From Treponema sp. (GTDB taxonomy: Bacteria; Spirochaetota; Spirochaetia; Treponematales; Breznakiellaceae), in the NCBI GenBank assembly GCA_009777535.1, contig WRLP01000006.1, positions 62,001-126,000 of the forward strand: DNA of 64,000 nt, given 5' to 3'. The translations under genes were made by a program, and so were the position numbers. Within the stretch, counting starts at the first letter, position 1. Every line of letters begins with the position of its first letter. Of the stretch, positions 1-64,000 are shown piece by piece. The notes beneath the pieces are model-generated. The model was not told where the DNA came from. It made no database searches and was given only the letters and a program-made list of their open reading frames with translations.

Positions 1-342
1 AATACTTCCCTCTTCAATTGTGTCAATTTCCACACCAGGAATAAAATCCAGATTTACCACCCTTACCGGCAAAGAAAACTCAAAAATTATCTCTGTTCCC
101 GATACCGCCTCGCAGCCAAGAAAAACCGGTTTTTCAATGATCTCCGCAAATTCCTCTTCCTCACCATTCTCATCTTCCGGTTTTTCACTCTCTGCCGGCT
201 CTTTTGCCTCTGTTACTTCCCCATCGGTCTTGACTTCTTCGACTGTTACCAATTCATCAAATAATTCATCTCCATTGGAACAGGAAAACAACAGAAAAAA
301 CAGGAAAACCATGCCCAAAAGGGCAAAACGAAAATCTTTCAT
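1..342 (-). CDS. Acidic lipoprotein, partial (runs off left edge)
   Basis: The leftward reading frame starts at an ATG at 340-342, preceded by a strong GGAGG ribosome site at 350-354, and stays open for 114 codons to the window edge. Residues 1-20 form a hydrophobic signal peptide ending LLFSC, a lipobox with the lipidated Cys near residue 21. A Glu/Asp-rich stretch follows (about residues 30-65), then a segment resembling the start of an Ig-like (SbsA/Big type) strand region. I infer a surface or periplasmic lipoprotein of unknown function. The opposite-strand frame at 20-478 is a shadow of this gene. The C-terminal part lies outside the window. Confidence 0.75.
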   Translation of the reverse strand, partial: MKDFRFALLGMVFLFFLLFSCSNGDELFDELVTVEEVKTDGEVTEAKEPAESEKPEDENGEEEEFAEIIEKPVFLGCEAVSGTEIIFEFSLPVRVVNLDFIPGVEIDTIEEGSI

Positions 343-464
343 AATTTATCCTCCACAATATATATGGCGCGCAGACGTAATATGCATTAGTGCTCGCGGA
401 AATGTATGGCCGGCCTCTATTGAAACTGGCTGGTTTATGGTATTATTTCAAAAGGCGGATATAA

Positions 465-3089
465 TTGACTTTCGATAATCACAAAAAACTGTTTGTTTTT
501 GTTCTTTTTTTACTTGCTTTTCCCCTGTTTGGCCGTGATGTAAGAATTACAGTACTGGATTCCGATCTGGGTCTCCCGCTGGAAGGGGCAACTGTCCGCT
601 CGTGGGACGGTGCCGAGTATATCTGCGATGAGGACGGTAGTGTAATTGTTTCAGTGCCGGATCAAAGGCAAGTAGTAATACAGGCCGCGTATCCCGGATA
701 TGAAACAGGAAGGCTGCTTGTTACTGCTGCGGGGGAAGATTTTACCATGAACTTGCGGCTTTCGGGCATATTGGAAAGCAGGGAACTGGTAATCGAGGCT
801 CAAAGGCCGGGGGAGAGCGAGACAAGAACCGGACGCAGTGTTGCCGTTTCCGGAAGGGACATTGCCCAGACCGGTGAGATCGGAATTATCGAAGATGTAA
901 TGAGTACGATTTCGCTTCTTCCGGGTGTAGGTTATTCAGGCTTTTTTAACGCCGTACCTAGCATAAGAGGCGGATACCCCGGGGATATGCACGCATCTTT
1001 GGACGGCTACTATATTTTTAACCCCTACTATTGGGGGGGCGGTTTTTCCATTTTTGATCCAAAAATGGTTCAAAGCGCCCAGCTTTCACACGGAGTGTTT
1101 TCCGTCCGTTACGGACATACAATTTCCGGTTTGCTGGAAGTTACGTCAAAAAAGCCTTCTTCCACCGAGACGCAGTTTGAGCTTGGCATTAATACAAGCG
1201 CTGCGAATTTCAGCCTGTCGCTTCCGCTATTCACAAAAGGCGGCATATTGATGATGGGGCGCGTAACTTACTACGATCCGGTAATATGGCTGGCAAAGCA
1301 GATGTCCGGCGTAATTGAAGAACTGGATGTAGTAAATTATGTAAGGGTCGCCCCGTATATAAGAAGTACCACATTAACAGGCAATTACAGATTCTATGAC
1401 AATCTTGAATTACAGGCTACCGCCTTTTTCGGAATGGACGGAGTTGGCGTAACATTTGAAAATTCCGATCGTTCATCCGGCCTTAGCAGCGATTCATACA
1501 TGAAATTTGACTGGACAAATTATCAGGTTTTTTTGACAACCGCCCTTTCATGGAATCCAAGAAACGATATGCTTGCCAAATTATCAGCCGGAGTTGGGTT
1601 TGAAGACGCGATAGTGGACGGTTATTTTAGGACAATTATTTATAATAAGGATTATTCTGATACATTTCACGATAATTATAATAATTACTTCGGGCAGAAT
1701 AACAACTTAAAACCATACTCATTTATTACGGAAGACAAATTCGATGAGTCGGATATTCTTTTTAATGCCCAGGGGCGTCTTGATTATGACTGGGAATTTA
1801 GAGACGGCCTGATTTTTGCCGCAGGTGTTCAGGAATTATTTAATATTTTTTCTGTTAAAGGTAACCAGAATTTTACTTCTGAAACATGGTTTTACAATCT
1901 TGGGCCGGAAGATCAGGCTGTTATACAAGATATTTTTAATGATATCCCTCCATCATCACCTATTTGGAATTATGTAAGAGTCAGCATCCCTGTAAACTAT
2001 TCTCCCAATGCCAGAAATATGTTCTTTACCACCTCCGGCTATACCCTGGCTGAGTACAGTACACCGGGAAGCAGATTCAAAACCGAACTTGGCCTTCGCC
2101 TGGACCACTTTTACCTGATCGGAGACGGGTTTACCCTCCAGTCAGAACCGGCTCTTAACCCAAGACTTCACATGGATTTTAACATTTTGAAAAATATCGG
2201 TATTCTGCAATCCCTGGATATAAGCGCCGGAACCGGTCTTTTTTCAGCTGTAGATAATATGGCCTCTGTTGCGGAGAAAGAACATAACCTAAGTAAGATA
2301 AAACCAAGCCGCTCATGGACTTCAGTTTTTGGAACAAGATTGGAATTCCCGGAAGGTCTTAATTTTAACATGGAATTTTATTATAAATATATTTTTGACA
2401 GAACATATATCCCTGTGGACCCTTCGATTGATAGTATGAACATCGATCCGCGTTTTGACGGTGAAGGCATGGTATGGGGCATTGATCTGATGTTACAAAA
2501 GTTACAGTCGCGTTTTTGGGACGGCTGGCTTTCTTATTCTTTCAGTTGGGCGAAATACCGTGATCCTGGTGGAATATCTGGCGGGTATGGCATAAACGGA
2601 GGAGACAGGGGCGATGACTGGTATTTTCCATACTATCATCGTTTTCATAACCTAAACCTGGTTTTTAATTACAAGCCAATTCAGCGGATTAATATTTACG
2701 CACGTTTTGGGCTTGCAAGCGGAGCGCTGTTACCACAGCGTATCGGAGAAAGGCCGGAAAGCCGTCCTGTAGTGGTTTACGAGCCTGATAATCCGGCAAA
2801 CAGCAAGATTATCGAAAAATTCTTCTGGTTTTCCAGATGGGACGAAAACAACCGCACTACCCCGTCGATCCCGCTTGATATAAAGTTTTCCATCTTTGGA
2901 AAAAATGAAACCGGAAAAGCGCGTTATGAGCTTTATGTAGCCATCGAGAATACTCTCGCACTTCTTTACACATCGCAGGGAAATACAAGCTTTAACCAAT
3001 ATACCGGAGAAGTTGAAACAGGGAGTAATTCAGCAAGCTATGAAATACCAATTCCAATTCCCTCTTTTGGGTTTAAGGTAAGTTATTGA
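465..3089 (+). CDS. TonB-dependent outer-membrane receptor with carboxypeptidase-regulatory-like N-domain
   Basis: The 874-residue protein has an N-terminal signal peptide, a beta-sandwich domain of the CarboxypepD_reg-like type (about 25-100), a plug domain (about 115-225, with SIRGGYPGDMHASLDG) and a long beta-barrel ending in the aromatic FGFKVSY, as expected for BAM recognition. It would import a large ligand across the outer membrane using energy from TonB-ExbBD. The start is TTG at 465, with an AGGCGG-like ribosome site about 8 bases upstream; no ATG fits the signal peptide better. It heads an operon with a lipoprotein, exbB, two exbD genes and tonB, so it is probably the dedicated client of that motor. 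The substrate cannot be read from the sequence. Confidence 0.9.
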   Translation: MTFDNHKKLFVFVLFLLAFPLFGRDVRITVLDSDLGLPLEGATVRSWDGAEYICDEDGSVIVSVPDQRQVVIQAAYPGYETGRLLVTAAGEDFTMNLRLSGILESRELVIEAQRPGESETRTGRSVAVSGRDIAQTGEIGIIEDVMSTISLLPGVGYSGFFNAVPSIRGGYPGDMHASLDGYYIFNPYYWGGGFSIFDPKMVQSAQLSHGVFSVRYGHTISGLLEVTSKKPSSTETQFELGINTSAANFSLSLPLFTKGGILMMGRVTYYDPVIWLAKQMSGVIEELDVVNYVRVAPYIRSTTLTGNYRFYDNLELQATAFFGMDGVGVTFENSDRSSGLSSDSYMKFDWTNYQVFLTTALSWNPRNDMLAKLSAGVGFEDAIVDGYFRTIIYNKDYSDTFHDNYNNYFGQNNNLKPYSFITEDKFDESDILFNAQGRLDYDWEFRDGLIFAAGVQELFNIFSVKGNQNFTSETWFYNLGPEDQAVIQDIFNDIPPSSPIWNYVRVSIPVNYSPNARNMFFTTSGYTLAEYSTPGSRFKTELGLRLDHFYLIGDGFTLQSEPALNPRLHMDFNILKNIGILQSLDISAGTGLFSAVDNMASVAEKEHNLSKIKPSRSWTSVFGTRLEFPEGLNFNMEFYYKYIFDRTYIPVDPSIDSMNIDPRFDGEGMVWGIDLMLQKLQSRFWDGWLSYSFSWAKYRDPGGISGGYGINGGDRGDDWYFPYYHRFHNLNLVFNYKPIQRINIYARFGLASGALLPQRIGERPESRPVVVYEPDNPANSKIIEKFFWFSRWDENNRTTPSIPLDIKFSIFGKNETGKARYELYVAIENTLALLYTSQGNTSFNQYTGEVETGSNSASYEIPIPIPSFGFKVSY

Positions 3090-3100
3090 TGGGGATTAGA

Positions 3101-3952
3101 ATGATTATTAAAAATTTTTTCCTTTGCACTGCCTTAATATTGTTGTGCGGCGGTTGTATATCCCTGGTAGAGAAAACAGGGCGAGTTCTGGACGGCTCCA
3201 CCTTTGCCGAAAAAAAAATCGCCGTATACCGGGCATCGATAAGCGAAGGCGCGCCGGCAGATATGGAAATATCCATAATGGAAAACAAGGCCGCTGAGCG
3301 CTCCATAGTTATAGTGCTGAATAAATTTGGCGCCATGCGGCTTCGCGGCTCTTACCCCGAACCAAACGGCGATTTTTTTCTTACATCAATGGAATACCTG
3401 GGCGGAAACGAACATGGCTGGAATGAATTCAACCTGGAGCTGTCGGCTGTCGGCAGATTTTTAATTGGTGTAGAAAGCGCCATTATTTCAATTCCCACAG
3501 AAATTGAAACAGTACAAATTTCGGCAGGCCGTATTCACCGTTACGATACCAGAATTACAGGCGATGAAGCCCTGACCAGCCTGCGCAACAGAAATGACAG
3601 AATTGCTGCCTTATGCGAATGGATCCGCGGGAAAACAGATACAACAGAAAGCGTAAGCAAAAGAGAGTTTGAAAGGGAGTATAAGCCGGTATTGTTTCCG
3701 GAAACAGTTTCAAAAAAATTGCGCCCTGCCGGCTGGCAGCGGGACAGCGACAGTTGGGTACGAGCAGAAAGCATACGCTGGAACACCGGTTACACCGAAA
3801 GGATTTTTCCGGCAGAATTAAGGCAAATCAGAAATACAGGAACGCTTTTAAGGGATTGGGAAGAAGCCCTTGACTGGATATACTTGGAATATGAGTGGGA
3901 AAACATCAAAAGAATGCTTTCCCATGGAACAATACTATATAAAATTAAATGA
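3101..3952 (+). CDS. Lipoprotein of the TonB uptake operon, unknown function
   Basis: This protein of about 283 residues begins MIIKNFFLCTALILLCGGC, a clear lipoprotein signal with Cys at residue 19. The remainder is soluble and I recognise no family; it has Trp/Arg-rich segments near the C-terminus. I chose ATG 3101 because GGGG lies 6 bases upstream; ATG 3089 and TTG 3086, which overlap the receptor stop, are alternatives that lengthen only the signal region. It lies 11 bases from the receptor stop and 11 bases before exbB, so it should be co-expressed with the transporter and may act as a surface or periplasmic ligand-binding partner. That role is inference from position. Confidence 0.75.
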   Translation: MIIKNFFLCTALILLCGGCISLVEKTGRVLDGSTFAEKKIAVYRASISEGAPADMEISIMENKAAERSIVIVLNKFGAMRLRGSYPEPNGDFFLTSMEYLGGNEHGWNEFNLELSAVGRFLIGVESAIISIPTEIETVQISAGRIHRYDTRITGDEALTSLRNRNDRIAALCEWIRGKTDTTESVSKREFEREYKPVLFPETVSKKLRPAGWQRDSDSWVRAESIRWNTGYTERIFPAELRQIRNTGTLLRDWEEALDWIYLEYEWENIKRMLSHGTILYKIK

Positions 3953-3963
3953 GGTAAAGTTAA

Positions 3964-4629
3964 ATGGAATCTGCGTCGTTTTCTCTTCTGGAGCTTTTCA
4001 AACTGGGGGGTATTTTTATGTGGCCCCTGCTCTTCTTTTCAATCGCCACTGTGGCGATTTCCATCGAACGGGCGATTTATCTGTCGTATCATAATCTAAA
4101 ACTTGATTTCCTGTCGGCCCGAGTTACGCAATTTGCGGAAAACAGCGACTATTCGGGCGCCGCAGAATATCTTTCGGGACTGACAAAAAAGCACATGGGT
4201 GCGCGGATACTGCTCGCCCTAATAAAGCACTCAAACCCCGGCCCCGCTTTTTCAGAACACCGTGCAGAGCGCGCCGCCGAAACAGAGGCGATGAACTGCA
4301 TCAACTCTCTTGAAAACGGATTTAATTTTCTTACAGCCCTTGGCTCGGTTGCGCCCCTTACCGGCTTTTTGGGTACTGTATCGGGAATGATTGGAGCGTT
4401 CAGGTCGATTGCAGAGGCAACCGAAGTGAATGCCCAAATTGTGGCAAACGGTATTTATGAGGCCCTTATCACGACAGTATACGGGCTTGTAATCGCAATA
4501 ATCGCGATGGTTTTTCATTCTGTTTTTACGCACATAGTTAACAAATTTACACTTAGGGTGGAAAAGGCCTGTTCGGATTTGATCGCCCTTTTAAGCAGCC
4601 TGAATGTTCAAGGCCCAACAGCGAAATAA
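3964..4629 (+). CDS. exbB: ExbB/TolQ-type proton channel subunit
   Basis: The 221-residue protein shows the MotA/TolQ/ExbB pattern: an N-terminal membrane helix (about 13-35, GGIFMWPLLFFSIATVAISIER), a long cytoplasmic stretch, and two C-terminal helices (about 120-145 and 160-185) around the conserved LGSVAPLTGFLGTVSGMI segment that builds the ion channel. With ExbD it converts proton motive force into movement of TonB. It is followed after 8 bases by exbD and shares an operon with the receptor. The specific position beside a TonB-dependent receptor and tonB favours ExbB over TolQ. Confidence 0.92.
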   Translation: MESASFSLLELFKLGGIFMWPLLFFSIATVAISIERAIYLSYHNLKLDFLSARVTQFAENSDYSGAAEYLSGLTKKHMGARILLALIKHSNPGPAFSEHRAERAAETEAMNCINSLENGFNFLTALGSVAPLTGFLGTVSGMIGAFRSIAEATEVNAQIVANGIYEALITTVYGLVIAIIAMVFHSVFTHIVNKFTLRVEKACSDLIALLSSLNVQGPTAK

Positions 4630-4637
4630 AAAACAAC

Positions 4638-5042
4638 ATGAAGATTAAACGCCGCGAAAAACAGGGTTTTTTGGATTCCAGCGCATCAAGCGACCTTGCG
4701 TTTCTGCTTATAATTTACTTTATCGTAATCGCCGGTTTTAATATAAACAAGGGCTTTTTGTTAAACCTTCCTGCCAAGGATTCTACAAGGCTTATTCTGC
4801 GCGAAGACCTTTTACGTTTTGATATGGACGGCGAAGGTAATATTATCCACGAAGAAGAAATCCTGAATATTACACAGGCAAAAACACTGATACAGTCCGC
4901 ACAGCAGTACAACCCGGATATAGCGGTTATTATCACCATCGACGGCAGCGCCGTATGGCAGAGTGTTGTGTCTTTTGTGGAGCTTGCCCAGGATCTAAAA
5001 ATAGATTCATTTTCCTTTGCAATGAAAAAGGACGAGTCGTGA
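4638..5042 (+). CDS. exbD: ExbD/TolR family biopolymer transport protein (first copy)
   Basis: The 134-residue protein has the ExbD layout: a basic N-terminus, a single membrane helix (about 17-35) preceded by DLAFLL, which contains the conserved proton-carrying Asp, and a periplasmic domain. The Asp at about residue 15 of SSASSDLAFLLIIYF is the expected channel residue. It overlaps the second exbD by 4 bases. Two different ExbD subunits in one operon are known in TonB systems of Bacteroidetes and some other phyla. Confidence 0.88.
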   Translation: MKIKRREKQGFLDSSASSDLAFLLIIYFIVIAGFNINKGFLLNLPAKDSTRLILREDLLRFDMDGEGNIIHEEEILNITQAKTLIQSAQQYNPDIAVIITIDGSAVWQSVVSFVELAQDLKIDSFSFAMKKDES

Positions 5043-5443
5043 AACTGAGACGTAAAAAAGACAAGACATTTTTTATTCCCTTGTTCTCCATGTCCGATAT
5101 AGCGTTTCTTCTTTTAATTTTTATAATGCTGGTAGCCCTTATCAATTACAGAAAAGAAGTAAAAATTGAATACCCCGAAGCAAATACCGCCCTTAGAACC
5201 AGCGCCGAAAAAAATCTTGAAGTGTGGATAGACCGCGAAGGCGCCCTTTACCTGGACGGAGAAGCCTCCGACCGGCCTGCCCTTGAACTAAAAATAGCCG
5301 AACTCTACCGCAGCGCGCCTGATACAAGGGTTCACATTATAGCCGACCGCAACACCCCCTACGAAAAAATTAATTCCGTGCTTGAAGTTCTGCAGATACT
5401 CCAGTACCGTGTTGTAAGTTTTGTGGTAAAAAGCGATGAATGA
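5039..5443 (+). CDS. exbD: ExbD/TolR family biopolymer transport protein (second copy)
   Basis: I place the start at GTG 5039, which overlaps the previous stop (GTGA) and has AAGGA 8 bases upstream; this gives 134 residues and the usual basic N-terminus VKLRRKKDKTFFIPLFSMSD. The conserved motif SMSDIAFLLLIFIMLVAL carries the channel Asp and the single membrane helix. The frame is open further upstream to 4955, but that part overlaps the first exbD and looks non-native. The periplasmic domain (about 45-134) is folded like other ExbD proteins. It works with ExbB and the first ExbD, perhaps as a heterodimer. It overlaps tonB by 8 bases. Confidence 0.87.
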   Translation: MKLRRKKDKTFFIPLFSMSDIAFLLLIFIMLVALINYRKEVKIEYPEANTALRTSAEKNLEVWIDREGALYLDGEASDRPALELKIAELYRSAPDTRVHIIADRNTPYEKINSVLEVLQILQYRVVSFVVKSDE

Positions 5444-6011
5444 TAAAATTCTGCGCCTGGCAATAATTATTACCGTTACTGTGTTACACGCTCTTATAAT
5501 ACTATTTCTGGCTTTTAACTATAATGCAGTCTTACAGGATGGCCCGGAAAATGCCAGGGTTATGAAGCTGACCGATTTGGCCGAAGAACCCCCTCCGCCG
5601 GAAGAGGATTTACCTCAAGTGGAAGCAATCGCCGAAACAATGATAGAAACAGATACAACCCCGCTTCAAAATGTAGTTGCCCCCGGCACTTTTTTAACTG
5701 CGAATGAATATCTTCCAATGCACAGGCTGTCCCAGCCCCCCCGCTTTGACGAAAATCAAATTGCCGCCGATCTTATATATCCGCCGATAGCGCTGCGCTC
5801 AGGCATAGAAGGCAGGGTGATACTTGAGCTTTTCGTCGATCTCTACGGCGTTGTACAGCAGGTAAGGGTCTTGCAGGAGACGCCTGACGGCAGGGGCTTT
5901 GGCGAGGCGGCAATCAGGGCTTTTACCGGCAGAAAGGGCAGCCCGGCCATTGCCAACGGCAGCGCTGTTTCCGCCCGCTACCGGTATCCGGTAACATTCA
6001 GAATCAGGTAA
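5436..6011 (+). CDS. tonB: TonB-like energy transducer
   Basis: The 191-residue protein has an N-terminal membrane helix (about 7-27), a short proline/acid stretch (EEPPPPEEDLP near 45-55) instead of the long E. coli Pro-rich spacer, and a C-terminal TonB domain (about 105-191) with YPPIALRSGIEGRVILELFV and the closing YRYPVTFRIR. It spans the periplasm and contacts the receptor plug. It is the last gene of the uptake operon and overlaps exbD by 8 bases. Confidence 0.88.
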   Translation: MNDKILRLAIIITVTVLHALIILFLAFNYNAVLQDGPENARVMKLTDLAEEPPPPEEDLPQVEAIAETMIETDTTPLQNVVAPGTFLTANEYLPMHRLSQPPRFDENQIAADLIYPPIALRSGIEGRVILELFVDLYGVVQQVRVLQETPDGRGFGEAAIRAFTGRKGSPAIANGSAVSARYRYPVTFRIR

Positions 6012-6018
6012 TCCTTTA

Positions 6019-6906
6019 ATGAATAATATTTATCCCGTAATTATAAAAAACCGGCACACTGCCGGACAGCTCGCAATCATGTTTTGTGCAATTTTGTGGA
6101 GTACATCCGGCCTTACCATTAAATTGATTGACTGGCATCCTGCGGTAATTACCGGAGGCAGATGTTTTCTTGCAATCTTTGTTCTTCTTGTCATGCGTCC
6201 CTATTTACAGCCGAAAAAACAGCCGATAAAAGCAATTCCCCTTTTATCAGCCGGCATTTGGTATGCGGCTACAATGATATTATTTGTAAATGCAAACAAG
6301 CTGACGGCCTCGGCGAATGTAATAATGCTTCAGTATGCCGCTCCATTGTGGGCATGTTTTATGGGCTGGTATTTTTTAAAAGAAAAACCCCAGGTAGAAC
6401 ACTGGTTTGCGCTCTTGTTTGTAGGCCTTGGAATGTTTCTTGTTTTTTACAATGGTCTTGCAGGCGGCTCCTTATTGGGCGACAGCCTCGCTCTGCTTTC
6501 CGGGATTGCCTTTGCAGCAAATTCCATCGCCCTGCGCAAACATAAGGACTCAAGTCCGGTTGATGTTTTAATAGCGTCCTATATAATATGCGTGATGTAT
6601 TCCATTCCATTTTTCTTTTTATATCCGCCGCATATAACAACCGGCAGTATTATTGGAATTCTTTACATGGGCCTGCTTCAGATAGGCGTCGCATCGGCAT
6701 TTTTTATATACGGAATTAAACATGTTACGGCTGTTCAGTCAATGTTAACCTCGGCAATTGAACCTGTATTAAATCCGCTATGGGTGCTGATAGTAACCGG
6801 AGAAAAACCGGCTCTTTTGGTTATTGCAGGGGGCTGCATCATTATGTCGGCGGTAATCTTCTCTTCGCTGATGGGCAGAAGGCGGGCGTTGCAGCAAAAC
6901 TCCTAA
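6019..6906 (+). CDS. EamA/DMT-family membrane transporter
   Basis: The 295-residue protein has about ten hydrophobic helices arranged as two repeats, with the EamA-type opening FCAILWSTSGLTIKLIDWHP and the second-repeat signature near ALLSGIAFAANSIALRK. This family exports or exchanges small metabolites; the substrate cannot be deduced. It begins 8 bases after tonB and could be read through from that operon, although its function appears unrelated. Its stop overlaps the stop of the convergent queA gene by 4 bases. Confidence 0.9.
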   Translation: MNNIYPVIIKNRHTAGQLAIMFCAILWSTSGLTIKLIDWHPAVITGGRCFLAIFVLLVMRPYLQPKKQPIKAIPLLSAGIWYAATMILFVNANKLTASANVIMLQYAAPLWACFMGWYFLKEKPQVEHWFALLFVGLGMFLVFYNGLAGGSLLGDSLALLSGIAFAANSIALRKHKDSSPVDVLIASYIICVMYSIPFFFLYPPHITTGSIIGILYMGLLQIGVASAFFIYGIKHVTAVQSMLTSAIEPVLNPLWVLIVTGEKPALLVIAGGCIIMSAVIFSSLMGRRRALQQNS

Positions 6907-8000
6907 ACAATCAGCATTGCATCGCCGTAGCTGAAAAATCTGTAACCAAGGCTGATTGCCTCGGCATAACTTTCAAGAATTAATTCCCTGCCGGCAAAAG
7001 CGGAAACGAGCATTAGCAGGGTAGATTCCGGCGTGTGAAAATTAGTAAACATGGCATCTGCTGTTTTGAAACGAAAACCGGGATAAATAAAGATCGATGT
7101 GCTTTGCGGGCCGCGCCGAAGGCCGTTTTCTGTCCAGGCGCTTTCCAGCGAACGGATGCTTGTTGTACCGACAGCGATAATTTTGCGGTCTTCTTCCCTG
7201 GCCTTTTCTATTGTAACGGCGGCTTCTTCCGTAATCGTAAAATATTCTTCGTGCATGCGATGATCTTCAATGTTTTCACCGCGTACCGGAAGAAATGTTC
7301 CAAGGCCGACATGCAGTGTGATAAAGACGCTTTCAACGCCGAGGTTATTCAGTCTTTCAAACAGTTCCCGCGTAAAATGAAGCCCGGCTGTCGGCGCTGC
7401 CGCCGAGCCTGTTTCCCTTGCATAAATTGTCTGATAACGCTCAGCATCGTCGCTGACATCTTCCCGTTTTATATACGGCGGCAGCGGAATATGCCCGTAA
7501 CAGTCAAGCCATGCGTCGTCTATGGGCTTGTCAAACTCCAGCAGCAGCTCCTCCCCATCAATTTTTAATACGGCATTTGCAATTTCATTGCCTGTATTAT
7601 CAAAAAAAACATAAGAGCTGCCGCTCTTGCGTCGTTTGGCGCGCTTTACAAGAACTTTCCAAATTGCACCTCTAGTCTCTAATCCCCAGTCCCTGCTCCC
7701 CAATCCTTGTTCCCCAGTCCCCAACAAAAGAAACTCTGCCCTTGCTCCCGACTGTTTTGATTTGCCGATAAGTCTTGCCCTGCGTACTTTTGAATCATTA
7801 AATACCAGTAGCGGCTTCTTTCCATTCGGGCTAAAAAATTCGGGAGCACAAATAATATCGGGAAGATCGGACATACTACGATGGAAACGATTACCGGTTG
7901 AACGGTGTAAAACCATTAGACGGCTTTCTCCGCGTTTTTCACTCGGGTGCTGCGCAATAAAATTCGATGGAAGATTAAAAAAAAAGTCTTTTGTTTTCAT
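6903..8000 (-). CDS. queA: S-adenosylmethionine:tRNA ribosyltransferase-isomerase QueA
   Basis: QueA transfers and rearranges the ribose of SAM onto preQ1 in tRNA to form epoxyqueuosine. The 365-residue protein has the family landmarks: an N-terminal FNLPSNFIAQHPSEKRGESRL, RYQTIYARETGSAAAPTAGLHFT, the HVGLGTFLPVR strand and a C-terminal NFHTPESTLLMLVSAFAG. Residues about 89-110 (GTGEQGLGSRDWGLETRG) do not look like QueA; they are encoded by a low-complexity GGGGACTGGGGATT-type repeat inserted in frame (7671-7735). The gene overlaps the ruvB stop by one base (TAATG), so ruvB-queA form a leftward operon. Confidence 0.95.
   Translation of the reverse strand: MKTKDFFFNLPSNFIAQHPSEKRGESRLMVLHRSTGNRFHRSMSDLPDIICAPEFFSPNGKKPLLVFNDSKVRRARLIGKSKQSGARAEFLLLGTGEQGLGSRDWGLETRGAIWKVLVKRAKRRKSGSSYVFFDNTGNEIANAVLKIDGEELLLEFDKPIDDAWLDCYGHIPLPPYIKREDVSDDAERYQTIYARETGSAAAPTAGLHFTRELFERLNNLGVESVFITLHVGLGTFLPVRGENIEDHRMHEEYFTITEEAAVTIEKAREEDRKIIAVGTTSIRSLESAWTENGLRRGPQSTSIFIYPGFRFKTADAMFTNFHTPESTLLMLVSAFAGRELILESYAEAISLGYRFFSYGDAMLIV
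7671..7735. repeat. In-frame low-complexity repeat inside queA
   Basis: The plus strand reads as near-repeats of CCCCAGTCCCTGCTCCCCAA-type units (about 9-14 bases each). The segment is in frame within queA and adds roughly 15-18 residues to a surface region of the protein. A shorter relative lies at 23311-23345. Confidence 0.7.
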
Positions 8001-9040
8001 TAATTATTAAAAAGCGATAGATCGGGAGTATCTGCGGCGGAGAGCCCAAGATGTCCGTAGGCGATACTTGTTACCATTCTTCCGCGGGGGCTTCTCTGCA
8101 AAAGACCGGCTTGTATCAGATACGGCTCGTAATAATCTTCCAGTGTTTCCACAGACTCGCCGATGGAGATAGCAAGCGTCTCCGCTCCCACCGGTCCGCC
8201 CCGGTATCGCTCGACAATAATTTTTAGAATATCCCTATCCTGTTTTTCAAGGCCAAGACTGTCAATTTCCAGCCGCTGTAAACCGGAGCGGACAATCTGC
8301 ATGGTTATATAAGTTTCTCCTGAGTGCTGGGCAAAATCACGCATACGCCGTAAAAGCCGGTTTGCCACTCTGGGCGTACCGCGGGAAGATTTTGCCAATA
8401 ATGCGGCGGCATCATTATCAATTTTTATACTAAGCAATCCGGCCGACCGGTGGACAATCGCCTCCATATCAGCCTGTTCATAAAAAGAAAAACGGCAGGT
8501 AATGCCAAAGCGGCTTATAAGAGGACTCGATACAATCCCCGCCTTGGTTGTGGCTCCTACCAGCGTAAAGGGCTGAACAGGTATACGCAGAGTTCTTGCC
8601 ATAGGCCCCTGCCCTACAATCCAGTCAAGCTCAAAATCTTCCATCGCTATGTACAGCAATTCTTCAATGGCCGGTTTTAGCCTGTGTATCTCGTCAATAA
8701 AAAAAACATCGCCCTTTTTTAAGTTTGTCAAAAGACCCACAAGATCCTTGGGCTTTTCCATTGCGGGCGCGGAAGTCTGCGTAAAACCTGTACCAAGCTC
8801 GTTAGCCACAATCTGCGCCAGTGTAGTTTTGCCCAGCCCGGGCGGGCCGATCAGGAAAAGATGATCCAGGCTTTCTTTTCGCTCCTTGGCGGCGGAGATG
8901 AATACGGACAAATTGCCTTTCATCACCTGCTGGCCGATAAACTCCGCCATACGTCTGGGGCGCAGATTCATGTCTCTTTCATCTTCCCCTTCGATTTGCT
9001 CGGGATGTACCGGACTGGAGATTTCCCTTTTTTTTCCCAT
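8000..9040 (-). CDS. ruvB: Holliday junction branch migration helicase RuvB
   Basis: The 346-residue AAA+ ATPase carries the Walker A GPPGLGKTT (near residue 65), Walker B DEIH, sensor segment ARTLRIPVQPFTLVGATTKAG and the C-terminal winged helix with RSPRGRM. RuvB hexamers drive branch migration with RuvA; ruvA and ruvC are not in the window. Length matches the family norm. It is the first gene of the ruvB-queA pair, with a start at ATG 9038-9040. Confidence 0.97.
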   Translation of the reverse strand: MGKKREISSPVHPEQIEGEDERDMNLRPRRMAEFIGQQVMKGNLSVFISAAKERKESLDHLFLIGPPGLGKTTLAQIVANELGTGFTQTSAPAMEKPKDLVGLLTNLKKGDVFFIDEIHRLKPAIEELLYIAMEDFELDWIVGQGPMARTLRIPVQPFTLVGATTKAGIVSSPLISRFGITCRFSFYEQADMEAIVHRSAGLLSIKIDNDAAALLAKSSRGTPRVANRLLRRMRDFAQHSGETYITMQIVRSGLQRLEIDSLGLEKQDRDILKIIVERYRGGPVGAETLAISIGESVETLEDYYEPYLIQAGLLQRSPRGRMVTSIAYGHLGLSAADTPDLSLFNN

Positions 9041-9115
9041 TAATATGATTGTAATGTTTTTCTTTTTCTTGTGGAAGCATTACAAAATTATCCGATTTTA
9101 CGTTAAACTGATAGC

Positions 9116-11983
9116 ATGATTTCACTTTCAGTCAAAAAGCGGCCTGCGTTTCTTACCGCCGGCGCCATAGTAGCCGCTATTCTTATTTTTAACTGTGCAA
9201 CCACGCCAAGAGCCAATTTCGGCGGCCTTGGGAAGGCATCAGATCCGGTACCGCTGACAAGCCGGGCAATTACAGGAATACTGCCCAATGGGCTGCGATA
9301 CTATATTCTCGAAAACCGGCGGCCGGAAAATAGGGCACATCTGGCTTTGGCCGTTAAGGCCGGCTCTGTTCTGGAAAAAGATGATGAAAGGGGCTTTGCC
9401 CATTTTGTGGAACATCTTGCGTTTAACAATACTGCGCGTTTTCCCAAACTTGAATTAATTGAGTATCTGCGCTCGCTGGGAATGCGCTTCGGCCCCGATG
9501 TAAACGCTTATACTTCGTATGACGAAACCGTATACGGTTTTGATGTGCCCGTCGAAATTATAAACGGTGTAAAAAGCATTCCTCCAAAAGCCCTGGCAAT
9601 TATAGACGACTGGAGTTATGCAGTAAGCATTACCCCTGAAGATGTGGCTGGCGAAAGCCAGGTAATCATGGAAGAATACCGCACCCGCCTTGGCGCGATG
9701 GATCGTGTGCGAAGAATCACTTTGCCAATTCTGTTTTCCGGCTCCCAATACGCAAACCGCCAGCCAATCGGACTGCCGGAAATTATCGAAAATGCTGCTG
9801 CCGGACAATTAACCGCCTTTTATAAAAGATGGTATACAAGCGATAATATGGCCATTATTTTTGTAGGTGATTTTGACGGTAAAGCGCTGGAAACAAGCCT
9901 GGCAGAACACTTTACAATGCCCGCCGCCGAAAAACCGGTTGATCGCCCTGTTTATAAACTTCCGCCCCCGAAAAAAGGCAACTTCCATGTTGAATACATT
10001 ACCGACCCGGAGCTTACTTCTGTAAGTATTTCAGTTTACTACAAGCAAAAAACAGAAGATAAAAACGGCACGGTCGGTTATTACAGGCAGACAGTAATTG
10101 ATTACCTCATCAGCACAATGCTTAATTTGCGTTTTGAAGAAGCTCTTTCAAAACCGCAGGCCGCCGCAGTAGAAGCCTGGGGCGGTACATGGAACTGGTC
10201 GGAGGACGCAAGATTCTATGTTATGGGAACCCAGCCAAAAACCGCCAATACCGCAGCGGCACTGCGTGATCTGCTCCTGGAAAAAGAATCCATTCGCCGT
10301 CATGGATTCACGGAAGATGAACTTTTTCGCGCAAAACTCAGGTTAATTGCCTTCATGGACAGGCAGTTATCCGAAAAAGACAATCAGAATTCAAGAGTTG
10401 TTATTCAATCTTTTACTTCCCATTATTTAAAAGGCGATGATATGGCGGATATTGAATGGGAAGTGGACGCCATCAATTTACTGCTTCCATATATAGGGAC
10501 AAGGGAAATATCAAATGCCGCGAAAAAATATTTCTCATACAATGACTGCGTTGTTTTTATCACGGCGCCTGAAGACGAAGAACTTCCCTCCGGAGAACAG
10601 GTAAAAAATATTTTTGCTGAAACAGCCAGAGTTAGAATTGAAACGAGATCTTCGGCCACACTCTCAGGCGATATTTTAAATACAGTTCCCTCACCCGGAA
10701 TTATTGTATCGGAAGCAGCCGACAGCGAAACCGGCGCGCTTATCTGGCGGCTTAATAACGGAGCAACCGTTATACTGAAAAAAACAGAAAACAAAAGCAA
10801 TGAAGTTATCCTTTACGCAATAGCGAAGGGGGGAACTGCAAATGCCGCCGAAAACGAAGCCGTTTCAGCCGGCCTCGCCTCTGAAATGATTTCTGTTTCC
10901 GGCCTTGGTGAATATTCCAGGACGGAGCTGATTAACAAGCTGGCCGGCAAGCAGGTATCAATGTCGCTCTGGGCAGCGGATCATTACCGCGGGTTCCAGG
11001 GTTCATCCACGTCAAACGACCTTAAAACAATGTTCGAGTTGTTGTACCTTGGTTTTACAAACCCAAGGATTGATGATGATGCCGTTGCCGCCATGATCGA
11101 CCAGTACAGGACAAACCTTGCAAGGCAGGAAGATAATCCCGAAAGGGTTTTTTACAATGAAATTACAAAAACCATCAATAACTATCAGCCACGTTTTATG
11201 CCCCTGGAATTAGCGGATATGGATAAGGTTTCCATTGATCAAGCCTCGGCTTTTATTGGCAAATGCCTTAACCCGGGCGATTATACTTTTGTATTGACCG
11301 GCAATCTTGATATCGATGTAACAAGAGAGCTTATTTGCATTTACCTGGCTTCAATACCGAATTCTGCGCCAATGAACTCGTGGACGGATCCTGGGATACT
11401 GCGTCCGGACCAAACCGAAAAAATGATATACAAGGGAGTGGATCAAAGAAGCATGGTCTACCTTGGCTGGTTTTCCCAGGGATCCCCCGAATTCAGCGAG
11501 GAGAGAAATCAGAGCGCGGCAATACTTTCCGAGTATCTTGATATTATTCTTACCGACGAGATTCGGGAAAAAATGGGCGGGGTATATTCGATTCATGCAG
11601 GCGCCTCTGTTTCAACAATTCCTAACGGAGAGGCCAGGCTGAGTATATATTTTTACTGTAACCCCGAAAGAGCCGCAGAATTAATAGGCGCCGTAAAAGA
11701 GCAGATAACGCAGGCGGCCGGCCGGCCTCTTGTTCGGGATACTTTTGATAAATCCAGAGAAGCCCTTATAAAGGAACACGAAACCGCTATACAGCGAAAT
11801 TTGCACATAGCACAAAGTTACGCCAATTCATCGGCGCTTTACAATACCCCGCTTTCAAGGCTCGACAGCAGGCCGGCCGCGATTATGGCAGTTACGCCGG
11901 AAGATGTTCAGGCTCTTTGTAAAATGCTTTTGGGAAACGGCCCTGTGCAGATTGTACTCTACCCGGAGGACTGGGGTAATTAA
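9116..11983 (+). CDS. M16 (pitrilysin-type) zinc protease, lipoprotein
   Basis: The 955-residue protein carries two M16 modules. The N-terminal half holds the inverted zinc motif HxxEH as HFVEH at residues 96-100, and a downstream Glu cluster near ITPEDVAGESQVIMEEYRTR supplies the third ligand. The C-terminal half is the inactive clam-shell partner, with YRGFQGSSTSNDLKTMFELL. The N-terminus has a hydrophobic stretch followed by FNCATT, so Cys27 is probably lipidated and the enzyme anchored facing the periplasm. It would degrade peptides. The stop overlaps that of the convergent molybdenum hydroxylase by 4 bases. Confidence 0.92.
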   Translation: MISLSVKKRPAFLTAGAIVAAILIFNCATTPRANFGGLGKASDPVPLTSRAITGILPNGLRYYILENRRPENRAHLALAVKAGSVLEKDDERGFAHFVEHLAFNNTARFPKLELIEYLRSLGMRFGPDVNAYTSYDETVYGFDVPVEIINGVKSIPPKALAIIDDWSYAVSITPEDVAGESQVIMEEYRTRLGAMDRVRRITLPILFSGSQYANRQPIGLPEIIENAAAGQLTAFYKRWYTSDNMAIIFVGDFDGKALETSLAEHFTMPAAEKPVDRPVYKLPPPKKGNFHVEYITDPELTSVSISVYYKQKTEDKNGTVGYYRQTVIDYLISTMLNLRFEEALSKPQAAAVEAWGGTWNWSEDARFYVMGTQPKTANTAAALRDLLLEKESIRRHGFTEDELFRAKLRLIAFMDRQLSEKDNQNSRVVIQSFTSHYLKGDDMADIEWEVDAINLLLPYIGTREISNAAKKYFSYNDCVVFITAPEDEELPSGEQVKNIFAETARVRIETRSSATLSGDILNTVPSPGIIVSEAADSETGALIWRLNNGATVILKKTENKSNEVILYAIAKGGTANAAENEAVSAGLASEMISVSGLGEYSRTELINKLAGKQVSMSLWAADHYRGFQGSSTSNDLKTMFELLYLGFTNPRIDDDAVAAMIDQYRTNLARQEDNPERVFYNEITKTINNYQPRFMPLELADMDKVSIDQASAFIGKCLNPGDYTFVLTGNLDIDVTRELICIYLASIPNSAPMNSWTDPGILRPDQTEKMIYKGVDQRSMVYLGWFSQGSPEFSEERNQSAAILSEYLDIILTDEIREKMGGVYSIHAGASVSTIPNGEARLSIYFYCNPERAAELIGAVKEQITQAAGRPLVRDTFDKSREALIKEHETAIQRNLHIAQSYANSSALYNTPLSRLDSRPAAIMAVTPEDVQALCKMLLGNGPVQIVLYPEDWGN

Positions 11984-14562
11984 TTTCTGTAAAAGGTGCC
12001 TTCCATGGGGAGCCTGGTGCGGTGTTTTCCGTCTTTGGCATAATATGCACCTGCGATGGCCGGCGTAACGGGAATTGTCGCAAGTTCTCCTACACCTTTC
12101 GCACCGTAGGCAATCGAAATGGGATTTTTCGGTTTAACAAAGATAATTTCCATGCAGGGAGCCTGGTCGGCACGGAGCAGGCCAAGAGTGCCGTAACGCG
12201 CTTTTGGAAAGCCGCCTTCCATCGGGAAGTCCTCGGTAAGAGCGTAGCCCATGCCCATCAATAGGCCCCCTTCAATCTGCCCCTCCGCCGACTTTGGATT
12301 TACCACCGTGCCGATATCGTAGGCGGCGATTATCTTTTCTACCTTTCCTTCATCGTCCAAAATGGCGACGGTTACGGCGTAACTGTAGGATATATGGCTA
12401 ACAGGATTGGGCTTACCGCTGTTCAAAGGATCAGTTACACCGGAATACTCCCCGTAAAACTCCCTGCCTTCCAGCCTCTCCAAACAGCCGCCCGTCTCGT
12501 CCAGTGCTTCCCGCAGCCTCAGCGCCGCCTGCCTTGCCGCCTCTCCGGTAAAAACCGATTGCCGCGAAGCGGTAGTAGTTCCTGAATTAGGCGTCCGGCT
12601 TGTATTGGGGCGCTCAACCATAAAACACTCCGGCGGCATATTTAATGTTTCGCAGGCTATCTGAAGAAGAACTGTCGCAAGTCCCTGGCCAAGGCAGGCG
12701 GCGCTGCTCCTGATGTGGATTATGCCCTGCTCCACCGAAAAAATGCAGCGGCCGGTGTCCAGCAGTCCAACGCCAATCCCCGAATTCTTGAAAGCGCAGG
12801 CAATGCCAACATGCCTGCCCTCGCCTCTGGCTTTTTCATAAATATCTTTGACGGCAAGCAGGCAGGCTTCCAGCTCTGTATCCCGGCCGGCAACCTGCCC
12901 ATTAGGTAAAACTTGCTGCGGCCTTATGGCGTTCCGGTATCGTATCTCCCAGGGGCTGATACCCGCTTTTTCAGCCAGCAAATTCAGGTTGCTTTCAGTT
13001 GCGAAACAGCTCTGCGGAACGCCGAATCCGCGGAAAGCGCCGGCCGGAATATTATTCGTATAAACGGCGGTACCATCAATATCTATCACCTGATAATTGT
13101 ACGGGCCGGCGGCATGGGTACAGCAGCGCTGCAGAACCGGTCCACCCAGGCTTGCATACGCGCCGGTATCAGAAATAATTTTTGCCTTCATCGCCGTTAG
13201 TATTCCGTTTTCATCGCAGCCTGTGGTAAATTCCATTTCCATGGCATGCCGTTTCGGGTGAACTTCCATGCTCTCCTTCCGGGAAAGAAGCACCTTAACC
13301 GGCTTTTTAAGAATCCATGCCGCAAGGCAGGCATGATGCTGGACACTCATATCTTCCTTGCCGCCAAATCCGCCGCCCACAAAACTACTGATGACACGTA
13401 ACTTACATGGCTCTATTCCCAGCATCCTGGAACATTCCCGCTGTTCATCGTAGACGCTCTGCCCCCCCGAATACAGTGTCAGGCCGTCCCTGCCGTCCGG
13501 CATGGCGATTGCACATTCCGGCTCCATGAATGCATGTTCTGTAAAAGGAACTGAATAACGGCAGGTTACCACATACCTTGATTTTACCAGAACCTCATCG
13601 GCATTTCCCCTTGTAAGGCGCTCATGCGATAGAACATTATTTTTGTTTGTGTGTATCAGGGGCGCTCCTTCTGCCATCGATTCTTGCGGGCTTGTTATGG
13701 GCTTTAGCACTTCATATTCGATTTTAACAAGAGCTTTTACCTCATCAAGAAATTCCCTGTTTCTGCAAACAACAACCGCCAGAGCATCGCCAATAAAGCG
13801 GGTAATGCCGCCTTCTGCAATCATCACATCGTAATCGGAAATGTGCGCAAGATGGCCTATTTTGATATTTCCGTGTACATCTTTTGCCGTCAGGACAGTA
13901 ACGCAATCACTGTGTTTCAAAGCCTGTGAAACATCAATTTTAAGTAAACGTGCCCTTGGATACATGGAACGAACGGCGGATGCATGAAGCATACCGTGAA
14001 ACTCAAGATCATCTGCATATTTTCCGCTGCCAATAATCTTCTCTGCGGCATCAATTCGGTTCGTACTCTCACCGACTTTTCCACTACCGCAGGGTATTTG
14101 CAGGGGCGAATTTTCTTTGAATAAGCCGGCGGCAATTTGAATGCCCAGCACAATTTTTTTATAGCCGGTGCATCTGCAAATATTTGCCCTGATTGTACGG
14201 CGTATTGTTTTTTCATCGGGATTTTTATCCTGATCAAGTAACGACTTGGTGCTTAAAACAATGCCTGGAATACAAAAACCGCACTGTACCGCTCCCGCTT
14301 TAATAAAGGCGTGTGTATATACTTCTTTTTCCCGCCCTGAAAGGCCTTCAACCGTTATTATTTGCCTGCCTTCAATTTTTTTTAACTTGGTTAAACATGA
14401 GCGAATGGGCATTCCATCAGATAGAACCGTACAGGCTCCGCAGGCGCCGCTTCCACAGCCGTTTTTAACGGATTTAAGGAGCATGTCTCCGCGCAGAAAA
14501 TCAAGCAGCAACTTATCCGCCCCGCCTGCGACCGGCCTTCCGTTCACTGAAAAATCAACCAT
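11980..14562 (-). CDS. Molybdenum hydroxylase (xanthine dehydrogenase/aldehyde oxidoreductase family), Fe-S and Mo domains fused, no FAD domain
   Basis: The 860-residue protein begins with a plant-type [2Fe-2S] domain (Cys36, 41, 44, 56) and a second [2Fe-2S] domain (Cys94, 97, 129, 131), followed from about residue 165 by the molybdopterin-binding region. GGGFGGKEDMSV and the C-terminal GAKGVGELATIPVTPAIAGAYY, with the catalytic Glu of GVGE, are visible. The order Fe-S then Mo, without an FAD module, is like Desulfovibrio aldehyde oxidoreductase rather than canonical three-part xanthine dehydrogenase. Substrate (purine, aldehyde or other) is not predictable. No neighbouring maturation gene (XdhC type) is present. 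Its upstream region is shared with divergent ald. Confidence 0.88.
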   Translation of the reverse strand: MVDFSVNGRPVAGGADKLLLDFLRGDMLLKSVKNGCGSGACGACTVLSDGMPIRSCLTKLKKIEGRQIITVEGLSGREKEVYTHAFIKAGAVQCGFCIPGIVLSTKSLLDQDKNPDEKTIRRTIRANICRCTGYKKIVLGIQIAAGLFKENSPLQIPCGSGKVGESTNRIDAAEKIIGSGKYADDLEFHGMLHASAVRSMYPRARLLKIDVSQALKHSDCVTVLTAKDVHGNIKIGHLAHISDYDVMIAEGGITRFIGDALAVVVCRNREFLDEVKALVKIEYEVLKPITSPQESMAEGAPLIHTNKNNVLSHERLTRGNADEVLVKSRYVVTCRYSVPFTEHAFMEPECAIAMPDGRDGLTLYSGGQSVYDEQRECSRMLGIEPCKLRVISSFVGGGFGGKEDMSVQHHACLAAWILKKPVKVLLSRKESMEVHPKRHAMEMEFTTGCDENGILTAMKAKIISDTGAYASLGGPVLQRCCTHAAGPYNYQVIDIDGTAVYTNNIPAGAFRGFGVPQSCFATESNLNLLAEKAGISPWEIRYRNAIRPQQVLPNGQVAGRDTELEACLLAVKDIYEKARGEGRHVGIACAFKNSGIGVGLLDTGRCIFSVEQGIIHIRSSAACLGQGLATVLLQIACETLNMPPECFMVERPNTSRTPNSGTTTASRQSVFTGEAARQAALRLREALDETGGCLERLEGREFYGEYSGVTDPLNSGKPNPVSHISYSYAVTVAILDDEGKVEKIIAAYDIGTVVNPKSAEGQIEGGLLMGMGYALTEDFPMEGGFPKARYGTLGLLRADQAPCMEIIFVKPKNPISIAYGAKGVGELATIPVTPAIAGAYYAKDGKHRTRLPMEGTFYRN

Positions 14563-14683
14563 TATTAAAGATAATATATAAAAACCGTTACAGATAGCTG
14601 TTTTTCAAAAAAAAACATACACATTTTTCTATTATGTGTTACAATATTATTAAATACATACACAAAATTATTGGAGGTAGATA

Positions 14684-15796
14684 ATGAAAGTAGGAGCAGT
14701 AAAGGAGATTAAAAAACACGAATACAGGGTAGGTCTTACGCCAAATGCTGTAAAAGCTTATGTAAACGCGGGGCATACGGTTTTTGTTGAAAAAAGCGCA
14801 GGCGAAGGATCAGGGTATACCGATGAACAGTACACCGCCGCCGGAGCCAAAATCATGTCTCAGACGCAGATATGGGCAGAAGCGGATATGATTGTCAAGG
14901 TAAAGGAACCTCTGGAAGCTGAATACGGCTTTATCCGCGAAAATCAAATATTGTACACCTATTTGCATCTTGCGCCGGACCGGCCGCAGACCGACGCATT
15001 GGTATCATCCAAGTGTTCAGCAGTCGCCTACGAAACCATTCGCGACCGCAAAGGACAGCTCCCCTGCCTGAAGCCAATGAGCCAGATTGCAGGGCGCCTG
15101 TCCATTCAGGAAGGGGCGAAATTCCTGGAAAAACCGATGGGCGGCAGGGGCGTATTGCTGGTAGGCGTACCGGGCGTACCTCGGGCAGAAGTTGTTGTAC
15201 TTGGGGCAGGTGTTGTCGGCGCAAGTGCGGCGAAGATTGCCGTGGGCATGGGCGCCCACGTTACCATTGTTGATATTGACCTTGACAAGCTGGAGTACCT
15301 TGAAGATATCTATAACGGCAGGGTAAACACTCTTTATTCAACGCCGGAAAATATCAAGGATATTCTGCCAAAAGCGGATTTGGTAATTGGCGCGGTTCTT
15401 ATTCCGGGATCAGCGGCGCCAAAACTGATACGCAATGAGCATCTGCCCACAATGAAAAAGGGCTCGGTTATAGTGGATGTCGCCATTGATCAGGGCGGCT
15501 GCAGCGAGGCAAGCCATGTGACATATCATGACGACCCGGTTTATGTGAAGGACGGTGTCCTGAATTACTGTGTCGGCAATATGCCGGGAGCAGTTTCATA
15601 TACATCGACTAACGCCCTTGGGAACGCTACGCTGAATTACGGCCTTTCAATCGCGAAGAACGGCCTCGAGAAGGCGTTGAAACAGGATCCAGGGTTATTG
15701 GAGGGACTGAATGTCTACAAGGGCCACATTACCTTTAAGGGTGTAGCTGATGCACACGGCCTTCCATATACCACCGCATCCGAGGTAATTAAATAA
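14684..15796 (+). CDS. ald: Alanine dehydrogenase
   Basis: NAD-dependent enzyme converting L-alanine and pyruvate plus ammonia. The 370-residue protein opens [20 protein letters not shown], has the substrate Lys/His region (YTYLHLAPD), and a Rossmann segment [20 protein letters not shown] near 168-190. Length is typical. A strong GGAGGT ribosome site lies about 7 bases before ATG 14684. It is transcribed alone, divergently from the molybdenum hydroxylase, and may belong to ammonia or amino-acid fermentation metabolism. Confidence 0.96.
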
Positions 15797-15805
15797 ATCT
15801 ATAAA

Positions 15806-15855
15806 CATGCAACTACTTTTTTCTTTCTGTGGTCTAATAATTAAGTGGTTGCATG
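15806..15855 (+). promoter_or_regulatory. Inverted repeat enclosing the fabH start codon
   Basis: CATGCAACTAC at 15806-15816 is matched by GTGGTTGCATG at 15845-15855 (10 of 11 positions pair). The right arm contains the fabH ATG (15853-15855) and the weak ribosome site. It could be a protein-binding operator or an RNA hairpin that hides the start; the sequence alone does not decide. Confidence 0.35.
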
Positions 15856-16893
15856 AAAATAGAAATAATAGCTACCGGCCGGGCAGTACCTGCTCTGTGC
15901 CTTACAAATTATGATTTAGCTCAACGTATAGAAACTGATGATGAGTGGATACATTCCCATACCGGCATCAAAGCCAGGCACATTGCCGATGAAGACACAG
16001 CCGCCAGCGATCTGGGGTCAACCGCAGCCCTTGAAGCAATAAATCTGGCAATCCAACAAAAAGCGGTAGCTGAAAAAACTCCCGAAGAATTTGCTTTAAC
16101 ACTGGATCTAATTGTTTTATGCAGTTCCACCCAGGATTATTGCAGCTGTCCTGCCACCTCGTGCATTATTCAGCACATTCTTGGAGCAAAAAACGCTGCT
16201 GCTATGGATGTTAGTGTGGCTTGTTCCAGTTTTATATATGGCCTGGAGACCGCTGTTTCCATGTTAAAGACCGACCCTCGGCGCAAACGGGCGCTTGTGA
16301 TTGGAGTGGATCTGCTCTCACGAATTACCAACTGGGAAGATCGCAGTACCTGTGTTCTCTTTGGAGACGGCGCCGGGGCGGTGTTGCTGGAAAAAAACGA
16401 TACACCACAGAAAGCGGACGCGAGCGCCGGCAGCGGCGTACTCAGGTCAATTCTTGGCGCAGACGGTTCAGGATGGGAGAGCCTTATCGTCCGCCGCGGG
16501 GGGAGCAGATCGCCGTGGAAGAAGGGCGAAACAGTTGATAACGGGGCAAAAATAGTAATGAAAGGGCATGCGGTGTATAATTTTGCCGTAAGAATCATAA
16601 CCGAAACCGTATTAAAAATGATGAGGGAAGAAAATTTAACGATAGAAGATATAACGTTGATTGTTCCCCATCAGGCAAACGCCCGCATTATTCAAGCAGC
16701 CGGAAAAAGGCTCAAAATTCCCGAAGAAAAATTTTATATTAACATTGAAAGATATGCCAACACATCATCAGCTTCCATTCCCATTGCTCTTGATGAAGTA
16801 AACCGCTGCGGCACCATTAAAAAAGGTGATCTTATCATGACCGTGGGTTTTGGAGCCGGACTTACATACGGAGGTAATCTAATCAGATGGTAA
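15853..16893 (+). CDS. fabH: Beta-ketoacyl-ACP synthase III (FabH)
   Basis: FabH condenses acetyl-CoA (or another starter) with malonyl-ACP to begin fatty acid synthesis. The 346-residue protein has the catalytic triad: Cys124 in DVSVACSSFIYG, His in IVPHQANARII, and Asn in ERYANTSSASIPIAL. Trp32 region EWIHSHTGIKAR is also typical. It stands alone, followed by a strong terminator, and is 12 kb from the polyene cluster. It could supply either normal fatty acid or polyene synthesis, though the latter normally uses an aryl starter. The start at ATG 15853 has no clear ribosome site. Confidence 0.95.
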   Translation: MKIEIIATGRAVPALCLTNYDLAQRIETDDEWIHSHTGIKARHIADEDTAASDLGSTAALEAINLAIQQKAVAEKTPEEFALTLDLIVLCSSTQDYCSCPATSCIIQHILGAKNAAAMDVSVACSSFIYGLETAVSMLKTDPRRKRALVIGVDLLSRITNWEDRSTCVLFGDGAGAVLLEKNDTPQKADASAGSGVLRSILGADGSGWESLIVRRGGSRSPWKKGETVDNGAKIVMKGHAVYNFAVRIITETVLKMMREENLTIEDITLIVPHQANARIIQAAGKRLKIPEEKFYINIERYANTSSASIPIALDEVNRCGTIKKGDLIMTVGFGAGLTYGGNLIRW

Positions 16894-16938
16894 CCACACA
16901 CCCTTTTGGGGTTCGACTTCCCTAAAGTATTTGTTTAT

Positions 16939-16959
16939 GGAGTTTGCGTAGCAAACTCC
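16939..16959. repeat. Short perfect hairpin after fabH
   Basis: GGAGTTTGC (16939-16947) and GCAAACTCC (16951-16959) form a 9-bp stem with a 3-base loop, a few bases before the terminator. There is no T-run, so it is not itself an intrinsic terminator. Confidence 0.6.
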
Positions 16960-16963
16960 AAGA

Positions 16964-17006
16964 CAAAAAAAGCCTGACCACCTACAAGTGGTCAGGCTTT
17001 TTTTTG
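16964..17006. terminator. Bidirectional intrinsic terminator between fabH and tRNA-Glu
   Basis: GCCTGACCAC (16972-16981) and GTGGTCAGGC (16988-16997) form a 10-bp GC-rich stem with a 6-base loop. An A-run precedes it and a T-run follows, so it serves both the rightward fabH transcript and the leftward tRNA. Confidence 0.92.
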
Positions 17007-17009
17007 TCA

Positions 17010-17081
<72 letters not shown>

Positions 17082-17199
17082 TGTATAAAACAAAAAACTC
17101 AAAGAGTTTTTTGTTTTAACATGGATTTTCCACTTCGTAAAAACTCCACATAATGAATAACATACCAAAATACTCATACCATTGTCAATACAAGCCGCC

Positions 17200-18444
17200 C
17201 TACATCTTTAATTTATCCTTGAGTAAATCCTTGAACTTATGAACCGCATCGTTGTTTGGTTCAAGCGCGATGGAAGAATCGCAGTCGGACAACGCTTTGG
17301 GATAGTCGCCAATGTGGTAGTACGCCTGGCCGCGCCTGAAAAGACAGAATGGCTGATACGGATTAATAATCAATGAATTGGTAAAATCATCGATAGCCTG
17401 TGAATATTTTTTTACCACAGAATTGACAACACCACGGTAGTAAGCTGCTTTATATGATTTACTGTCTAATTCCAGAGCATGATTAAAATCATCGATTGCC
17501 TCTGTATATTTTGAACATGCAAAATGAGCCATACCACGGTGTTTGAATATTATCGAACTGATTGTATTATCAGGTTTATGTTCCAGAATGCGGCTGTATA
17601 AGGAAGCAGCTTCATCAAAATTGTTTTTGTTATGAGCGGATAGAGCCCGCAGCAGTAAATCATCAATAGAAACATTTTCTCCCGAAAAAGGCTCAAAATC
17701 AGCATATCCGGCGGTATTTTCTATTTTTTCTGCATTTTCTTCCGAGAAAAGTAAAGCATCGGTAGATTCCTCAATTTTCTGAAAAAAGCTTTCGCGCCGC
17801 TTTTCCAGCTCGCTGTTTAGCTGACGTTGATAACTTCTTATCTCCTGGAATATTAAATCTGCCAAAGACAGGCTTGCATTTACAGCCGCAAGTTTACGCT
17901 TCATTGGTTCATCAAAAGGGGTAAATTCTGCTTTGTAGACCAACTCATGTTCAACTTCTGCCCAGGCATCCTGTAAAATAGTTCGTATCTGAATCTCGGC
18001 AATTTCACAGTCTGCCTTTCCCCTTGTATTGATAATATCTTCGGGGATTTTAATCAGTAAATGAGTTGATTCATAACCAAATTCCTTAAAAGTATAGTGC
18101 CCTTTACGCTCGGCCTCTGTAACATTAAAGTTGATTTTTATTAGCCTCTCTACTTCTGTTAAATCCTCGATAAACGGACATACTATTCTTATGCCGATAA
18201 GGTCTGTAATGCATGGGGTATTATTTCCGGTTTTTAAGATCGAAATATACTTTCTGAAATAACTTTCAAAATTCTTAATTCTGCCAATTACAATCGGAGG
18301 AGAGTTTAGGACGAGCAGTACCTGTTCTATGCGATTTTTAAGATCATTTACAATAAAAAAACGTATCCCTTTTAACTGCTCGTATTGACGCAGTAACTCC
18401 CTCTGGTCCGGATTCGAGAACACATCAACCATGTTGTCTTTCAT
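17200..18444 (-). CDS. RelA/SpoT-type (p)ppGpp synthetase domain with C-terminal TPR repeats
   Basis: The protein of about 414 residues has a (p)ppGpp synthetase domain in its first half (GRIKNFESYFRKY for nucleotide binding, TDLIGIRIVCPF, GYESTHLLI and EIQIRTILQDAWAEVEHEL). No HD hydrolase domain is seen. From about 270 there are four tetratricopeptide repeats (AASLYSRILEHKPDN, AIDDFNHALELDSKS, AIDDFTNSLIINPYQ, ALSDCDSSIALEPNN). This is a small alarmone synthetase fused to a protein-interaction domain; ligand is probably GTP/GDP plus ATP. The frame is open to a TTG at 18504, but that lies within the flaA terminator; ATG 18444 with an AAAGAG site is preferred. It follows flaA. Confidence 0.85.
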   Translation of the reverse strand: MKDNMVDVFSNPDQRELLRQYEQLKGIRFFIVNDLKNRIEQVLLVLNSPPIVIGRIKNFESYFRKYISILKTGNNTPCITDLIGIRIVCPFIEDLTEVERLIKINFNVTEAERKGHYTFKEFGYESTHLLIKIPEDIINTRGKADCEIAEIQIRTILQDAWAEVEHELVYKAEFTPFDEPMKRKLAAVNASLSLADLIFQEIRSYQRQLNSELEKRRESFFQKIEESTDALLFSEENAEKIENTAGYADFEPFSGENVSIDDLLLRALSAHNKNNFDEAASLYSRILEHKPDNTISSIIFKHRGMAHFACSKYTEAIDDFNHALELDSKSYKAAYYRGVVNSVVKKYSQAIDDFTNSLIINPYQPFCLFRRGQAYYHIGDYPKALSDCDSSIALEPNNDAVHKFKDLLKDKLKM

Positions 18445-18472
18445 GAGAAATCTCTTTTTCAATTGTTTATAA

Positions 18473-18515
18473 AAAAGGCTGTCTAAAAACCAAAAGATTT
18501 TCAAACAGCCTTTTT
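18473..18515 (-). terminator. Intrinsic terminator after flaA
   Basis: AAAAAGGCTGT (18473-18483) pairs with ACAGCCTTTTT (18505-18515) across a 21-base loop; read leftward it ends in a U-run. It lies between the flaA stop (18550) and the start of the alarmone synthetase gene (18444). Confidence 0.7.
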
Positions 18516-18549
18516 AAAACGGCGCCGGCTAACCGGCTAAACTGCCGTA

Positions 18550-19626
18550 CTATTCATCTTCACCAGTTGGAGTGGGTGTAAATACCGCGCGACCAAACTG
18601 ATCTATTGGTTCCTGAGACTGCTTCTGAGCTTCAAGATACCTTAGAATTTGGTTCTGTCCAAAGCGTTCCATTTCCCAAATTTTGCGGGAAGTTTCACGG
18701 TCAAAAATAATCCGCCAAACGGATTCATCATCAATATCGCGATCAGTATCCAGAACGGCTTTATCGTAAATAACCTTTACGTCCTTAAAGTATGTGACAA
18801 AATCGCCGCCTACTTTCGCCGCGTCACGCTGGATAAGGAAACCACCGAACTTGACATAGGGAGTGTTGAATGGATACAGGGGGTAAATTCTGAGATCCCT
18901 GTTACGCACTTCCTGAATATAAGCCGGGTTATTCCACTGTAGTTCTCCCCAGCCATCGTAATTCAGATATCCCATGAATACATTCTTTTGAATACCATTG
19001 CTGTCAATTAAAATAGTTGAAAGACCATGAGGAAAATTGAGGCCGTAAACATTAACAGCCACAGCTTTAATTGCCCCTACATTCTTAAGAATACCATATG
19101 CCGGCTGGCCCTCTTCCTGGGCTTCAAACCTGCTTACACTGGTAATACCATCACTGTCTTCTGAGGGATTGATTGTTCCATCATCATCAATCGTTGCCGC
19201 CGGCTCGTATGCCGGAATCTCAAACGGCGGTTTTACCATTGCCCAGGCATTGTAGGGCTCCGTGGGGAAGTGTACCCTAACGCCCATAACCGTTCCCCAT
19301 TGTCTTGAGGCGGATTCCCTGGCGTAACTGTACCCCATGCTTTGCACCGTCCTTGAAGACGATGAAAGAATAACTTCCCAGTTTTCGATGGCCAATGATG
19401 TTTTCATTACCGCTTTCTGCTGGTATGTAAAACTACCGCCGGCAATATGGGAATAATCCATCATAGTTTGGCGATTTTGATTAGGCCTGTCGTCCTGATC
19501 ATTTTCCGTAATTTGAACGTGAATATCCGCCGTAAGCAGAGAAAAGTCGATAAGCACAGCTTCCTCGGCAAACAGGGGACCCGCCATTAACAGTACGATG
19601 ACGACAAAAATGAGCATCCGTTTCAT
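18550..19626 (-). CDS. flaA: FlaA, periplasmic flagellar filament sheath protein
   Basis: FlaA forms the outer layer of spirochete periplasmic flagella. The 358-residue precursor has a cleavable signal peptide MKRMLIFVVIVLLMAGPLFA, then EEAVLIDFSLL and the conserved MMDYS and WGTVMGVRVHFPTEPYNAWA region, with a C-terminal GRAVFTPTPT tail. I start it at ATG 19626, 5 bases after AAAGGAGCT; an upstream in-frame codon at 19650 lacks such a site. A near-consensus promoter (19669-19697) and a terminator (18473-18515) make it a monocistronic, highly expressed unit. It is one of the best indicators that the DNA is from a spirochete. Confidence 0.94.
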   Translation of the reverse strand: MKRMLIFVVIVLLMAGPLFAEEAVLIDFSLLTADIHVQITENDQDDRPNQNRQTMMDYSHIAGGSFTYQQKAVMKTSLAIENWEVILSSSSRTVQSMGYSYARESASRQWGTVMGVRVHFPTEPYNAWAMVKPPFEIPAYEPAATIDDDGTINPSEDSDGITSVSRFEAQEEGQPAYGILKNVGAIKAVAVNVYGLNFPHGLSTILIDSNGIQKNVFMGYLNYDGWGELQWNNPAYIQEVRNRDLRIYPLYPFNTPYVKFGGFLIQRDAAKVGGDFVTYFKDVKVIYDKAVLDTDRDIDDESVWRIIFDRETSRKIWEMERFGQNQILRYLEAQKQSQEPIDQFGRAVFTPTPTGEDE

Positions 19627-19668
19627 GCACAGCTCCTTTATAACATCCAAAAAATTTTGCTAGTACAA

Positions 19669-19697
19669 ATTCTAGCGAATTATCAATACTTTGTCAA
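19669..19697 (-). promoter_or_regulatory. Sigma-70 type promoter of flaA
   Basis: Read leftward: TTGACA (19692-19697), a 17-base spacer, and TAGAAT (19669-19674). Predicted start is near 19662, giving a leader of about 36 bases before the flaA ATG. Confidence 0.85.
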
Positions 19698-19756
19698 CGA
19701 CAAAATATTAAATTCACGCTTTTTTCCAAAATTTCCCACCTACAGGAAAAACCCTC

Positions 19757-20257
19757 TCATAACCGGAAACCGTCAACATAAGCCGCATTACCGGATATAA
19801 AAAACCGTACATCCCTGACAAAGGAAAAATTCCTGAGTATGCCCTCGTTCAGCGTCCGGAAACTATCCACTACTACGCCTCCTTCTTCGGGCGGTAAAAC
19901 GGCCTCCGGCGATAAATCGGCATATACAACACCGTCCCTGAACAAAAGAGACCCCAACCTGGTCTCCCTGGGGAAAAGGGGAAGCAAATCCGGAGCTACA
20001 GGCCCCAAAAGCGCTTCCTCCACATACCGGGTAAGATTTCCCTCCCGTGAAGAGGCTCTCTTTAACAGCCGATCTTCAACCGTTACTTTCCCATTGTCAA
20101 CAGTATAGAATACAAAAGTCCTTCTTGCAAGGCCCAAAGCGAAAAATTCTACCAGGGCTATGAGGCACAAAACAGCAAGTAACAGAACACGGCGTCTGTA
20201 TTTATCGGCCAAAAATCTCCCGATGGACCTTAGCCAATCCTTAAAAATTAAAGTCAT
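19757..20257 (-). CDS. GerMN-domain membrane-anchored protein
   Basis: The 166-residue protein has a basic N-terminus, one membrane helix (about 24-43) and an extracytoplasmic GerMN/lipoprotein LpqB-type domain (about 50-160). Its signature segments are RYVEEALLGPVAPDLLPLFP and GVVYADLSPEAVLPP, with SFRTLNEGIL following. GerMN domains occur beside peptidoglycan hydrolases and are thought to bind the wall or partner proteins. It overlaps the amidase stop by 4 bases (ATGA) and ends the leftward operon. Confidence 0.82.
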   Translation of the reverse strand: MTLIFKDWLRSIGRFLADKYRRRVLLLAVLCLIALVEFFALGLARRTFVFYTVDNGKVTVEDRLLKRASSREGNLTRYVEEALLGPVAPDLLPLFPRETRLGSLLFRDGVVYADLSPEAVLPPEEGGVVVDSFRTLNEGILRNFSFVRDVRFFISGNAAYVDGFRL

Positions 20258-21357
20258 GGAGCCGCTGTAAATCCCCCTGAACGCTCAAAAATTCCGACAA
20301 AATCAACTATTCCTTTATACAATGCATCTACCAGGGATTTCAAGCCGCTTTCGGTGTTCATAATCAGGGCATCCTGAGAATTGGAAATAAAGCCCAACTC
20401 CACCAAAACAGCCGGCATACGGCTGTTCTTTATCACAAACCATTGGTCGTTTTTAATGCCTCTTGATGGGACAGAATTCCCAAGTGTCTGCCCAAGACTA
20501 CGGAGTATTGATTGGGCCAGAATGATGCTTTCGGTTGTAAATTCTTCTTCCAGCATGGCATTTCTGATAGCCAGTATATCAGCGGAATCATTTGATTCTG
20601 ATGGATCGAGCAGGTCTCTGCGTATTTCCGGGTTTAAATGCCAAACTTCATATCCACGGACATTCTGGTTAAAAACACGATTGGCATGAACTGATATATA
20701 AATAATAGCCTCGTTTTCCTTCAGGGATACTGAATTCGCGATGGCTACCCGCTCTTCCAGACTCAGAAAAATATCGGTTTCTCTTGTTATCATTATTCTT
20801 TTATCAGGATAAAGACGATCCAGGAGGATTTTAAGATCTTTTGATACTTTAAGCACAATGTCTTTTTCTATCATCGTGGTCTGCTTTCCGTTGATTACCG
20901 GAGTCGCGATAGCTCCGGGATCCCTTCCGCCGTGTCCTGGATCGATTATTATTGCTGCAATACGAAAACGCGAAGCGTCATGTTCCAGAGAACGTGTAAA
21001 AGCGTCTTTCAGCGTATCAACAAAGGCCTGCGGGAAAACCAATTCCCCGCTGTCATTATATGGCAGGGGTACCGTATAAAGATCCCTGCTATCAAGCATT
21101 AAAAGGCCGTTTTCTCCCTCGGCAGAAGCGGCTGAAAAAGCGCCATAATGACGCCCCAGATTAAACATGCCGTCCCTGAAAAAAGGGTCCCAGCGAAATT
21201 CGAGAGATTCGCCTGCAGAGAGAGACAGCGGCCTGAGAGTGTTTAATGTATCATCCAGAGAGAGGGAATGGAGATAGGTAAAAGGTAAAAGGTAAAAGAG
21301 AAGAGAGAAGAGATAAAAACCAAGAGGGAAGAGGGAAAAGTTCTTATTTTTTTTCAT
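20254..21357 (-). CDS. N-acetylmuramoyl-L-alanine amidase (Amidase_3)
   Basis: This zinc amidase cleaves the peptide stem from peptidoglycan. The catalytic domain lies at about 140-355: IIDPGHGGRDPGA (zinc His), a Glu in MIEKDIVLKV, VHANR (second His) and VELGFISN (catalytic Glu). I use ATG 21357, which overlaps the ATP-grasp stop (ATGA); a GTG at 21369 is possible. The hydrophobic signal peptide (SLFPLGFYLFSLLFYLLPF) is encoded by a simple-sequence repeat tract. GerMN follows with a 4-base overlap. From memory, Treponema pallidum also has an amidase gene close to flaA. Confidence 0.9.
   Translation of the reverse strand: MKKNKNFSLFPLGFYLFSLLFYLLPFTYLHSLSLDDTLNTLRPLSLSAGESLEFRWDPFFRDGMFNLGRHYGAFSAASAEGENGLLMLDSRDLYTVPLPYNDSGELVFPQAFVDTLKDAFTRSLEHDASRFRIAAIIIDPGHGGRDPGAIATPVINGKQTTMIEKDIVLKVSKDLKILLDRLYPDKRIMITRETDIFLSLEERVAIANSVSLKENEAIIYISVHANRVFNQNVRGYEVWHLNPEIRRDLLDPSESNDSADILAIRNAMLEEEFTTESIILAQSILRSLGQTLGNSVPSRGIKNDQWFVIKNSRMPAVLVELGFISNSQDALIMNTESGLKSLVDALYKGIVDFVGIFERSGGFTAAP
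21276..21350. repeat. Simple-sequence repeat tract encoding the amidase signal peptide
   Basis: Three tandem copies of AGGTAAA (21276-21296) are followed by AGAAGAG-like units (about 21297-21312) and two AGAGGGA-type units up to about 21338. Read leftward, these purine-rich repeats encode the hydrophobic core of the signal peptide. A 7-base unit would change frame on slippage. Confidence 0.75.
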
Positions 21358-22895
21358 GTTTCTGAACACTTCTCTATTCCAAGGTTATCAATGTAGTAAA
21401 CCGCTCCCTGATATGAACCGCGGACAAGGGCAGCCCAGAAAGAACGTCTCAACTCAATTTTATTATCGGCTTTTTCTATTGCCTCGATCAGGGAAAAGCC
21501 GGTTAAAACCCTGACAGCTTCCAGACATTCTTCAACAGTCCTGCCACAGTAGTCTTTCAAACCCCGAAATGGTGCCAGGCACCCTTTTTCGGGAATTATT
21601 TCCGGATTTACATCGAAGGCATCGGGCGGGAAGGACATGCCCGGCTTTGCGCTTGATAAAAATTCCGCGGTTTTTTTATCGTCCGGATCAAGCCTGATCA
21701 GTATTGAACGAGCGGCATTTTCTGCGGCTTCTATTGCCTTACCGCGATCTTCCGCGGCGGCTATAACATTGCCACATTTTGTAACATTATTTTCCGGGAA
21801 AGTTACCTTGCTGCCATTGGTGATTCCGGTGAAAACTTCCTTTACCATGGGCAGATTGCGGGCTTCTTCAATGCCGTGAATGGATTTAACAGTTCCGGGT
21901 ATTGAAATAAAGGCGCGCTCGGCGCATGTCCATTTCTTTAAGGGGACAAGATTGTCGGGCTTTCTGCCCATGGCGGCAAGGATGGCAGCGCGTATCGGCT
22001 GCACACCGGAAGCATACGGATACGTCCAGCCGGACATATACCCCCCCGAAAGCCTGGCGGCAATTTCACCTATCATGGGCCCTTTTTCTGTCAGTTTGAT
22101 ATCTCCCTTTGCAGCACCGGCGCTTCCCTTCCCCGCCAGTCCCAGCGCGCGAATACCATCGCAAAATGTCTCCAGTATTTTCTGCTGTTTTCCCTCTTCG
22201 ATGACTGTGGGCATTGTGTGCCCCATTTCGATAAAGTAGGGCGGGAAAAAAATGTGCCGGTCGGCAAGACCGCAGATTGTAATTTCACCGTGATACACAA
22301 TTGCGTCTACGGAAAACTCCGGACCGTCCATGTAGGCTTCAACTATTGCCCTGCCGGAACGTGAAAAACCAATAGCCGCTTCGGCTGCCGGCTTAAATTC
22401 ATCCGCGTTATCAATGCGCCGGCATCCCCTGCTTCCCATATTATCAACCGGTTTTATTACCAACGGAAAATTACCCGGCAGGGAAAGTTTTTCGAACCTG
22501 TAATCTTTCGTTATTGTGATAAATTCCGGCGATGGCAGTCCTGCTTTTTTGAAGCATGAACGCATTCTCGATTTTTCCGATGCATTCATTGCGGCCTCGT
22601 ACGGTATTCCGGGAAGGCCAAGCCTTTGGGCTGTCCATGCAACACTTGCGGAAAAATCTGTACCGGCGGTCATAATGCCGCCGAGGCCGCCGCTTGAATT
22701 TTGCAGAGTGCGGGCAAAGGTCTCGATTCCTTCTTTATCTTTTAGATCGATTTGCTCAAATTTATCGGCCATGCCTGCACAGCTTGCCTGCGAATTTGCG
22801 TCCAATACAACTGTATAAAAACCCAATTCTTTGGCAATTCTGATTATTGGGCCCTGCATAATTCCTGCGCCCAGTATTATCAAACGCTCTTTCAT
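21354..22895 (-). CDS. ATP-grasp ligase (carbamoyl-phosphate-synthase-like)
   Basis: The 513-residue protein has an N-terminal Rossmann-like preATP-grasp domain (RLIILGAGIMQGPIIRIAKE), a central ATP-grasp domain (FPLVIKPVDNMGSRG; VEAYMDGPEFSVDAIV; MIGEIAARLSGGYMSG with metal-binding Glu) and a C-terminal region of about 130 residues of unknown fold. Such enzymes join a carboxylate to an amine via an acyl phosphate. Position between a sugar-modifying fusion and an amidase suggests a cell-envelope or glycan substrate, which is inference. A GGTGCCAGGCACC repeat (21570-21590) lies in frame near KGCLAPF. It overlaps both neighbours by 4 bases. Confidence 0.82.
   Translation of the reverse strand: MKERLIILGAGIMQGPIIRIAKELGFYTVVLDANSQASCAGMADKFEQIDLKDKEGIETFARTLQNSSGGLGGIMTAGTDFSASVAWTAQRLGLPGIPYEAAMNASEKSRMRSCFKKAGLPSPEFITITKDYRFEKLSLPGNFPLVIKPVDNMGSRGCRRIDNADEFKPAAEAAIGFSRSGRAIVEAYMDGPEFSVDAIVYHGEITICGLADRHIFFPPYFIEMGHTMPTVIEEGKQQKILETFCDGIRALGLAGKGSAGAAKGDIKLTEKGPMIGEIAARLSGGYMSGWTYPYASGVQPIRAAILAAMGRKPDNLVPLKKWTCAERAFISIPGTVKSIHGIEEARNLPMVKEVFTGITNGSKVTFPENNVTKCGNVIAAAEDRGKAIEAAENAARSILIRLDPDDKKTAEFLSSAKPGMSFPPDAFDVNPEIIPEKGCLAPFRGLKDYCGRTVEECLEAVRVLTGFSLIEAIEKADNKIELRRSFWAALVRGSYQGAVYYIDNLGIEKCSET
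21570..21590. repeat. Palindromic GGTGCCAGGCACC repeat, copy 1
   Basis: A 13-base near-perfect palindrome followed by a T-run on the plus strand, inside the ATP-grasp gene. The second copy is at 58236-58258 inside murD. Confidence 0.6.
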
Positions 22896-24733
22896 GCTTT
22901 TTCCTGTTGCTGCAGCAATGCCGCGTAAACTTCAAAGGTATCTCCAAGTGAGAAAATTTTACTTACAGCCAGCAGCAGCCAATACAGCGGGCTTTTTTTA
23001 TTTTTGGCGAATTTTCCAAATAGCGGAAAGCGCTCAGGATGATGTCCGCTAACAATAATTTTTTTCACGTTAAAACCGGCAAGCCCAAGAGCCTTTCTGA
23101 CCATGCGCGGCGACCATATTGTAAAGTGATCGCCGGGACTATTTTCAAGAAAACGCCGCATGGACGATCTGCCGCTGACGCCGGTATAAGATGGAGTTGA
23201 AAAGGCAAGAATGCCGCCGCCTTTAAGGAGTTTTCTGATTTCGTTAAATATCGGAAAGCAGTTTTCAAAGTGTTCGATAACAAACCATAGAGTTATGACG
23301 TCGTATAATTGGGATGATGGAATAGGGACTGGTGATTGGGGGAAGAAGCCCTGGAATGCCGGAAGGCCCAGCGTTTGACGCACATAGTTTACGGCGTCAG
23401 CGGCAGGATCGATTCCTGCAGGCAGAAAACCTTCTTCACGCGCTGCCGCCAGAAAAGGCCCGTAAGCGCAGCCTATATCAAGCAATGTTCCGCCCGATGG
23501 CAGCAATCGCCTGATTATCCCAAGGCGGCGTTTTGCCATGAGCGTCAATGCGGGAAAATCCTCGATGTAAGTTTTTCCGTACTGGTTTTTGTACTGATCA
23601 AAAAAATACTCACGCCCGTATTCAATAAGCGGCTTGTTTGCACGCTCCATGTAAACGCCGCCGCACCGGGGGCATTGCCTGTAAGTACGAGCGGCAAAAC
23701 GCCAAAGAACGATCCCGTATTTCCGGCTGTCACATATGGGGCAATGCTTGTTAACCGTTAAATTATAAGAGTTAACCAAAGAAACCGGGTTTTGCTGCGG
23801 TTCTTTATCGAGATTATGCTTTTTCGCAAGTTTTTGGCAATGTTTTTTGATTTTTTTAACTATAGAGTTACAAAGAACATTTCCATTTTTTTCTCTTTCT
23901 TTTCCTTGAAAATCCGTGTTAATCCGTGGTTTATAATTCTTAAATATTCGTCCAAGACGTTTAACACTGGTGGAATAAAAGCCGGCTTCTTTTGCAAGTT
24001 TTTCGTGATATGCTGTTGGTGATATAAGTAATACCGGTGTACCGGAATAAAGAGCTTCATAAGCGGTTAGGCCGTAGTGGGTTATAAGCAGATCATAATC
24101 GCACAGATGTTCGGCAAGGGAAGGAATCGATTCAATAATTCGGATATTGGTGTTATTTGCAAATCCTTCTATTTTACAGGCTCTGTTTGTGACCAGGGTA
24201 ATATCCATTTTACCCGATGTATTTTTCAACAGAGCCTGTGCCGCGGCAGGCCCCAGGCCAACAGAATCCTCCCCGCCGAAACTTACAAGGACTTTTTCGA
24301 TAGAAGAATTGGCATCACGATGATTTATTACAGGGCGCTTGTTCGGCACCTGAAGCAATGAAGGGTCTGCGATATTCGGCATTAGCCTGCCGCGGGCATT
24401 GGGAACAAGTATATCAATGAGGAAATCAAAGTATTCCCGGCATTGGCCGCCTTCATCGATACCAATTACCGGAGCAATGCTCCTGTATTTTTCAAATTCT
24501 TCCATCGGAGTCTGAAACCGATCCAGGACAAAAAAATCTATTTTTGCCGCATCTGTTTTTATTTCGGTTATAAGCAGATCAGGATCGATATTTATGGCTG
24601 CATTTTCGCCAGGGTAAAGCCAGGCATCCCTGCCAAGAGCGCGTAAATCTTTTGTCAGCTTGACTAACCGTCTTAGATGGCCTGTACCTCTGCCAGGCTC
24701 GATGGAGGGAACAAGAAGTATCCTTCCTGTCAT
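22892..24733 (-). CDS. PseG/SpsG-like glycosyltransferase domain fused to a zinc-ribbon SAM methyltransferase
   Basis: The 613-residue protein has two enzyme parts. Residues 1-270 resemble PseG/SpsG and MurG-like GT-B proteins: PSIEPGRGTGHLRR at the N-terminus, KVLVSFGGEDSVGLG, and LLITHYGLTAYEALYSGTPV. Residues about 330-370 are a zinc ribbon (CPICDSRKYG and CPRCGG). Residues about 395-610 are a class I methyltransferase (GGTLLDIGCAYGPFLAAARE). The linker (about 270-330) is Lys-rich and includes repeat-derived sequence (23909-23933), and another repeat lies at 23311-23345. In sugar pathways PseG removes UDP from nonulosonate precursors; here it would act with the SpsF-like neighbour. The joint reaction is unknown. 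Confidence 0.78.
   Translation of the reverse strand: MTGRILLVPSIEPGRGTGHLRRLVKLTKDLRALGRDAWLYPGENAAINIDPDLLITEIKTDAAKIDFFVLDRFQTPMEEFEKYRSIAPVIGIDEGGQCREYFDFLIDILVPNARGRLMPNIADPSLLQVPNKRPVINHRDANSSIEKVLVSFGGEDSVGLGPAAAQALLKNTSGKMDITLVTNRACKIEGFANNTNIRIIESIPSLAEHLCDYDLLITHYGLTAYEALYSGTPVLLISPTAYHEKLAKEAGFYSTSVKRLGRIFKNYKPRINTDFQGKEREKNGNVLCNSIVKKIKKHCQKLAKKHNLDKEPQQNPVSLVNSYNLTVNKHCPICDSRKYGIVLWRFAARTYRQCPRCGGVYMERANKPLIEYGREYFFDQYKNQYGKTYIEDFPALTLMAKRRLGIIRRLLPSGGTLLDIGCAYGPFLAAAREEGFLPAGIDPAADAVNYVRQTLGLPAFQGFFPQSPVPIPSSQLYDVITLWFVIEHFENCFPIFNEIRKLLKGGGILAFSTPSYTGVSGRSSMRRFLENSPGDHFTIWSPRMVRKALGLAGFNVKKIIVSGHHPERFPLFGKFAKNKKSPLYWLLLAVSKIFSLGDTFEVYAALLQQQEKA
23311..23345. repeat. GGGACTGG/GATTGGGG-type repeat within the methyltransferase
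   Basis: Resembles the longer tract in queA (7671-7735). It encodes PQSPVPIPSSQ between the SAM-binding core and the next strand (LYDVITLWFV), where most relatives would have a short loop. Confidence 0.5.
23909..23933. repeat. AATCCGTGTT/AATCCGTGGT tandem repeat in the linker of the fusion protein
   Basis: Two near-identical 10-base units at 23911-23930. Read leftward it resembles the accacggattaacacgg type of repeat seen between genes in many bacteria; here it is inside the coding linker. Confidence 0.5.
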
Positions 24734-25413
24734 TTTTGAAAAATCTCCAGAAAACAGTTTATGATCGACTGTCCGTTATATCGATCCTTGTTGTTTTCTA
24801 AACCGGCATGGAGTTTTTGCGCCATCTCAAAATCTTCCTGAGTGTCGACTGTGATTCTTATCGAATTATTTTCATCCTGCCATTTTTTGGGAGCAAGCGG
24901 CCTGTGCAGGCGAAACAACCCGGGGTTGTTATACAAATAAGGACACACATGCTCCCGCTCATACACAGCAACTGCTTCCACTTCAGCGCGCCGCAGGGCC
25001 TCTGCGGAAACAACTTCCACTCCGGCGCCGTACGGAAGGCCGCTGTAGCCGGCATAATCCGCGTTTAACTCTATTGCTTCCGCGCAGATTGCCGCCGCCG
25101 CATCGGCAAAAACAAAGGGATTGTCTCCGGTGGCCCTTATAAAACGGCTGATGCCGAAACGGCTAACAGCCGATGAGTAACGTGAAAGAACATCATTCTC
25201 ATCCCCTGTAAAAAGCTCAAATCCCGCTTCGGCGGCAATACCGGAAAATGACTGATATGAAGTTTCCGGACATGCAAGGATATAAATATCAGCCGGAATA
25301 CGGCGCAGCGCTTCCATTACACGAAACACAAGGGGCTTTCCGCCGAGGGGAAGCAGAGATTTTTCAGACAGCCGCCTTGAATCAATTCGAGCTTGTAAAA
25401 TTACGGCAAGCAA
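24730..25413 (-). CDS. Cytidylyltransferase, SpsF-like
   Basis: The 227-residue protein has the nucleotidyltransferase opening AVILQARIDSRRLSEKSLLPLGG, with the glycine-rich/basic phosphate-binding loop, and FIRATGDNPFVF with the metal-binding Asp. It matches SpsF (CMP-sugar type transferases in polysaccharide or nonulosonate pathways). It overlaps the PseG-like fusion by 4 bases and the upstream gene by 13 bases. The substrate is not determinable. Confidence 0.85.
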   Translation of the reverse strand: MLAVILQARIDSRRLSEKSLLPLGGKPLVFRVMEALRRIPADIYILACPETSYQSFSGIAAEAGFELFTGDENDVLSRYSSAVSRFGISRFIRATGDNPFVFADAAAAICAEAIELNADYAGYSGLPYGAGVEVVSAEALRRAEVEAVAVYEREHVCPYLYNNPGLFRLHRPLAPKKWQDENNSIRITVDTQEDFEMAQKLHAGLENNKDRYNGQSIINCFLEIFQK

Positions 25414-26474
25414 TTACTGCCCTCCTGACTCGGAACATTATCCGTTAAAGAATAATAGGATTGTCCCCCATTGGAAAAATCAACTGTTCCATTCCAGCGT
25501 TCTATTACACCCTGTGCATCTTTCTGCCATCTTAAACGGTTGGATTTAACCCAAAGTCTGCATTCAGAAAATATTTCCCAGGCAGTTAAGGGGTCTTCAC
25601 CTGATTTTAATAAATAAATCAGAAACCGCCTTAACGGAAGATGCGCATAATTGCCAAGCAGCACCGGAGCAATATTTTTCAAGTAAAAACGCCGATAACT
25701 GGCTTCGGCAGTACTGTCTTCAACCGGCATTTGTCCGTCGTATGAAAGTTTTATCTGCTGACCAAGGGCTATCTGTTCCCCCCAGAGATATGCCCTAAAA
25801 CCAAAATCCATGGATTGCCAGTGGGCATTTTTAAGCGAATTGTCGAATCCGCCAAGGCTAATAAAACGCTTGCGATCGTATATCCCGACACCGTCAAACG
25901 GGTACAGGCTGGCCATTCCTTCAACACCGGGCTCCATTAACAGGGTGCGCATTTTTTTTCGCTGTGATACGGGAGTGATAATTGTTGGTAAAATCTCGTA
26001 TCTTGAATTAAGAATCACGGGAACTGTACAAAGCCGCTTGAAACGGTTCGATTTTTTACCGTTTACTTCACCTTCATCATTAACACAGCTCAGTCTTTCA
26101 ACCATTCTTGCCGCTGTTCCTCCGGCGATAAATTTCAAATCATTCCAAAGTACAAAAAACAGCGGGTTTTCAATTTCCAGTGCAGCCAGATTTATCTTTT
26201 CCCCAAGAGTCAGTTCTGTTTTGGGAAGAATAAATCGTAAAAAGGGAAAGCGGCCTGAAAGTTCCTCAACATCATATATTTCCGAAGAAGATTCGATTGA
26301 TACAACATTATCAAACCCTGTCTTTTCCAGTTCCTGAAAAAAGGTTCGTCTTGGATACCTTCCCTGACGGTTTAGTATAACAGCTGTAAGACCTGTTGCA
26401 GCCCGGCGTTCTTCTCCGCCAACTACGGTATAGGAGGGAACAGCCGCATTAAAAATTGTAGGTGTAGTATTCAT
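25401..26474 (-). CDS. Glycosyltransferase-like protein of unknown specificity
   Basis: I place the start at ATG 26474 (MNTTPTIFNAAVPSYTVVGG), giving 357 residues and a 26-base overlap with the upstream gene; the frame is open upstream to 26603 but that would overlap 155 bases. The protein resembles a GT-A glycosyltransferase: TAVILNRQGR near the N-terminus, a region FVLWNDLKFI where a DxD-like motif would lie, and a later acceptor-side pattern GFDNSLKNAHWQSMDFGFRAYLWGE that is common in family 2 enzymes. I do not recognise a named family. It is between the spiro-SPASM gene and the SpsF-like gene and is likely part of the same pathway. Confidence 0.65.
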   Translation of the reverse strand: MNTTPTIFNAAVPSYTVVGGEERRAATGLTAVILNRQGRYPRRTFFQELEKTGFDNVVSIESSSEIYDVEELSGRFPFLRFILPKTELTLGEKINLAALEIENPLFFVLWNDLKFIAGGTAARMVERLSCVNDEGEVNGKKSNRFKRLCTVPVILNSRYEILPTIITPVSQRKKMRTLLMEPGVEGMASLYPFDGVGIYDRKRFISLGGFDNSLKNAHWQSMDFGFRAYLWGEQIALGQQIKLSYDGQMPVEDSTAEASYRRFYLKNIAPVLLGNYAHLPLRRFLIYLLKSGEDPLTAWEIFSECRLWVKSNRLRWQKDAQGVIERWNGTVDFSNGGQSYYSLTDNVPSQEGSNCLP

Positions 26475-28026
26475 CACAAGCCGTACAAAATCCTGAATAA
26501 TTTTTCCCGCATTGTTCAATATAGAAACACAATCCGGCTTCCCATATTTTTTCAAGAGAATCGGTGAAAACATTTCCCAGAGTACGGCTGCCTTCACCGC
26601 CATGTTCTTTCAGCGCTTCCAACTCTTCTCTGCACAGCGGTACAGTACCGTCAATTAAAACAGGCATGTCCCGCATTATGTGCCAGCATGGCTTGCGAAT
26701 AACAGGCGATATATCCGAAGCCTGTTTTTTATCCAGAAAACCGCAGAAATCATCGTATTTTTGGACTATTATATTTGCATCCCCCATTGGGGCAGCCTCT
26801 TTCCAGGAACGGTAGAACTTTTCGATATCGTCTTCGGCGCCCGCAGTACGTACAGCCTGTACGTATGTATTTTTCGGAAGCAGCGCAAACAGTTTTTTCG
26901 CGCAGTCAATCGCTTCGGCAAATCCCTGTCCGCGCATTTCTTTGTAACGCACCGGATCAAAAGCGTCAAGAGACAGAATCCATGAAAGCGGCGGCAGGCG
27001 GCTCTTTCTTGCGCCGGCAGCTTCAGCCTTTTGTGCGAGGGAAGCGCACTTCTCGAGTTCCTCGCTTTTCCAGCCAATGCCCGAAGTTTCGATTATAAGG
27101 GCAAGTTCAGGCCGCGAAATGACCATGTCGATTAAATCCATTTTATCAGGATGCAGAGACAACTCTCCCCAGAGGGAAAGGTCTATTACAGCGTCTCCTG
27201 AAAAAGCGATTATTTTATCTAGGAGTAATTCGAACTTTTTGCCGTCCATGTGATCTTTGCGGCCTGTAACAGGCTCTTTAGATACCACCGGATACGGGCA
27301 CAGGGCGCAGCTCTGCGGACAGCCCCCATAAACCTGAACCGGAAAAAAAGCTGGCAGTGTGCGTAAAACTTCAGGCTTTTCTTCGATAATCCTTTGTACT
27401 TGCGCCGCATCCGGTATTGCTCCGGCTTCTGATGCAAAGCGGTTTAGAAGCAGCAGGTTCCGCCTGGAATCAGCGCAAAGGCTGATTCTGTGGCAGCGCA
27501 GATCAACCGGTGAAATTTCAGTTTCGATGTCAAAGGCGTTAATATCTTTTTGAATAACCGAAAACAGTGTGTCCCGCCCTACTTTTCCGTCATCACTGCC
27601 AAGAATATTTGCAAGGATACCGGATGTTTGGGGAGAAATAATCTCCGGAGCGATGCCCAAGGGCCAGCCGTCTGCATAGGAATAATCGGCTGCATAATCT
27701 ACATGCCGCCGTGCAATTGCCCCGGCAAGAGCCGGATCGAGAAATGGGCAGTCAGTCCAGGCATAATAAACAAAATCAAAGCCCTGCGAAAGTTCAGAAA
27801 TGGTTTTTAAGAGGCTGAATTTTGTCCAGGAATCCTGTCTTTCAACCTGAATTTCTGAAAAACCAGAAAAATCCCTGTTCTGATCAGCTAAAAGGATTAT
27901 TTTCCCGACTCCGGGAAAGGATTTTGACCGTTCCAGTGCAAGAGAAAAACTGTTTTTTCCGTTAAAAACAGTCGCAAAGGCCTCATCGCAAAGCTCTCCG
28001 CCGTATAAAACAAGAAGCGCATTCAT
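26449..28026 (-). CDS. Spiro-SPASM radical SAM protein
   Basis: The 525-residue protein has an N-terminal cytidylyltransferase-like domain (residues 1-190, with DFVYYAWTDCPFLDP) and a radical SAM domain with the CxxxCxxC motif at GGCPQSCALCPYP (about 235-245). A C-terminal SPASM region follows, with Cys pairs in RKPCWHIM, VPLCREE and SGFCTACDEYY that bind extra iron-sulfur clusters. It matches the family known as spiro-SPASM, described as restricted to spirochetes, whose function is undetermined. It is the first gene of the seven-gene operon. Confidence 0.87.
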   Translation of the reverse strand: MNALLVLYGGELCDEAFATVFNGKNSFSLALERSKSFPGVGKIILLADQNRDFSGFSEIQVERQDSWTKFSLLKTISELSQGFDFVYYAWTDCPFLDPALAGAIARRHVDYAADYSYADGWPLGIAPEIISPQTSGILANILGSDDGKVGRDTLFSVIQKDINAFDIETEISPVDLRCHRISLCADSRRNLLLLNRFASEAGAIPDAAQVQRIIEEKPEVLRTLPAFFPVQVYGGCPQSCALCPYPVVSKEPVTGRKDHMDGKKFELLLDKIIAFSGDAVIDLSLWGELSLHPDKMDLIDMVISRPELALIIETSGIGWKSEELEKCASLAQKAEAAGARKSRLPPLSWILSLDAFDPVRYKEMRGQGFAEAIDCAKKLFALLPKNTYVQAVRTAGAEDDIEKFYRSWKEAAPMGDANIIVQKYDDFCGFLDKKQASDISPVIRKPCWHIMRDMPVLIDGTVPLCREELEALKEHGGEGSRTLGNVFTDSLEKIWEAGLCFYIEQCGKNYSGFCTACDEYYTYNF

Positions 28027-28126
28027 ACTTTTCTATTATCGGTAAGTTCAGAAACAGGCTTAGCGCAAAGGAATTTACAGGGCGGTTGGGGTTTTACTAA
28101 CACAAAGTAAGACGGCATAAAAACAC

Positions 28127-28200
28127 TGGGCCATCGAGGACTTGAACCTCGGACCAAAAGATTATGAGTCTTCTGCTCTAACCAACTGAGCTAATGGCCC
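28127..28200 (-). tRNA. tRNA with CAT anticodon (tRNA-Met, or lysidine-type tRNA-Ile2)
   Basis: Read leftward, the 74 bases fold perfectly: acceptor GGGCCAT/ATGGCCC with discriminator A, D-arm GCTC-AGTTGGTTA-GAGC, anticodon stem GAAGA/TCTTT with loop CTCATAA (anticodon CAT), variable TGGTC, T-arm CGAGG-TTCAAGT-CCTCG. No CCA is encoded. It is not an initiator tRNA, since the acceptor pairs at position 1. Elongator Met and Ile2 share the loop, and I cannot separate them. Confidence 0.93.
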
Positions 28201-28242
28201 CGGAAAACTACATTTACAATCTGTAACAAATTCCAAAGAATG

Positions 28243-29475
28243 TCAATTCCGGCTGTCCGCCTTTTTGAATATAAGCGATGTGTTTATTCCACCGAACGCA
28301 AAATTGTTGGTCATGACATACCCTGTATCAATTTCACGGCCGGCGCCGGTGATATAGTCCAGGGGTGCGCATAATGGATCCAATTCTTTCAGATTGATAT
28401 TCGGCATAAACCACTTTCTATTCATCATTAAGATCGAAACCCACGCTTCTACCGCCCCGCAGGCGCCCAGCGTATGGCCGGTAAAGTTTTTTAGGGTGCT
28501 CACCGGCACCGCCCTTTTAAACACATCGTATGTGGCATGAGACTCGGCTATATCACCGGCGTCGGTGGCGGTTCCGTGCATATTAACATAGCCAATTAAA
28601 TCAGGATTAATACCGGCATCGTTAAGTGCAAGCTGCAGCGCGCCTCCCATTGTTTCGGCCATAGGCTGGGTTACATGTCTGCCGTCGGTATTTGTACCAA
28701 AGCCGGCAACTTCGGCAAAAATGTACGCGCCGCGCTTGACCGCATGTTCCCACTCTTCCAGAACCAGCGCACCGGCGCCCTCCCCCACTACAAGGCCGTC
28801 CCGGGATTTATCAAAAGCCGCCGGCGTCAATTCGGGGTAATCGTTTCTTGTACTCGCGGCGAACAGGGTATCGAAAATAGCCGCGTCCACAGGGCTCAGT
28901 TCGTCGGCGCCTCCTGCGATTATAATGTCCTGTATGCCGTTTTGAATTGCTTCGTAAGCCAGCCCAATAGCCATGCTTCCTGCAGTACATGCGGTATTGG
29001 TAGTGATAATCCGCCCTGTTAAACCGTAAAAGACCTCGATATTTACAGCGCATGTATGGGGCATGGCTCTTATATAGGTAGTGGCATTAATGTTCTTCAT
29101 GTCGTTGTTTATAAGAACTCCGTATATATCGAGCATGGCGTCAACGCTGCTCATCGAAGAGCCAAACGCAACGCCGGCGCGGCCGGATGTAAGAGCGGGG
29201 TTATCTATCAGGGCGGAAAGTTTCATGGCATTGTCTGCCGCAACCAGGGCAAACTGACCAACCCTGCCCATTCCACGGATTTTCTTCCTCGGATAATCCG
29301 GCATGATAAAATCCACAGGAGCAGCAAGCATTGTATTCATTTGGGTGTATTTTTCCCATTCTTCCATTCTGCGTACACGGTTTTTTCCTTCTTCCAGAGT
29401 CTTAAAAATCGCCGCTTCATCACTTCCTATTGAACTGACAATTCCGCCTCCGGTAACCGCCACCCTTCTTTTCAT
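28243..29475 (-). CDS. Beta-ketoacyl-ACP synthase, ApeR-like, aryl polyene cluster
   Basis: The 410-residue condensing enzyme has an intact Cys-His-His triad: Cys163 in TTNTACTAGSMAIG, His in YVNMHGTATDAGD and His in NFTGHTLGACGA, so it should be catalytically active. It is the last gene of the leftward polyene operon; order ketosynthase, dehydratase, ketoreductase, ketosynthase matches apeO-apeP-apeQ-apeR as I recall it. ATG 29475 overlaps the ketoreductase stop by one base (TAATG) and has GGAGGG upstream. It probably extends the chain or initiates the polyketide; the fatty-acid FabF role cannot be excluded. Confidence 0.88.
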   Translation of the reverse strand: MKRRVAVTGGGIVSSIGSDEAAIFKTLEEGKNRVRRMEEWEKYTQMNTMLAAPVDFIMPDYPRKKIRGMGRVGQFALVAADNAMKLSALIDNPALTSGRAGVAFGSSMSSVDAMLDIYGVLINNDMKNINATTYIRAMPHTCAVNIEVFYGLTGRIITTNTACTAGSMAIGLAYEAIQNGIQDIIIAGGADELSPVDAAIFDTLFAASTRNDYPELTPAAFDKSRDGLVVGEGAGALVLEEWEHAVKRGAYIFAEVAGFGTNTDGRHVTQPMAETMGGALQLALNDAGINPDLIGYVNMHGTATDAGDIAESHATYDVFKRAVPVSTLKNFTGHTLGACGAVEAWVSILMMNRKWFMPNINLKELDPLCAPLDYITGAGREIDTGYVMTNNFAFGGINTSLIFKKADSRN

Positions 29476-30200
29476 TAAACAAGCCCTCCGTCTACGGCAA
29501 TAACCTGCCTGGTGATATATGAAGCCCCTTGTGAAAGAAGAAAAACCGCCAGGGCGGCAACTTCTTCCGGTTTTCCAATTCTCTGCATGGGAATAACCGG
29601 TAAAATCCTTTCCAATGGGGCATTTTCGATCATATCTGTCTCTATTACTCCCGGAGCGATGCAGTTAACTGTTATTGAACGGCTTGCCAATTCAATCGCC
29701 AGCGCCTTTGAAGCGCCTATAATGCCCGCTTTGGAAGCGCTGTAATTAACCTGCCCCCTGTTACCCGCAATACCGGAAACAGAGGCGATGGTTATTATTC
29801 TGCCCTGTTTTTTCCGGCACATCGGCATAACAAGGGGAAAAAGCACATTGTAAAAAGCGCCAAGATTGGTATGGATCACGCTGTCCCAATCCCCGCCGCT
29901 CAGCGCCGGAAAGGCGTTGTCCGCGCACATACCGGCGTTGCAGATAACGCCCCAAAACGCACCGTGTTTTTCCACACAGGCATCAAGCTCTTTTTTGCAT
30001 TCATCGCGTTCTGCAATGTCAAAACGTACAAGATCAATTTCCCCGCCCCTGGAAAGAATTTCTTCCCGAAGGGAGGCCGCCCCTTGTTCATTGCGTCTGT
30101 AGTGAGCAATAACAGAATACCCGGCGTGGGAAACCGCAAGGGCAATGGCGCGTCCGATTCCCCTGTCTGCGCCTGTTATCAAAACTTTTTTATCTTTCAT
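29475..30200 (-). CDS. fabG: 3-ketoacyl-ACP reductase (FabG/ApeQ-like)
   Basis: The 241-residue SDR has the cofactor motif TGADRGIGRA, NAG at about 87-89, and the catalytic Ser in IASVSG with YSASKAG (Tyr-x3-Lys). It reduces the beta-keto group after each condensation, here in polyene chain building. It has AAAGGAAAG before its ATG and overlaps the dehydratase by 11 bases. Confidence 0.93.
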   Translation of the reverse strand: MKDKKVLITGADRGIGRAIALAVSHAGYSVIAHYRRNEQGAASLREEILSRGGEIDLVRFDIAERDECKKELDACVEKHGAFWGVICNAGMCADNAFPALSGGDWDSVIHTNLGAFYNVLFPLVMPMCRKKQGRIITIASVSGIAGNRGQVNYSASKAGIIGASKALAIELASRSITVNCIAPGVIETDMIENAPLERILPVIPMQRIGKPEEVAALAVFLLSQGASYITRQVIAVDGGLV

Positions 30201-30666
30201 TGCTTTCCTTTTTTATGAATTCATTCGGGTTATCCACATCCATTACCATCAGCCTTGCCGCAGCCGCCTCGCGCTCTCCAACCATTGCACGGCAGCGAAA
30301 AGTTGAAACCGTATCAACCCTCTGCTCCTCTTTGACATCAACCGATACTGTTTCGCCCGATTTGTACACCGGAATATTTATTTCCAGTGATGATACGGAA
30401 AGTATAAATCCCATTATTACCGGTTTATTAAGAATTAATCCCGTTAAACCGGAAAGTGCCGAGATCGCCTGCGCCATGAATTCAAAACATACATATCCGG
30501 GGACTCCGTTCAGCCCTGGATCAAAAAAAATAGAACTCTCTCCAATGTCGAATTCCGAGAGCAGGGTCCGCCCTTCGATATCGTAATCGACAACCCGGCT
30601 TAACAGGAGCATTTTTCCCTTGTGGGGCATTATTTTCAGCATTGTATTGTCGTCGACTATCAACAC
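30190..30666 (-). CDS. 3-hydroxyacyl-ACP dehydratase, ApeP-like hotdog protein
   Basis: The 158-residue protein is a single hotdog fold with MPHKGKMLLLSRV (catalytic His) at about 13-26 and the central helix VCFEFMAQAIS carrying an acidic residue. It would dehydrate 3-hydroxyacyl-ACP to form the double bonds of the polyene. The start is GTG 30666 (GGGAGAA upstream), overlapping the ketosynthase stop; TTG 30663 is nearly as good. It occupies the ApeP position, and a second dehydratase domain lies at the end of the fusion at 37772. Confidence 0.82.
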   Translation of the reverse strand: MLIVDDNTMLKIMPHKGKMLLLSRVVDYDIEGRTLLSEFDIGESSIFFDPGLNGVPGYVCFEFMAQAISALSGLTGLILNKPVIMGFILSVSSLEINIPVYKSGETVSVDVKEEQRVDTVSTFRCRAMVGEREAAAARLMVMDVDNPNEFIKKESNER

Positions 30667-31832
30667 TTTCTCCCGATTATCAATGATGTATTACAGCCGC
30701 CAAAAGCAAAAGAATTACTCATGCACACTTTGGGATTGCCAACAGTCGAAGGGGAAGCAAAATTCAGGGGAGGCATTTCTTCGTCCGGGCGGCCGTCCCA
30801 GCAGTGAGCTGGAAGAGCGCCCTCCGCCAGAGCCATCCAGCACAGGGCAAGTTCAAGCGCTCCGGCGGCTCCCAGTGTGTGCCCTGTTATGGGCTTTGTA
30901 GAACTAACCGGCGGCGGCTTACCGGCGAATACCGCCTGAACCGCCAGGGCTTCCATAATGTCGTTTAACGGGGTTCCCGTTCCATGTAAATTGATATAAT
31001 CCACATCCGGGGCACAAACGCCGGCCATTTCCAGAGCTTCCCACATCGCCGCCTGCGCTCCGCTTCCGTCCGGCCTTGGGGCCGTCATGTGATACGCATC
31101 GGAGCTTTCGCCCCAGCCCAATAACTCTATGTTCAAATCCTGTTCCTTCTTTACATCTTCTTTTCGCAGAAGGAAAAAAGCGGCTCCTTCTCCCAGATTA
31201 ATACCCTTGCGGTTCATGCTGAAAGGATTGCAAACCTCGTCAGAAACCGCTTCCAGGGCGGCAAACCCCAAAAGCACTGTTTCCGATACAAGATCAACTC
31301 CGCCGCAAATTACCGCATCGCAAATGCCGCTCTTGATAAGCTGGGCTCCTTTTACTATTGCTCCGGCGCTCGACGCGCAGGCTGTTGTTACGGTCAAACA
31401 TGGGCCCCTGACGTCGAAAAGCGCAGCGGCGAATTCCGCGACCTGGGAAGCGCCCTGATGCTTCAACTCGTATTTTTCAGGGAAGCCGTTCCCTGAAAAG
31501 TAAGCCTTGTGCGCAGGAAGGGACTTTTCCGAACCATTATCACAGGTACCGGCGCACACGCCCACGCGCTCATGTCCATAAATATCAACCGCATCTTCCA
31601 CATCAATTCTGATTTGCTCAAGGGCAATCCGCGCCATGCGAAAAAGACGGGTATCCTCAGAAACGCCCTGTAAGATGCCCTCCGGCACAATACCGGCCGG
31701 GAAGCGCCTGCCGTCCGATGTTAAAAAGGGTATTATTCCCACCTGGTTTCCATGCACCGCGTTATCATAAAGAGCTTCCCTGCCGTTTCCGGCGCAGCAG
31801 ACAAGTCCGGGTGCCGATAAGCTAATACCCAT
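30660..31832 (-). CDS. Beta-ketoacyl-ACP synthase, ApeO-like, aryl polyene cluster
   Basis: The 390-residue enzyme has Cys152 in TVTTACASSAGA, His in INLHGTGTPLND and His in PITGHTLGAAGA, so it is an active ketosynthase. I choose ATG 31832; a GTG at 31844 lacks a ribosome site. In E. coli the ApeO ketosynthase works with a chain-length-factor partner (ApeC); a candidate partner is at 46306-47019. It begins the O-P-Q-R-like block and is divergent from the phosphopantetheinyl transferase. Confidence 0.87.
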   Translation of the reverse strand: MGISLSAPGLVCCAGNGREALYDNAVHGNQVGIIPFLTSDGRRFPAGIVPEGILQGVSEDTRLFRMARIALEQIRIDVEDAVDIYGHERVGVCAGTCDNGSEKSLPAHKAYFSGNGFPEKYELKHQGASQVAEFAAALFDVRGPCLTVTTACASSAGAIVKGAQLIKSGICDAVICGGVDLVSETVLLGFAALEAVSDEVCNPFSMNRKGINLGEGAAFFLLRKEDVKKEQDLNIELLGWGESSDAYHMTAPRPDGSGAQAAMWEALEMAGVCAPDVDYINLHGTGTPLNDIMEALAVQAVFAGKPPPVSSTKPITGHTLGAAGALELALCWMALAEGALPAHCWDGRPDEEMPPLNFASPSTVGNPKVCMSNSFAFGGCNTSLIIGRKC

Positions 31833-31853
31833 TAAAAATCTCACTATACATAT

Positions 31854-31859
31854 ATTATA
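31854..31859 (-). promoter_or_regulatory. Candidate -10 element (TATAAT) for the ketosynthase block
   Basis: Read leftward it is a perfect TATAAT, 21 bases before ATG 31832, in an AT-rich stretch. No convincing -35 element is present 16-18 bases further upstream, so the call is weak. Confidence 0.3.
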
Positions 31860-31931
31860 AAGTTAAACTCCGGACAGTGGTAATGAAGGACACTTCCCAA
31901 CAGGCTCCTATCGGTTCTAAAATAACATGGA

Positions 31932-32624
31932 ATGGCGGTAACATTCAATATTGGTTTATCATTTATGCCGGATGCCGAACGCGGGGATTTAAGCGCTGAA
32001 GGCAGGCGGATTTTATCACTTTTGGATACCGGCATGGCGGATCTGCCGGAAACAGAGGGGGACAGACTTTTTTCCCGTGAAGGCGCAGGAAGGCCGTTTT
32101 TCACCGATCTTCATGCTGATTTCAGCATATCCCATTCCCGAAATATGGCAGCGGCCGCATTGCTTCCCTCCCATGGGGGGAAAATATGTCGTATTGGCTG
32201 CGATATTCAGTATATCGATCCTGCCAAGTCCTGTGTTGGCCTTGGTCGAAGATTTTTTCATAAATCCGAACAGGCATACATTGAAAAAGCCGATGAATCC
32301 CAGGTACGGAATTTTTACCGGATTTGGGTCTTAAAGGAAGCATGGATAAAACTGCATGGATACTCAGTTTTTGAAATCGCGAAGGCTCCGGTTTTCAAAA
32401 TTGGCACACCACCGGCAAAGAATGATAACAATGAGCTGCTGTACCATCTTTACGAGTTGGGGGAATCGTATATGCTTGCCATCGTCCGCCAGCGGCTTCA
32501 TTCGGCAGATGAAGGAGCAGAGCCGGTATTCCGCTGGTTTTCCGGTTCAAAACTGACGCTTAACAGGGTGGAAAATATAAACGCCGAACAAATACCGGAG
32601 AATACGGTTACGCCGAAAATATGA
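31932..32624 (+). CDS. 4'-phosphopantetheinyl transferase, Sfp type
   Basis: The 230-residue protein carries RIGCDIQYID (metal-binding Asp), FSISHSR (N-terminal motif) and RIWVLKEAWIKLHGYSV (the WxxKEA signature). It attaches the pantetheine arm to the Ser of carrier proteins; the three ACPs of this cluster are the likely substrates. It is the only rightward gene between leftward polyene genes and converges on the MMPL gene, overlapping it by 127 bases. Confidence 0.9.
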   Translation: MAVTFNIGLSFMPDAERGDLSAEGRRILSLLDTGMADLPETEGDRLFSREGAGRPFFTDLHADFSISHSRNMAAAALLPSHGGKICRIGCDIQYIDPAKSCVGLGRRFFHKSEQAYIEKADESQVRNFYRIWVLKEAWIKLHGYSVFEIAKAPVFKIGTPPAKNDNNELLYHLYELGESYMLAIVRQRLHSADEGAEPVFRWFSGSKLTLNRVENINAEQIPENTVTPKI

Positions 32625-34969
32625 ACCGGTGCAAAACTGCTCAGGGCAAGCGCCCCGAATGATATAGCCGTGGTTAGGAATGAGAGAAAAATGGCAAATG
32701 TCGTATGCCCCCTGCTCTCCATTCTGTTTTCCACTTCGCAGTTATAGAAAATATAATCCAGGCCAAGGCCGAGTACCAAAATTAAGCCGACAATGGTAAA
32801 GAACCCTACGCTGATATTTAATACTGATAGAACTGAAAAAACCGTTAATGCCAAAAAAACGGGAACCATTAAAATCCTGAAACACTGCTTCCATGTATAA
32901 AACCATTTTACAGCAATCATCAATACAGCAAAGGCAATAATGAAAAAACGCAGCATTATTCGTGTTAAGCTGTCCAGTTCCAGCTGTATATCATTTACCT
33001 TGTTAACAAAAAAAACATTGTCCATTTGTGATGCGATTGCCCTGAAATTTTCTTCGCCAGAGGCATGCAGTGGAAAAACACATGAGTAATATTTGTTCCC
33101 CGATTTTCCAATCCAGAGGCTCGATCTCAATTCGGCGGGAAAGCCGCTGTCATCCGGGAGCAGGAATTGGCCGGCGGCGGCAAATTCCATTTTATATACA
33201 TCTGCGGCCTCTGCGGGGAAGCCGAGAGCGAGAAACTGCGACTCGGCAAGCGGCAGAAGTTTTTCCGCCGCCTGATAGCTACAACGCTGCCTTTTTACCG
33301 AAGGGCAGAAAGAAGAAATCGCCATATACGAACCCAGTTCCCCCCTTGCCATTTCATTATCAAGAGCGGTGCATAGTTCTTCTTCGTTTTGCAGCAATTC
33401 GTCCGGATCGTCCCCCGAGACTATAAAGTACCAGCCGCTGTTGCCATGCTGCAAAACCTGGGCATTTATTCGCTCGGATTCAAATAATTTATCGCTCATT
33501 GAGTAAAGATCGCCAAGACTGTTTTCGATTTTAATTTTTTCCCTGTTATGAAAAAGCAGAATTATAAAGCCTGCAAAGGAAAAAACAATTAGCGACAGAC
33601 AAATACTTTTTACAGTTTTCCGTGGAAACTTGTCTAAAATTTTGGCAATTGGGAACGATATCTTTCTTGATCCCAATTTAATGTGGGGTAATATGCAGAT
33701 AACAGTCAGAAACGAGCTTATAAGACCTGTTATCGAAAAAATGGCAAACTGTTTCAGTATCGCAAACGGAGTAAAAATAAGAAACATAAAGCAAATTGTG
33801 GTAGACAGTAAACACATAAAAATTCCCCGAAAAACCCTTCTTCGTGTTTCCGATCCGACAGCGCAATGTTTCAGCGAAAATAATGAAGGCTGCTCAGGCA
33901 TGGCCTCTGATGAAGCGGCTGCATTCCGGTGTATTATAAAATGAATTGAGTAGTCTACACATGTTCCGATAAGGGTTGTGCCGAAAACAAAACTCAGTAT
34001 GTGAACCTCGCGTAAAAAGAGCATGGCCGATGCAAAAGCGGTAAGCAATGATAAACCTACAGCCAAAAAAGTAGCGGCCAGGGGAACAAGAGATCGGAAT
34101 ATATACAAAAAAATTATAAGTATGGCGGCAAAAGAGGCAAATGATATCAGGGATATTTCTTTCTGCGCGCTTGAAGAACTTTCATAGCTGTGGAATGGTA
34201 TCCCCGAATAATAAAACCTGTACTCAGGGTTCGTCTCCATTAGTTTTTCGCCGGTTTCGTAAATATTCTTTACCGCGCTTTCCCTGTTTGTAAGCGCCAG
34301 CCCAGCAGGCGAAAGGCTGCCGCGTATCAATACATACCAGTTTCCCTCAAATTGCGCGGCCATAACATCGTCATGGACGGATACATTGCCGCTGGAAAGC
34401 AGGGGCGAACCTATTATTCTCTGCATTGATCTTTCCACCAGCATGAACGGGTCGCTGTCCAGAGCGTCAAGAGGGGCCAGGGTAAAGGGGCTGTAAACAG
34501 AGGCAAGCGCGTTTGTGGCAATGGCCCGGGCGCCTCCGCTTTCCAGCGTTTCTATTGTTTCACTGTCCAGAAGCATAAAACGGTAATCGTGCAGGAAACG
34601 CCTGTACCTGTCGAAAAATGTTTCGTCAGCCCAAAAACTAAGAGATTCAAAATCACCGTCTGTCCCGTCAAGCGCCGAATAAAACTCCAGCGCTCCCGCC
34701 CTGGCCGCGGCAAAATCTTCGTTTGCGGACAATATTACCACAAGCCTTGAATTACGCTCTGCAAGGATTGCGTCCGCCTCGGCGGCGGATTTTAACGCTC
34801 CTGAAACAGGAATTATGTCAAACAGGCTTGTGTTAATCCGCGGCGGCGCGAGGATAAACAGCGAGGCGGCCAGGGACAGAAAAATCCCGCAGTGAAAAAC
34901 AAGCCAGAACATGGGCAGTTTTTTGGCAAGGTGCGGCTGTTCAGGGAGCGGAAAAGTAGGCCTGTTCAT
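32498..34969 (-). CDS. MMPL/RND family exporter, ApeM-like
   Basis: The protein of about 823 residues has an N-terminal membrane helix, a large extracytoplasmic domain, five or six helices (ISLISFASFAAILIIFLYIF and following), a second external domain and a second helix bundle ending near VFSGICSAFIFSTLLSV. It is an inner-membrane transporter that probably carries the polyene lipid toward the outer membrane. I start at ATG 34969 (MNRPTFPLPEQPHLAKKLPM), overlapping the LolA-like gene by 29 bases; ATG 34984 is also possible. Residues near CVDYSIHFIIHR form the conserved GxxxD core of the family. The last 127 bases are antisense to the phosphopantetheinyl transferase gene. Confidence 0.86.
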   Translation of the reverse strand: MNRPTFPLPEQPHLAKKLPMFWLVFHCGIFLSLAASLFILAPPRINTSLFDIIPVSGALKSAAEADAILAERNSRLVVILSANEDFAAARAGALEFYSALDGTDGDFESLSFWADETFFDRYRRFLHDYRFMLLDSETIETLESGGARAIATNALASVYSPFTLAPLDALDSDPFMLVERSMQRIIGSPLLSSGNVSVHDDVMAAQFEGNWYVLIRGSLSPAGLALTNRESAVKNIYETGEKLMETNPEYRFYYSGIPFHSYESSSSAQKEISLISFASFAAILIIFLYIFRSLVPLAATFLAVGLSLLTAFASAMLFLREVHILSFVFGTTLIGTCVDYSIHFIIHRNAAASSEAMPEQPSLFSLKHCAVGSETRRRVFRGIFMCLLSTTICFMFLIFTPFAILKQFAIFSITGLISSFLTVICILPHIKLGSRKISFPIAKILDKFPRKTVKSICLSLIVFSFAGFIILLFHNREKIKIENSLGDLYSMSDKLFESERINAQVLQHGNSGWYFIVSGDDPDELLQNEEELCTALDNEMARGELGSYMAISSFCPSVKRQRCSYQAAEKLLPLAESQFLALGFPAEAADVYKMEFAAAGQFLLPDDSGFPAELRSSLWIGKSGNKYYSCVFPLHASGEENFRAIASQMDNVFFVNKVNDIQLELDSLTRIMLRFFIIAFAVLMIAVKWFYTWKQCFRILMVPVFLALTVFSVLSVLNISVGFFTIVGLILVLGLGLDYIFYNCEVENRMESRGHTTFAIFLSFLTTAISFGALALSSFAPVHIFGVTVFSGICSAFIFSTLLSVSFEPENQRNTGSAPSSAE

Positions 34970-35615
34970 TTGGTTCCAATACATCAGGAAAACTTTGGTC
35001 GTTAAATAAATAAGACAGGCTGTTACCGCTCCTTTCATAAATGATAATTGAACGGATCACTGCCGCGTTTTCGGCATAATATCCTTCGAGAACTATCCTT
35101 TCCGCGTAATTTCTGAATGTCCTTTCTTTTGGCACCAGCCCCAGGCTCCAGGTTTTCCCGAAGGCGGTATCTTCCATAAAAAAGATGTCAAAACCAGATG
35201 TGAGCCTGTGCACATTTCCGGTAAAGAGGGAACTGATGGTATCCGCCATGTTAATGTATATTTCATTGCCCCTTGCGTCGATTCTGGTTCCCGTTCCACC
35301 CGGCACAGATTGAATCATATAGTCCCTTCCCAGCGTGGTTATCGACGGCGCGGGGGTTTTTGTTATCCAGACCATTCCCAGTTCGGAGACGACAATAAAA
35401 TCCCCCGTTGATACAAGCGGGCGGCTCTGATTTCTTATCGTCCTTGTTTGTACAAAGGCGCCCTTTGTAAGCGAGCGGCCTGAAAGATCACGGCAAATAT
35501 TGTAAAAATTTTCGGAATTTCGCACGGACAGGGGGTAATCAAAAACATTCTGGGCGTACAACATGCTTCCCATAAAAAGCGCGCCCATTAAAAAAAATAT
35601 TTTGTTTATTCGCAT
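34941..35615 (-). CDS. LolA-like periplasmic carrier, ApeL-like
   Basis: The 224-residue precursor has a signal peptide (MRINKIFFLMGALFMGSMLYA) and a LolA-type beta-barrel core with VSELGMVWITKTPAPSITTLG. In proteobacterial aryl-polyene loci a LolA-family protein lies beside the MMPL exporter; it may chaperone the hydrophobic product across the periplasm. It lies 17 bases after the thioesterase and overlaps the exporter start. Confidence 0.78.
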   Translation of the reverse strand: MRINKIFFLMGALFMGSMLYAQNVFDYPLSVRNSENFYNICRDLSGRSLTKGAFVQTRTIRNQSRPLVSTGDFIVVSELGMVWITKTPAPSITTLGRDYMIQSVPGGTGTRIDARGNEIYINMADTISSLFTGNVHRLTSGFDIFFMEDTAFGKTWSLGLVPKERTFRNYAERIVLEGYYAENAAVIRSIIIYERSGNSLSYLFNDQSFPDVLEPNEQAYFSAP

Positions 35616-35632
35616 AACTGTTATTATCTTTT

Positions 35633-36064
35633 TTATTCGCCGCCCGCTTTAACAAGAGCTTCCACTCTGGAAATAAATATTTCAGGGCATACCATAAAGG
35701 ACTCCCCGGAAGCTATCTCGACCGCCATCTGTGTACTCTCGCCCTTGGTACACAGCTGACCGGTTTCAGCATTATAAAGCTCGTACTTGATCTTAAGGCA
35801 GTTCTCGTATTCGGTCAATATTGCCCTTGCCCTTACCCTCTCCAGAAATTGCAGTGAGTTTATATATTTTACCGAAACACTTGTAAGGGGAAAAATCCAT
35901 CCGGATTCCCTCATGTGATTATAGTTGTATCCTATTTTATCCAAAAGGGCACAGCGTGCTTTTTCAAAATATTTTATATAGTTGCCATGCCAGACAATCT
36001 GCATGGAATCCACATCATAAAATTCAACATTGAATTCAATTTCTGCGCTTATATCAAACTTCAC
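35633..36064 (-). CDS. Acyl-CoA/ACP thioesterase, 4HBT hotdog family, ApeK-like
   Basis: The 143-residue protein has the 4-hydroxybenzoyl-CoA thioesterase signature FYDVDSMQIVWHGNYIKYFE (Asp nucleophile and HGNY). The start is GTG 36064, preceded by an excellent GGAGGG 5 bases upstream; the frame extends a little upstream to 36097 but lacks a ribosome site. The gene is 14 bases after the acyltransferase stop. It may hydrolyse or edit acyl chains in polyene synthesis. Confidence 0.88.
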   Translation of the reverse strand: MKFDISAEIEFNVEFYDVDSMQIVWHGNYIKYFEKARCALLDKIGYNYNHMRESGWIFPLTSVSVKYINSLQFLERVRARAILTEYENCLKIKYELYNAETGQLCTKGESTQMAVEIASGESFMVCPEIFISRVEALVKAGGE

Positions 36065-36078
36065 AGTCCCTCCATTGT

Positions 36079-37029
36079 TCAGGCAACGCTGTCCCAAAAA
36101 TCAAAAAAATTATACCACTGATACGGGTGCTCTTTACAGTACCTTTCAAGAAGGGCCGCGTACCATATTGCCAGTTCCCTGATACGCGCTTCCCTTTCAT
36201 TCCTTGGACAGTCAAAATCTACCGGGCTTTTATGAATGTGCATATCGTAGTTGGACGACAGCGAAATGTCTTTTTGACGAATCGCGAAAACAGAGTAAAC
36301 CGCAGCGCCGGAAATCGCTGCAAGAAAAAACGGACCGTATGGAAAGGGCGCCTGCAAATCAAGAAAAGAGACAGGCAGATGCCTGCTCGCTGTGCTGGCG
36401 GAGGTACGATCTCCTGCGATAACGACCAATTCACCCCTGTCCGTTTTTTCCATAAGAAGGGCAATATTTTCAGGGCCCAATTCATTGGCGCTTATAATTT
36501 GTGTTAAATATTTTGGATTGAGTTTATTGATAATCCGGTTAAAGTGAGTTGTTACGGAAAAATCCACAATGGCGGTTACCGGCACTTCCCTTGAAATACC
36601 TGTACGGTTAAAATCTGCCAGGGCGCGTATCAATTCCATATTGCCCAAATGTGAGCTGACAAGAAAGGCCCCCTGCCCGCTTTCCAGGCGTTTCGCAAGG
36701 TCTTTAATATCGTCATCATTAAAATAAATTCTTTTAAAAGACACCTTACCGCTCCAGGCTTCAAGTTTTTCCACAAGGGACAGTGAAAAAGAAATGATAT
36801 GTTTTAGCGGATAATATTTTTGCCCTCCGGTAAAAGAAGAAAGGCGCTGAAGATAAAGGCGGGAAAAATCTCTGGCACGTTTAGAAAAAAGATAAAAGAA
36901 AAAACCAACCGGGAAACAAAGCAGCCTAAGAAAAATTACCGGCAGTATCTTAAAAATAAAAAGAAAAAAGGCAAGCTGCCAATATCCGGCGGCTTCTTCT
37001 TTCTGCGCAGACCAATGTACGTTTTTCAC
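36079..37029 (-). CDS. Lysophospholipid/lipid A-type acyltransferase (HtrB-like)
   Basis: The 316-residue membrane protein has an N-terminal helix region (FFLFIFKILPVIFLRLLCF), the acyltransferase motif VSSHLGNMELIRA (HxxxE-like: H and E), GDRTSAS and a C-terminal lauroyl-transferase-like region ending in FFDFWDSVA. It probably acylates a glycosylated or lipid acceptor in the final product. In E. coli ApeJ is described as a combined glycosyltransferase/acyltransferase; here the parts are separate adjacent genes. The start is GTG 37029 (AAAGGA upstream), overlapping the glycosyltransferase stop. Confidence 0.82.
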   Translation of the reverse strand: MKNVHWSAQKEEAAGYWQLAFFLFIFKILPVIFLRLLCFPVGFFFYLFSKRARDFSRLYLQRLSSFTGGQKYYPLKHIISFSLSLVEKLEAWSGKVSFKRIYFNDDDIKDLAKRLESGQGAFLVSSHLGNMELIRALADFNRTGISREVPVTAIVDFSVTTHFNRIINKLNPKYLTQIISANELGPENIALLMEKTDRGELVVIAGDRTSASTASRHLPVSFLDLQAPFPYGPFFLAAISGAAVYSVFAIRQKDISLSSNYDMHIHKSPVDFDCPRNEREARIRELAIWYAALLERYCKEHPYQWYNFFDFWDSVA

Positions 37030-37775
37030 GAGCGATCCTTTTTCCACCGCCGTATTAAAAGAGCCGGTATTTTGGGGATCATGGCGCAGCAAAGCCTGGT
37101 AAAAACCCAGCTTATGCGGACATTATCCAACACGGGCTTAAAGTGCGAAATGCCATCGCAAGGATAGCTGACACCGACAGGGTAAAATATGAATGGAATG
37201 TTTTTCCAGTGAAGGCGAACCAGTATTTCGATATCGAATCCCATGCGGAAATCAATATAATGGCGGTTGCAGATCGACAATACCGGCTCGACCGGATATA
37301 CCCTGAAACCAAGCATGGATTCTTTAATATCGTTTGAAAGCGTAACTATTTTTGCCCATGTATTGGCCACCACCCTTCCCTTTTCCCGCGAGCCGGGAAC
37401 CGAGTCATCGTATACTGGATATGAGCATATAAGCGCATCAGGGCGGGCAGCTGACTCTCCCAAAAAAAAACCGGCTCGGCTTATATCATGTTGACCGTCG
37501 GCATCTATTTGCAGAACATGGCTCAGGCCCAATTCAGCGGCCTTTTTAATGCCTTCGTATACTGCCCTGCCCTTCCCGGAGTTTTTGTTCAGTCTTACAG
37601 GAACCGTCAAAGAACACGACGAATAAATTTTTTCAAGGCAGGACTTTGTATCCTCATTGCTTCCGTCATCAACAATGATAACCGGAAGGCCAAGGCGGCT
37701 CAAGTTTTCCACCAGGGAGCCGGCAGTCTTTCCGTGGTTGTAAACAGGAATGACTATTCCCTGTTTTGCACTCAT
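37026..37775 (-). CDS. Family 2 glycosyltransferase
   Basis: The 249-residue protein opens GIVIPVYNHGKTAGSLVENL with VIIVDDGSNEDT, and has HVLQIDADGQHD (DxD-type) and NIPFIFYPVGVSYP, features of GT-A family 2, dolichol-phosphate-mannose-synthase-like enzymes. It overlaps the ligase/dehydratase fusion stop by 4 bases and the acyltransferase start, so it is translationally coupled. It is the likely glycosylating part of the ApeJ function. Confidence 0.88.
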   Translation of the reverse strand: MSAKQGIVIPVYNHGKTAGSLVENLSRLGLPVIIVDDGSNEDTKSCLEKIYSSCSLTVPVRLNKNSGKGRAVYEGIKKAAELGLSHVLQIDADGQHDISRAGFFLGESAARPDALICSYPVYDDSVPGSREKGRVVANTWAKIVTLSNDIKESMLGFRVYPVEPVLSICNRHYIDFRMGFDIEILVRLHWKNIPFIFYPVGVSYPCDGISHFKPVLDNVRISWVFTRLCCAMIPKIPALLIRRWKKDRS

Positions 37776-40126
37776 TGCGTTTCACCGGCGGCAAAGCTGC
37801 CGGACGAATACAATTCTTTGCCGTCAGGGCTTTTTATCGTAAAACTGACAATATCGCCATTTTTAACCAATTCCATTCGCAGGGGTGCTCCCGGCAGCAC
37901 CGGCGAGGAAAACTTGAGCCGCTTGGCTCCCCTTACATCAAGGCCGGTTCCAAGATAGCCGCCGGAAAAGCGAACCGCAAGCTCGAACTGGGCAACAGCA
38001 GGGAGGACTTTTAACTGCGGAAAGTGCCCGTTAAAGTAATCGCTCTCTTCGGGGACTGAAAAATCCAGAACGGCTTTTACCATTCCTTCAGCGCTTTCGG
38101 TTTTTTCTACAAGTTTTTCCCTGGACAGGAGCCGCCCTTTAATTATATCATTCTCGAACAAGGCCTGTACCGCCTCCTTTTTATTTTTTCCCTGAGCGTC
38201 CAGGGTAAATGCTTGCACATAACGCCACTTCCTAGGAACCGCCACAGACTCCAAAAAACGTAAAAGAAAATTCTTGAACCACTGGTTTATCTCATAAATT
38301 TCCCAGTCCCGAAAATGTTTTTTGCCTTCATCGTTAAAAACCACAGCGGCGGCGAGGTACTGCCTTCTGTCTTCCATCGCGATAACGCATACATCACTGA
38401 CAAAGGCCGTCAGGCGGATCCTGTCTTCCACCTCTTTTAACGAAATGCGCTTTTCCTCAATTTTCACAACCGAATCCGAGCGGCCTTTAAGCAGGAATTT
38501 TCCGCCGTTTATAATTTCGGCCATGTCGGCTGTAGCAAAACCCGCCGGATCCTTTATGTACGGCGAGCGGATTACAAGGCAGCCGTTATCATTCAGTGTA
38601 ACAGCCGCATTGTCAAAGGGCGTCCACTGGAGGCCGTCTCTTGAAGTTCTCCAGGCAATGCCGCTTGTTTCGGTGCTGCCGTAAACCTCCAGCGGCCAAA
38701 AGCCAAAAAGTTCATTTGTCCTTTCGGCCAAATCCGGTTCCAAAACCCCCGCCGATGTATAAATCCACGGATCTTTAAGGCCGAATGTCCCGCCCTCAAC
38801 CAACTTAAACTCAACCGCCCTCTTCAAAAAAGCCGGAACAGTAATAATCATATACGATTCATCGTTAAGTTTCTCAAATTCTTCCGGCGTTTCGATCCTG
38901 GTACGGCGGAATGGAACGCCCGCCGTAAAGGGAAGAAGTATATTGTATAAAAGACCGTAAATATGATGCTGGCTGACAGTCGAGCATGTTTTTCTCGAAA
39001 GCCATTCATCCCCCCATTTGGACAGTATAAAGGAATTGTCCATTTCAAATTCTGTCAGCCGCTGTTTTACAGTCTTGGGCCTGCCGGTACTCCCCGATGT
39101 ATACATTATAATTTCGGTTTCATCAGGGTTAATGGAAGGAGCGGCTTCATACCCCAGCCCTTTTAATTGGTTACGTAAATTATGATCTTCCAAAATTGAC
39201 GGGACAAATAAAAATTCACCGGAAGATTCTTTATGGCTTATTTTTATATCAGATAAAAAACCAATACTCCCTTCCGCCGTGATTTCATCAATATACGCCG
39301 GTGTTATATTCGCGGTAAGCCAAATTTCTTTACCGCACTGCAGCAGTGCGGTAAAAGCACATAAAAAATACCAGCAATCCTCAACATGCAAAATGAAACT
39401 TTTTGCAGATGAATTTTGCAAAGCGTGCCTCAGGCAGGCGGTATCCTCAAGAAAATCTTTCCAGGTCTTATACTTTCCGTCGCGCCATGCCCCCTCATAA
39501 CAAAGTACATGATCTGCCTTACGTGAATTGGATGAAAATTTTGACAGCGGTATTGCCCTGGGCATTTTTTTATCAGTCATTTTCCGTATTAAAAATTCAC
39601 CCGCGAACAGGGTACCGATCAGTATATATGAAATTCCGCCATTATAAACAGACCACAATAAATCCGAACCGGATAAAACCGTCCAAAGGGCAAAACTTCC
39701 GTTTAGAATAAAAAACGCGCACCAGACCATTGTTACCTTACGGCAGTATTTTTCAATTCTTTTTTCAGCGAGAGAGCCTTTTATATTTTTATCCTGTAAA
39801 ATCGCAAAACGAAAAATCAACGGCGGCGGAAAAATCAGGGTATATGAAAAAGAAAAAAGCATGACAGTATTCATCAATACTGGATACAATTTCAGAAAAA
39901 ATGAAGAGTTACTCAGAAGGCAGGCGAGGCCCGCGGCGCCCAATAGACCGGCGCTGAAGATACGGAACTTGTCCTTTTTTTTCGAGGTGTATCCAAGAAA
40001 AAAAATCAGCGCCAAAAAAACGATGAATATTGAAAAATAGCGAGGCGGTATTTTTAGGATAACAAGAAATATAAAAACAAGTACCGGATAGACAACTGCA
40101 AGAATGTAAAGAAAAATCCTAATCAT
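37772..40126 (-). CDS. Fusion of membrane domain, AMP-dependent acyl ligase and dehydratase (ApeG-H-I-like)
   Basis: The 784-residue protein joins three parts that are separate genes in E. coli aryl-polyene loci as I recall them. Residues 1-185 are about six membrane helices with no catalytic motif (ApeG-like). Residues about 200-670 are an ANL superfamily ligase: the phosphate-binding loop is MYTSGSTGRPK at about 341-351, with VYGSTETSGIAW and GKFLLKGRSDSVVKIEEKRI. Residues about 686-784 are a hotdog dehydratase with NGHFPQLKVLPAVAQ (His701). The ligase would load an aryl starter (such as a hydroxybenzoate or hydroxycinnamate) onto an ACP. An 11-bp hairpin precedes it. Confidence 0.85.
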   Translation of the reverse strand: MIRIFLYILAVVYPVLVFIFLVILKIPPRYFSIFIVFLALIFFLGYTSKKKDKFRIFSAGLLGAAGLACLLSNSSFFLKLYPVLMNTVMLFSFSYTLIFPPPLIFRFAILQDKNIKGSLAEKRIEKYCRKVTMVWCAFFILNGSFALWTVLSGSDLLWSVYNGGISYILIGTLFAGEFLIRKMTDKKMPRAIPLSKFSSNSRKADHVLCYEGAWRDGKYKTWKDFLEDTACLRHALQNSSAKSFILHVEDCWYFLCAFTALLQCGKEIWLTANITPAYIDEITAEGSIGFLSDIKISHKESSGEFLFVPSILEDHNLRNQLKGLGYEAAPSINPDETEIIMYTSGSTGRPKTVKQRLTEFEMDNSFILSKWGDEWLSRKTCSTVSQHHIYGLLYNILLPFTAGVPFRRTRIETPEEFEKLNDESYMIITVPAFLKRAVEFKLVEGGTFGLKDPWIYTSAGVLEPDLAERTNELFGFWPLEVYGSTETSGIAWRTSRDGLQWTPFDNAAVTLNDNGCLVIRSPYIKDPAGFATADMAEIINGGKFLLKGRSDSVVKIEEKRISLKEVEDRIRLTAFVSDVCVIAMEDRRQYLAAAVVFNDEGKKHFRDWEIYEINQWFKNFLLRFLESVAVPRKWRYVQAFTLDAQGKNKKEAVQALFENDIIKGRLLSREKLVEKTESAEGMVKAVLDFSVPEESDYFNGHFPQLKVLPAVAQFELAVRFSGGYLGTGLDVRGAKRLKFSSPVLPGAPLRMELVKNGDIVSFTIKSPDGKELYSSGSFAAGETQ

Positions 40127-40141
40127 GCAGCCGGAATCCGA

Positions 40142-40174
40142 AACCCCTAAAAACCAGACGGAATTTTAGGGGTT
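40142..40174 (-). promoter_or_regulatory. Hairpin spanning the ACP stop codon
   Basis: AACCCCTAAAA (40142-40152) pairs with TTTTAGGGGTT (40164-40174), an 11-bp stem with an 11-base loop that includes the stop of the ACP gene at 40166. There is no long T-run on the leftward strand, so it is more likely an mRNA stability or processing element than a terminator. Confidence 0.5.
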
Positions 40175-40426
40175 CCCGTCCTGCGCCTGGACAAGCGGGT
40201 ATAGCAGTTCCACCAGATCCCCAACAGTGCGGGCTGTCTTAAAAAGGGCGGGATCGATTTTACCGGGTATGCGTTCTTTCATCTTTACCACCAGATCAAC
40301 CGCGTCTATGGAATCCATATCCAGTTCCTCATAGAGATTTGCCCCGGGCGTTATTAAAGAAGAATCTATTTCAAATTCGGAACTTAAAATTTCCTTTAGC
40401 TGTATAAAAACATCGTCTTTGTTCAT
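40166..40426 (-). CDS. Acyl carrier protein, second in operon (ApeF-like)
   Basis: The 86-residue protein has the phosphopantetheine site DMDSIDAVDLVVKM, with Ser at about residue 37. It overlaps the previous ACP by 4 bases (ATGA). It is more similar to the separate ACP at 44862-45113 than to its neighbour, sharing the pattern of the C-terminal helix (TVGDLVELLYPL / TVQDVVDILYPL). Confidence 0.92.
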   Translation of the reverse strand: MNKDDVFIQLKEILSSEFEIDSSLITPGANLYEELDMDSIDAVDLVVKMKERIPGKIDPALFKTARTVGDLVELLYPLVQAQDGNP

Positions 40427-40689
40427 TTTGATACTCCGGTTTCGGCGACAATATAGGCTGCCAAAGCATCTATCGAAGCAAAGTGCCTGCGATTATCAGA
40501 ATTTTCAGATGAAAACTTGACGCCGAATTTCTTTTTTAAGGCAATACCCAGTTCCAGCGCATCAATAGAATCCAAACCAAGGCCTTCCCCGAATATGGGC
40601 TCTGAGTCCTTGATATTCTCCGGTTTTATATCCTCTAGCTCCAGGGAACTGATTATCAACTCTTTTATTTGCTGCTTTAATTCATTCAT
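40423..40689 (-). CDS. Acyl carrier protein, first in operon (ApeE-like)
   Basis: The 88-residue protein has GLGLDSIDALELGIALKKKF (modified Ser near residue 41). The start is ATG 40689; the upstream in-frame stretch to 40740 lies in the promoter. It is the first gene of the leftward polyene operon, driven from 40719-40747. Confidence 0.92.
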   Translation of the reverse strand: MNELKQQIKELIISSLELEDIKPENIKDSEPIFGEGLGLDSIDALELGIALKKKFGVKFSSENSDNRRHFASIDALAAYIVAETGVSK

Positions 40690-40718
40690 ATTTAATAAAC
40701 CACTATCGCTGTAATTTG

Positions 40719-40747
40719 AGGATAGGACAATATTACACATTTGTCAA
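40719..40747 (-). promoter_or_regulatory. Promoter of the leftward ACP-ligase operon
   Basis: Read leftward: TTGACA (40742-40747), 17-base spacer, TATCCT (40719-40724). The -35 element overlaps that of the rightward promoter (40741-40769). Confidence 0.65.
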
Positions 40748-40769
40748 GGTAACGCAGCGATGTTATACT
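40741..40769 (+). promoter_or_regulatory. Promoter of the radical SAM gene
   Basis: TTGTCA (40741-40746), 17-base spacer, TATACT (40764-40769). Predicted start is near 40776, 19 bases before the TTG start. Confidence 0.7.
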
Positions 40770-40794
40770 TTGCTTAACAACAGGCGAGGCATAA

Positions 40795-42057
40795 TTGAAA
40801 TTAAAACTGATATATCCCAAATGGGAAAAATTGAAAGGACAGACAGCATTTAACCTTCCCCCACACGGTCCGGCTGTTTTTGCCGCGTCCCTTCCGCCGG
40901 ACACGGAAATCTCCTTTACCGATGAAAATGTCGATACCATTGATTTTGACGAAGACTGCGCTCTGGTAGCCATCTCCATGATGCTCAGTACCCAGGTTAA
41001 ACGCGGCTGGGCAATAGCCGATGAATTCCGCAGCCGCGGCAAAAAGGTAATTTTCGGCGGCATTGCGGCAATGCTTCATGCAGAGGAAACCATGGAACAC
41101 GCCGATTCGGTTTTTTTGGGAGAAGCCGAAACGCGAATGGAGCAGGTGTTCGAAGACTTTGACAGGGGCAGCCTTAAAAAAGTGTATAACTTTATGCTGA
41201 AGCATCCACCCGCAGAAACCGTAAATCCGGCAAGAAGAGACATTTACAAACGGGAACTTTACAACCACAAGGGCGTCCAGATGGTCGACCTTTTTCATGC
41301 GTCAAGAGGCTGCCGTTTTAGCTGTTATCCCTGCGCCGTATCATATCTGGGCGGGCGTTCTTTCCGCCCCCGCCCCATGAAAAAGGTCGTTGAAGAACTT
41401 GAAGTAATCGGAAACAACCGGCTGTTTATTGTTGACAATTCACTTGCCCAGGACAAGGAATGGGAAAAAGAATTGTTCACAAACATGATCCCAATTAAAA
41501 AGAAATGGATAAGCCACACCATCGAAGATGATCCGGCTGTACTGGAACTCGCGGCAAAAGCTGGCGCGTGGTATGTCTATCAGGCCGTGTACGATACATC
41601 CGATTACATCAGGGAAAGGATTAAGCGATACCATGATCACGGCATCGGCGTTGAAGGGACAATTCTGCTTGGCTTGGATAACCAGAGCGAAGATGATATT
41701 AAAAAGCTGATTGATTTTTTACAGGATATCAATCTTGACTTGGCGGAATTTACCGTGATGACTCCCTTTCCTCACACAAAGGCCTGGGATGATATGTACA
41801 GGCAGGGGCGTATCTTTGACATGGACTGGGATCATTATAACGCCGGGCAGGTTGTTTTTACTCCCAAAAACATGAGCGCCGAACGATTACAGGAACTCTA
41901 TGATTATGCCTGGAAAACCTTCTATCAGGATGAAAGCCAGGAAGAGAAAATGTTCAAACTGCTTTATTCTGTGGCAAGCCGTGAAATGGACGAAGGAACC
42001 TATAGACCACGCAACCGCAAGTTGATTCGTAAATCGTTCGGCAGGGAGGCCGGATGA
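40795..42057 (+). CDS. Radical SAM protein with B12-binding-like N-domain
   Basis: The 420-residue protein has an N-terminal Rossmann B12-binding-like domain (about 1-120; ALVAISMMLSTQVKRG and KVIFGGIAAMLHAEE; the DxHxxG cobalt-ligand motif is not apparent) and a radical SAM domain with CxxxCxxC as GCRFSCYPCAV at about 175-185. A helical tail ends the protein. Members of this class perform methyl transfers or other difficult ring/carbon modifications. The start is TTG 40795 with GGCGAGG upstream; no ATG is better. It is divergent from the ACP operon and overlaps a small gene by 4 bases, so it probably tailors the polyene; this role is inference. Confidence 0.8.
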   Translation: MKLKLIYPKWEKLKGQTAFNLPPHGPAVFAASLPPDTEISFTDENVDTIDFDEDCALVAISMMLSTQVKRGWAIADEFRSRGKKVIFGGIAAMLHAEETMEHADSVFLGEAETRMEQVFEDFDRGSLKKVYNFMLKHPPAETVNPARRDIYKRELYNHKGVQMVDLFHASRGCRFSCYPCAVSYLGGRSFRPRPMKKVVEELEVIGNNRLFIVDNSLAQDKEWEKELFTNMIPIKKKWISHTIEDDPAVLELAAKAGAWYVYQAVYDTSDYIRERIKRYHDHGIGVEGTILLGLDNQSEDDIKKLIDFLQDINLDLAEFTVMTPFPHTKAWDDMYRQGRIFDMDWDHYNAGQVVFTPKNMSAERLQELYDYAWKTFYQDESQEEKMFKLLYSVASREMDEGTYRPRNRKLIRKSFGREAG

Positions 42058-42428
42058 AAGTACCGGCGGATTATTACGACGAAGTTTTTGATTTCAAAGG
42101 CCAGTGGGATATGCCCTCGCGCTGCGGCCTTAAAATTATTAAAAGTAAAGAAAAGACTGTGGTAATCGCCACAGAGCTTTATCAGGATAACCCGGGAACA
42201 ACCGTTGCCGCCGCCGGAAAAAGCCTGGCGCTGCAAATATGCGAAAATAAAAATCTTGACTTTGCGAAAATTAATTTCATTCAGTGCAATCCGTGCACGA
42301 ATTCCAAACTCTCGTTTTACGAAGAAGAATTTTTCGAAGTTGATTTTCCGGAAGGCTCGCCGCCGGTTTACCGTAAACTTGGCGAAGAGGAAATTAAAAA
42401 ACTGGAGTTATTCTGCCCGCAAAATTAA
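42054..42428 (+). CDS. Small protein paired with the radical SAM gene, unknown function
   Basis: The 124-residue protein overlaps the radical SAM stop by 4 bases (ATGA), so translation is coupled. I recognise no family. It is soluble, with Cys at about residue 23 and a pair in FIQCNPCTNS. It could be a subunit or substrate-presenting partner of the radical SAM enzyme. Its C-terminal reading ends 42426-42428, close to or within the unclear start region of the MATE gene. Confidence 0.7.
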   Translation: MKVPADYYDEVFDFKGQWDMPSRCGLKIIKSKEKTVVIATELYQDNPGTTVAAAGKSLALQICENKNLDFAKINFIQCNPCTNSKLSFYEEEFFEVDFPEGSPPVYRKLGEEEIKKLELFCPQN

Positions 42429-43831
42429 AAACACCGCTTACCGGCGACAGGACATTTTACAGGAGTGTACTGACCCTCGGCCTGCCCGTCGCCCTGCAAA
42501 ATCTGCTTGTCAGCTCCGCAAGCATGGTGGACACACTCATGATCGGCACCGAGGGCGAGCTCGCCGTGGCCGCCGTAGGAATATGCGCTCTTTTTTTTAT
42601 GCTCCTCTTTGCGATGTTCTTCGGGTTCGGCCACGGCGGAATGATCTTCTTCGCCCAATACTGGGGCGCAAAAGACGAAAAGGGAATCTGCCGGGCTTAC
42701 GGCCTTACGCTTGTCTGCGTAATGTCTATCGGCCTAATCTTCGGCGGCCTGGCGGTTTTTGCCCCGGAATTTATAATGGGTATTTACACTGATAAAGAGA
42801 GTATAAAGGCCATTGGTATTCAGTATTTAAGGATCGTTGGCTGGAGCTACCCGCTGCAGACAATGGCCATTGTAATGGGCTTTCTCCTGCGCTCAATAGA
42901 AAAGGTAAGAATCCCGCTTTATGCATCAGTTATTTCTCTTTTAACAAACACATTTTTTAACTGGGTTTTAATATTTGGCAGGCTTGGTTTCCCCAAAATG
43001 GGAGTCCGAGGCGCGGCGACGGGAACGGTCATTGCCCAGGTGGTTCATGTTCTGGTGATCTTTGCATACTGCCTTAATGATAAACATTCGTTCATTACCA
43101 GAATCAGGGACCATTTTAAGTGGAACATTGCCTTTGTTAAGGTGTTCTTCAGTAAAATTATTTTCGTTGTGGTAGGCGAAATCCTATATGGCACCGGAAA
43201 CCTGATTCTGAACATGATTATGGGACGCCAAGCTGAAACAGGGCTCGCAGCCTGGGCTGTGTTCCGCGTGCTGGAAGGCTTTATCTTCGCGTTTTTCATT
43301 GGCCTTTCCAGCGCCAGTTCGGTAATGGTGGGCAAGAAGATTGGCGCAGGCGAACACCTTGAGGGGTACACCAATGCGAAGCGATTCGCCCTTCTTTGCC
43401 CCATTGTAACCTTCACTATTTGCATTTCCATTATTCTTGCCCGTTCGCCGATACTGCATTGCTTTAATCTGGGGGAAGAAGCCTTCCGTTATGCACAAGG
43501 AATGCTTTTCATCTTCGCCATAACCGGAACCATGCGGACATGCAACTACATTTGCAATAATATCTTCAGGGCCGGCGGAGCGCCTGTCCTGGGTACGGTT
43601 CTTGAAGGCTGCGGCCTTTATTTTATCTGCATACCTTCCGCCGCCATCGCCGGCTTTGTTTTCCACTGGCCTTTCCTGGCCGTGTTCTTCATGATGTACC
43701 TCGATGAATTTATCCGCCTTGCGGTAAGCCTTTGGTACATGAACTCGGGCAGATGGATAAAACCGGTAACGGACGAGGGAAAAGCAAGCCTGGCGGAATT
43801 TAAATCAGCGTACACTGCCCTGAAAAATTAA
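42413..43831 (+). CDS. MATE family exporter, start codon unclear
   Basis: The protein has twelve membrane helices and the two-repeat MATE structure (LMIGTEGELAVAAVGICALF; MGRQAETGLAAWAVFRVLEG). The first ATG (42524) would remove the conserved N-terminal helix FYRSVLTLGLPVALQNLLVS, which is encoded in frame from 42398. No ATG, GTG or TTG occurs in that stretch; CTG 42413, five bases after GGAG, is my tentative start, while ATT 42410 and CTG 42470 are alternatives. MATE proteins export cations or lipophilic compounds. Its 3' end contains a 23-base sequence that recurs at 44801-44823. Confidence 0.78.
   Translation: MPAKLKTPLTGDRTFYRSVLTLGLPVALQNLLVSSASMVDTLMIGTEGELAVAAVGICALFFMLLFAMFFGFGHGGMIFFAQYWGAKDEKGICRAYGLTLVCVMSIGLIFGGLAVFAPEFIMGIYTDKESIKAIGIQYLRIVGWSYPLQTMAIVMGFLLRSIEKVRIPLYASVISLLTNTFFNWVLIFGRLGFPKMGVRGAATGTVIAQVVHVLVIFAYCLNDKHSFITRIRDHFKWNIAFVKVFFSKIIFVVVGEILYGTGNLILNMIMGRQAETGLAAWAVFRVLEGFIFAFFIGLSSASSVMVGKKIGAGEHLEGYTNAKRFALLCPIVTFTICISIILARSPILHCFNLGEEAFRYAQGMLFIFAITGTMRTCNYICNNIFRAGGAPVLGTVLEGCGLYFICIPSAAIAGFVFHWPFLAVFFMMYLDEFIRLAVSLWYMNSGRWIKPVTDEGKASLAEFKSAYTALKN
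43783..43805. repeat. 23-base direct repeat, left copy (3' end of MATE gene)
   Basis: Begins AGCAAGCCTGGCGGAA and is identical to 44801-44823. It encodes the SLAEFK stretch near the MATE C-terminus. Confidence 0.9.
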
Positions 43832-43833
43832 AC

Positions 43834-43863
43834 TTGACCTCTCCCCTATTTTAGTGTTAATAT
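43834..43863 (+). promoter_or_regulatory. Promoter of the cassette lipoprotein
   Basis: TTGACC (43834-43839), then TTAATA at 17 or TAATAT at 18 bases (43857-43863), directly after the MATE stop. Expected start near 43870. Confidence 0.6.
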
Positions 43864-43907
43864 GAATAAGTTGTCCTAACAACTACATTTAAGCTATGGA
43901 GAGTCTT

Positions 43908-44747
43908 ATGAAAGAGAAAATCATAAAAATTGGATTGACAGCGGTTTTATTTACAACCGGATTGATTTTTATTGGCTGTCCAACCGGAGGCGGCGGCGGT
44001 GACAGTAATCCGTTCATTGGAACCTGGGAAGGGACATTGACTAATAATTCCGGTACTTATACTTATGCTGATGAAGAAATAGTGTTTACCGGCAATGAAT
44101 GGGAAATGGGCTTTGCCGGGGAAGGTACGTACCATAGAAATGGAAATACTGTTATTTTGTACGATGAAGATGATGAAGAAATTGGCTTCGCAACGATAAA
44201 TGGTAATTCTTTGACGATAACTTTTTACTATGGTAGTGATAATATTGGCGGCACCTTTACAAGAAAGGGCGGTTCCGGGGGCGGTGGCGGCTCCGGAGGT
44301 GGAGGGGGAGGATCCGGTTCTGGTGTTGGAAAGACCTTGCTCATCACAGGGATTACACAAGCGCAATATAATCAGGGCGAAGACGGCGTTCTGGTGCTGG
44401 TATTCCCAAGAAATACATCACAAAATGTTGTATTAAACGACATATATGTATACATGAGCGGAAATGGATACGGATATACCGGGTCGTTTATTGCCGGCTC
44501 CGATTTCGATGATGGAGATATTGAAATTCAAAAAAGCGGAAATAACTATAATATGACCGTTTATTTATATGATTTTGACGGGGACAGATGGACTGGTTCA
44601 GGGTCTTACGATATATGGCTAGCCTTGTTAAGAGAAAATAGGGGGACTTTATACCAGGCGGCGAACAAATCAATAACATCGTCAACAACAACAATTCCCG
44701 CGTCCCAATTCACCAACAAAGGGTCACAGAATTTATGGGATTATTAA
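43908..44747 (+). CDS. Lipoprotein with glycine-rich linker, within repeat-bounded cassette
   Basis: The start is ATG 43908, with GGAGAG 4-9 bases upstream; an ATG at 43896 lies inside this site. The 279-residue protein has a lipobox (GLIFIGC, Cys near 24), an N-terminal lipocalin-like beta domain (NPFIGTWEGTLTNNSGTYTY, about 33-120), a Gly/Ser linker (about 120-142) and a C-terminal beta-rich domain (LLITGITQAQYNQGEDGVL). It has its own promoter and a downstream hairpin. Such two-domain lipoproteins are abundant in Treponema; function unknown. Confidence 0.85.
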   Translation: MKEKIIKIGLTAVLFTTGLIFIGCPTGGGGGDSNPFIGTWEGTLTNNSGTYTYADEEIVFTGNEWEMGFAGEGTYHRNGNTVILYDEDDEEIGFATINGNSLTITFYYGSDNIGGTFTRKGGSGGGGGSGGGGGGSGSGVGKTLLITGITQAQYNQGEDGVLVLVFPRNTSQNVVLNDIYVYMSGNGYGYTGSFIAGSDFDDGDIEIQKSGNNYNMTVYLYDFDGDRWTGSGSYDIWLALLRENRGTLYQAANKSITSSTTTIPASQFTNKGSQNLWDY

Positions 44748-44757
44748 TTTAACAAAA

Positions 44758-44802
44758 CTCCCGCCGGGGCAACCGCTATCCGCTATTTATGTCCCGGCGG
44801 AG
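44758..44802 (+). terminator. GC-rich hairpin after the cassette lipoprotein
   Basis: CCGCCGGG (44761-44768) and CCCGGCGG (44793-44800) form a stem extended by CTC/AG, with a loop of about 24 bases. No T-run follows, so termination would be inefficient. The right arm abuts the direct repeat at 44801. Confidence 0.4.
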
Positions 44803-44823
44803 CAAGCCTGGCGGAATTTAAAT
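44801..44823. repeat. 23-base direct repeat, right copy
   Basis: Identical to 43783-43805. If the two copies recombined, the MATE reading frame would continue to LKLR and a stop within 11-12 bases. Confidence 0.9.
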
Positions 44824-44861
44824 TGAAACTACGGTAAGGCGGAACATACAGACAGGTATCT

Positions 44862-45113
44862 TTATGCCTCGTTTTTCCACAGCGGATACAGTATATCGAC
44901 AACATCCTGTACCGTTTTTACGTTCCTGAAAATAGACGATTCGGGCTTTCCCTCAATATGGTTTTCCAGGTAAATCAGAAGATCCACGGCGTCAAGCGAA
45001 TCAAAATCCAGCTCATCTTCCAGCAGCTTATCAGGGCTTATCATATCTTCCTGTAAGCCAAATTTGTCCATTAGCAATTTTTTTACTGCTGCGTAAACAT
45101 CATCTTTGCACAT
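44862..45113 (-). CDS. Acyl carrier protein, third copy, stand-alone
   Basis: The protein of 83 residues has DELDFDSLDAVDLLIYLENH with the modified Ser, and a C-terminal TVQDVVDILYPLWKNEA. The start is ATG 45113 (MCKDDVYAAVKKL); the frame upstream to 45146 is promoter DNA. It lies opposite the methyltransferase with overlapping promoters, so a role with the chain-length-factor arm is likely. Confidence 0.9.
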   Translation of the reverse strand: MCKDDVYAAVKKLLMDKFGLQEDMISPDKLLEDELDFDSLDAVDLLIYLENHIEGKPESSIFRNVKTVQDVVDILYPLWKNEA

Positions 45114-45125
45114 AACTATTGATAA

Positions 45126-45154
45126 GTATAACAGGATTGACATCATTTTGTCAA
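45126..45154 (-). promoter_or_regulatory. Promoter of the third ACP gene
   Basis: Read leftward: TTGACA (45149-45154), spacer of 17, TTATAC (45126-45131). Close to consensus. Confidence 0.85.
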
Positions 45155-45166
45155 AGGTACTATCAT
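45137..45166 (+). promoter_or_regulatory. Promoter of the methyltransferase operon
   Basis: TTGACA (45137-45142), spacer of 18, TATCAT (45161-45166). Its -35 forms the palindrome TTGACATCATTTTGTCAA (45137-45154) with the opposing -35. Confidence 0.7.
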
Positions 45167-45181
45167 TTGGTTATATAACTT

Positions 45182-46309
45182 ATGAAAGGAAAAAGGCAGT
45201 TAACGCAGGACTTTTATTATTCCGATGATATTCCCGCGGTAGAAGCTAAATTCGAGGCCCAAAAAATATGCTTTTCCCCGCTTGCTTTTCAGGCTGTCCG
45301 CTCCCTGCTGTCCCTGGGCATTTTGCAAAAAATATCGGATGCCGGCGATACCGGCCTTAACAGGGAAGAAATCGCTAAGCAGTGCAGCGTCAGCGTTTAC
45401 GGAGCCGGGGTTCTGGCGGAAACAGCCCTTGGAATGGGTGTGTTAAAGCTAAGACCGTCAGAAAATGCCCAAGACGAAGAACGGTTCGTGCTTGGAAAAA
45501 TTGGCTGGTTTTTCCTGGAAGACAATATGACAGCAGCCAATTTTAATTTTATTAATGATGTCTGTTATCTGGGCGCCCATGATCTTGAAAAATCAATTAA
45601 AACCGGAAAACCCCAAGGGCTTTCAGTTTTTGGCCGTCAGTGGAAAACCATATACGAAGCGCTCTCGTCTCTTCCAGAAAAGGCGAAAAAAAGCTGGTTC
45701 GCCTTTGATCACTTTTATTCAGACATCGCTTTCCCCGACGCCCTGCCCATTGTTTTTTCATCTCCGGCGCTTGCAGCCGGCCGCCTTTTTGACATAGGCG
45801 GCAATACGGCAAAATGGGCAATCGCCTGCTGCAATTACAATAAGGACGTAAAGATTACGATAATCGACCTTCCAGGACAAACCGAAGTAGCCCTGCAAAA
45901 CGCAAAGGCGGCCGGCTGCGAGAGCAGGATAGATGTTTTCCCCTGCGATGTATTGGACGAAAAAGCGGCCTTCCCCGCCGGCGCGGCGGCAATTTGGATG
46001 AGCCAGTTTCTTGATTGTTTCTCGCTGGAGCAGGTTACGGCCATCATGGCCAAGGTTTACGCCGCAGCGGAAAAAGACACGGATATTTGGGTGCTGGAGC
46101 CTCTTTGGGACATGCAGCGTTTTCAGGCTTCAGCATTTTCTCTACAGGCAGTCTCCCTGTACTTTACATGTATGGCAAACGGCTGCAGCAAGATGTACCG
46201 TTACGCCGAACTTTGCGCCGCGGTTGAAAAGGCTGGTTTTGTGTTAAGCGAAAGCCATCATAATTTGGGATCAAACAGCTATTCACTGCTTCGTTTCAGA
46301 AAAAAATGA
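45182..46309 (+). CDS. SAM-dependent methyltransferase, O-methyltransferase type (ApeB-like)
   Basis: The 375-residue protein has an N-terminal winged-helix dimerisation domain (about 25-110) and a C-terminal class I methyltransferase (about 185-370; AAGRLFDIGGNTAKWAIACC, VKITIIDLPGQTEVALQNA, FPCDVLDEKAAFPAG). This is the architecture of small-molecule O- and C-methyltransferases. In known aryl polyenes the aryl head is methylated, so this is a plausible ring methylase. It begins the rightward operon and overlaps the next gene by 4 bases. Confidence 0.84.
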   Translation: MKGKRQLTQDFYYSDDIPAVEAKFEAQKICFSPLAFQAVRSLLSLGILQKISDAGDTGLNREEIAKQCSVSVYGAGVLAETALGMGVLKLRPSENAQDEERFVLGKIGWFFLEDNMTAANFNFINDVCYLGAHDLEKSIKTGKPQGLSVFGRQWKTIYEALSSLPEKAKKSWFAFDHFYSDIAFPDALPIVFSSPALAAGRLFDIGGNTAKWAIACCNYNKDVKITIIDLPGQTEVALQNAKAAGCESRIDVFPCDVLDEKAAFPAGAAAIWMSQFLDCFSLEQVTAIMAKVYAAAEKDTDIWVLEPLWDMQRFQASAFSLQAVSLYFTCMANGCSKMYRYAELCAAVEKAGFVLSESHHNLGSNSYSLLRFRKK

Positions 46310-47019
46310 AAGTTAGTAATACAGGCGGCAGAACCTTATATGTATCCCGCTTTTCTTCATGGGCGCCCGGACTTAGCGGCGCAAATGACTGGCTGCAGTG
46401 GGCGCACGGACGGAAAGAAAGCGAATCAAGCGGCGAAGCCCCTTCCCTTGATTTTCCTGAATCGCGGTGGATTGTACTTGAGCAAAAAGAATTCTCACTG
46501 TTCAGGCGCCGGCAGAGCCAGATCTCACGAATGACAATACACGTCATGCACGAGATCATGCCCATTGGAGAAAAAACAAAAACAGTGTTTGTTTCATTCA
46601 GGGGTGAAATATCCCAACAGTATAAAATCAACAAAACGTTATACGAAGAAGGCACTGTAAGCCCCGCCGCTTTTTCGCAGTCTGTTTTCAACACCCCGCC
46701 GGCTCTCGCAGCAATAGCTCTGGGGCTGCATCAGGGTTACACGGCAATTTATCCGGCAGGCAGCTGCTTCAAAACCGCCTTCCAGGCGGCGGCCGCCGGC
46801 ATTTTTTCCGGTAACGATACGGAAACTGTTCTCGTATACGCTGATGAGCTATGCCCTGCGGAATACGGCGCACTCTGCCCCCGGCCGGACAAACCCCTTG
46901 CCTTTGCCGCACTTCTTTCAGGCCATGCGCCGGGTATCCCTGTTTTTCCTGATATGGAGTGCCTTAATTCTCCGCAAAATTTTTTGAAACATCTTTATCT
47001 TAAAAAGGACGTTTCGTGA
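46306..47019 (+). CDS. Ketosynthase-like chain-length factor (ApeC-like)
   Basis: The 237-residue protein has the opening FSSWAPGLSGANDWLQWAHG of the beta-ketoacyl synthase N-terminal-like family, and SVFNTPPALAAIALGL and YPAGSCFKTAFQAAA in the core, without the full KS catalytic triad and without a C-terminal thiolase half. Its length and sequence fit ApeC, which partners a ketosynthase as chain-length factor. It overlaps both neighbours. Confidence 0.8.
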   Translation: MKVSNTGGRTLYVSRFSSWAPGLSGANDWLQWAHGRKESESSGEAPSLDFPESRWIVLEQKEFSLFRRRQSQISRMTIHVMHEIMPIGEKTKTVFVSFRGEISQQYKINKTLYEEGTVSPAAFSQSVFNTPPALAAIALGLHQGYTAIYPAGSCFKTAFQAAAAGIFSGNDTETVLVYADELCPAEYGALCPRPDKPLAFAALLSGHAPGIPVFPDMECLNSPQNFLKHLYLKKDVS

Positions 47020-47807
47020 ACACTTCATTGCCGCCGGTCAGTAACCGGCCTTTATATGTTTACCGAATCGTATTTAAGGTAATCAGTTTTATAATTTTCG
47101 GATTGGCTTCCCTTCTCCTGGTGTTTCCAATCATGCCTGTTTTTTTACTCATCTTTCGTCCTGTTGAAAATTTCCGTAAAACAACGCGCCGCTTTGTTTC
47201 ATTCTTCTTTAGATTTTTCATTTCCTTTATGACATTCACCGGCGTTGTTGAATTGAAAACCGCAGACAGGGATTTTTTTAAGAACTTAAAATCGAAAATT
47301 GTAGTCGCAAACCACCCTTCACTCCTTGATGTAGTTATGATCATTTCCCTAATCCCAAATGCCGATGTAATTGTTCAGGGTGATTACCGCAACACAGTTA
47401 TAGGCGGAGTGATCAGGCTTCTTTACATTCTTAACACGCTGAATTTTGAGGAGATGGCTGCCGCATGTAAAGAATCGCTGGCAAAGGGTAACTGCCTGGT
47501 TATTTTTCCCGAAGGAACCAGAACACGCCGCGATGGAGAAATGCGCCTGAAGAAGGGCGCCGCGCGCATTTCCCTGCTGACAGGAACGGAAATTGTCGCC
47601 GCCCACATCGGGGGAACGGACAAATACGGCCTTGGAAAAAAGGAGCCGTTCCTTTCGTTTAACCATACCGATAAATATATTTATATAATCACTCTTCAAA
47701 AAATTATTAACCCAAAAGAATTTGAAGGATTGGAAATGCACCGCGCTGTAAGAAGGCTTAATGAACGGCTTCTGGATATATTCAAAAACCCGGTTAACAA
47801 ACAATGA
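47016..47807 (+). CDS. LPLAT/PlsC-type 1-acylglycerol-3-phosphate acyltransferase (ApeD-like)
   Basis: The 263-residue membrane protein has two N-terminal helices and the family motifs VVANHPSLLDVVM (NHxxxxD) and VIFPEGTRTRRDGEMRLKKG (FPEGTRS-type). It would transfer the polyene or a fatty acyl chain to a glycerol or sugar lipid. The start is GTG 47016 with AAGGA upstream, overlapping the previous stop; it overlaps the following lipoprotein by 4 bases. Confidence 0.87.
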   Translation: MNTSLPPVSNRPLYVYRIVFKVISFIIFGLASLLLVFPIMPVFLLIFRPVENFRKTTRRFVSFFFRFFISFMTFTGVVELKTADRDFFKNLKSKIVVANHPSLLDVVMIISLIPNADVIVQGDYRNTVIGGVIRLLYILNTLNFEEMAAACKESLAKGNCLVIFPEGTRTRRDGEMRLKKGAARISLLTGTEIVAAHIGGTDKYGLGKKEPFLSFNHTDKYIYIITLQKIINPKEFEGLEMHRAVRRLNERLLDIFKNPVNKQ

Positions 47808-48535
47808 GAAATTATTTTTATCTGTTAATTGCAATTTTTACTTTATTCGCCGGCGGCTGCAATACCATCACGAAGGCTAACCACGAATTCGAAATTGACA
47901 GAATGGCGGTAATACTTACCTTTGACGACGGCCCGAATTCAAATGCCGATACAACGGCGCATGTTCTGGATGTACTCAAAAAACATGATATTACCGCCAT
48001 GTTCGCCCTGTTAGGTGTAAATGCGACGCGTAATCCTGAGCTAACAAGACGCATTCACGATGAAGGGCATTTTATAATTAACCACGGCTATTCCGATAAA
48101 TTTGCCATTAATATGAAAAATGGAGAATTCAGGGAAAATTTAAGGAATGGAGAGGCGGCGATTACAGAGGCCCTGGGCGCCCCGCTTAACATAAGGCTAT
48201 ACCGGCCCCACGGTGATTTTTACCGCCGACGGCACGAAAGAATCTGGCAGGAAGAAGGCTGGATATTGCTGGGCGGCAATATCAGGGCTTACGATGCTGT
48301 AATCAGGGAAGCGGAAAAAGATAAAGTGAAAAGGCGTATAATCGGCAAAACCTTAAAAAAAGGGGGAGGAATTATTTTGCTTCATGATGCAAGGGATTCT
48401 TACCTGCGTATGGAGGTTGGCCTGGCAAAAAAACCATCGGGCCCTTTTAACCGCTCCTGGATCCCTGAAATTTTGGAAGAAATCATTATCGACCTGCTTG
48501 AAAAAGGCTACAATTTTGTTGTCCCTGAATGGTAA
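47804..48535 (+). CDS. NodB-type polysaccharide deacetylase-like lipoprotein
   Basis: The 243-residue protein has a lipobox (LFAGGC, Cys near 19) and a NodB domain with LTFDDGPNS (Asp pair) and GGIILLHDARD. Motif 2 is unusual: NHGYSDK has the first metal His but Asp instead of the second His. RPHGD replaces RPPxG. Deacetylase activity is therefore doubtful, or the metal site is altered. It ends the rightward polyene operon, at a position where a lipoprotein such as ApeN could be expected, but has no resemblance to it. Confidence 0.82.
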   Translation: MRNYFYLLIAIFTLFAGGCNTITKANHEFEIDRMAVILTFDDGPNSNADTTAHVLDVLKKHDITAMFALLGVNATRNPELTRRIHDEGHFIINHGYSDKFAINMKNGEFRENLRNGEAAITEALGAPLNIRLYRPHGDFYRRRHERIWQEEGWILLGGNIRAYDAVIREAEKDKVKRRIIGKTLKKGGGIILLHDARDSYLRMEVGLAKKPSGPFNRSWIPEILEEIIIDLLEKGYNFVVPEW

Positions 48536-48570
48536 CCCCCAAAGAAATCAATTTTTTCTTATTTTTTTTA

Positions 48571-48711
48571 GCCACTAACCTCACTAACTTACACGAACTT
48601 GTTGTTAGAAAGCTCATTTCTACCTCCAAATTCCATGAAATTAAGAAGAATCATAAAGGTTTTCAATAATATCGAACAAATGGTTCGTGATTGTTTGTGA
48701 GGTTCGTGGTA
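48571..48711. repeat. MITE-like element, copy 1
   Basis: About 140 bases with imperfect inverted ends (GCCACTAACCTCACTAAC and the complement of GTTTGTGAGGTTCGTGG). It is about 80 per cent identical by eye to 56087-56230. It contains no gene and lies 35 bases after the deacetylase gene, before accD. Confidence 0.75.
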
Positions 48712-48749
48712 AAATACTTAAAAATTGAATTTCCTGGGTGAAAAGGCAC

Positions 48750-48779
48750 TTGAAAGGCGCCTCAATCTCTGCTTAGAAT
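48750..48779 (+). promoter_or_regulatory. Candidate promoter immediately before accD
   Basis: TTGAAA (48750-48755), 18-base spacer, TAGAAT (48774-48779). Transcription would start at about the accD ATG (48786), so the mRNA would be leaderless, or this is a chance match. Confidence 0.35.
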
Positions 48780-48785
48780 GGAAAA

Positions 48786-49571
48786 ATGAATGACACAAAC
48801 TGTATAAATTGTCAAACTCCCATACCAGGACAGGAGTTTGAGCGGAATCTTTGGGTCTGCGATAAATGCGGCTGCCACTCAAGAATAAACTGGCAGCAGC
48901 GCCTGGAAATAACCGCAGACAAAGGCAGCTTTACAGAGTTTGATTCAGGAATGAAATCAGGTAACCCAATTGGGTTTCCCGGATACGAGGAGAAAATCAG
49001 CGAATTACAGAAAACCTGTAACACTTCGGAAGCGGTGGTTACAGGGCGCTGCACCATAAAGGGCTACCCTGTTGTCATGGGAATAATGGACAGCCGGTTT
49101 ATGATGGCAAGCATGGGGAGCGTTGTTGGTGAAAAAATTACCAGGGCCTTGGAATACGCAACTGCAAATAAACTGCCTGCCGTGGTTTTTTCCGCTTCGG
49201 GCGGAGCGCGAATGCAGGAGGGGATAATATCCCTGATGCAGATGGCGAAAACCTCCGGCGCGGTAGCCCGTCACAACGCGGCAGGCCAGCTTTACATCTC
49301 GGTAATAACAGACCCGACAACGGGCGGCGTTACGGCATCATTCGCCACCCTTGGCGATGTTATCCTGGCCGAACCGGGGGTAATTATAGGATTTGCCGGA
49401 AAGCGCGTAATACAGGACACAATCGGCGCTGTCCTGCCCGAAAGGTTTCAAACGGCGGAATTTGTTTATGAGCATGGTTTTGTCGACGCGATTTCCGGCC
49501 GGCGGGAAATGCCCGGTTTAATCGCCAAAATTATCGCCCTGCACGGCTACAGGCCGCAAGGAGGAAAATAA
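48786..49571 (+). CDS. accD: Acetyl-CoA carboxylase carboxyltransferase subunit beta
   Basis: AccD with AccA transfers CO2 from carboxybiotin to acetyl-CoA, making malonyl-CoA. The 261-residue protein has an N-terminal zinc ribbon (CINC, then CDKCGC, at about 5-30) and the oxyanion-hole and substrate region FSASGGARMQEGIISLMQMAK and ITDPTTGGVTASFA. It overlaps accA by one base. Sited right after the polyene cluster, it would raise malonyl-CoA for chain extension. Confidence 0.97.
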   Translation: MNDTNCINCQTPIPGQEFERNLWVCDKCGCHSRINWQQRLEITADKGSFTEFDSGMKSGNPIGFPGYEEKISELQKTCNTSEAVVTGRCTIKGYPVVMGIMDSRFMMASMGSVVGEKITRALEYATANKLPAVVFSASGGARMQEGIISLMQMAKTSGAVARHNAAGQLYISVITDPTTGGVTASFATLGDVILAEPGVIIGFAGKRVIQDTIGAVLPERFQTAEFVYEHGFVDAISGRREMPGLIAKIIALHGYRPQGGK

Positions 49572-50371
49572 TGGCGCTTTCCATGCAGCAAAAACTTGAT
49601 CTCCTGAAAAACCTCGGACGCCCGACAATTCACGACTATGTTCCGCTTATATTCAACGACTTTATCGAATTTCACGGGGATCGCTATTTCAGCGACGACC
49701 CCGCCGTTTTGGGCGGAATATGTACATTAGGCGACATTCCAGTAACTGTGATCTCCCAGGTACGCGCTAAAGACATCGAAGGCCTTCAAAGAATTAATTT
49801 TTCCATGCCGCACCCCGAAGGGTACCGGAAAGCACTGCGTCTTGCCAGGCAGGCGGAAAAATTCCGCCGCCCGGTTATCTGTTTTATTGATACCCCCGGA
49901 GCTTACTGCGGGGTCGGCGCTGAAGAACGCGGCCAGGGCGAGGCGATTGCCCGCAGCCTGCATGAATTTATGATGCTGAAAACACCGGTAATCTCCGTTG
50001 TATTGGGCGAAGGCGGCTCCGGCGGAGCTCTGGCTCTTGGCGTCTGCGATGAACTTGCAATGCTGGAAAACGCCCTTTACTCGGTAATTTCGCCCAAGGG
50101 TTTTGCTTCGATCCTGTGGAAGGACGGTTCAAGGGAGAGGGAAGCCGCCGAACTAATGAAAATTACCGCCTTGGATCTGCACAGCTTCGGCGTCTGCGAT
50201 AAAATAATCGCCGAACCGGAGGGCGGCGCTGCCAGGGACATAAACCTTACTGCAGGCAATATATCAGCATGGCTCAAAGAATCCTGCGCTCGCCTTTTAT
50301 CCGAAAACTTTGAACTGCTTCCAGAAAAACGTTATCAAAAATTCAGAAAAATAGGAGTATTCAGCGAATGA
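49571..50371 (+). CDS. accA: Acetyl-CoA carboxylase carboxyltransferase subunit alpha
   Basis: The 266-residue protein has the AccA signatures DFIEFHGDRYFSDDPAV, FIDTPGAYCGVGAEERGQGE and VLGEGGSGGALALGVCDE. It is a little shorter than the E. coli protein (about 319) because the N-terminal extension is reduced. It overlaps pncA by 4 bases. Confidence 0.96.
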   Translation: MALSMQQKLDLLKNLGRPTIHDYVPLIFNDFIEFHGDRYFSDDPAVLGGICTLGDIPVTVISQVRAKDIEGLQRINFSMPHPEGYRKALRLARQAEKFRRPVICFIDTPGAYCGVGAEERGQGEAIARSLHEFMMLKTPVISVVLGEGGSGGALALGVCDELAMLENALYSVISPKGFASILWKDGSREREAAELMKITALDLHSFGVCDKIIAEPEGGAARDINLTAGNISAWLKESCARLLSENFELLPEKRYQKFRKIGVFSE

Positions 50372-51024
50372 CGCTTAATGCAGCCAGGACTCTGTTACTG
50401 GAAATTGATGTTCAGAATGACTTCTGCAGCGGGGCGCTGGCCGTCCAAAACGCCGTTGAAGTTATTCCGCCTCTGAATGCCCTGGCGGCGGCCGTCACGG
50501 CAAAAGGCGGGTGCGCGGCGGCCACACAGGACTGGCACCCGTGGGGGCATTCTTCCTTTGCATCATCTTACAGCGGTAAAAGTCCGGGGGATATTATCGA
50601 TACAGAAACTGTAAATGGCCAGGTATTGTGGCCGGATCATTGTATACAGGGCAGTTGGGGAGCGGCATTCCATGAGCAGCTTAATCTTGACCCTGTAAGT
50701 TTTATTATACGCAAGGGCCTTCAAAAAACGCTGGATTCCTATTCGGCTTTTTTTGAAAACGACCGCCGCACCCCCACCGGCCTTGAAGGCCTGATACGCG
50801 GCCTTGGAATAGAAACCGTAATAATCGGCGGACTTGCCACCGACTATTGTGTGTTTTACAGCGCCATGGACTGTAAGCGGCTTGGTCTGGCGACAATAAT
50901 CGCCGGCGACGCCGTCCGGGGCGTGGACTTTCCGGCGGGTTCAGTGGATAATGCTGTTAAAGAAATGAAAAAAAACGGAATTGAATTTATCAGTTCCGCT
51001 GAATTAATTGGCAGGCTAAAATGA
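50368..51024 (+). CDS. pncA: Nicotinamidase
   Basis: PncA hydrolyses nicotinamide to nicotinate for NAD salvage. The 218-residue isochorismatase-fold protein shows the catalytic Asp (LLEIDVQNDF), the metal site DWHPWGHSSF, Lys in IIRKGLQKTLDSYSAFFEN and the nucleophile Cys in LATDYCVFYSA. It overlaps accA and pncB, so NAD salvage and malonyl-CoA synthesis share an operon. Confidence 0.95.
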   Translation: MTLNAARTLLLEIDVQNDFCSGALAVQNAVEVIPPLNALAAAVTAKGGCAAATQDWHPWGHSSFASSYSGKSPGDIIDTETVNGQVLWPDHCIQGSWGAAFHEQLNLDPVSFIIRKGLQKTLDSYSAFFENDRRTPTGLEGLIRGLGIETVIIGGLATDYCVFYSAMDCKRLGLATIIAGDAVRGVDFPAGSVDNAVKEMKKNGIEFISSAELIGRLK

Positions 51025-52475
51025 ACAGCGCGCTGTTTACCGATTTTTATTCCCTTACAATGGCCCAGGGATATTATAAAAGAGGCATGAACGATACTGC
51101 CGTTTTTGAAATGTTTTTCCGGCGGCAGCCCTTTGACGGCGGTTACGCGATATTCGCCGGTCTTGGAACATTGCTTGAACAGCTTGCTGATTTTTCCTTT
51201 TCCGGCAGCGATATCGATTATCTTAAAGAGCTGAAACTGTTCGAAGAATCCTTTATTGAATATCTTAAAAGTTTTCGTTTTAAGGGATCGCTTTGGGCCA
51301 TGGACGAGGGAACGGTAGTATTTCCACAGGAGCCCCTTATAAGGGTTGAAGGGAACCTTATCGAATGTCAGCTAATCGAGGGAATGCTGCTGAATACAAT
51401 TAACTACCAGAGCCTGATTGCGACCAAGACATGCAGGGCATATCTGGCTTCCGGCGCCGGCGCCGTGATTGAATTCGGTATGCGCCGGGCTCAGGGGCCG
51501 GACGGAGCCATGTCGGCATCCAGAGCCGCATATATCGGCGGCGCCTGCGGCAGCAGCAATACAATGGCCGGAAAAGTTTTCGGCATTCCGGTAATGGGTA
51601 CCATGGCACATTCCTGGGTGATGTCCTTTGACAGCGAGGAAGAGGCCTTTGACGCCTATGCCGCCCTTTACCCGGATAGAGCGTCCTTTATTCTCGATAC
51701 ATACGATACTCTTAAAAGCGGAATCGCCAATGCCGTCAGAGCGGGAGCGAAACTTGCCGCCAAGGGAAAGAATTTCGGTGTCAGGCTGGATTCGGGAGAC
51801 ATTCAGTATCTTTCGACAGAGGTTAGAAAAAGACTGGACGAGGCCGGTTTTACAAAAGCGAAAATCACCGTATCCAACGAGTTGGATGAATCGATAATAG
51901 AAACCCTTGTAAAAGCCGGAGCTCCTGTCGACAGCTGGGGGATAGGCAGCAAGATGGTTACAGGCGCATCCGACGCCGCCTTTACCGGCGTGTATAAACT
52001 TTCAGCCTGCCGCAAAGAGGGGGGGGGTACTGACCCTGTTATGAAATTCTCGGATAATCCCGAAAAAACAACCAATCCCGGCATAAAGCAGGTATGGCGT
52101 ATAACTGATGCCAATGACCATGCGGCGGCGGATGTCCTTAGTCTTGATGAGAGCGGCGACAAACTGGAAAGCGGCTTTCACCGCGCCTTCTGGCACCCTT
52201 CAGGGGACTACAGGCATTTTTATCACACCATAGAAAATGTCCGGCCGCTGCTGGAACCATGGATAAAGAACGGCAAACTTTCCCGTCCCCTTCCCTCGTT
52301 ATCTGAAATCCGCTCCCATGCCGCCGCCTGCCTCGATCAGTTCGATTCAACCTACAAGCGCCTGTTAAACCCCCATGTATACAAGGTTGCCGTAACAGAA
52401 AAACTCCGCGCCCTTAAACTGGATTTGATCAACAAGCACCTTGGAAACAAAAATTCTGGTAAAAATACGCTCTAA
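51021..52475 (+). CDS. pncB: Nicotinate phosphoribosyltransferase
   Basis: PncB makes nicotinate mononucleotide from nicotinate and PRPP. The 484-residue protein opens ALFTDFYSLTMAQGYYKRGM and has EFGMRRAQGPDGAMSASRAA, the active-site region TMAHSWVMSF, and GVRLDSGDIQYLSTEVRK. A run of nine G at 52019-52027 encodes part of EGGGTDP. It follows pncA with a 4-base overlap and its stop overlaps that of the convergent kinase. Confidence 0.96.
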   Translation: MNSALFTDFYSLTMAQGYYKRGMNDTAVFEMFFRRQPFDGGYAIFAGLGTLLEQLADFSFSGSDIDYLKELKLFEESFIEYLKSFRFKGSLWAMDEGTVVFPQEPLIRVEGNLIECQLIEGMLLNTINYQSLIATKTCRAYLASGAGAVIEFGMRRAQGPDGAMSASRAAYIGGACGSSNTMAGKVFGIPVMGTMAHSWVMSFDSEEEAFDAYAALYPDRASFILDTYDTLKSGIANAVRAGAKLAAKGKNFGVRLDSGDIQYLSTEVRKRLDEAGFTKAKITVSNELDESIIETLVKAGAPVDSWGIGSKMVTGASDAAFTGVYKLSACRKEGGGTDPVMKFSDNPEKTTNPGIKQVWRITDANDHAAADVLSLDESGDKLESGFHRAFWHPSGDYRHFYHTIENVRPLLEPWIKNGKLSRPLPSLSEIRSHAAACLDQFDSTYKRLLNPHVYKVAVTEKLRALKLDLINKHLGNKNSGKNTL

Positions 52476-54136
52476 TACTTAAATTCGCTCTCGCCGATGA
52501 ACTCGCGTAAAATGCTGTTTCCAGGCACATACTGCGGCGGAATGGGGGCGAAGTTTTCAAGGAACGAAAGCAGCCTGACAGCTTCGGAATATTCACACAT
52601 ACCCGGCTTTACCGCCCGCAGCATCGGTTCGGCATAATACTTCAGCACCGAAAGCTCATAGTCCAGGGCCGAGTTGAACGCCGCATCCGCCGTATTCTGA
52701 AACGGAAAAATATGCTTGCGCTCCCCTGCCTGCACGCTGGGCCACATTTTAATAGTGCCGGCGGCATCCTTGTTGCGGAACTGGTTATCGCGCACCATGC
52801 GCCTAAGCAGCCGGTTATCGCTGGTCGGGATACGGTTGTGATCATCAAGATTAAGCTGGGTCAGCGCCGAAACATACAGCTTGAACTTTGTTTCCCGATC
52901 TATGTTAGGTGTCAATGCATCGTTAAGCGCATGGATTCCTTCCACAATTAACACTGTACGCCTGTCCAATTTAATCTTCCTGCCGCCGGAAGGTTTTCTG
53001 GAGCCGGTCTTGAAATCGTATACAGGAAGCGTTACATCCTCGCCCCGGTACAGCGCCAAAAGCTGTTCATTAAGGAAGGGAAGATCCAGGGCTTCCAGAC
53101 ATTCATAATCCGGCTGGCCCTTTTCGTCCTTGGGGGTACTCGCCGTTCCTACATAGTAATCGTCAAGGCCAATGGCAATGGGTTTTATTCCCAATACCAT
53201 TAATTCCAGGGCAAGCCTTTTGGCGCTTGTGGTTTTACCCGAACTTGAAGGACCGGCAAGAAGAATCATTTTAACTGTGCCGCGCCTCTCGTATATTAAA
53301 TCGGCTATATCCGCCAGTTTGCGCGCCTGATGGGCTTCCGCAATCCTTATATAATCCTGAATTGTCCTTTTTGCAACCAGGGAATTTAATTCGCCGACTA
53401 CTCTTACGCCGACAATGCGCCCCCATCTTTTGTATTCATTGTAAACCCGAAAGATGCTGGGCTCATCTACAAAGGGCTCTATCTCATTACCTTTTCCAAT
53501 ACCGGGGAAACGTAAAAGAAGACCTTCCTTGTACGGCATTAGCTCAAACGAAGCAAGCAGGCCGGTACGCGGCAACAAAGGCTCAACATAAATATCCATG
53601 TAACCATTGCACTCATTTATCTTCAGACGGGAGGAACTGCGCTGGTCCAAAAGTAGCAGGGTATCTGTCTGGTTATTTTTTTTAAATAAATCAAGAGCTT
53701 CTTCGAATGCAATATGCTTGAATGTAATCGGAAGGTCTTCTTTTACCAACTCCTCCATTGCAGACGAAAGAGAAGAAACATCTTCTGATGAGGGCTGCAC
53801 GCCTTCGGTAAAAGTATAATAATAGCTGTTGCCCAGTGAATGTCCGACATAGAGTCTGCGCTCAGGAAATATTTTCCGTTGGGCAACCGCAAGCAGAAAC
53901 GCCAGGGAACGGCGGTATATCATTGCCCCTTCCGGAGAATCAATGAGCACAGGTTCCAGGAATGAATTGAACGTCAGCGGAGTTTCCACAGGCCGTATCT
54001 CGTTGTTTACCTTGAATGCAGCGATTTTTTCTATTGGAACACCGAAACGCCCGGCCAAAGTTTTCGCCCTGGTCCCGTAGGCGCATTCCTCTTCACCTTT
54101 TTCATTACCGGCAAAACGAACAATAATATCACTCAT
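52472..54136 (-). CDS. Uridine kinase-like nucleoside kinase with N-terminal TGS-like/threonyl-tRNA-synthetase-like domain
   Basis: The 554-residue protein has an N-terminal domain resembling TGS (about 1-70), a middle segment resembling the threonyl-tRNA synthetase second domain (about 70-200), and a C-terminal P-loop nucleoside kinase with LAGPSSSGKTTSAKRLALE (Walker A, about 293) and LDDYYVGTASTPKDEKGQPD. It is of the uridine-kinase family, usually phosphorylating uridine or cytidine. It is monocistronic and divergent from the MEMO gene. Confidence 0.88.
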   Translation of the reverse strand: MSDIIVRFAGNEKGEEECAYGTRAKTLAGRFGVPIEKIAAFKVNNEIRPVETPLTFNSFLEPVLIDSPEGAMIYRRSLAFLLAVAQRKIFPERRLYVGHSLGNSYYYTFTEGVQPSSEDVSSLSSAMEELVKEDLPITFKHIAFEEALDLFKKNNQTDTLLLLDQRSSSRLKINECNGYMDIYVEPLLPRTGLLASFELMPYKEGLLLRFPGIGKGNEIEPFVDEPSIFRVYNEYKRWGRIVGVRVVGELNSLVAKRTIQDYIRIAEAHQARKLADIADLIYERRGTVKMILLAGPSSSGKTTSAKRLALELMVLGIKPIAIGLDDYYVGTASTPKDEKGQPDYECLEALDLPFLNEQLLALYRGEDVTLPVYDFKTGSRKPSGGRKIKLDRRTVLIVEGIHALNDALTPNIDRETKFKLYVSALTQLNLDDHNRIPTSDNRLLRRMVRDNQFRNKDAAGTIKMWPSVQAGERKHIFPFQNTADAAFNSALDYELSVLKYYAEPMLRAVKPGMCEYSEAVRLLSFLENFAPIPPQYVPGNSILREFIGESEFKY

Positions 54137-54331
54137 TCCTGGATAATATAATACTTATGTAGAAATTGATATAGTTTTTTTTCATTTGCACATTATGAAT
54201 CAAACCATTTTATGTGAAAATAATGCTAACTAACAACAGTTAATATTATTTAATCAGGAATTTTTTTGATTTTTCCTTGCATTCAGAGCCGGTAGTTATT
54301 AAATTTATAAATGATGATTGTGGGAACTGCA

Positions 54332-55147
54332 ATGAAAGAAAAAATTCGATGTCCGGTTGCGGCGGGTATGTTTTATCCTGAATACGGAAACGAGATACTG
54401 GAATATATAAATGCTTTTGTTCAAATGAAAGACAGCGGCAACCTGGCCAGGGCAATTATCGCACCGCATGGTGCGTGGGAAATTTCCGGTTCCATGGCCG
54501 TCGATGCGTTCATGAGGGCAGGCGGCAGAAGAGAAATTACAAGAGTCGTCTTGTTAGGTCCAATCCATGATAAACGCGAAGAAGGAATATTTCTGTCGAA
54601 TTCGCACTTTTTTGATACCCCCCTTGGAATGCTCCCTGTTGACAGGGAAGTATCGAAAGACCTTGAATATTACAGTGAATTTTTGAAAACAGATGACATT
54701 CCCCACCTGGGAGAACATTCGATCGAGGTACTGCTTCCCTTTGTCAAATATTTTTTTCCCGACGCCAGCATAGTTCCCATTCTTATGGGCAGGCCGAGCG
54801 TTGAAATGATTACAGATTTATCTCAGGCGCTCAGGACGGTTCTGGGGCCGGTTGCTGAAAATACCCTATTTGTGGTTTCAAGCTGTCTCTCCTGTTCCCA
54901 TGATAAAACCACGGCCCGGCACCTGGCCGAAGAATCCGTGCGTCTCGTACTCGAAAAAAATACACCGCAGCTTATTTCATCTGTCCTAAACGGCCGCATT
55001 AAAACCTGCGGCGGCGCCATAATAGCCAGCCTTCTTGGAAGCGGTCTTTTAGACCAAAAACAGCCGCGCTTTATTGGGGAGGAAATGGTCAGCGCCGCAG
55101 AAGAAGACGGAGACACTGTTTTTTACGGCGTCGTTTCTTTTGAGTGA
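54332..55147 (+). CDS. MEMO1 family protein (AmmeMemoRadiSam system protein B)
   Basis: The 271-residue protein has conserved metal/ligand segments IAPHGAWEISGSMAVDAF, LLGPIHD and GEHSIEVLLPFVKYFFPD and VSSCLSCSH. The family lies next to a radical SAM enzyme and an AMMECR1 protein in many genomes; neither is in this window, so it is an orphan here. I place the start at ATG 54332 with GTGGGA 6 bases upstream; ATG 54311 is possible. Confidence 0.88.
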   Translation: MKEKIRCPVAAGMFYPEYGNEILEYINAFVQMKDSGNLARAIIAPHGAWEISGSMAVDAFMRAGGRREITRVVLLGPIHDKREEGIFLSNSHFFDTPLGMLPVDREVSKDLEYYSEFLKTDDIPHLGEHSIEVLLPFVKYFFPDASIVPILMGRPSVEMITDLSQALRTVLGPVAENTLFVVSSCLSCSHDKTTARHLAEESVRLVLEKNTPQLISSVLNGRIKTCGGAIIASLLGSGLLDQKQPRFIGEEMVSAAEEDGDTVFYGVVSFE

Positions 55148-55178
55148 AGATCCTGTCATTTTCCGCCGATAAGCGGAT

Positions 55179-56051
55179 ATGCGAAAGTTCTGTCTTTTTT
55201 TGTCGGTTTTACCCCTGCTTGTTGCCTGTAAATCCCAGCAGATTCAGCCGGATTATAAACCTGCGGCTGTTTTGGAACTCGAACAGGTTGAAGCCTACAG
55301 CATCAATCAATTTAATCTTTATTACAATCTGATAATAACCAATCCCCTTCCCATTGAAGCGATAATTGAAATTGATAACTGGGACTGCATAGTTAACGGA
55401 ATGTACCTGGACTGTGAGAATGCAGCTCTTACACTGGAAGGGGACGAAGCGTTGGGAATTAAACTAAAAGTCGAACCATCTTCAACAGTCGAAAAAATAT
55501 TGACAATGAATCTTGATTTGAAAAATCAGGGGCAAGTTTTAATCAACAATGAAGGCGATGAATACATCACAAAAATGAGCGTTAATATAATATTCCATTA
55601 TGAACAGGGCAGAACATACGATTATGAAGCAATATCCGACTCATCGTTCCCGCACATAAAAGAACCTCAATTTACCATTACCTCTATTGCTGTTCTCCAG
55701 GCGGAGCTTGTCAATACACGTTTCAGGGTCAGAATCAGAATAGACAACCCGAATATTTTTCCTGTCGCCCTTTCCTCTTTCGGTTATATTCTTTACGGCG
55801 ACGGCAGGTTTTGGGCGAACGGCAGGGAAAATGACCTTCTTGATATCCCCGCCCAGAGCTCGGCGGAAACCAATCTGTATTTTATGATGAATTTCATTGA
55901 TATGAAGCGCCAGCTTCTCGATGATATAATCGCCATGCGGGACGTAAGCTACCGGTTCCTGGGCAATGTGGAGGTGGGAACCAACATCGCCCTTCTGCCA
56001 AGATTCAAAATGGATTTTGAGCGTTCAGGCAATTCACCGGTTTACAAGTAA
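55179..56051 (+). CDS. LEA14/WHy-domain lipoprotein
   Basis: The 290-residue protein has a signal peptide with LLVAC (Cys near 17), followed by two LEA type-2 (WHy) beta domains: LYYNLIITNPLPIEAIIEID (about 48-68) and RFRVRIRIDNPNIFPVALSS (about 180-200). These domains have a fibronectin-like fold in desiccation- and stress-related proteins; function unknown here. A MITE-like repeat begins 36 bases after the stop. Confidence 0.82.
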   Translation: MRKFCLFLSVLPLLVACKSQQIQPDYKPAAVLELEQVEAYSINQFNLYYNLIITNPLPIEAIIEIDNWDCIVNGMYLDCENAALTLEGDEALGIKLKVEPSSTVEKILTMNLDLKNQGQVLINNEGDEYITKMSVNIIFHYEQGRTYDYEAISDSSFPHIKEPQFTITSIAVLQAELVNTRFRVRIRIDNPNIFPVALSSFGYILYGDGRFWANGRENDLLDIPAQSSAETNLYFMMNFIDMKRQLLDDIIAMRDVSYRFLGNVEVGTNIALLPRFKMDFERSGNSPVYK

Positions 56052-56086
56052 GCGGAACCACAGGCTGTCCAGAAAATACAATATTT

Positions 56087-56230
56087 TTACCACAAACCAC
56101 ACTAACAACACGAACGTGCCATTAGAAAACTCATTTATACCTTCAAATTCCATGAAACTAAGAAGAATCATAAAGGTTTCTTAACAATATCGACCTAATG
56201 GTTGGTGGCGTTTGTGAGGTTCGTGGTAAG
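56087..56230. repeat. MITE-like element, copy 2
   Basis: About 144 bases, similar to 48571-48711, with identical core segments (AAATTCCATGAAA, AAGAAGAATCATAAAGGTTT) and inverted ends. It fills the space between the LEA-type gene and epmA. Confidence 0.75.
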
Positions 56231-56257
56231 AAATTGAAGAAACATAAGTTATTAATT

Positions 56258-57217
56258 TTAAAAGGCAAACGGCAATACGCTGTCGATGTTTGAGCGGCCA
56301 ACAAGGGCCATGATGAGTCTGTCAATGCCAAGAGCAACCCCGGAACAACGCGGGAACGGTTTTTCTTCCCGGTCGAATATCTTCCAGTAATCGAAGTCCG
56401 CATTATGTTTTACAAGACAGGATTTTTCCTTTTTTTCCGCTTCACTATAAAAAAAACTTTTAACTACAGCCGGATCGGTTTCTTCGGAAAAACAATTTGC
56501 AAGTTCAATCCCGTTATAATAAAGCTCCCAACGTTCAACAGTTTTACCCTTTTGTTTTGCCAGGCAGGAAACAAAAGCCGGATAATCCAGAAGAACAACC
56601 GGTCTATCTGACTTTAATTGCGGTTCAACTGCGTGGATAAAAATTAAATCGTACAGCGCCTCTTTTCCAATTCCCGGCGGCGGCTGGAGCCCCAGGCGCT
56701 TGGCTTCTTCTTCCAGGGCGCCTTCTTTTTCAGCGGCCTGGAAAAGATCAAAACCCGCCCATCTGCCAAATGCATCGGCAACCGTTATGCGCTCAAACGG
56801 CGGGCTTATATTCCCGCCTTCGGCAAGAAACGCGAACAACCCTTCGGTAAGTTCAAGAGAATCCAAATAACCGGCGTTCATGGTATAGTATTCAAGCATG
56901 GTAAATTCGGGATTGTGCAGATGGCCCGATGATTCTCCGTTGCGGAAACATTTGCATATCTGGAATATATTTACAGCGTGTTTGGCGATAATCTTCTTCA
57001 TCCAGATTTCCGGTGAAGGAACAAGATATAGTTTTTGATTTTTTCTTGCGCTTCCCGGCGGAAAAAGCCTTGTTGTTTCAAATACTTCAAGGCAGGATTC
57101 AGGAATTAAATCGGGGCTTAAAAGCGGCGTATCAAGCTCAAGATAATTTTTGCTTTCAAAAAAAGAGCGAATCCGCAGGATAATTCCGGCCCTTTCGCGC
57201 AGCATTTCCAGATCCAA
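56258..57217 (-). CDS. epmA: EpmA, EF-P lysine lysyltransferase-like protein
   Basis: The protein of about 319 residues is a lysyl-tRNA-synthetase catalytic core without the anticodon domain: VPSPEIWMKKIIA, IFQICKCFRNGESSGHLHNPEFTMLEYY (motif 2), and GVALGIDRLIMALVG (motif 3). EpmA attaches beta-lysine to elongation factor P with EpmB. I start at TTG 57217 (GGGAG upstream); ATG 57259, which overlaps murD by 31 bases, is possible. Neither efp nor epmB lies in this window. Confidence 0.85.
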   Translation of the reverse strand: MDLEMLRERAGIILRIRSFFESKNYLELDTPLLSPDLIPESCLEVFETTRLFPPGSARKNQKLYLVPSPEIWMKKIIAKHAVNIFQICKCFRNGESSGHLHNPEFTMLEYYTMNAGYLDSLELTEGLFAFLAEGGNISPPFERITVADAFGRWAGFDLFQAAEKEGALEEEAKRLGLQPPPGIGKEALYDLIFIHAVEPQLKSDRPVVLLDYPAFVSCLAKQKGKTVERWELYYNGIELANCFSEETDPAVVKSFFYSEAEKKEKSCLVKHNADFDYWKIFDREEKPFPRCSGVALGIDRLIMALVGRSNIDSVLPFAF

Positions 57218-57228
57218 AAACAGCTCCC

Positions 57229-58659
57229 TTACGCCAGTTTCCTGACAGCTTCTTTCCATTTGGCGCCGCGATCAAACTCATTGGCGAACATGCCGAAGCT
57301 GGCGCATCCTGGTGAAAGAACAACAGCACAGCCGGCCTGTGCCGCTTCCAGCACCGCCGCCGCCGCCGTGTCAACATCATCAAAGGGCCCCAGACAGGAT
57401 ATTCCGGCCTGTGTTAACAGGGGCTTTAATTTATCACTGCCGCTGCCGGAAAGGAGAACTACAGCCCTTGCCTTTGAGGCAGCATTTACAATCGGTGTAA
57501 AGTCAAGATTTTTGTCAGTACCTCCTGTAACCAGTACTACCGGCCCTTGCGGGGACAGAGCTTGTACGGCGGCGGCGGCGGCTTCGGGAATGGTCGCGGC
57601 GCTGTCATTGTAAAACCGTATCCCCCCAGCTTCGTGGAAAAACTCCAGTCGGTGTTCAATGCCGGAAAAGAGGGACAGAGCTTCGCGAATTTTTTCCGCT
57701 TCCAGGCCAAGGCCGTAGGCTGCCAGCGCCGCGGCAAGCAGATTCTGCTTCTGATGAATGCCCGGCGTCAGCAGCTGTGAAGGAACAAGCTCTTCGATTT
57801 CCCCATTGGCGTTCCAGCCTTCCCCGCAAAGCCTTGCAAGACCGGGGCCGTCCGCCCCTGTAAGCCAGCCGCCGCTGCGCCCGTCTTCCAACGGGGCATT
57901 TGCATAAACCAGGGGACGCCCCCTGCTCTCCGAGAGAAAACTCCTTCCCCAACTGTCATCGCCGGCAACCGTTACGCAGCCGGAGTCCTGCCCCTGGTAA
58001 ATAAGGCGCTTATCTTCAACATAACTGTCCATGGAGCCGTAACGATCAAGATGATCGGGCATAATTGGGGTAATAACAGCAGCCCTTGGTTTTAGCAGGG
58101 GTCTGCCGTCCCGTGCAGTCCTGCCCCTAAGATCACCCAACTGCCAGCTTGAAAGTTCAAGCACCACATTATCGCCTTCTTTTAGTTCATCAAGAAAGCT
58201 TAGGGGCGAAACCGTAATATTACCCCCAAGAAAAACGGTGCCTGGCACCTTTTTTAGAATACAGTGAAGGGCGGAGGCCGTTGTTGATTTTCCCTTTGTT
58301 CCGGTAACCGCATATAAATTCGCCGGGCAGGAAGCCAAAAATAGTGAAATATCGGTTTCAATATTACTAGCGGCCTTCAAATACGGTGAATCCGGATTGA
58401 CGCCGGGGTTTTTTATTATCAAGTCGGCGTCCTTAAAATCAGCGATCTCGTGCCTTCCCAAGACATACCGGATCGGGGAAGCGCCCACCGTACCGCAGGC
58501 CGCTTCCAGTTTCTGTATAGACTGATACAGCGCCTTTTCGTCTCTTAGGTCGGTTACGGTAAGACGGGCGCCTTTTTTGAGCAAATAAACAGCTGATTCG
58601 AGCCCGCCGCCATGCAGCCCAAGACCCATTATCAGCACTTTTAAACCAGAATAATCCAT
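57229..58659 (-). CDS. murD: UDP-N-acetylmuramoylalanine--D-glutamate ligase
   Basis: MurD adds D-Glu to UDP-MurNAc-Ala in peptidoglycan synthesis. The protein of about 476 residues has an N-terminal Rossmann domain (VLIMGLGLHGGG), ATP loop AVTGTKGKSTTA (about 125), ELSSWQL and GIEHRLEFFHEAGGIRFYNDSAAT. I chose ATG 58659; the frame opens to 58713. A GGTGCCTGGCACC palindrome (58236-58258) encodes part of KKVPGTVFLGG just after the ATP loop. Confidence 0.94.
   Translation of the reverse strand: MDYSGLKVLIMGLGLHGGGLESAVYLLKKGARLTVTDLRDEKALYQSIQKLEAACGTVGASPIRYVLGRHEIADFKDADLIIKNPGVNPDSPYLKAASNIETDISLFLASCPANLYAVTGTKGKSTTASALHCILKKVPGTVFLGGNITVSPLSFLDELKEGDNVVLELSSWQLGDLRGRTARDGRPLLKPRAAVITPIMPDHLDRYGSMDSYVEDKRLIYQGQDSGCVTVAGDDSWGRSFLSESRGRPLVYANAPLEDGRSGGWLTGADGPGLARLCGEGWNANGEIEELVPSQLLTPGIHQKQNLLAAALAAYGLGLEAEKIREALSLFSGIEHRLEFFHEAGGIRFYNDSAATIPEAAAAAVQALSPQGPVVLVTGGTDKNLDFTPIVNAASKARAVVLLSGSGSDKLKPLLTQAGISCLGPFDDVDTAAAAVLEAAQAGCAVVLSPGCASFGMFANEFDRGAKWKEAVRKLA
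58236..58258. repeat. Palindromic GGTGCCTGGCACC repeat, copy 2
   Basis: Same type as 21570-21590, with a T-run after it on the plus strand; in frame inside murD. Confidence 0.6.
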
Positions 58660-58704
58660 GATAAGGTAATAGCATGCAAGAAGAGCCATGTAAACAGGGT
58701 TCTC

Positions 58705-59733
58705 ATGGCCCAAAATGAAATAACAACTCCGCTGTCGGTGCTTGACTCAAGCGGGCAGCCGCAGAATTTCGGCTGGTCAAGAGAGCCCGGTTTTTTTTAT
58801 GATCCGGCGCTTATCTGGGGCCCACGCAGGAGAATATCGGAATCCGATCGCTACATTTTACATTCGCCCACGCACATGGTGGTATTTGAAATAAGGGATG
58901 ACGGCTGGCTTGGATACATGGGCATATCCGTTATCTCGCTGAGGGATAAAAAACGATCCACCCAAATTTACAGAACACTGCTTCCAATGGGCTCCTACGA
59001 AATGCCAACCGGCAGTGTAAATGGTTCAACCCGCTACCGGCGCAATAAAGCAAACCTGGATTTTATCAGCATGGAAAACGGGGTTAAGATCATCAAGGCT
59101 GATATAAAACATTTCGGCCACCACCGCAGCCTGCGCGGCCAGGTTGTTCTGAGCGAACCGGCAGCATCGGAGTCCATTGTAACAAATCAGCGCTGGTACA
59201 GTGAAAAAAACTCTTTCAGGTACACCCGTTGTTCGCCCTGGTATATTGCCGAGGGTGTTATTCAATTTGGAGGTACGGAGATTATTTTTACCAGGGGAAA
59301 CGGCTGGGGTATTTTTAACTGGAATCGCGGCGTACGCCCCGGGGCGGATATACATTACTGGTCGGCAGGCTGCGGCATGGCAGGAGACAGGCAGGTCAGT
59401 TTCAGCGCAGGCTACAGCTGGGCGGATTCTTCGACCGGAACCGAAAACGGCCTGTTTGTAGACGGAAAGCTGCATAAGCTGGACAAGATCACATTTCACA
59501 TACCGCCTTCCAACTGGCTCTCTCCGTGGCGGTTTACCAGCAACGACAACCGCCTGGAAATGCTCTTTACCCCGCATCAGGGGCGGACGGAGCGCAGCCG
59601 CCTGTTTTTTTACAATTCCACACGCCGCCAGTTTTTCGGGTTTTTCTCCGGTAAAGCCCTGTTGGACGACGGCTCCATACTGGATTTTAATAATATTACA
59701 GGCTTCGCGGAGCGCAGCAAGCTGCGGTTCTAA
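58705..59733 (+). CDS. DUF2804 domain protein
   Basis: The 342-residue protein matches the DUF2804 pattern: opening TPLSVLDSSGQPQNFGWSRE, then a beta-rich domain with MGSYEMPTGSVNGSTRYRR, a middle NSFRYTRCSPWYIAEGVIQFGG, and RGNGWGIFNWNRGVRP. It is related in fold to lipocalin/tocopherol-cyclase-like proteins and has no known reaction. It starts divergently from murD. Confidence 0.85.
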   Translation: MAQNEITTPLSVLDSSGQPQNFGWSREPGFFYDPALIWGPRRRISESDRYILHSPTHMVVFEIRDDGWLGYMGISVISLRDKKRSTQIYRTLLPMGSYEMPTGSVNGSTRYRRNKANLDFISMENGVKIIKADIKHFGHHRSLRGQVVLSEPAASESIVTNQRWYSEKNSFRYTRCSPWYIAEGVIQFGGTEIIFTRGNGWGIFNWNRGVRPGADIHYWSAGCGMAGDRQVSFSAGYSWADSSTGTENGLFVDGKLHKLDKITFHIPPSNWLSPWRFTSNDNRLEMLFTPHQGRTERSRLFFYNSTRRQFFGFFSGKALLDDGSILDFNNITGFAERSKLRF

Positions 59734-59781
59734 AACGACTTCTCACCCTTATGCGCAGAAAAACCGATAATATTAAAAATT

Positions 59782-60228
59782 ATGAATAAAAATGTAAATT
59801 TTGAAGATACAATATTTATCCTTAATGTCAGAATAAGAATGGTACGGGATCTCCTCCGACTTGATACTGATACAAATTTATTTTTGCACAAAAGCATGGA
59901 CGATCTTGAATTTATAGGTTCCTCACTGGAAATACTAACGGAAAAACTTCTTGCCAACACAAAATTTATTGATCGGGAAGGTGAATCAGATAACCTGTGC
60001 GACGCCGAATGGCAGTTCAACCGGCTTCTGACCGAATTCGCAGGCGATTCAAGCCCTTTCTCTGCCGCACGTTTTCCTGAAATTGAAAAGGACATATTAA
60101 AACTTAAAGCGGAAAGCTCAAGGCGGCGCAGGCTGATCGACGAGACCAGCACTCCATCGGAGTTATCCGAATCGGGGCCAGCGGTCAGCCGGGCGGAATT
60201 AAGCGAGCTCTTAAAGGGCAGTGATTGA
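59782..60228 (+). CDS. Small hypothetical protein before rsmD
   Basis: The 148-residue protein is mainly helical, acidic and Ser-rich at its C-terminus (SRRRRLIDETSTPSELSES). I do not recognise a family. It overlaps rsmD by 4 bases and starts 48 bases after the DUF2804 gene, so it is probably expressed with rsmD. Confidence 0.7.
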   Translation: MNKNVNFEDTIFILNVRIRMVRDLLRLDTDTNLFLHKSMDDLEFIGSSLEILTEKLLANTKFIDREGESDNLCDAEWQFNRLLTEFAGDSSPFSAARFPEIEKDILKLKAESSRRRRLIDETSTPSELSESGPAVSRAELSELLKGSD

Positions 60229-60758
60229 GAATTACAGGCGGCGTTCTCGGCGGAAGACAGATTGAAGTACCGCCCGGAATAATTAGGCCGAGCATGGACA
60301 GAATGAGGGAGTCGGTTTTCGCCTGCCTGGGAGATATTTCCGGGCTTTCCTTTCTTGACCTTTTTTCAGGCTCCGGAATTATTGCGCTGGAAGCCGCTTC
60401 AAGAGGAGCTGCCTGTATCGAGGCAGTGGAAAATGACAAACTTAAAAGAAAAGCCCTGCTTGCAAATGTTTCGATCTCTCCGGTACGAATAAATTGCCAT
60501 TTTGTGCCCGCCGAGTTGTATATTAAGCGTGCGAAACGCGGTTTTGATATCATCTTTCTCGATCCCCCCTTCCGGTATCAGTTCAAGCGCGAACTTATAA
60601 GGAATATAGCCGCTTCCGTCCTTTTTACAAATGAAAGCAGACTGCTTATTCATTATCCCCGCAATGATTCCCATTGGGATCCCATAAAGCCCCTCGTTAA
60701 AAGCGACTCCCGTGAATACGGCCGCTCGATAGTCGACTTTTTTACTTCACGATTTTAG
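60225..60758 (+). CDS. rsmD: 16S rRNA (guanine966-N2)-methyltransferase RsmD
   Basis: The 177-residue protein has MRITGGVLGGRQIEVP, RPSMDRMRESVFACLGDI, SAM site FLDLFSGSGIIALEAASRG and the catalytic FLDPPFRYQ (DPPF). It starts at TTG 60225, overlapping the previous stop, as often for rsmD. It methylates G966 in the small ribosomal subunit. Confidence 0.93.
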   Translation: MRITGGVLGGRQIEVPPGIIRPSMDRMRESVFACLGDISGLSFLDLFSGSGIIALEAASRGAACIEAVENDKLKRKALLANVSISPVRINCHFVPAELYIKRAKRGFDIIFLDPPFRYQFKRELIRNIAASVLFTNESRLLIHYPRNDSHWDPIKPLVKSDSREYGRSIVDFFTSRF

Positions 60759-60787
60759 TTGTTTTTTTTGCTGAATATGCTGATAAT
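60759..60787 (+). promoter_or_regulatory. Candidate promoter of the TPR gene pair
   Basis: TTGTTT (60759-60764), 17-base spacer, GATAAT (60782-60787), about 27 bases before ATG 60814. Confidence 0.45.
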
Positions 60788-60813
60788 ATAAATAAGGTCT
60801 AATTAAGAAAAAT

Positions 60814-61158
60814 ATGGATTATAAAAAAGCGTTTGAGAAATTTAAAGAACATGACGCATTTATAAAAACAACTGTCCCCCGGAATATTGAAGGCTCCAGC
60901 AAGGCCGCTTTGAACCGCAAGGGCAACATTCTATACAACAGCGGTGAAATCGAAAAAGCCCGGCGGATTTTTGTAACCACCGGATATTCCGACGGTATTT
61001 CCAGAGTCGGAGACCATTATTTGTCGCAGAACAAAATACTGGACGCAATGAAGATGTATTGGATTGCCCCTGATCGTCCAAAACTGGAACCCCTGCTTTC
61101 TCAGCTTGCCGGTGTTCTGTCGGGTTTAATCAGCGAAGAAGAGGAATCCAATGACTGA
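60814..61158 (+). CDS. Small helical protein upstream of the TPR gene
   Basis: The 114-residue protein has a TPR-like helix pair (NILYNSGEIEKARRIFVTTG, ILDAMKMYWIAP) but no full repeat array. It overlaps the following TPR gene by 8 bases and may form a complex with it. Family unknown. Confidence 0.75.
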   Translation: MDYKKAFEKFKEHDAFIKTTVPRNIEGSSKAALNRKGNILYNSGEIEKARRIFVTTGYSDGISRVGDHYLSQNKILDAMKMYWIAPDRPKLEPLLSQLAGVLSGLISEEEESND

Positions 61159-62278
61159 CGCCGCCAGCGCTTTATTCAGCGAAGATCAGGCAAAAACCAT
61201 GGAAAGCCACGATATTTCAGAGATTTCAAAAAGAGGCTATCAGTTTCTTAAAGAAAACAAAATATCGGACGCGATTGACTGTTTTACCAGAATTCTGCTG
61301 GTAGACGAAAACAACAACTATGCCCTGGTGGGAATGGGAGATGCGACTCGCAAGCGCGGTTCCTGCCGCGAAGCGGTAACATTCTATCAGCGCTGCCTGT
61401 CATACCATCCCGGAAACAATTACGCTCTTTTTGGACTGGCGGACTGCTACAAGGCCCTGAACCAATATCAGAAAGCCATCGAGATATGGGAACAGTACCT
61501 TTTACACGACAATAAAAATATTACGGTTCTTACCAGGGTTGCGGACGCTTACCGCAAGGTCAGGGATTTTAAACACTCAAAAACCATTTATCTGCGTGTT
61601 CTGGAAATGGAGAGAACAAATCCATACGCCATCATCGGACTTGGACATCTGCACTATGACTTTAAGGAATACAAGGACGCCCTTTACTACTGGGAAAAGA
61701 TGCTCAGCATGAACAGCGAAAATGTGGACATACGGGTACTGACATCAATCGGCAACTGCCACCGTAAATTAAAAACATTTTGCGAAGGCATTCCGTATTT
61801 CGATGAGGCGTTGAAGAAAGAAGCGTGCAATTTCTACGCACTTTTTGGGCTTGCCGATTGTTACAGGGGAATGAACCGCCCGGAACAGTCCCTTGAATAC
61901 TGGAATCGCATTCTGGAGCAGGATCCCCGTAACAAGGTAATCCTTACCCGTGCAGGTGATGCCTACAGAACCATCAGCGATTATATAAAAGCCCAGGAAT
62001 ATTACGAGCGGGCGCTGAATATCGAATTTGATACTTATGCCGTTCTTGGCCTGGCTTTGAATGCAAAAGTTCAGGGAAGATATGAGGAAGCCATTACCTC
62101 TCTTAAAAGACTGATACAGCAGGATAACAGGAATCACCGCCTTTTTGTCGAACTTTCGGAATGTTACTTTGAAAAGGGCGATCGCGGCATTGCCATAGAA
62201 ACCCTGGAAGAATTCCAGAAAATGGGAATAAGGAACGCATGTATTGCTGAAATGCTGGAAAAAATCAGCAATGCCTGA
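61151..62278 (+). CDS. TPR repeat protein
   Basis: The 375-residue protein is built of about nine tetratricopeptide repeats from residue 25 to 365; examples are AVTFYQRCLSYHPGNNYALF, QSLEYWNRILEQDPRN and EAITSLKRLIQQDNRNHRLF. No signal peptide is seen, so it is cytoplasmic. It acts as a scaffold with unknown partners. The stop overlaps the rlmN start. Confidence 0.88.
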   Translation: MTDAASALFSEDQAKTMESHDISEISKRGYQFLKENKISDAIDCFTRILLVDENNNYALVGMGDATRKRGSCREAVTFYQRCLSYHPGNNYALFGLADCYKALNQYQKAIEIWEQYLLHDNKNITVLTRVADAYRKVRDFKHSKTIYLRVLEMERTNPYAIIGLGHLHYDFKEYKDALYYWEKMLSMNSENVDIRVLTSIGNCHRKLKTFCEGIPYFDEALKKEACNFYALFGLADCYRGMNRPEQSLEYWNRILEQDPRNKVILTRAGDAYRTISDYIKAQEYYERALNIEFDTYAVLGLALNAKVQGRYEEAITSLKRLIQQDNRNHRLFVELSECYFEKGDRGIAIETLEEFQKMGIRNACIAEMLEKISNA

Positions 62279-63380
62279 ACAGCGCAGCCGAACCGCGTTA
62301 GTTGAAGACCAGACAACAATAACAGAAAAAATAACGCTTTGCGGACTTCCTCTTGCTGAACTGGCAGACCTGCTGGCCCCGCTGCCCCGCTACCGTTCGG
62401 CCCAGATTTTCAAATGGATAGCGCGCGGTGTTCAGGACATAGACCAAATGACCGATATTCCGATCCCGTTACGGGAAGAGTTAGACCGGCGTTTTACGGT
62501 TTCTTCCGGCATTATAGAAAACCGTTATGACAGCAGGGATTCCATGAAACTCGTCCTTGGCTTTCCCGGCGGAATAACTGTCGAGGCCGTTATGCTTGCC
62601 GACGCCAAAAAACGCCTGACAGTCTGTCTGTCTACCCAGGCCGGCTGTCCATTGGGATGCGTATTCTGCAAAACAGGCTCTGTTGGATTTATCCGGAACT
62701 TAAGCGCCGCTGAAATCGTCGAACAATTTCTTTTTCTGCGCCGCTGTGCCGCACAGGATGGAAGACCTGGCATCGGTAACATTGTTGTCATGGGCATGGG
62801 AGAACCCCTGCTTAACCTTGGCGAACTGCGAAAGGCGATTGCTGTAATTACCGATCCCAATGGAATGAATTTTTCCAGGCGGCGCATTACGGTTTCCACC
62901 TGCGGCATCAGCGAGGGCATCCAGGAGCTTTGCGAAAACGGGCCTTTTGTAAGGCTTGCCCTTTCGCTGGTCACGGCGGATGAACAATTGCGAAAAAGAT
63001 TAATGCCCGCCGCGGCAGGCGAGAAGCTGTCTAAAATAAAAGAAGCCTTGCTGAACTTTCAGAAAGCCGGCGGCGGGCGCATCACTCTGGAAGCTGTGCT
63101 GCTTGGCGGAATCAATACCCGCAAAGAAGACGCGCTGTCTATTAAGGAATTCGCCGGCGGCCTGGACACAGTTGTAAACCTTATTCCGTGGAATCCGATT
63201 GAAGGCCTGAACTTTGAAGGTATTCCCCTGCATGAGCCTGAAAGGAAGGAAGTGGAAAAATATTCCGCCATGCTGGAAAGCATGGGCTTAAAGGTAACAA
63301 GACGCATGAGCAGGGGCAGGGGCATAATGGGGGCTTGCGGCCAGCTGGCGGCAGGACGGCTTACCGCAGCAGCAGATTGA
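62271..63380 (+). CDS. rlmN: Dual-specificity RNA methyltransferase RlmN
   Basis: RlmN methylates A2503 of 23S rRNA and A37 of some tRNAs using radical SAM chemistry. The 369-residue protein has CLSTQAGCPLGCVFCKTG (CxxxCxxC), GNIVVMGMGEPLLN, RRITVSTCGI and the C-terminal GIMGACGQLA with the methylated Cys. I place the start at ATG 62271, overlapping the TPR stop by 8 bases; the frame is open to 62244. Its stop overlaps that of the DUF445 gene by 20 bases. Confidence 0.95.
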   Translation: MPEQRSRTALVEDQTTITEKITLCGLPLAELADLLAPLPRYRSAQIFKWIARGVQDIDQMTDIPIPLREELDRRFTVSSGIIENRYDSRDSMKLVLGFPGGITVEAVMLADAKKRLTVCLSTQAGCPLGCVFCKTGSVGFIRNLSAAEIVEQFLFLRRCAAQDGRPGIGNIVVMGMGEPLLNLGELRKAIAVITDPNGMNFSRRRITVSTCGISEGIQELCENGPFVRLALSLVTADEQLRKRLMPAAAGEKLSKIKEALLNFQKAGGGRITLEAVLLGGINTRKEDALSIKEFAGGLDTVVNLIPWNPIEGLNFEGIPLHEPERKEVEKYSAMLESMGLKVTRRMSRGRGIMGACGQLAAGRLTAAAD

Positions 63381-64000
63381 AAAAAACCTGGAACAAACCT
63401 ATAAGGAAGCCCAGTATTCCTCCGAAAATATTTATCCACTTAAACTGATCGGCCATAACATCAAGGATAATTCTTTCGACACGCAGCATATCAAGCGAAT
63501 CGATTCTCTGGCGTACCATCTCCTTGATATCAATAGACGCCAGCAGATCTTCCAGGTTTGCATCCAGCGCCGACAGCATTTTCGCGAGCAGAAACTCATC
63601 AAGGTTTTCTTTATCTTCTGCGCCCAGATTTAAAAAACCTCCGATGCTTTTGCCCTGACCGCCTGTAATGCGCTCCACGGCGGCGCAGGCGGCTTTCAGC
63701 AGTCTTTGTTTAACATCAGCATCTTCCAGCAAGCTGTCAACGCTGACAATCAAATCGTCGACTATTTCTGGCATCTTTTTGCTTAAAGTCATGTCGTACT
63801 GCGCCGCCGAAAGAAAAATGCGCTGAAAAACATTCAGTCTTAAAATGGCGTTGTTAAGAAAAACCTGTCCCTTCGATTCAAGTTCACGGCGAATATCCTG
63901 CCGGCGCAGAAAATCCATAAAGGAGCTCTTTATATCGGGATACAATTTTTCTGCTTCTTGTTTTATTTTATTCAAAAGATAACCGGCGTTATCGGCAAAT
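63361..64000 (-). CDS. DUF445 family protein, partial (runs off right edge)
   Basis: The reading frame is open leftward from the right edge and ends at 63361, giving the C-terminal 212 or so residues. It has the segment KGQVFLNNAILRLNVFQRIF followed by DMTLSKKMPEIVDDL that marks DUF445, and a C-terminal membrane helix FGGILGFLIGLFQVFFN. The family (400-450 residues) is membrane anchored and of unknown role. An apparent TTG start at 63975 is internal, since the frame continues to the edge. Confidence 0.85.
   Translation of the reverse strand, partial: FADNAGYLLNKIKQEAEKLYPDIKSSFMDFLRRQDIRRELESKGQVFLNNAILRLNVFQRIFLSAAQYDMTLSKKMPEIVDDLIVSVDSLLEDADVKQRLLKAACAAVERITGGQGKSIGGFLNLGAEDKENLDEFLLAKMLSALDANLEDLLASIDIKEMVRQRIDSLDMLRVERIILDVMADQFKWINIFGGILGFLIGLFQVFFNLLLR

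Follow-up and report, generated by a model that had tools for sequence, protein, structure and literature searches.

The stretch at 28243-48535 of this Treponema sp. contig raises the question of whether a spirochete carries a gene cluster for aryl polyenes (APEs), and if so, what kind of molecule it would make. Aryl polyenes are yellow, carotenoid-like membrane lipids known from Proteobacteria, and are regarded as protective pigments of Gram-negative bacteria. In the window, meaning the whole 64,000-nucleotide stretch of DNA that was analysed, we found that 16 of the 18 ape genes of E. coli CFT073 have a homologue between positions 28243 and 47807. Homology, gene order and phylogeny together leave us with little doubt that this would be an APE cluster and, as judged from its genes, an essentially complete one, in a host related to the treponemes of termite guts. 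Its genes, apart from three mid-cluster genes listed further below, are as follows (identities are to the E. coli counterpart unless stated):

28243-29475, minus strand: ApeR, a homodimer-type ketosynthase (NF006587, 596 bits, cut-off 470; 51%)
29475-30200, minus strand: ApeQ ketoreductase (55%; FabG-type NCBIfam models)
30190-30666, minus strand: ApeP dehydratase (PF22817 ApeP-like, 36.8 bits, cut-off 27; 29%)
30660-31844, minus strand: ApeO, the ketosynthase that pairs with the chain-length factor (NF006618, 404 bits, just below the cut-off of 407)
31932-32624, plus strand: AcpT-like 4'-phosphopantetheinyl transferase, PPTase (NF007676 AcpT, 57 bits, below the cut-off of 174)
32498-35038, minus strand: ApeM, an MMPL/RND-type exporter (PF03176, HpnN-type models; 24% over 798 aa, 5e-44)
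34941-35615, minus strand: ApeL, a LolA-like periplasmic lipid carrier (NF053544 LolA2_flexi, 35 bits, below cut-off; E. coli ApeL, 2e-7)
35633-36097, minus strand: ApeK thioesterase (PF13279 4HBT_2; 45%)
36079-37092, minus strand: C-terminal half of ApeJ as its own gene, an LpxL-type acyltransferase (PF03279; 31% to that half, 4e-40)
37026-37775, minus strand: N-terminal half of ApeJ as its own gene, a family-2 glycosyltransferase, GT2 (PF00535; 46% to that half)
37772-40126, minus strand: ApeG-ApeH-ApeI fusion of membrane protein, aryl-ACP ligase and dehydratase (PF00501, PF22818)
40166-40426, minus strand: ApeF acyl carrier protein, ACP (NF003757, 95 bits, cut-off 65; 42%)
40423-40740, minus strand: ApeE ACP (NF006617, 99 bits, cut-off 70; 51%)
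44862-45146, minus strand: third ACP, ApeF-like (NF003757, 67 bits, cut-off 65)
45182-46309, plus strand: ApeB aryl methyltransferase (NF053543 FlxJ family, 430 bits, below the cut-off of 560; 43%)
46306-47019, plus strand: ApeC, a shortened chain-length factor (PF13723; weakest of the CFT073 matches)
47016-47807, plus strand: ApeD, a lysophospholipid-type acyltransferase (PF01553; 32%, 8e-22)
47804-48535, plus strand: polysaccharide-deacetylase-like lipoprotein (PF01522; the APE locus of L064 has a 47% homologue nearby)

Compared directly with the CFT073 cluster (apeA-apeR, c1204-c1186), the window proteins pair off one-to-one as best matches with B, C, D, E, F, G, H, I, J (two proteins), K, L, M, O, P, Q and R, with E-values as low as 1e-151. 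The two clusters are alike in these 16 genes, in their ketosynthase clades and in the order of the main arm, which here runs E-F-(GHI)-J-J-K-L-M-O-P-Q-R; the same order had been given in a reading of the sequence alone, and is borne out both by this comparison and by colinear spirochete loci. Unlike in E. coli, G, H and I are fused (47%, 27% and 27% identity in three successive stretches), so that the AMP ligase reading frame has an ApeG N-terminus and the second dehydratase, ApeI, forms its C-terminus; J is split in two, B-C-D form a separate arm, and the spirochete cluster has its own PPTase, a third ACP and a radical-SAM gene pair in a genome lacking a UbiC match. ApeA and ApeN were not found in the window. 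A genome search with PF11659 (ApeN, LolB-like, DUF3261) gave no match, but gave none in the control either, and other spirochete loci hold weak ApeN-like reading frames between M and O. The site of E. coli apeN is taken here by the PPTase gene, which has the same site and strand in L128-L130, L136, L138 and L147. Every function on the earlier list, from the three ACPs and two intact ketosynthases through the ketoreductase, two dehydratases, ligase, PPTase, glycosyltransferase, two acyltransferases and thioesterase to the LolA-like carrier, MMPL exporter, chain-length factor and methyltransferase, was recovered. ApeE and ApeF, the ketoreductase, the two dehydratases and the aryl-ACP ligase of APE clusters are all there, the ApeO-ApeC pair is present, and so are the anchoring and transport genes D, J, K, L and M. 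Since other members of the host's class and order have colinear gene sets, the cluster is not an effect of chance or assembly. Genome-wide presence and absence, here and below, refer to single-family searches.

Both ketosynthases are intact. In a tree that took in FabF of E. coli and of the same genome, with FabB left out, they fall with high support into the E. coli ApeR and ApeO clades, apart from FabF; an identity as ordinary FabF/FabB is ruled out by this tree (FabF included, FabB not), and the grouping with FabF or FabB that the sequence-only reading had named as counting against itself failed to appear. Their best PDB matches are 7f27 for ApeR (Acinetobacter baumannii ApeR, 478 bits) and 6qsp for ApeO (the ApeO-ApeC entry, 251 bits), making the Xenorhabdus doucetiae and A. 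baumannii proteins, which belong to characterised clusters, their nearest solved relatives, from which the window sequences have clearly diverged, with a starter that here is probably tyrosine-derived. In A. baumannii ApeR, Tyr135 and Phe202 stack the aryl group (PMC8358021), and the alignment shows this pair to be kept in the window protein as Tyr134 and Phe201. The identity of ApeC is secured because a profile built from the ApeC sequences of other spirochetes matches both the window protein (2e-71) and E. coli ApeC (1e-27), the latter as its sole E. coli match. The ketosynthase clades, the ApeO, ApeC and ApeR profiles and the gene order thus all back the aryl-polyene reading.

Between the two arms lie three genes that were missing from the earlier feature list:

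40795-42057, plus strand: B12-binding radical-SAM protein with a CxxxCxxC motif, transcribed divergently from apeE; a recurrent accessory of spirochete APE loci
42054-42428, plus strand: small protein, overlapping the radical-SAM gene by 4 bp; usually directly beside that gene in related loci
42425-43831, plus strand: MATE transporter (PF01554), overlapping the small protein gene by 4 bp; not generally kept in related loci

Membership of the MATE transporter in the cluster is uncertain. For the other two, we lean towards a role of the pair in the APE product, judging from its conservation. The radical-SAM protein stays below the cut-off of every curated family (nearest TIGR04013, 61 bits against 251), and distant plasmid matches outside the spirochetes have roughly 30% identity. 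The small protein has no Pfam or NCBIfam match, and its predicted structure is of low confidence (pLDDT 62) with no significant fold match. That the two are chance neighbours that do not act on the product is a real possibility, if not the one we prefer: the pair is divergently transcribed in the window, the radical-SAM gene is absent from most Treponemataceae APE loci, and two wider loci (L120 and L124) carry the pair with no APE genes within 10 kb. Against this, the genes lie on the same strand inside the APE loci of G177, G352 and the Treponema contigs L081 and L084 (L089 is apparently the contig of G177 itself), and in other families they are close to APE-like genes. Full-length relatives of the radical-SAM protein are 61-82% identical, reaching 80-82% inside the APE loci of two same-genus genomes and 79-80% in those of termite Treponema contigs, and the small protein, found in 11 other loci, directly adjoins the radical-SAM gene in 9 of them. 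Favouring a role in the APE product, we tentatively propose that in some anaerobic spirochetes the B12 radical-SAM protein and its small partner might alter the aryl head or the polyene chain by an O2-independent C-C reaction (methylation or cyclisation). If true, this would be chemistry not described for aryl polyenes.

With what would the chain start? It had been stated earlier that the window holds no ApeN, ammonia-lyase or 4-hydroxybenzoate gene. This stands for ApeN and the lyase within the window, and UbiC was not found in a family search of the whole genome, but the genome does have one ammonia-lyase, on contig C25. The companion suggestion that the starter comes from elsewhere or differs can accordingly be sharpened, as this lyase suggests a tyrosine-derived starter. 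The enzyme has the MIO motif ASG and, at motif 2, the Gln that is the TAL/PAL signature; its motif 1 is Phe-His, where the TAL pattern has His first and the usual motif of histidine ammonia-lyase (HAL) is likewise not Phe-His. The usual selectivity switch is missing from FlxA, a characterised TAL, as well (PMC3992019). The TAL model outscores hutH, both below cut-off. In L063 an orthologue with 80% identity comes immediately downstream of apeR, and others are in or beside spirochete APE loci. Lyase-bearing genomes are enriched for ApeP/ApeR (12 of 15, p ~7e-8, phylogeny ignored), and of the remaining three, two (G042 and G139) carry O/C/E/P/Q genes. HAL identity is disfavoured by motif 2, by the orthologues beside apeR and by the lack of a urocanase match in a family search of the genome. 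Given that neither UbiC nor urocanase was found, and that a TAL/PAL-type lyase has orthologues beside ApeR and in APE loci, the starter is probably tyrosine-derived, most plausibly 4-coumarate as in flexirubins.

It is rather unlikely that the starter is instead 4-hydroxybenzoate from an unrecognised source (diet, or another route) and the lyase unrelated. E. coli-type APEs do start from 4-hydroxybenzoate (PMC8253772), most Treponema APE loci have no TAL, and the lyase here is on a separate contig; yet the missing UbiC and urocanase, the TAL/PAL-like motif 2 and the orthologues that in several spirochetes adjoin apeR or sit inside APE loci argue against it. Most Treponemataceae APE loci have neither the lyase nor the radical-SAM gene, and therefore neither is needed for APE as such.

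A tyrosine-based start brings to mind the flexirubins of Bacteroidetes, in which an aryl polyene is esterified to a dialkylresorcinol. The presumed TAL-type start and the FlxJ-family methyltransferase are shared with flexirubin clusters such as that of Chitinophaga pinensis (PMC3992019, with FlxA as TAL), the methyltransferase being nearest FlxJ, the ketoreductase matching FlxB and the LolA protein nearest LolA2_flexi. Nevertheless a flexirubin product is very improbable: every flexirubin equivalog model stays below its cut-off (FlxA 333 of 700 bits, FlxB 253 of 340, FlxJ 430 of 560, LolA2 35 of 125), gene order and ketosynthases are of ape type, and no dialkylresorcinol gene of the DarA/DarB type was recognised among the cluster reading frames. 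More widely, ApeO, ApeB, LolA and the lyase miss several of the curated equivalog cut-offs. A divergent type II system for polyunsaturated fatty acyl chains with no aryl polyene, as the kinship of the enzymes with fatty acid synthesis and the unproven aryl starter might allow, is just as improbable in view of the ApeR and ApeO clades, the kept aryl-stacking residues and the aryl methyltransferase and TAL-like genes that accompany the locus.

APE loci had been thought not to be a well-known trait of spirochetes, a view that did not hold: ApeR scores above its curated cut-off in 54 of the 393 sampled genomes of the phylum, so that APE clusters are common among them, and genome mining has already assigned arylpolyene clusters to gut genomes of Treponema_D (PMC8863827, PMC10904984). 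These belong to the same phylum and cluster class as the window cluster, and the passages on them give a class label and describe neither gene content nor a starter nor a radical-SAM gene. The window locus and its relatives suggest that the full APE pathway is spread through a phylum whose outer membrane is atypical, and that some lineages probably start the chain by a second, tyrosine-based route. The conserved B12-radical gene and its small partner offer a concrete target in the search for a new modification within a lipid class that is very widespread.

From the observed gene identities, order, clades and co-occurrence we infer the following chemistry, from the starter to the radical-SAM step. 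Tyrosine would be converted to 4-coumarate by the ammonia-lyase of contig C25, and the ApeH portion of the fused GHI protein would load this onto an ACP that the local PPTase has activated. The chain would be extended with malonyl units by ApeR and by the ApeO-ApeC pair, each step being reduced and dehydrated by ApeQ, ApeP and ApeI to give a conjugated polyene, with the ring methylated by ApeB. The GT2 enzyme, the two acyltransferases and ApeK would assemble a glycolipid, for which the deacetylase-like lipoprotein at 47804-48535 is a possible de-N-acetylase of the lipid head group, and ApeM and ApeL would carry it to the outer membrane, where it would serve as an antioxidant pigment. The radical-SAM protein and its small partner would most likely add an O2-independent modification, e.g. 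C-methylation, here and in several further lineages of spirochetes. The hosts are presumed anaerobes, and an antioxidant pigment there needs explaining.

A promoter scan gave, as consensus matches only, divergent promoter-like sites that overlap at 40719-40769 and at 45125-45166. The AccD-AccA genes at 48786-50371 were considered as a dedicated second malonyl-CoA supply, which is ruled out by their being the sole ACCA match of the genome. In L064 and L109, too, AccD-AccA genes are neighbours of APE genes.

Profile searches recovered in the window, which lies on contig C6 of the 2.77 Mb genome, every function that a sequence-only reading had listed for an aryl polyene (APE) cluster. When the window proteins were compared directly with E. 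coli CFT073, every one of its 18 ape genes had a one-to-one best match among them except apeA and apeN. Identities to E. coli were 55% for ApeQ, 51% for ApeE and ApeR, 47% for ApeG, 46% and 31% for two separate ApeJ genes, 45% for ApeK, 43% for ApeB, 42% for ApeF, 38% for ApeO, 32% for ApeD, 29% for ApeP, 27% for ApeH and ApeI, and 24% for ApeL and ApeM. The single-sequence comparison of ApeC was weak (E = 0.005); a profile built from ApeC sequences of other spirochetes found E. coli ApeC as its sole match in the E. coli set (1e-27), and the window ApeC scored 2e-71 against that profile.

The leftward order E-F-(GHI)-J-J-K-L-M-O-P-Q-R proposed earlier was borne out, ending with apeR, and neighbouring genes of this arm mostly overlap by a few bases. 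Unlike in E. coli, GHI is one fused gene, ApeJ is represented by a GT2 and an acyltransferase gene, and the apeN position is taken by a phosphopantetheinyl transferase gene on the opposite strand, an arrangement common to fetched loci L128-L130 and further loci. A third ACP gene is divergent from apeB. The remaining landmarks are:

40423-40740, apeE, first gene of the leftward arm
40795-42057, predicted B12-binding radical-SAM protein (CxxxCxxC), between the arms
42054-42428, small partner gene, between the arms
42425-43831, MATE gene, between the arms
43896-44747, predicted Gly-rich lipoprotein, between the arms
45182-47807, rightward arm B-C-D
47804-48535, deacetylase-like gene
48786-50371, AccD-AccA, adjoining the APE genes

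The radical-SAM, small and MATE genes are joined by 4-bp overlaps. For the lipoprotein, neither Pfam nor NCBIfam gave a match, and the compared loci contained no homologue. Two divergent intergenic regions (40719-40769 and 45125-45166) carry back-to-back, overlapping promoter-like sites with a common TTGACA/TTGTCA core, perhaps reflecting joint control of both arms. AccD-AccA, the genome's only ACCA copy, also adjoins APE genes in loci L064 (15486-16304) and L109 (430-1206). Left of the cluster, a SPASM radical-SAM protein, a cytidylyltransferase and a methyltransferase (22892-28026) probably belong to an unrelated surface-glycan locus.

The APE lipid of Xenorhabdus contains galactosamine, which the deacetylase-like gene would fit. 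The mechanism we propose combines the E. coli/Xenorhabdus pathway (PMC8253772) with the evidence from the window and its relatives. What the data show directly is the identity and order of the genes, their clades and their co-occurrence; we infer the chemistry, the starter, the lipid anchor and the part played by the radical-SAM protein.

In a tree of 56 ketosynthases, including FabF of E. coli and of the window's genome, the window ApeR clustered with E. coli and spirochete ApeRs (support 100/99). The window ApeO likewise joined the ApeOs of E. coli and of spirochetes. Grouping with FabF/FabB, named in the sequence-only reading as counter-evidence, therefore fails, both proteins lying in these clades away from FabF. 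The best solved relative of the window ApeR was A. baumannii ApeR (7f27, 478 bits), and that of the window ApeO was the ApeO chain in 6qsp (naming partly after PMC8358021). The two A. baumannii ApeR residues that reportedly stack against the aryl group (PMC8358021), Tyr135 and Phe202, correspond to Tyr134 and Phe201 in the window ApeR. Some deep-branching spirochete families encode an ApeE-ApeO-ApeC (ACP-ketosynthase-chain-length factor) fusion of ~740 aa (L117 502-2697; L113 13785-15998; L111 15234-17414), which also supports ApeC as the partner of ApeO. The fused ketosynthases form a separate branch.

Among 393 sampled genomes of the phylum, ApeR (NF006587) matched 61, 54 above the curated cut-off, and ApeP-like proteins (PF22817) matched 49, 32 above cut-off. 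Colinear clusters occur in fetched loci of other families and genera; the named neighbours are Treponema MAGs, and one contig of same-genus genome G177 has the gene layout of Treponema sp. Emb289P3bin52. The earlier view that such clusters are not a well-known spirochete trait thus needs revising, and their presence alone is not new, since published genome mining (PMC8863827, PMC10904984) had reported arylpolyene clusters for Treponema_D. L108 and L110, from the window's genus, carry an APE locus containing the radical-SAM gene but lacking ApeR at the stringent threshold, so locus content varies inside one genus. In Treponema locus L064 the apeM-apeP gap (7300-7405) is too small for apeO, which may have moved or been lost.

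As first noted, the window holds no ammonia-lyase gene, and the expectation that the starter comes from elsewhere or differs agrees with the genome's one aromatic ammonia-lyase, on contig C25; UbiC and urocanase were not found in the genome. With 411 bits for the BagA/FevW tyrosine ammonia-lyase model and 378-387 bits for histidine models, this lyase stays under the cut-off of each. It has the MIO motif, a non-diagnostic Phe-His at motif 1, and at motif 2 the Gln that marks tyrosine/phenylalanine ammonia-lyases (PMC3992019). A lyase 80% identical directly follows apeR in L063, and seven sampled genomes have orthologues within or next to APE loci (G352, G357, G369, G354, G075, G064 and G201). 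Twelve of the 15 genomes with the lyase were ApeP- or ApeR-positive (p about 7e-8, phylogeny ignored); of the remaining three, G042 and G139 have APE-like O/C/E/P/Q genes. The predicted starter would be tyrosine/4-coumarate, as for flexirubin.

The radical-SAM protein matched no curated family at its cut-off. Elsewhere in the sample, 17 genomes have a relative (2 of these weak or partial), with 82% and 80% identity in the two of the same genus. In genomes G352 and G177 and Treponema contigs L081, L084 and L089 the gene lies within the APE locus and is co-oriented with it, with the same small protein gene just downstream; these cases are not all independent, because L089 appears to be the G177 locus contig. 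In deeper families, most loci with sufficient sequence have the radical-SAM gene no more than about 10 kb from APE-like genes; L120 and L124 carry the pair alone, and in a few loci the small protein was not detected near the radical-SAM gene. Most Treponemataceae APE loci lack the radical-SAM gene, making it an accessory gene. Within the library searched, no paper connected aryl polyenes to both radical SAM and cobalamin; the role we favour for this putative enzyme would be O2-independent modification of the product.
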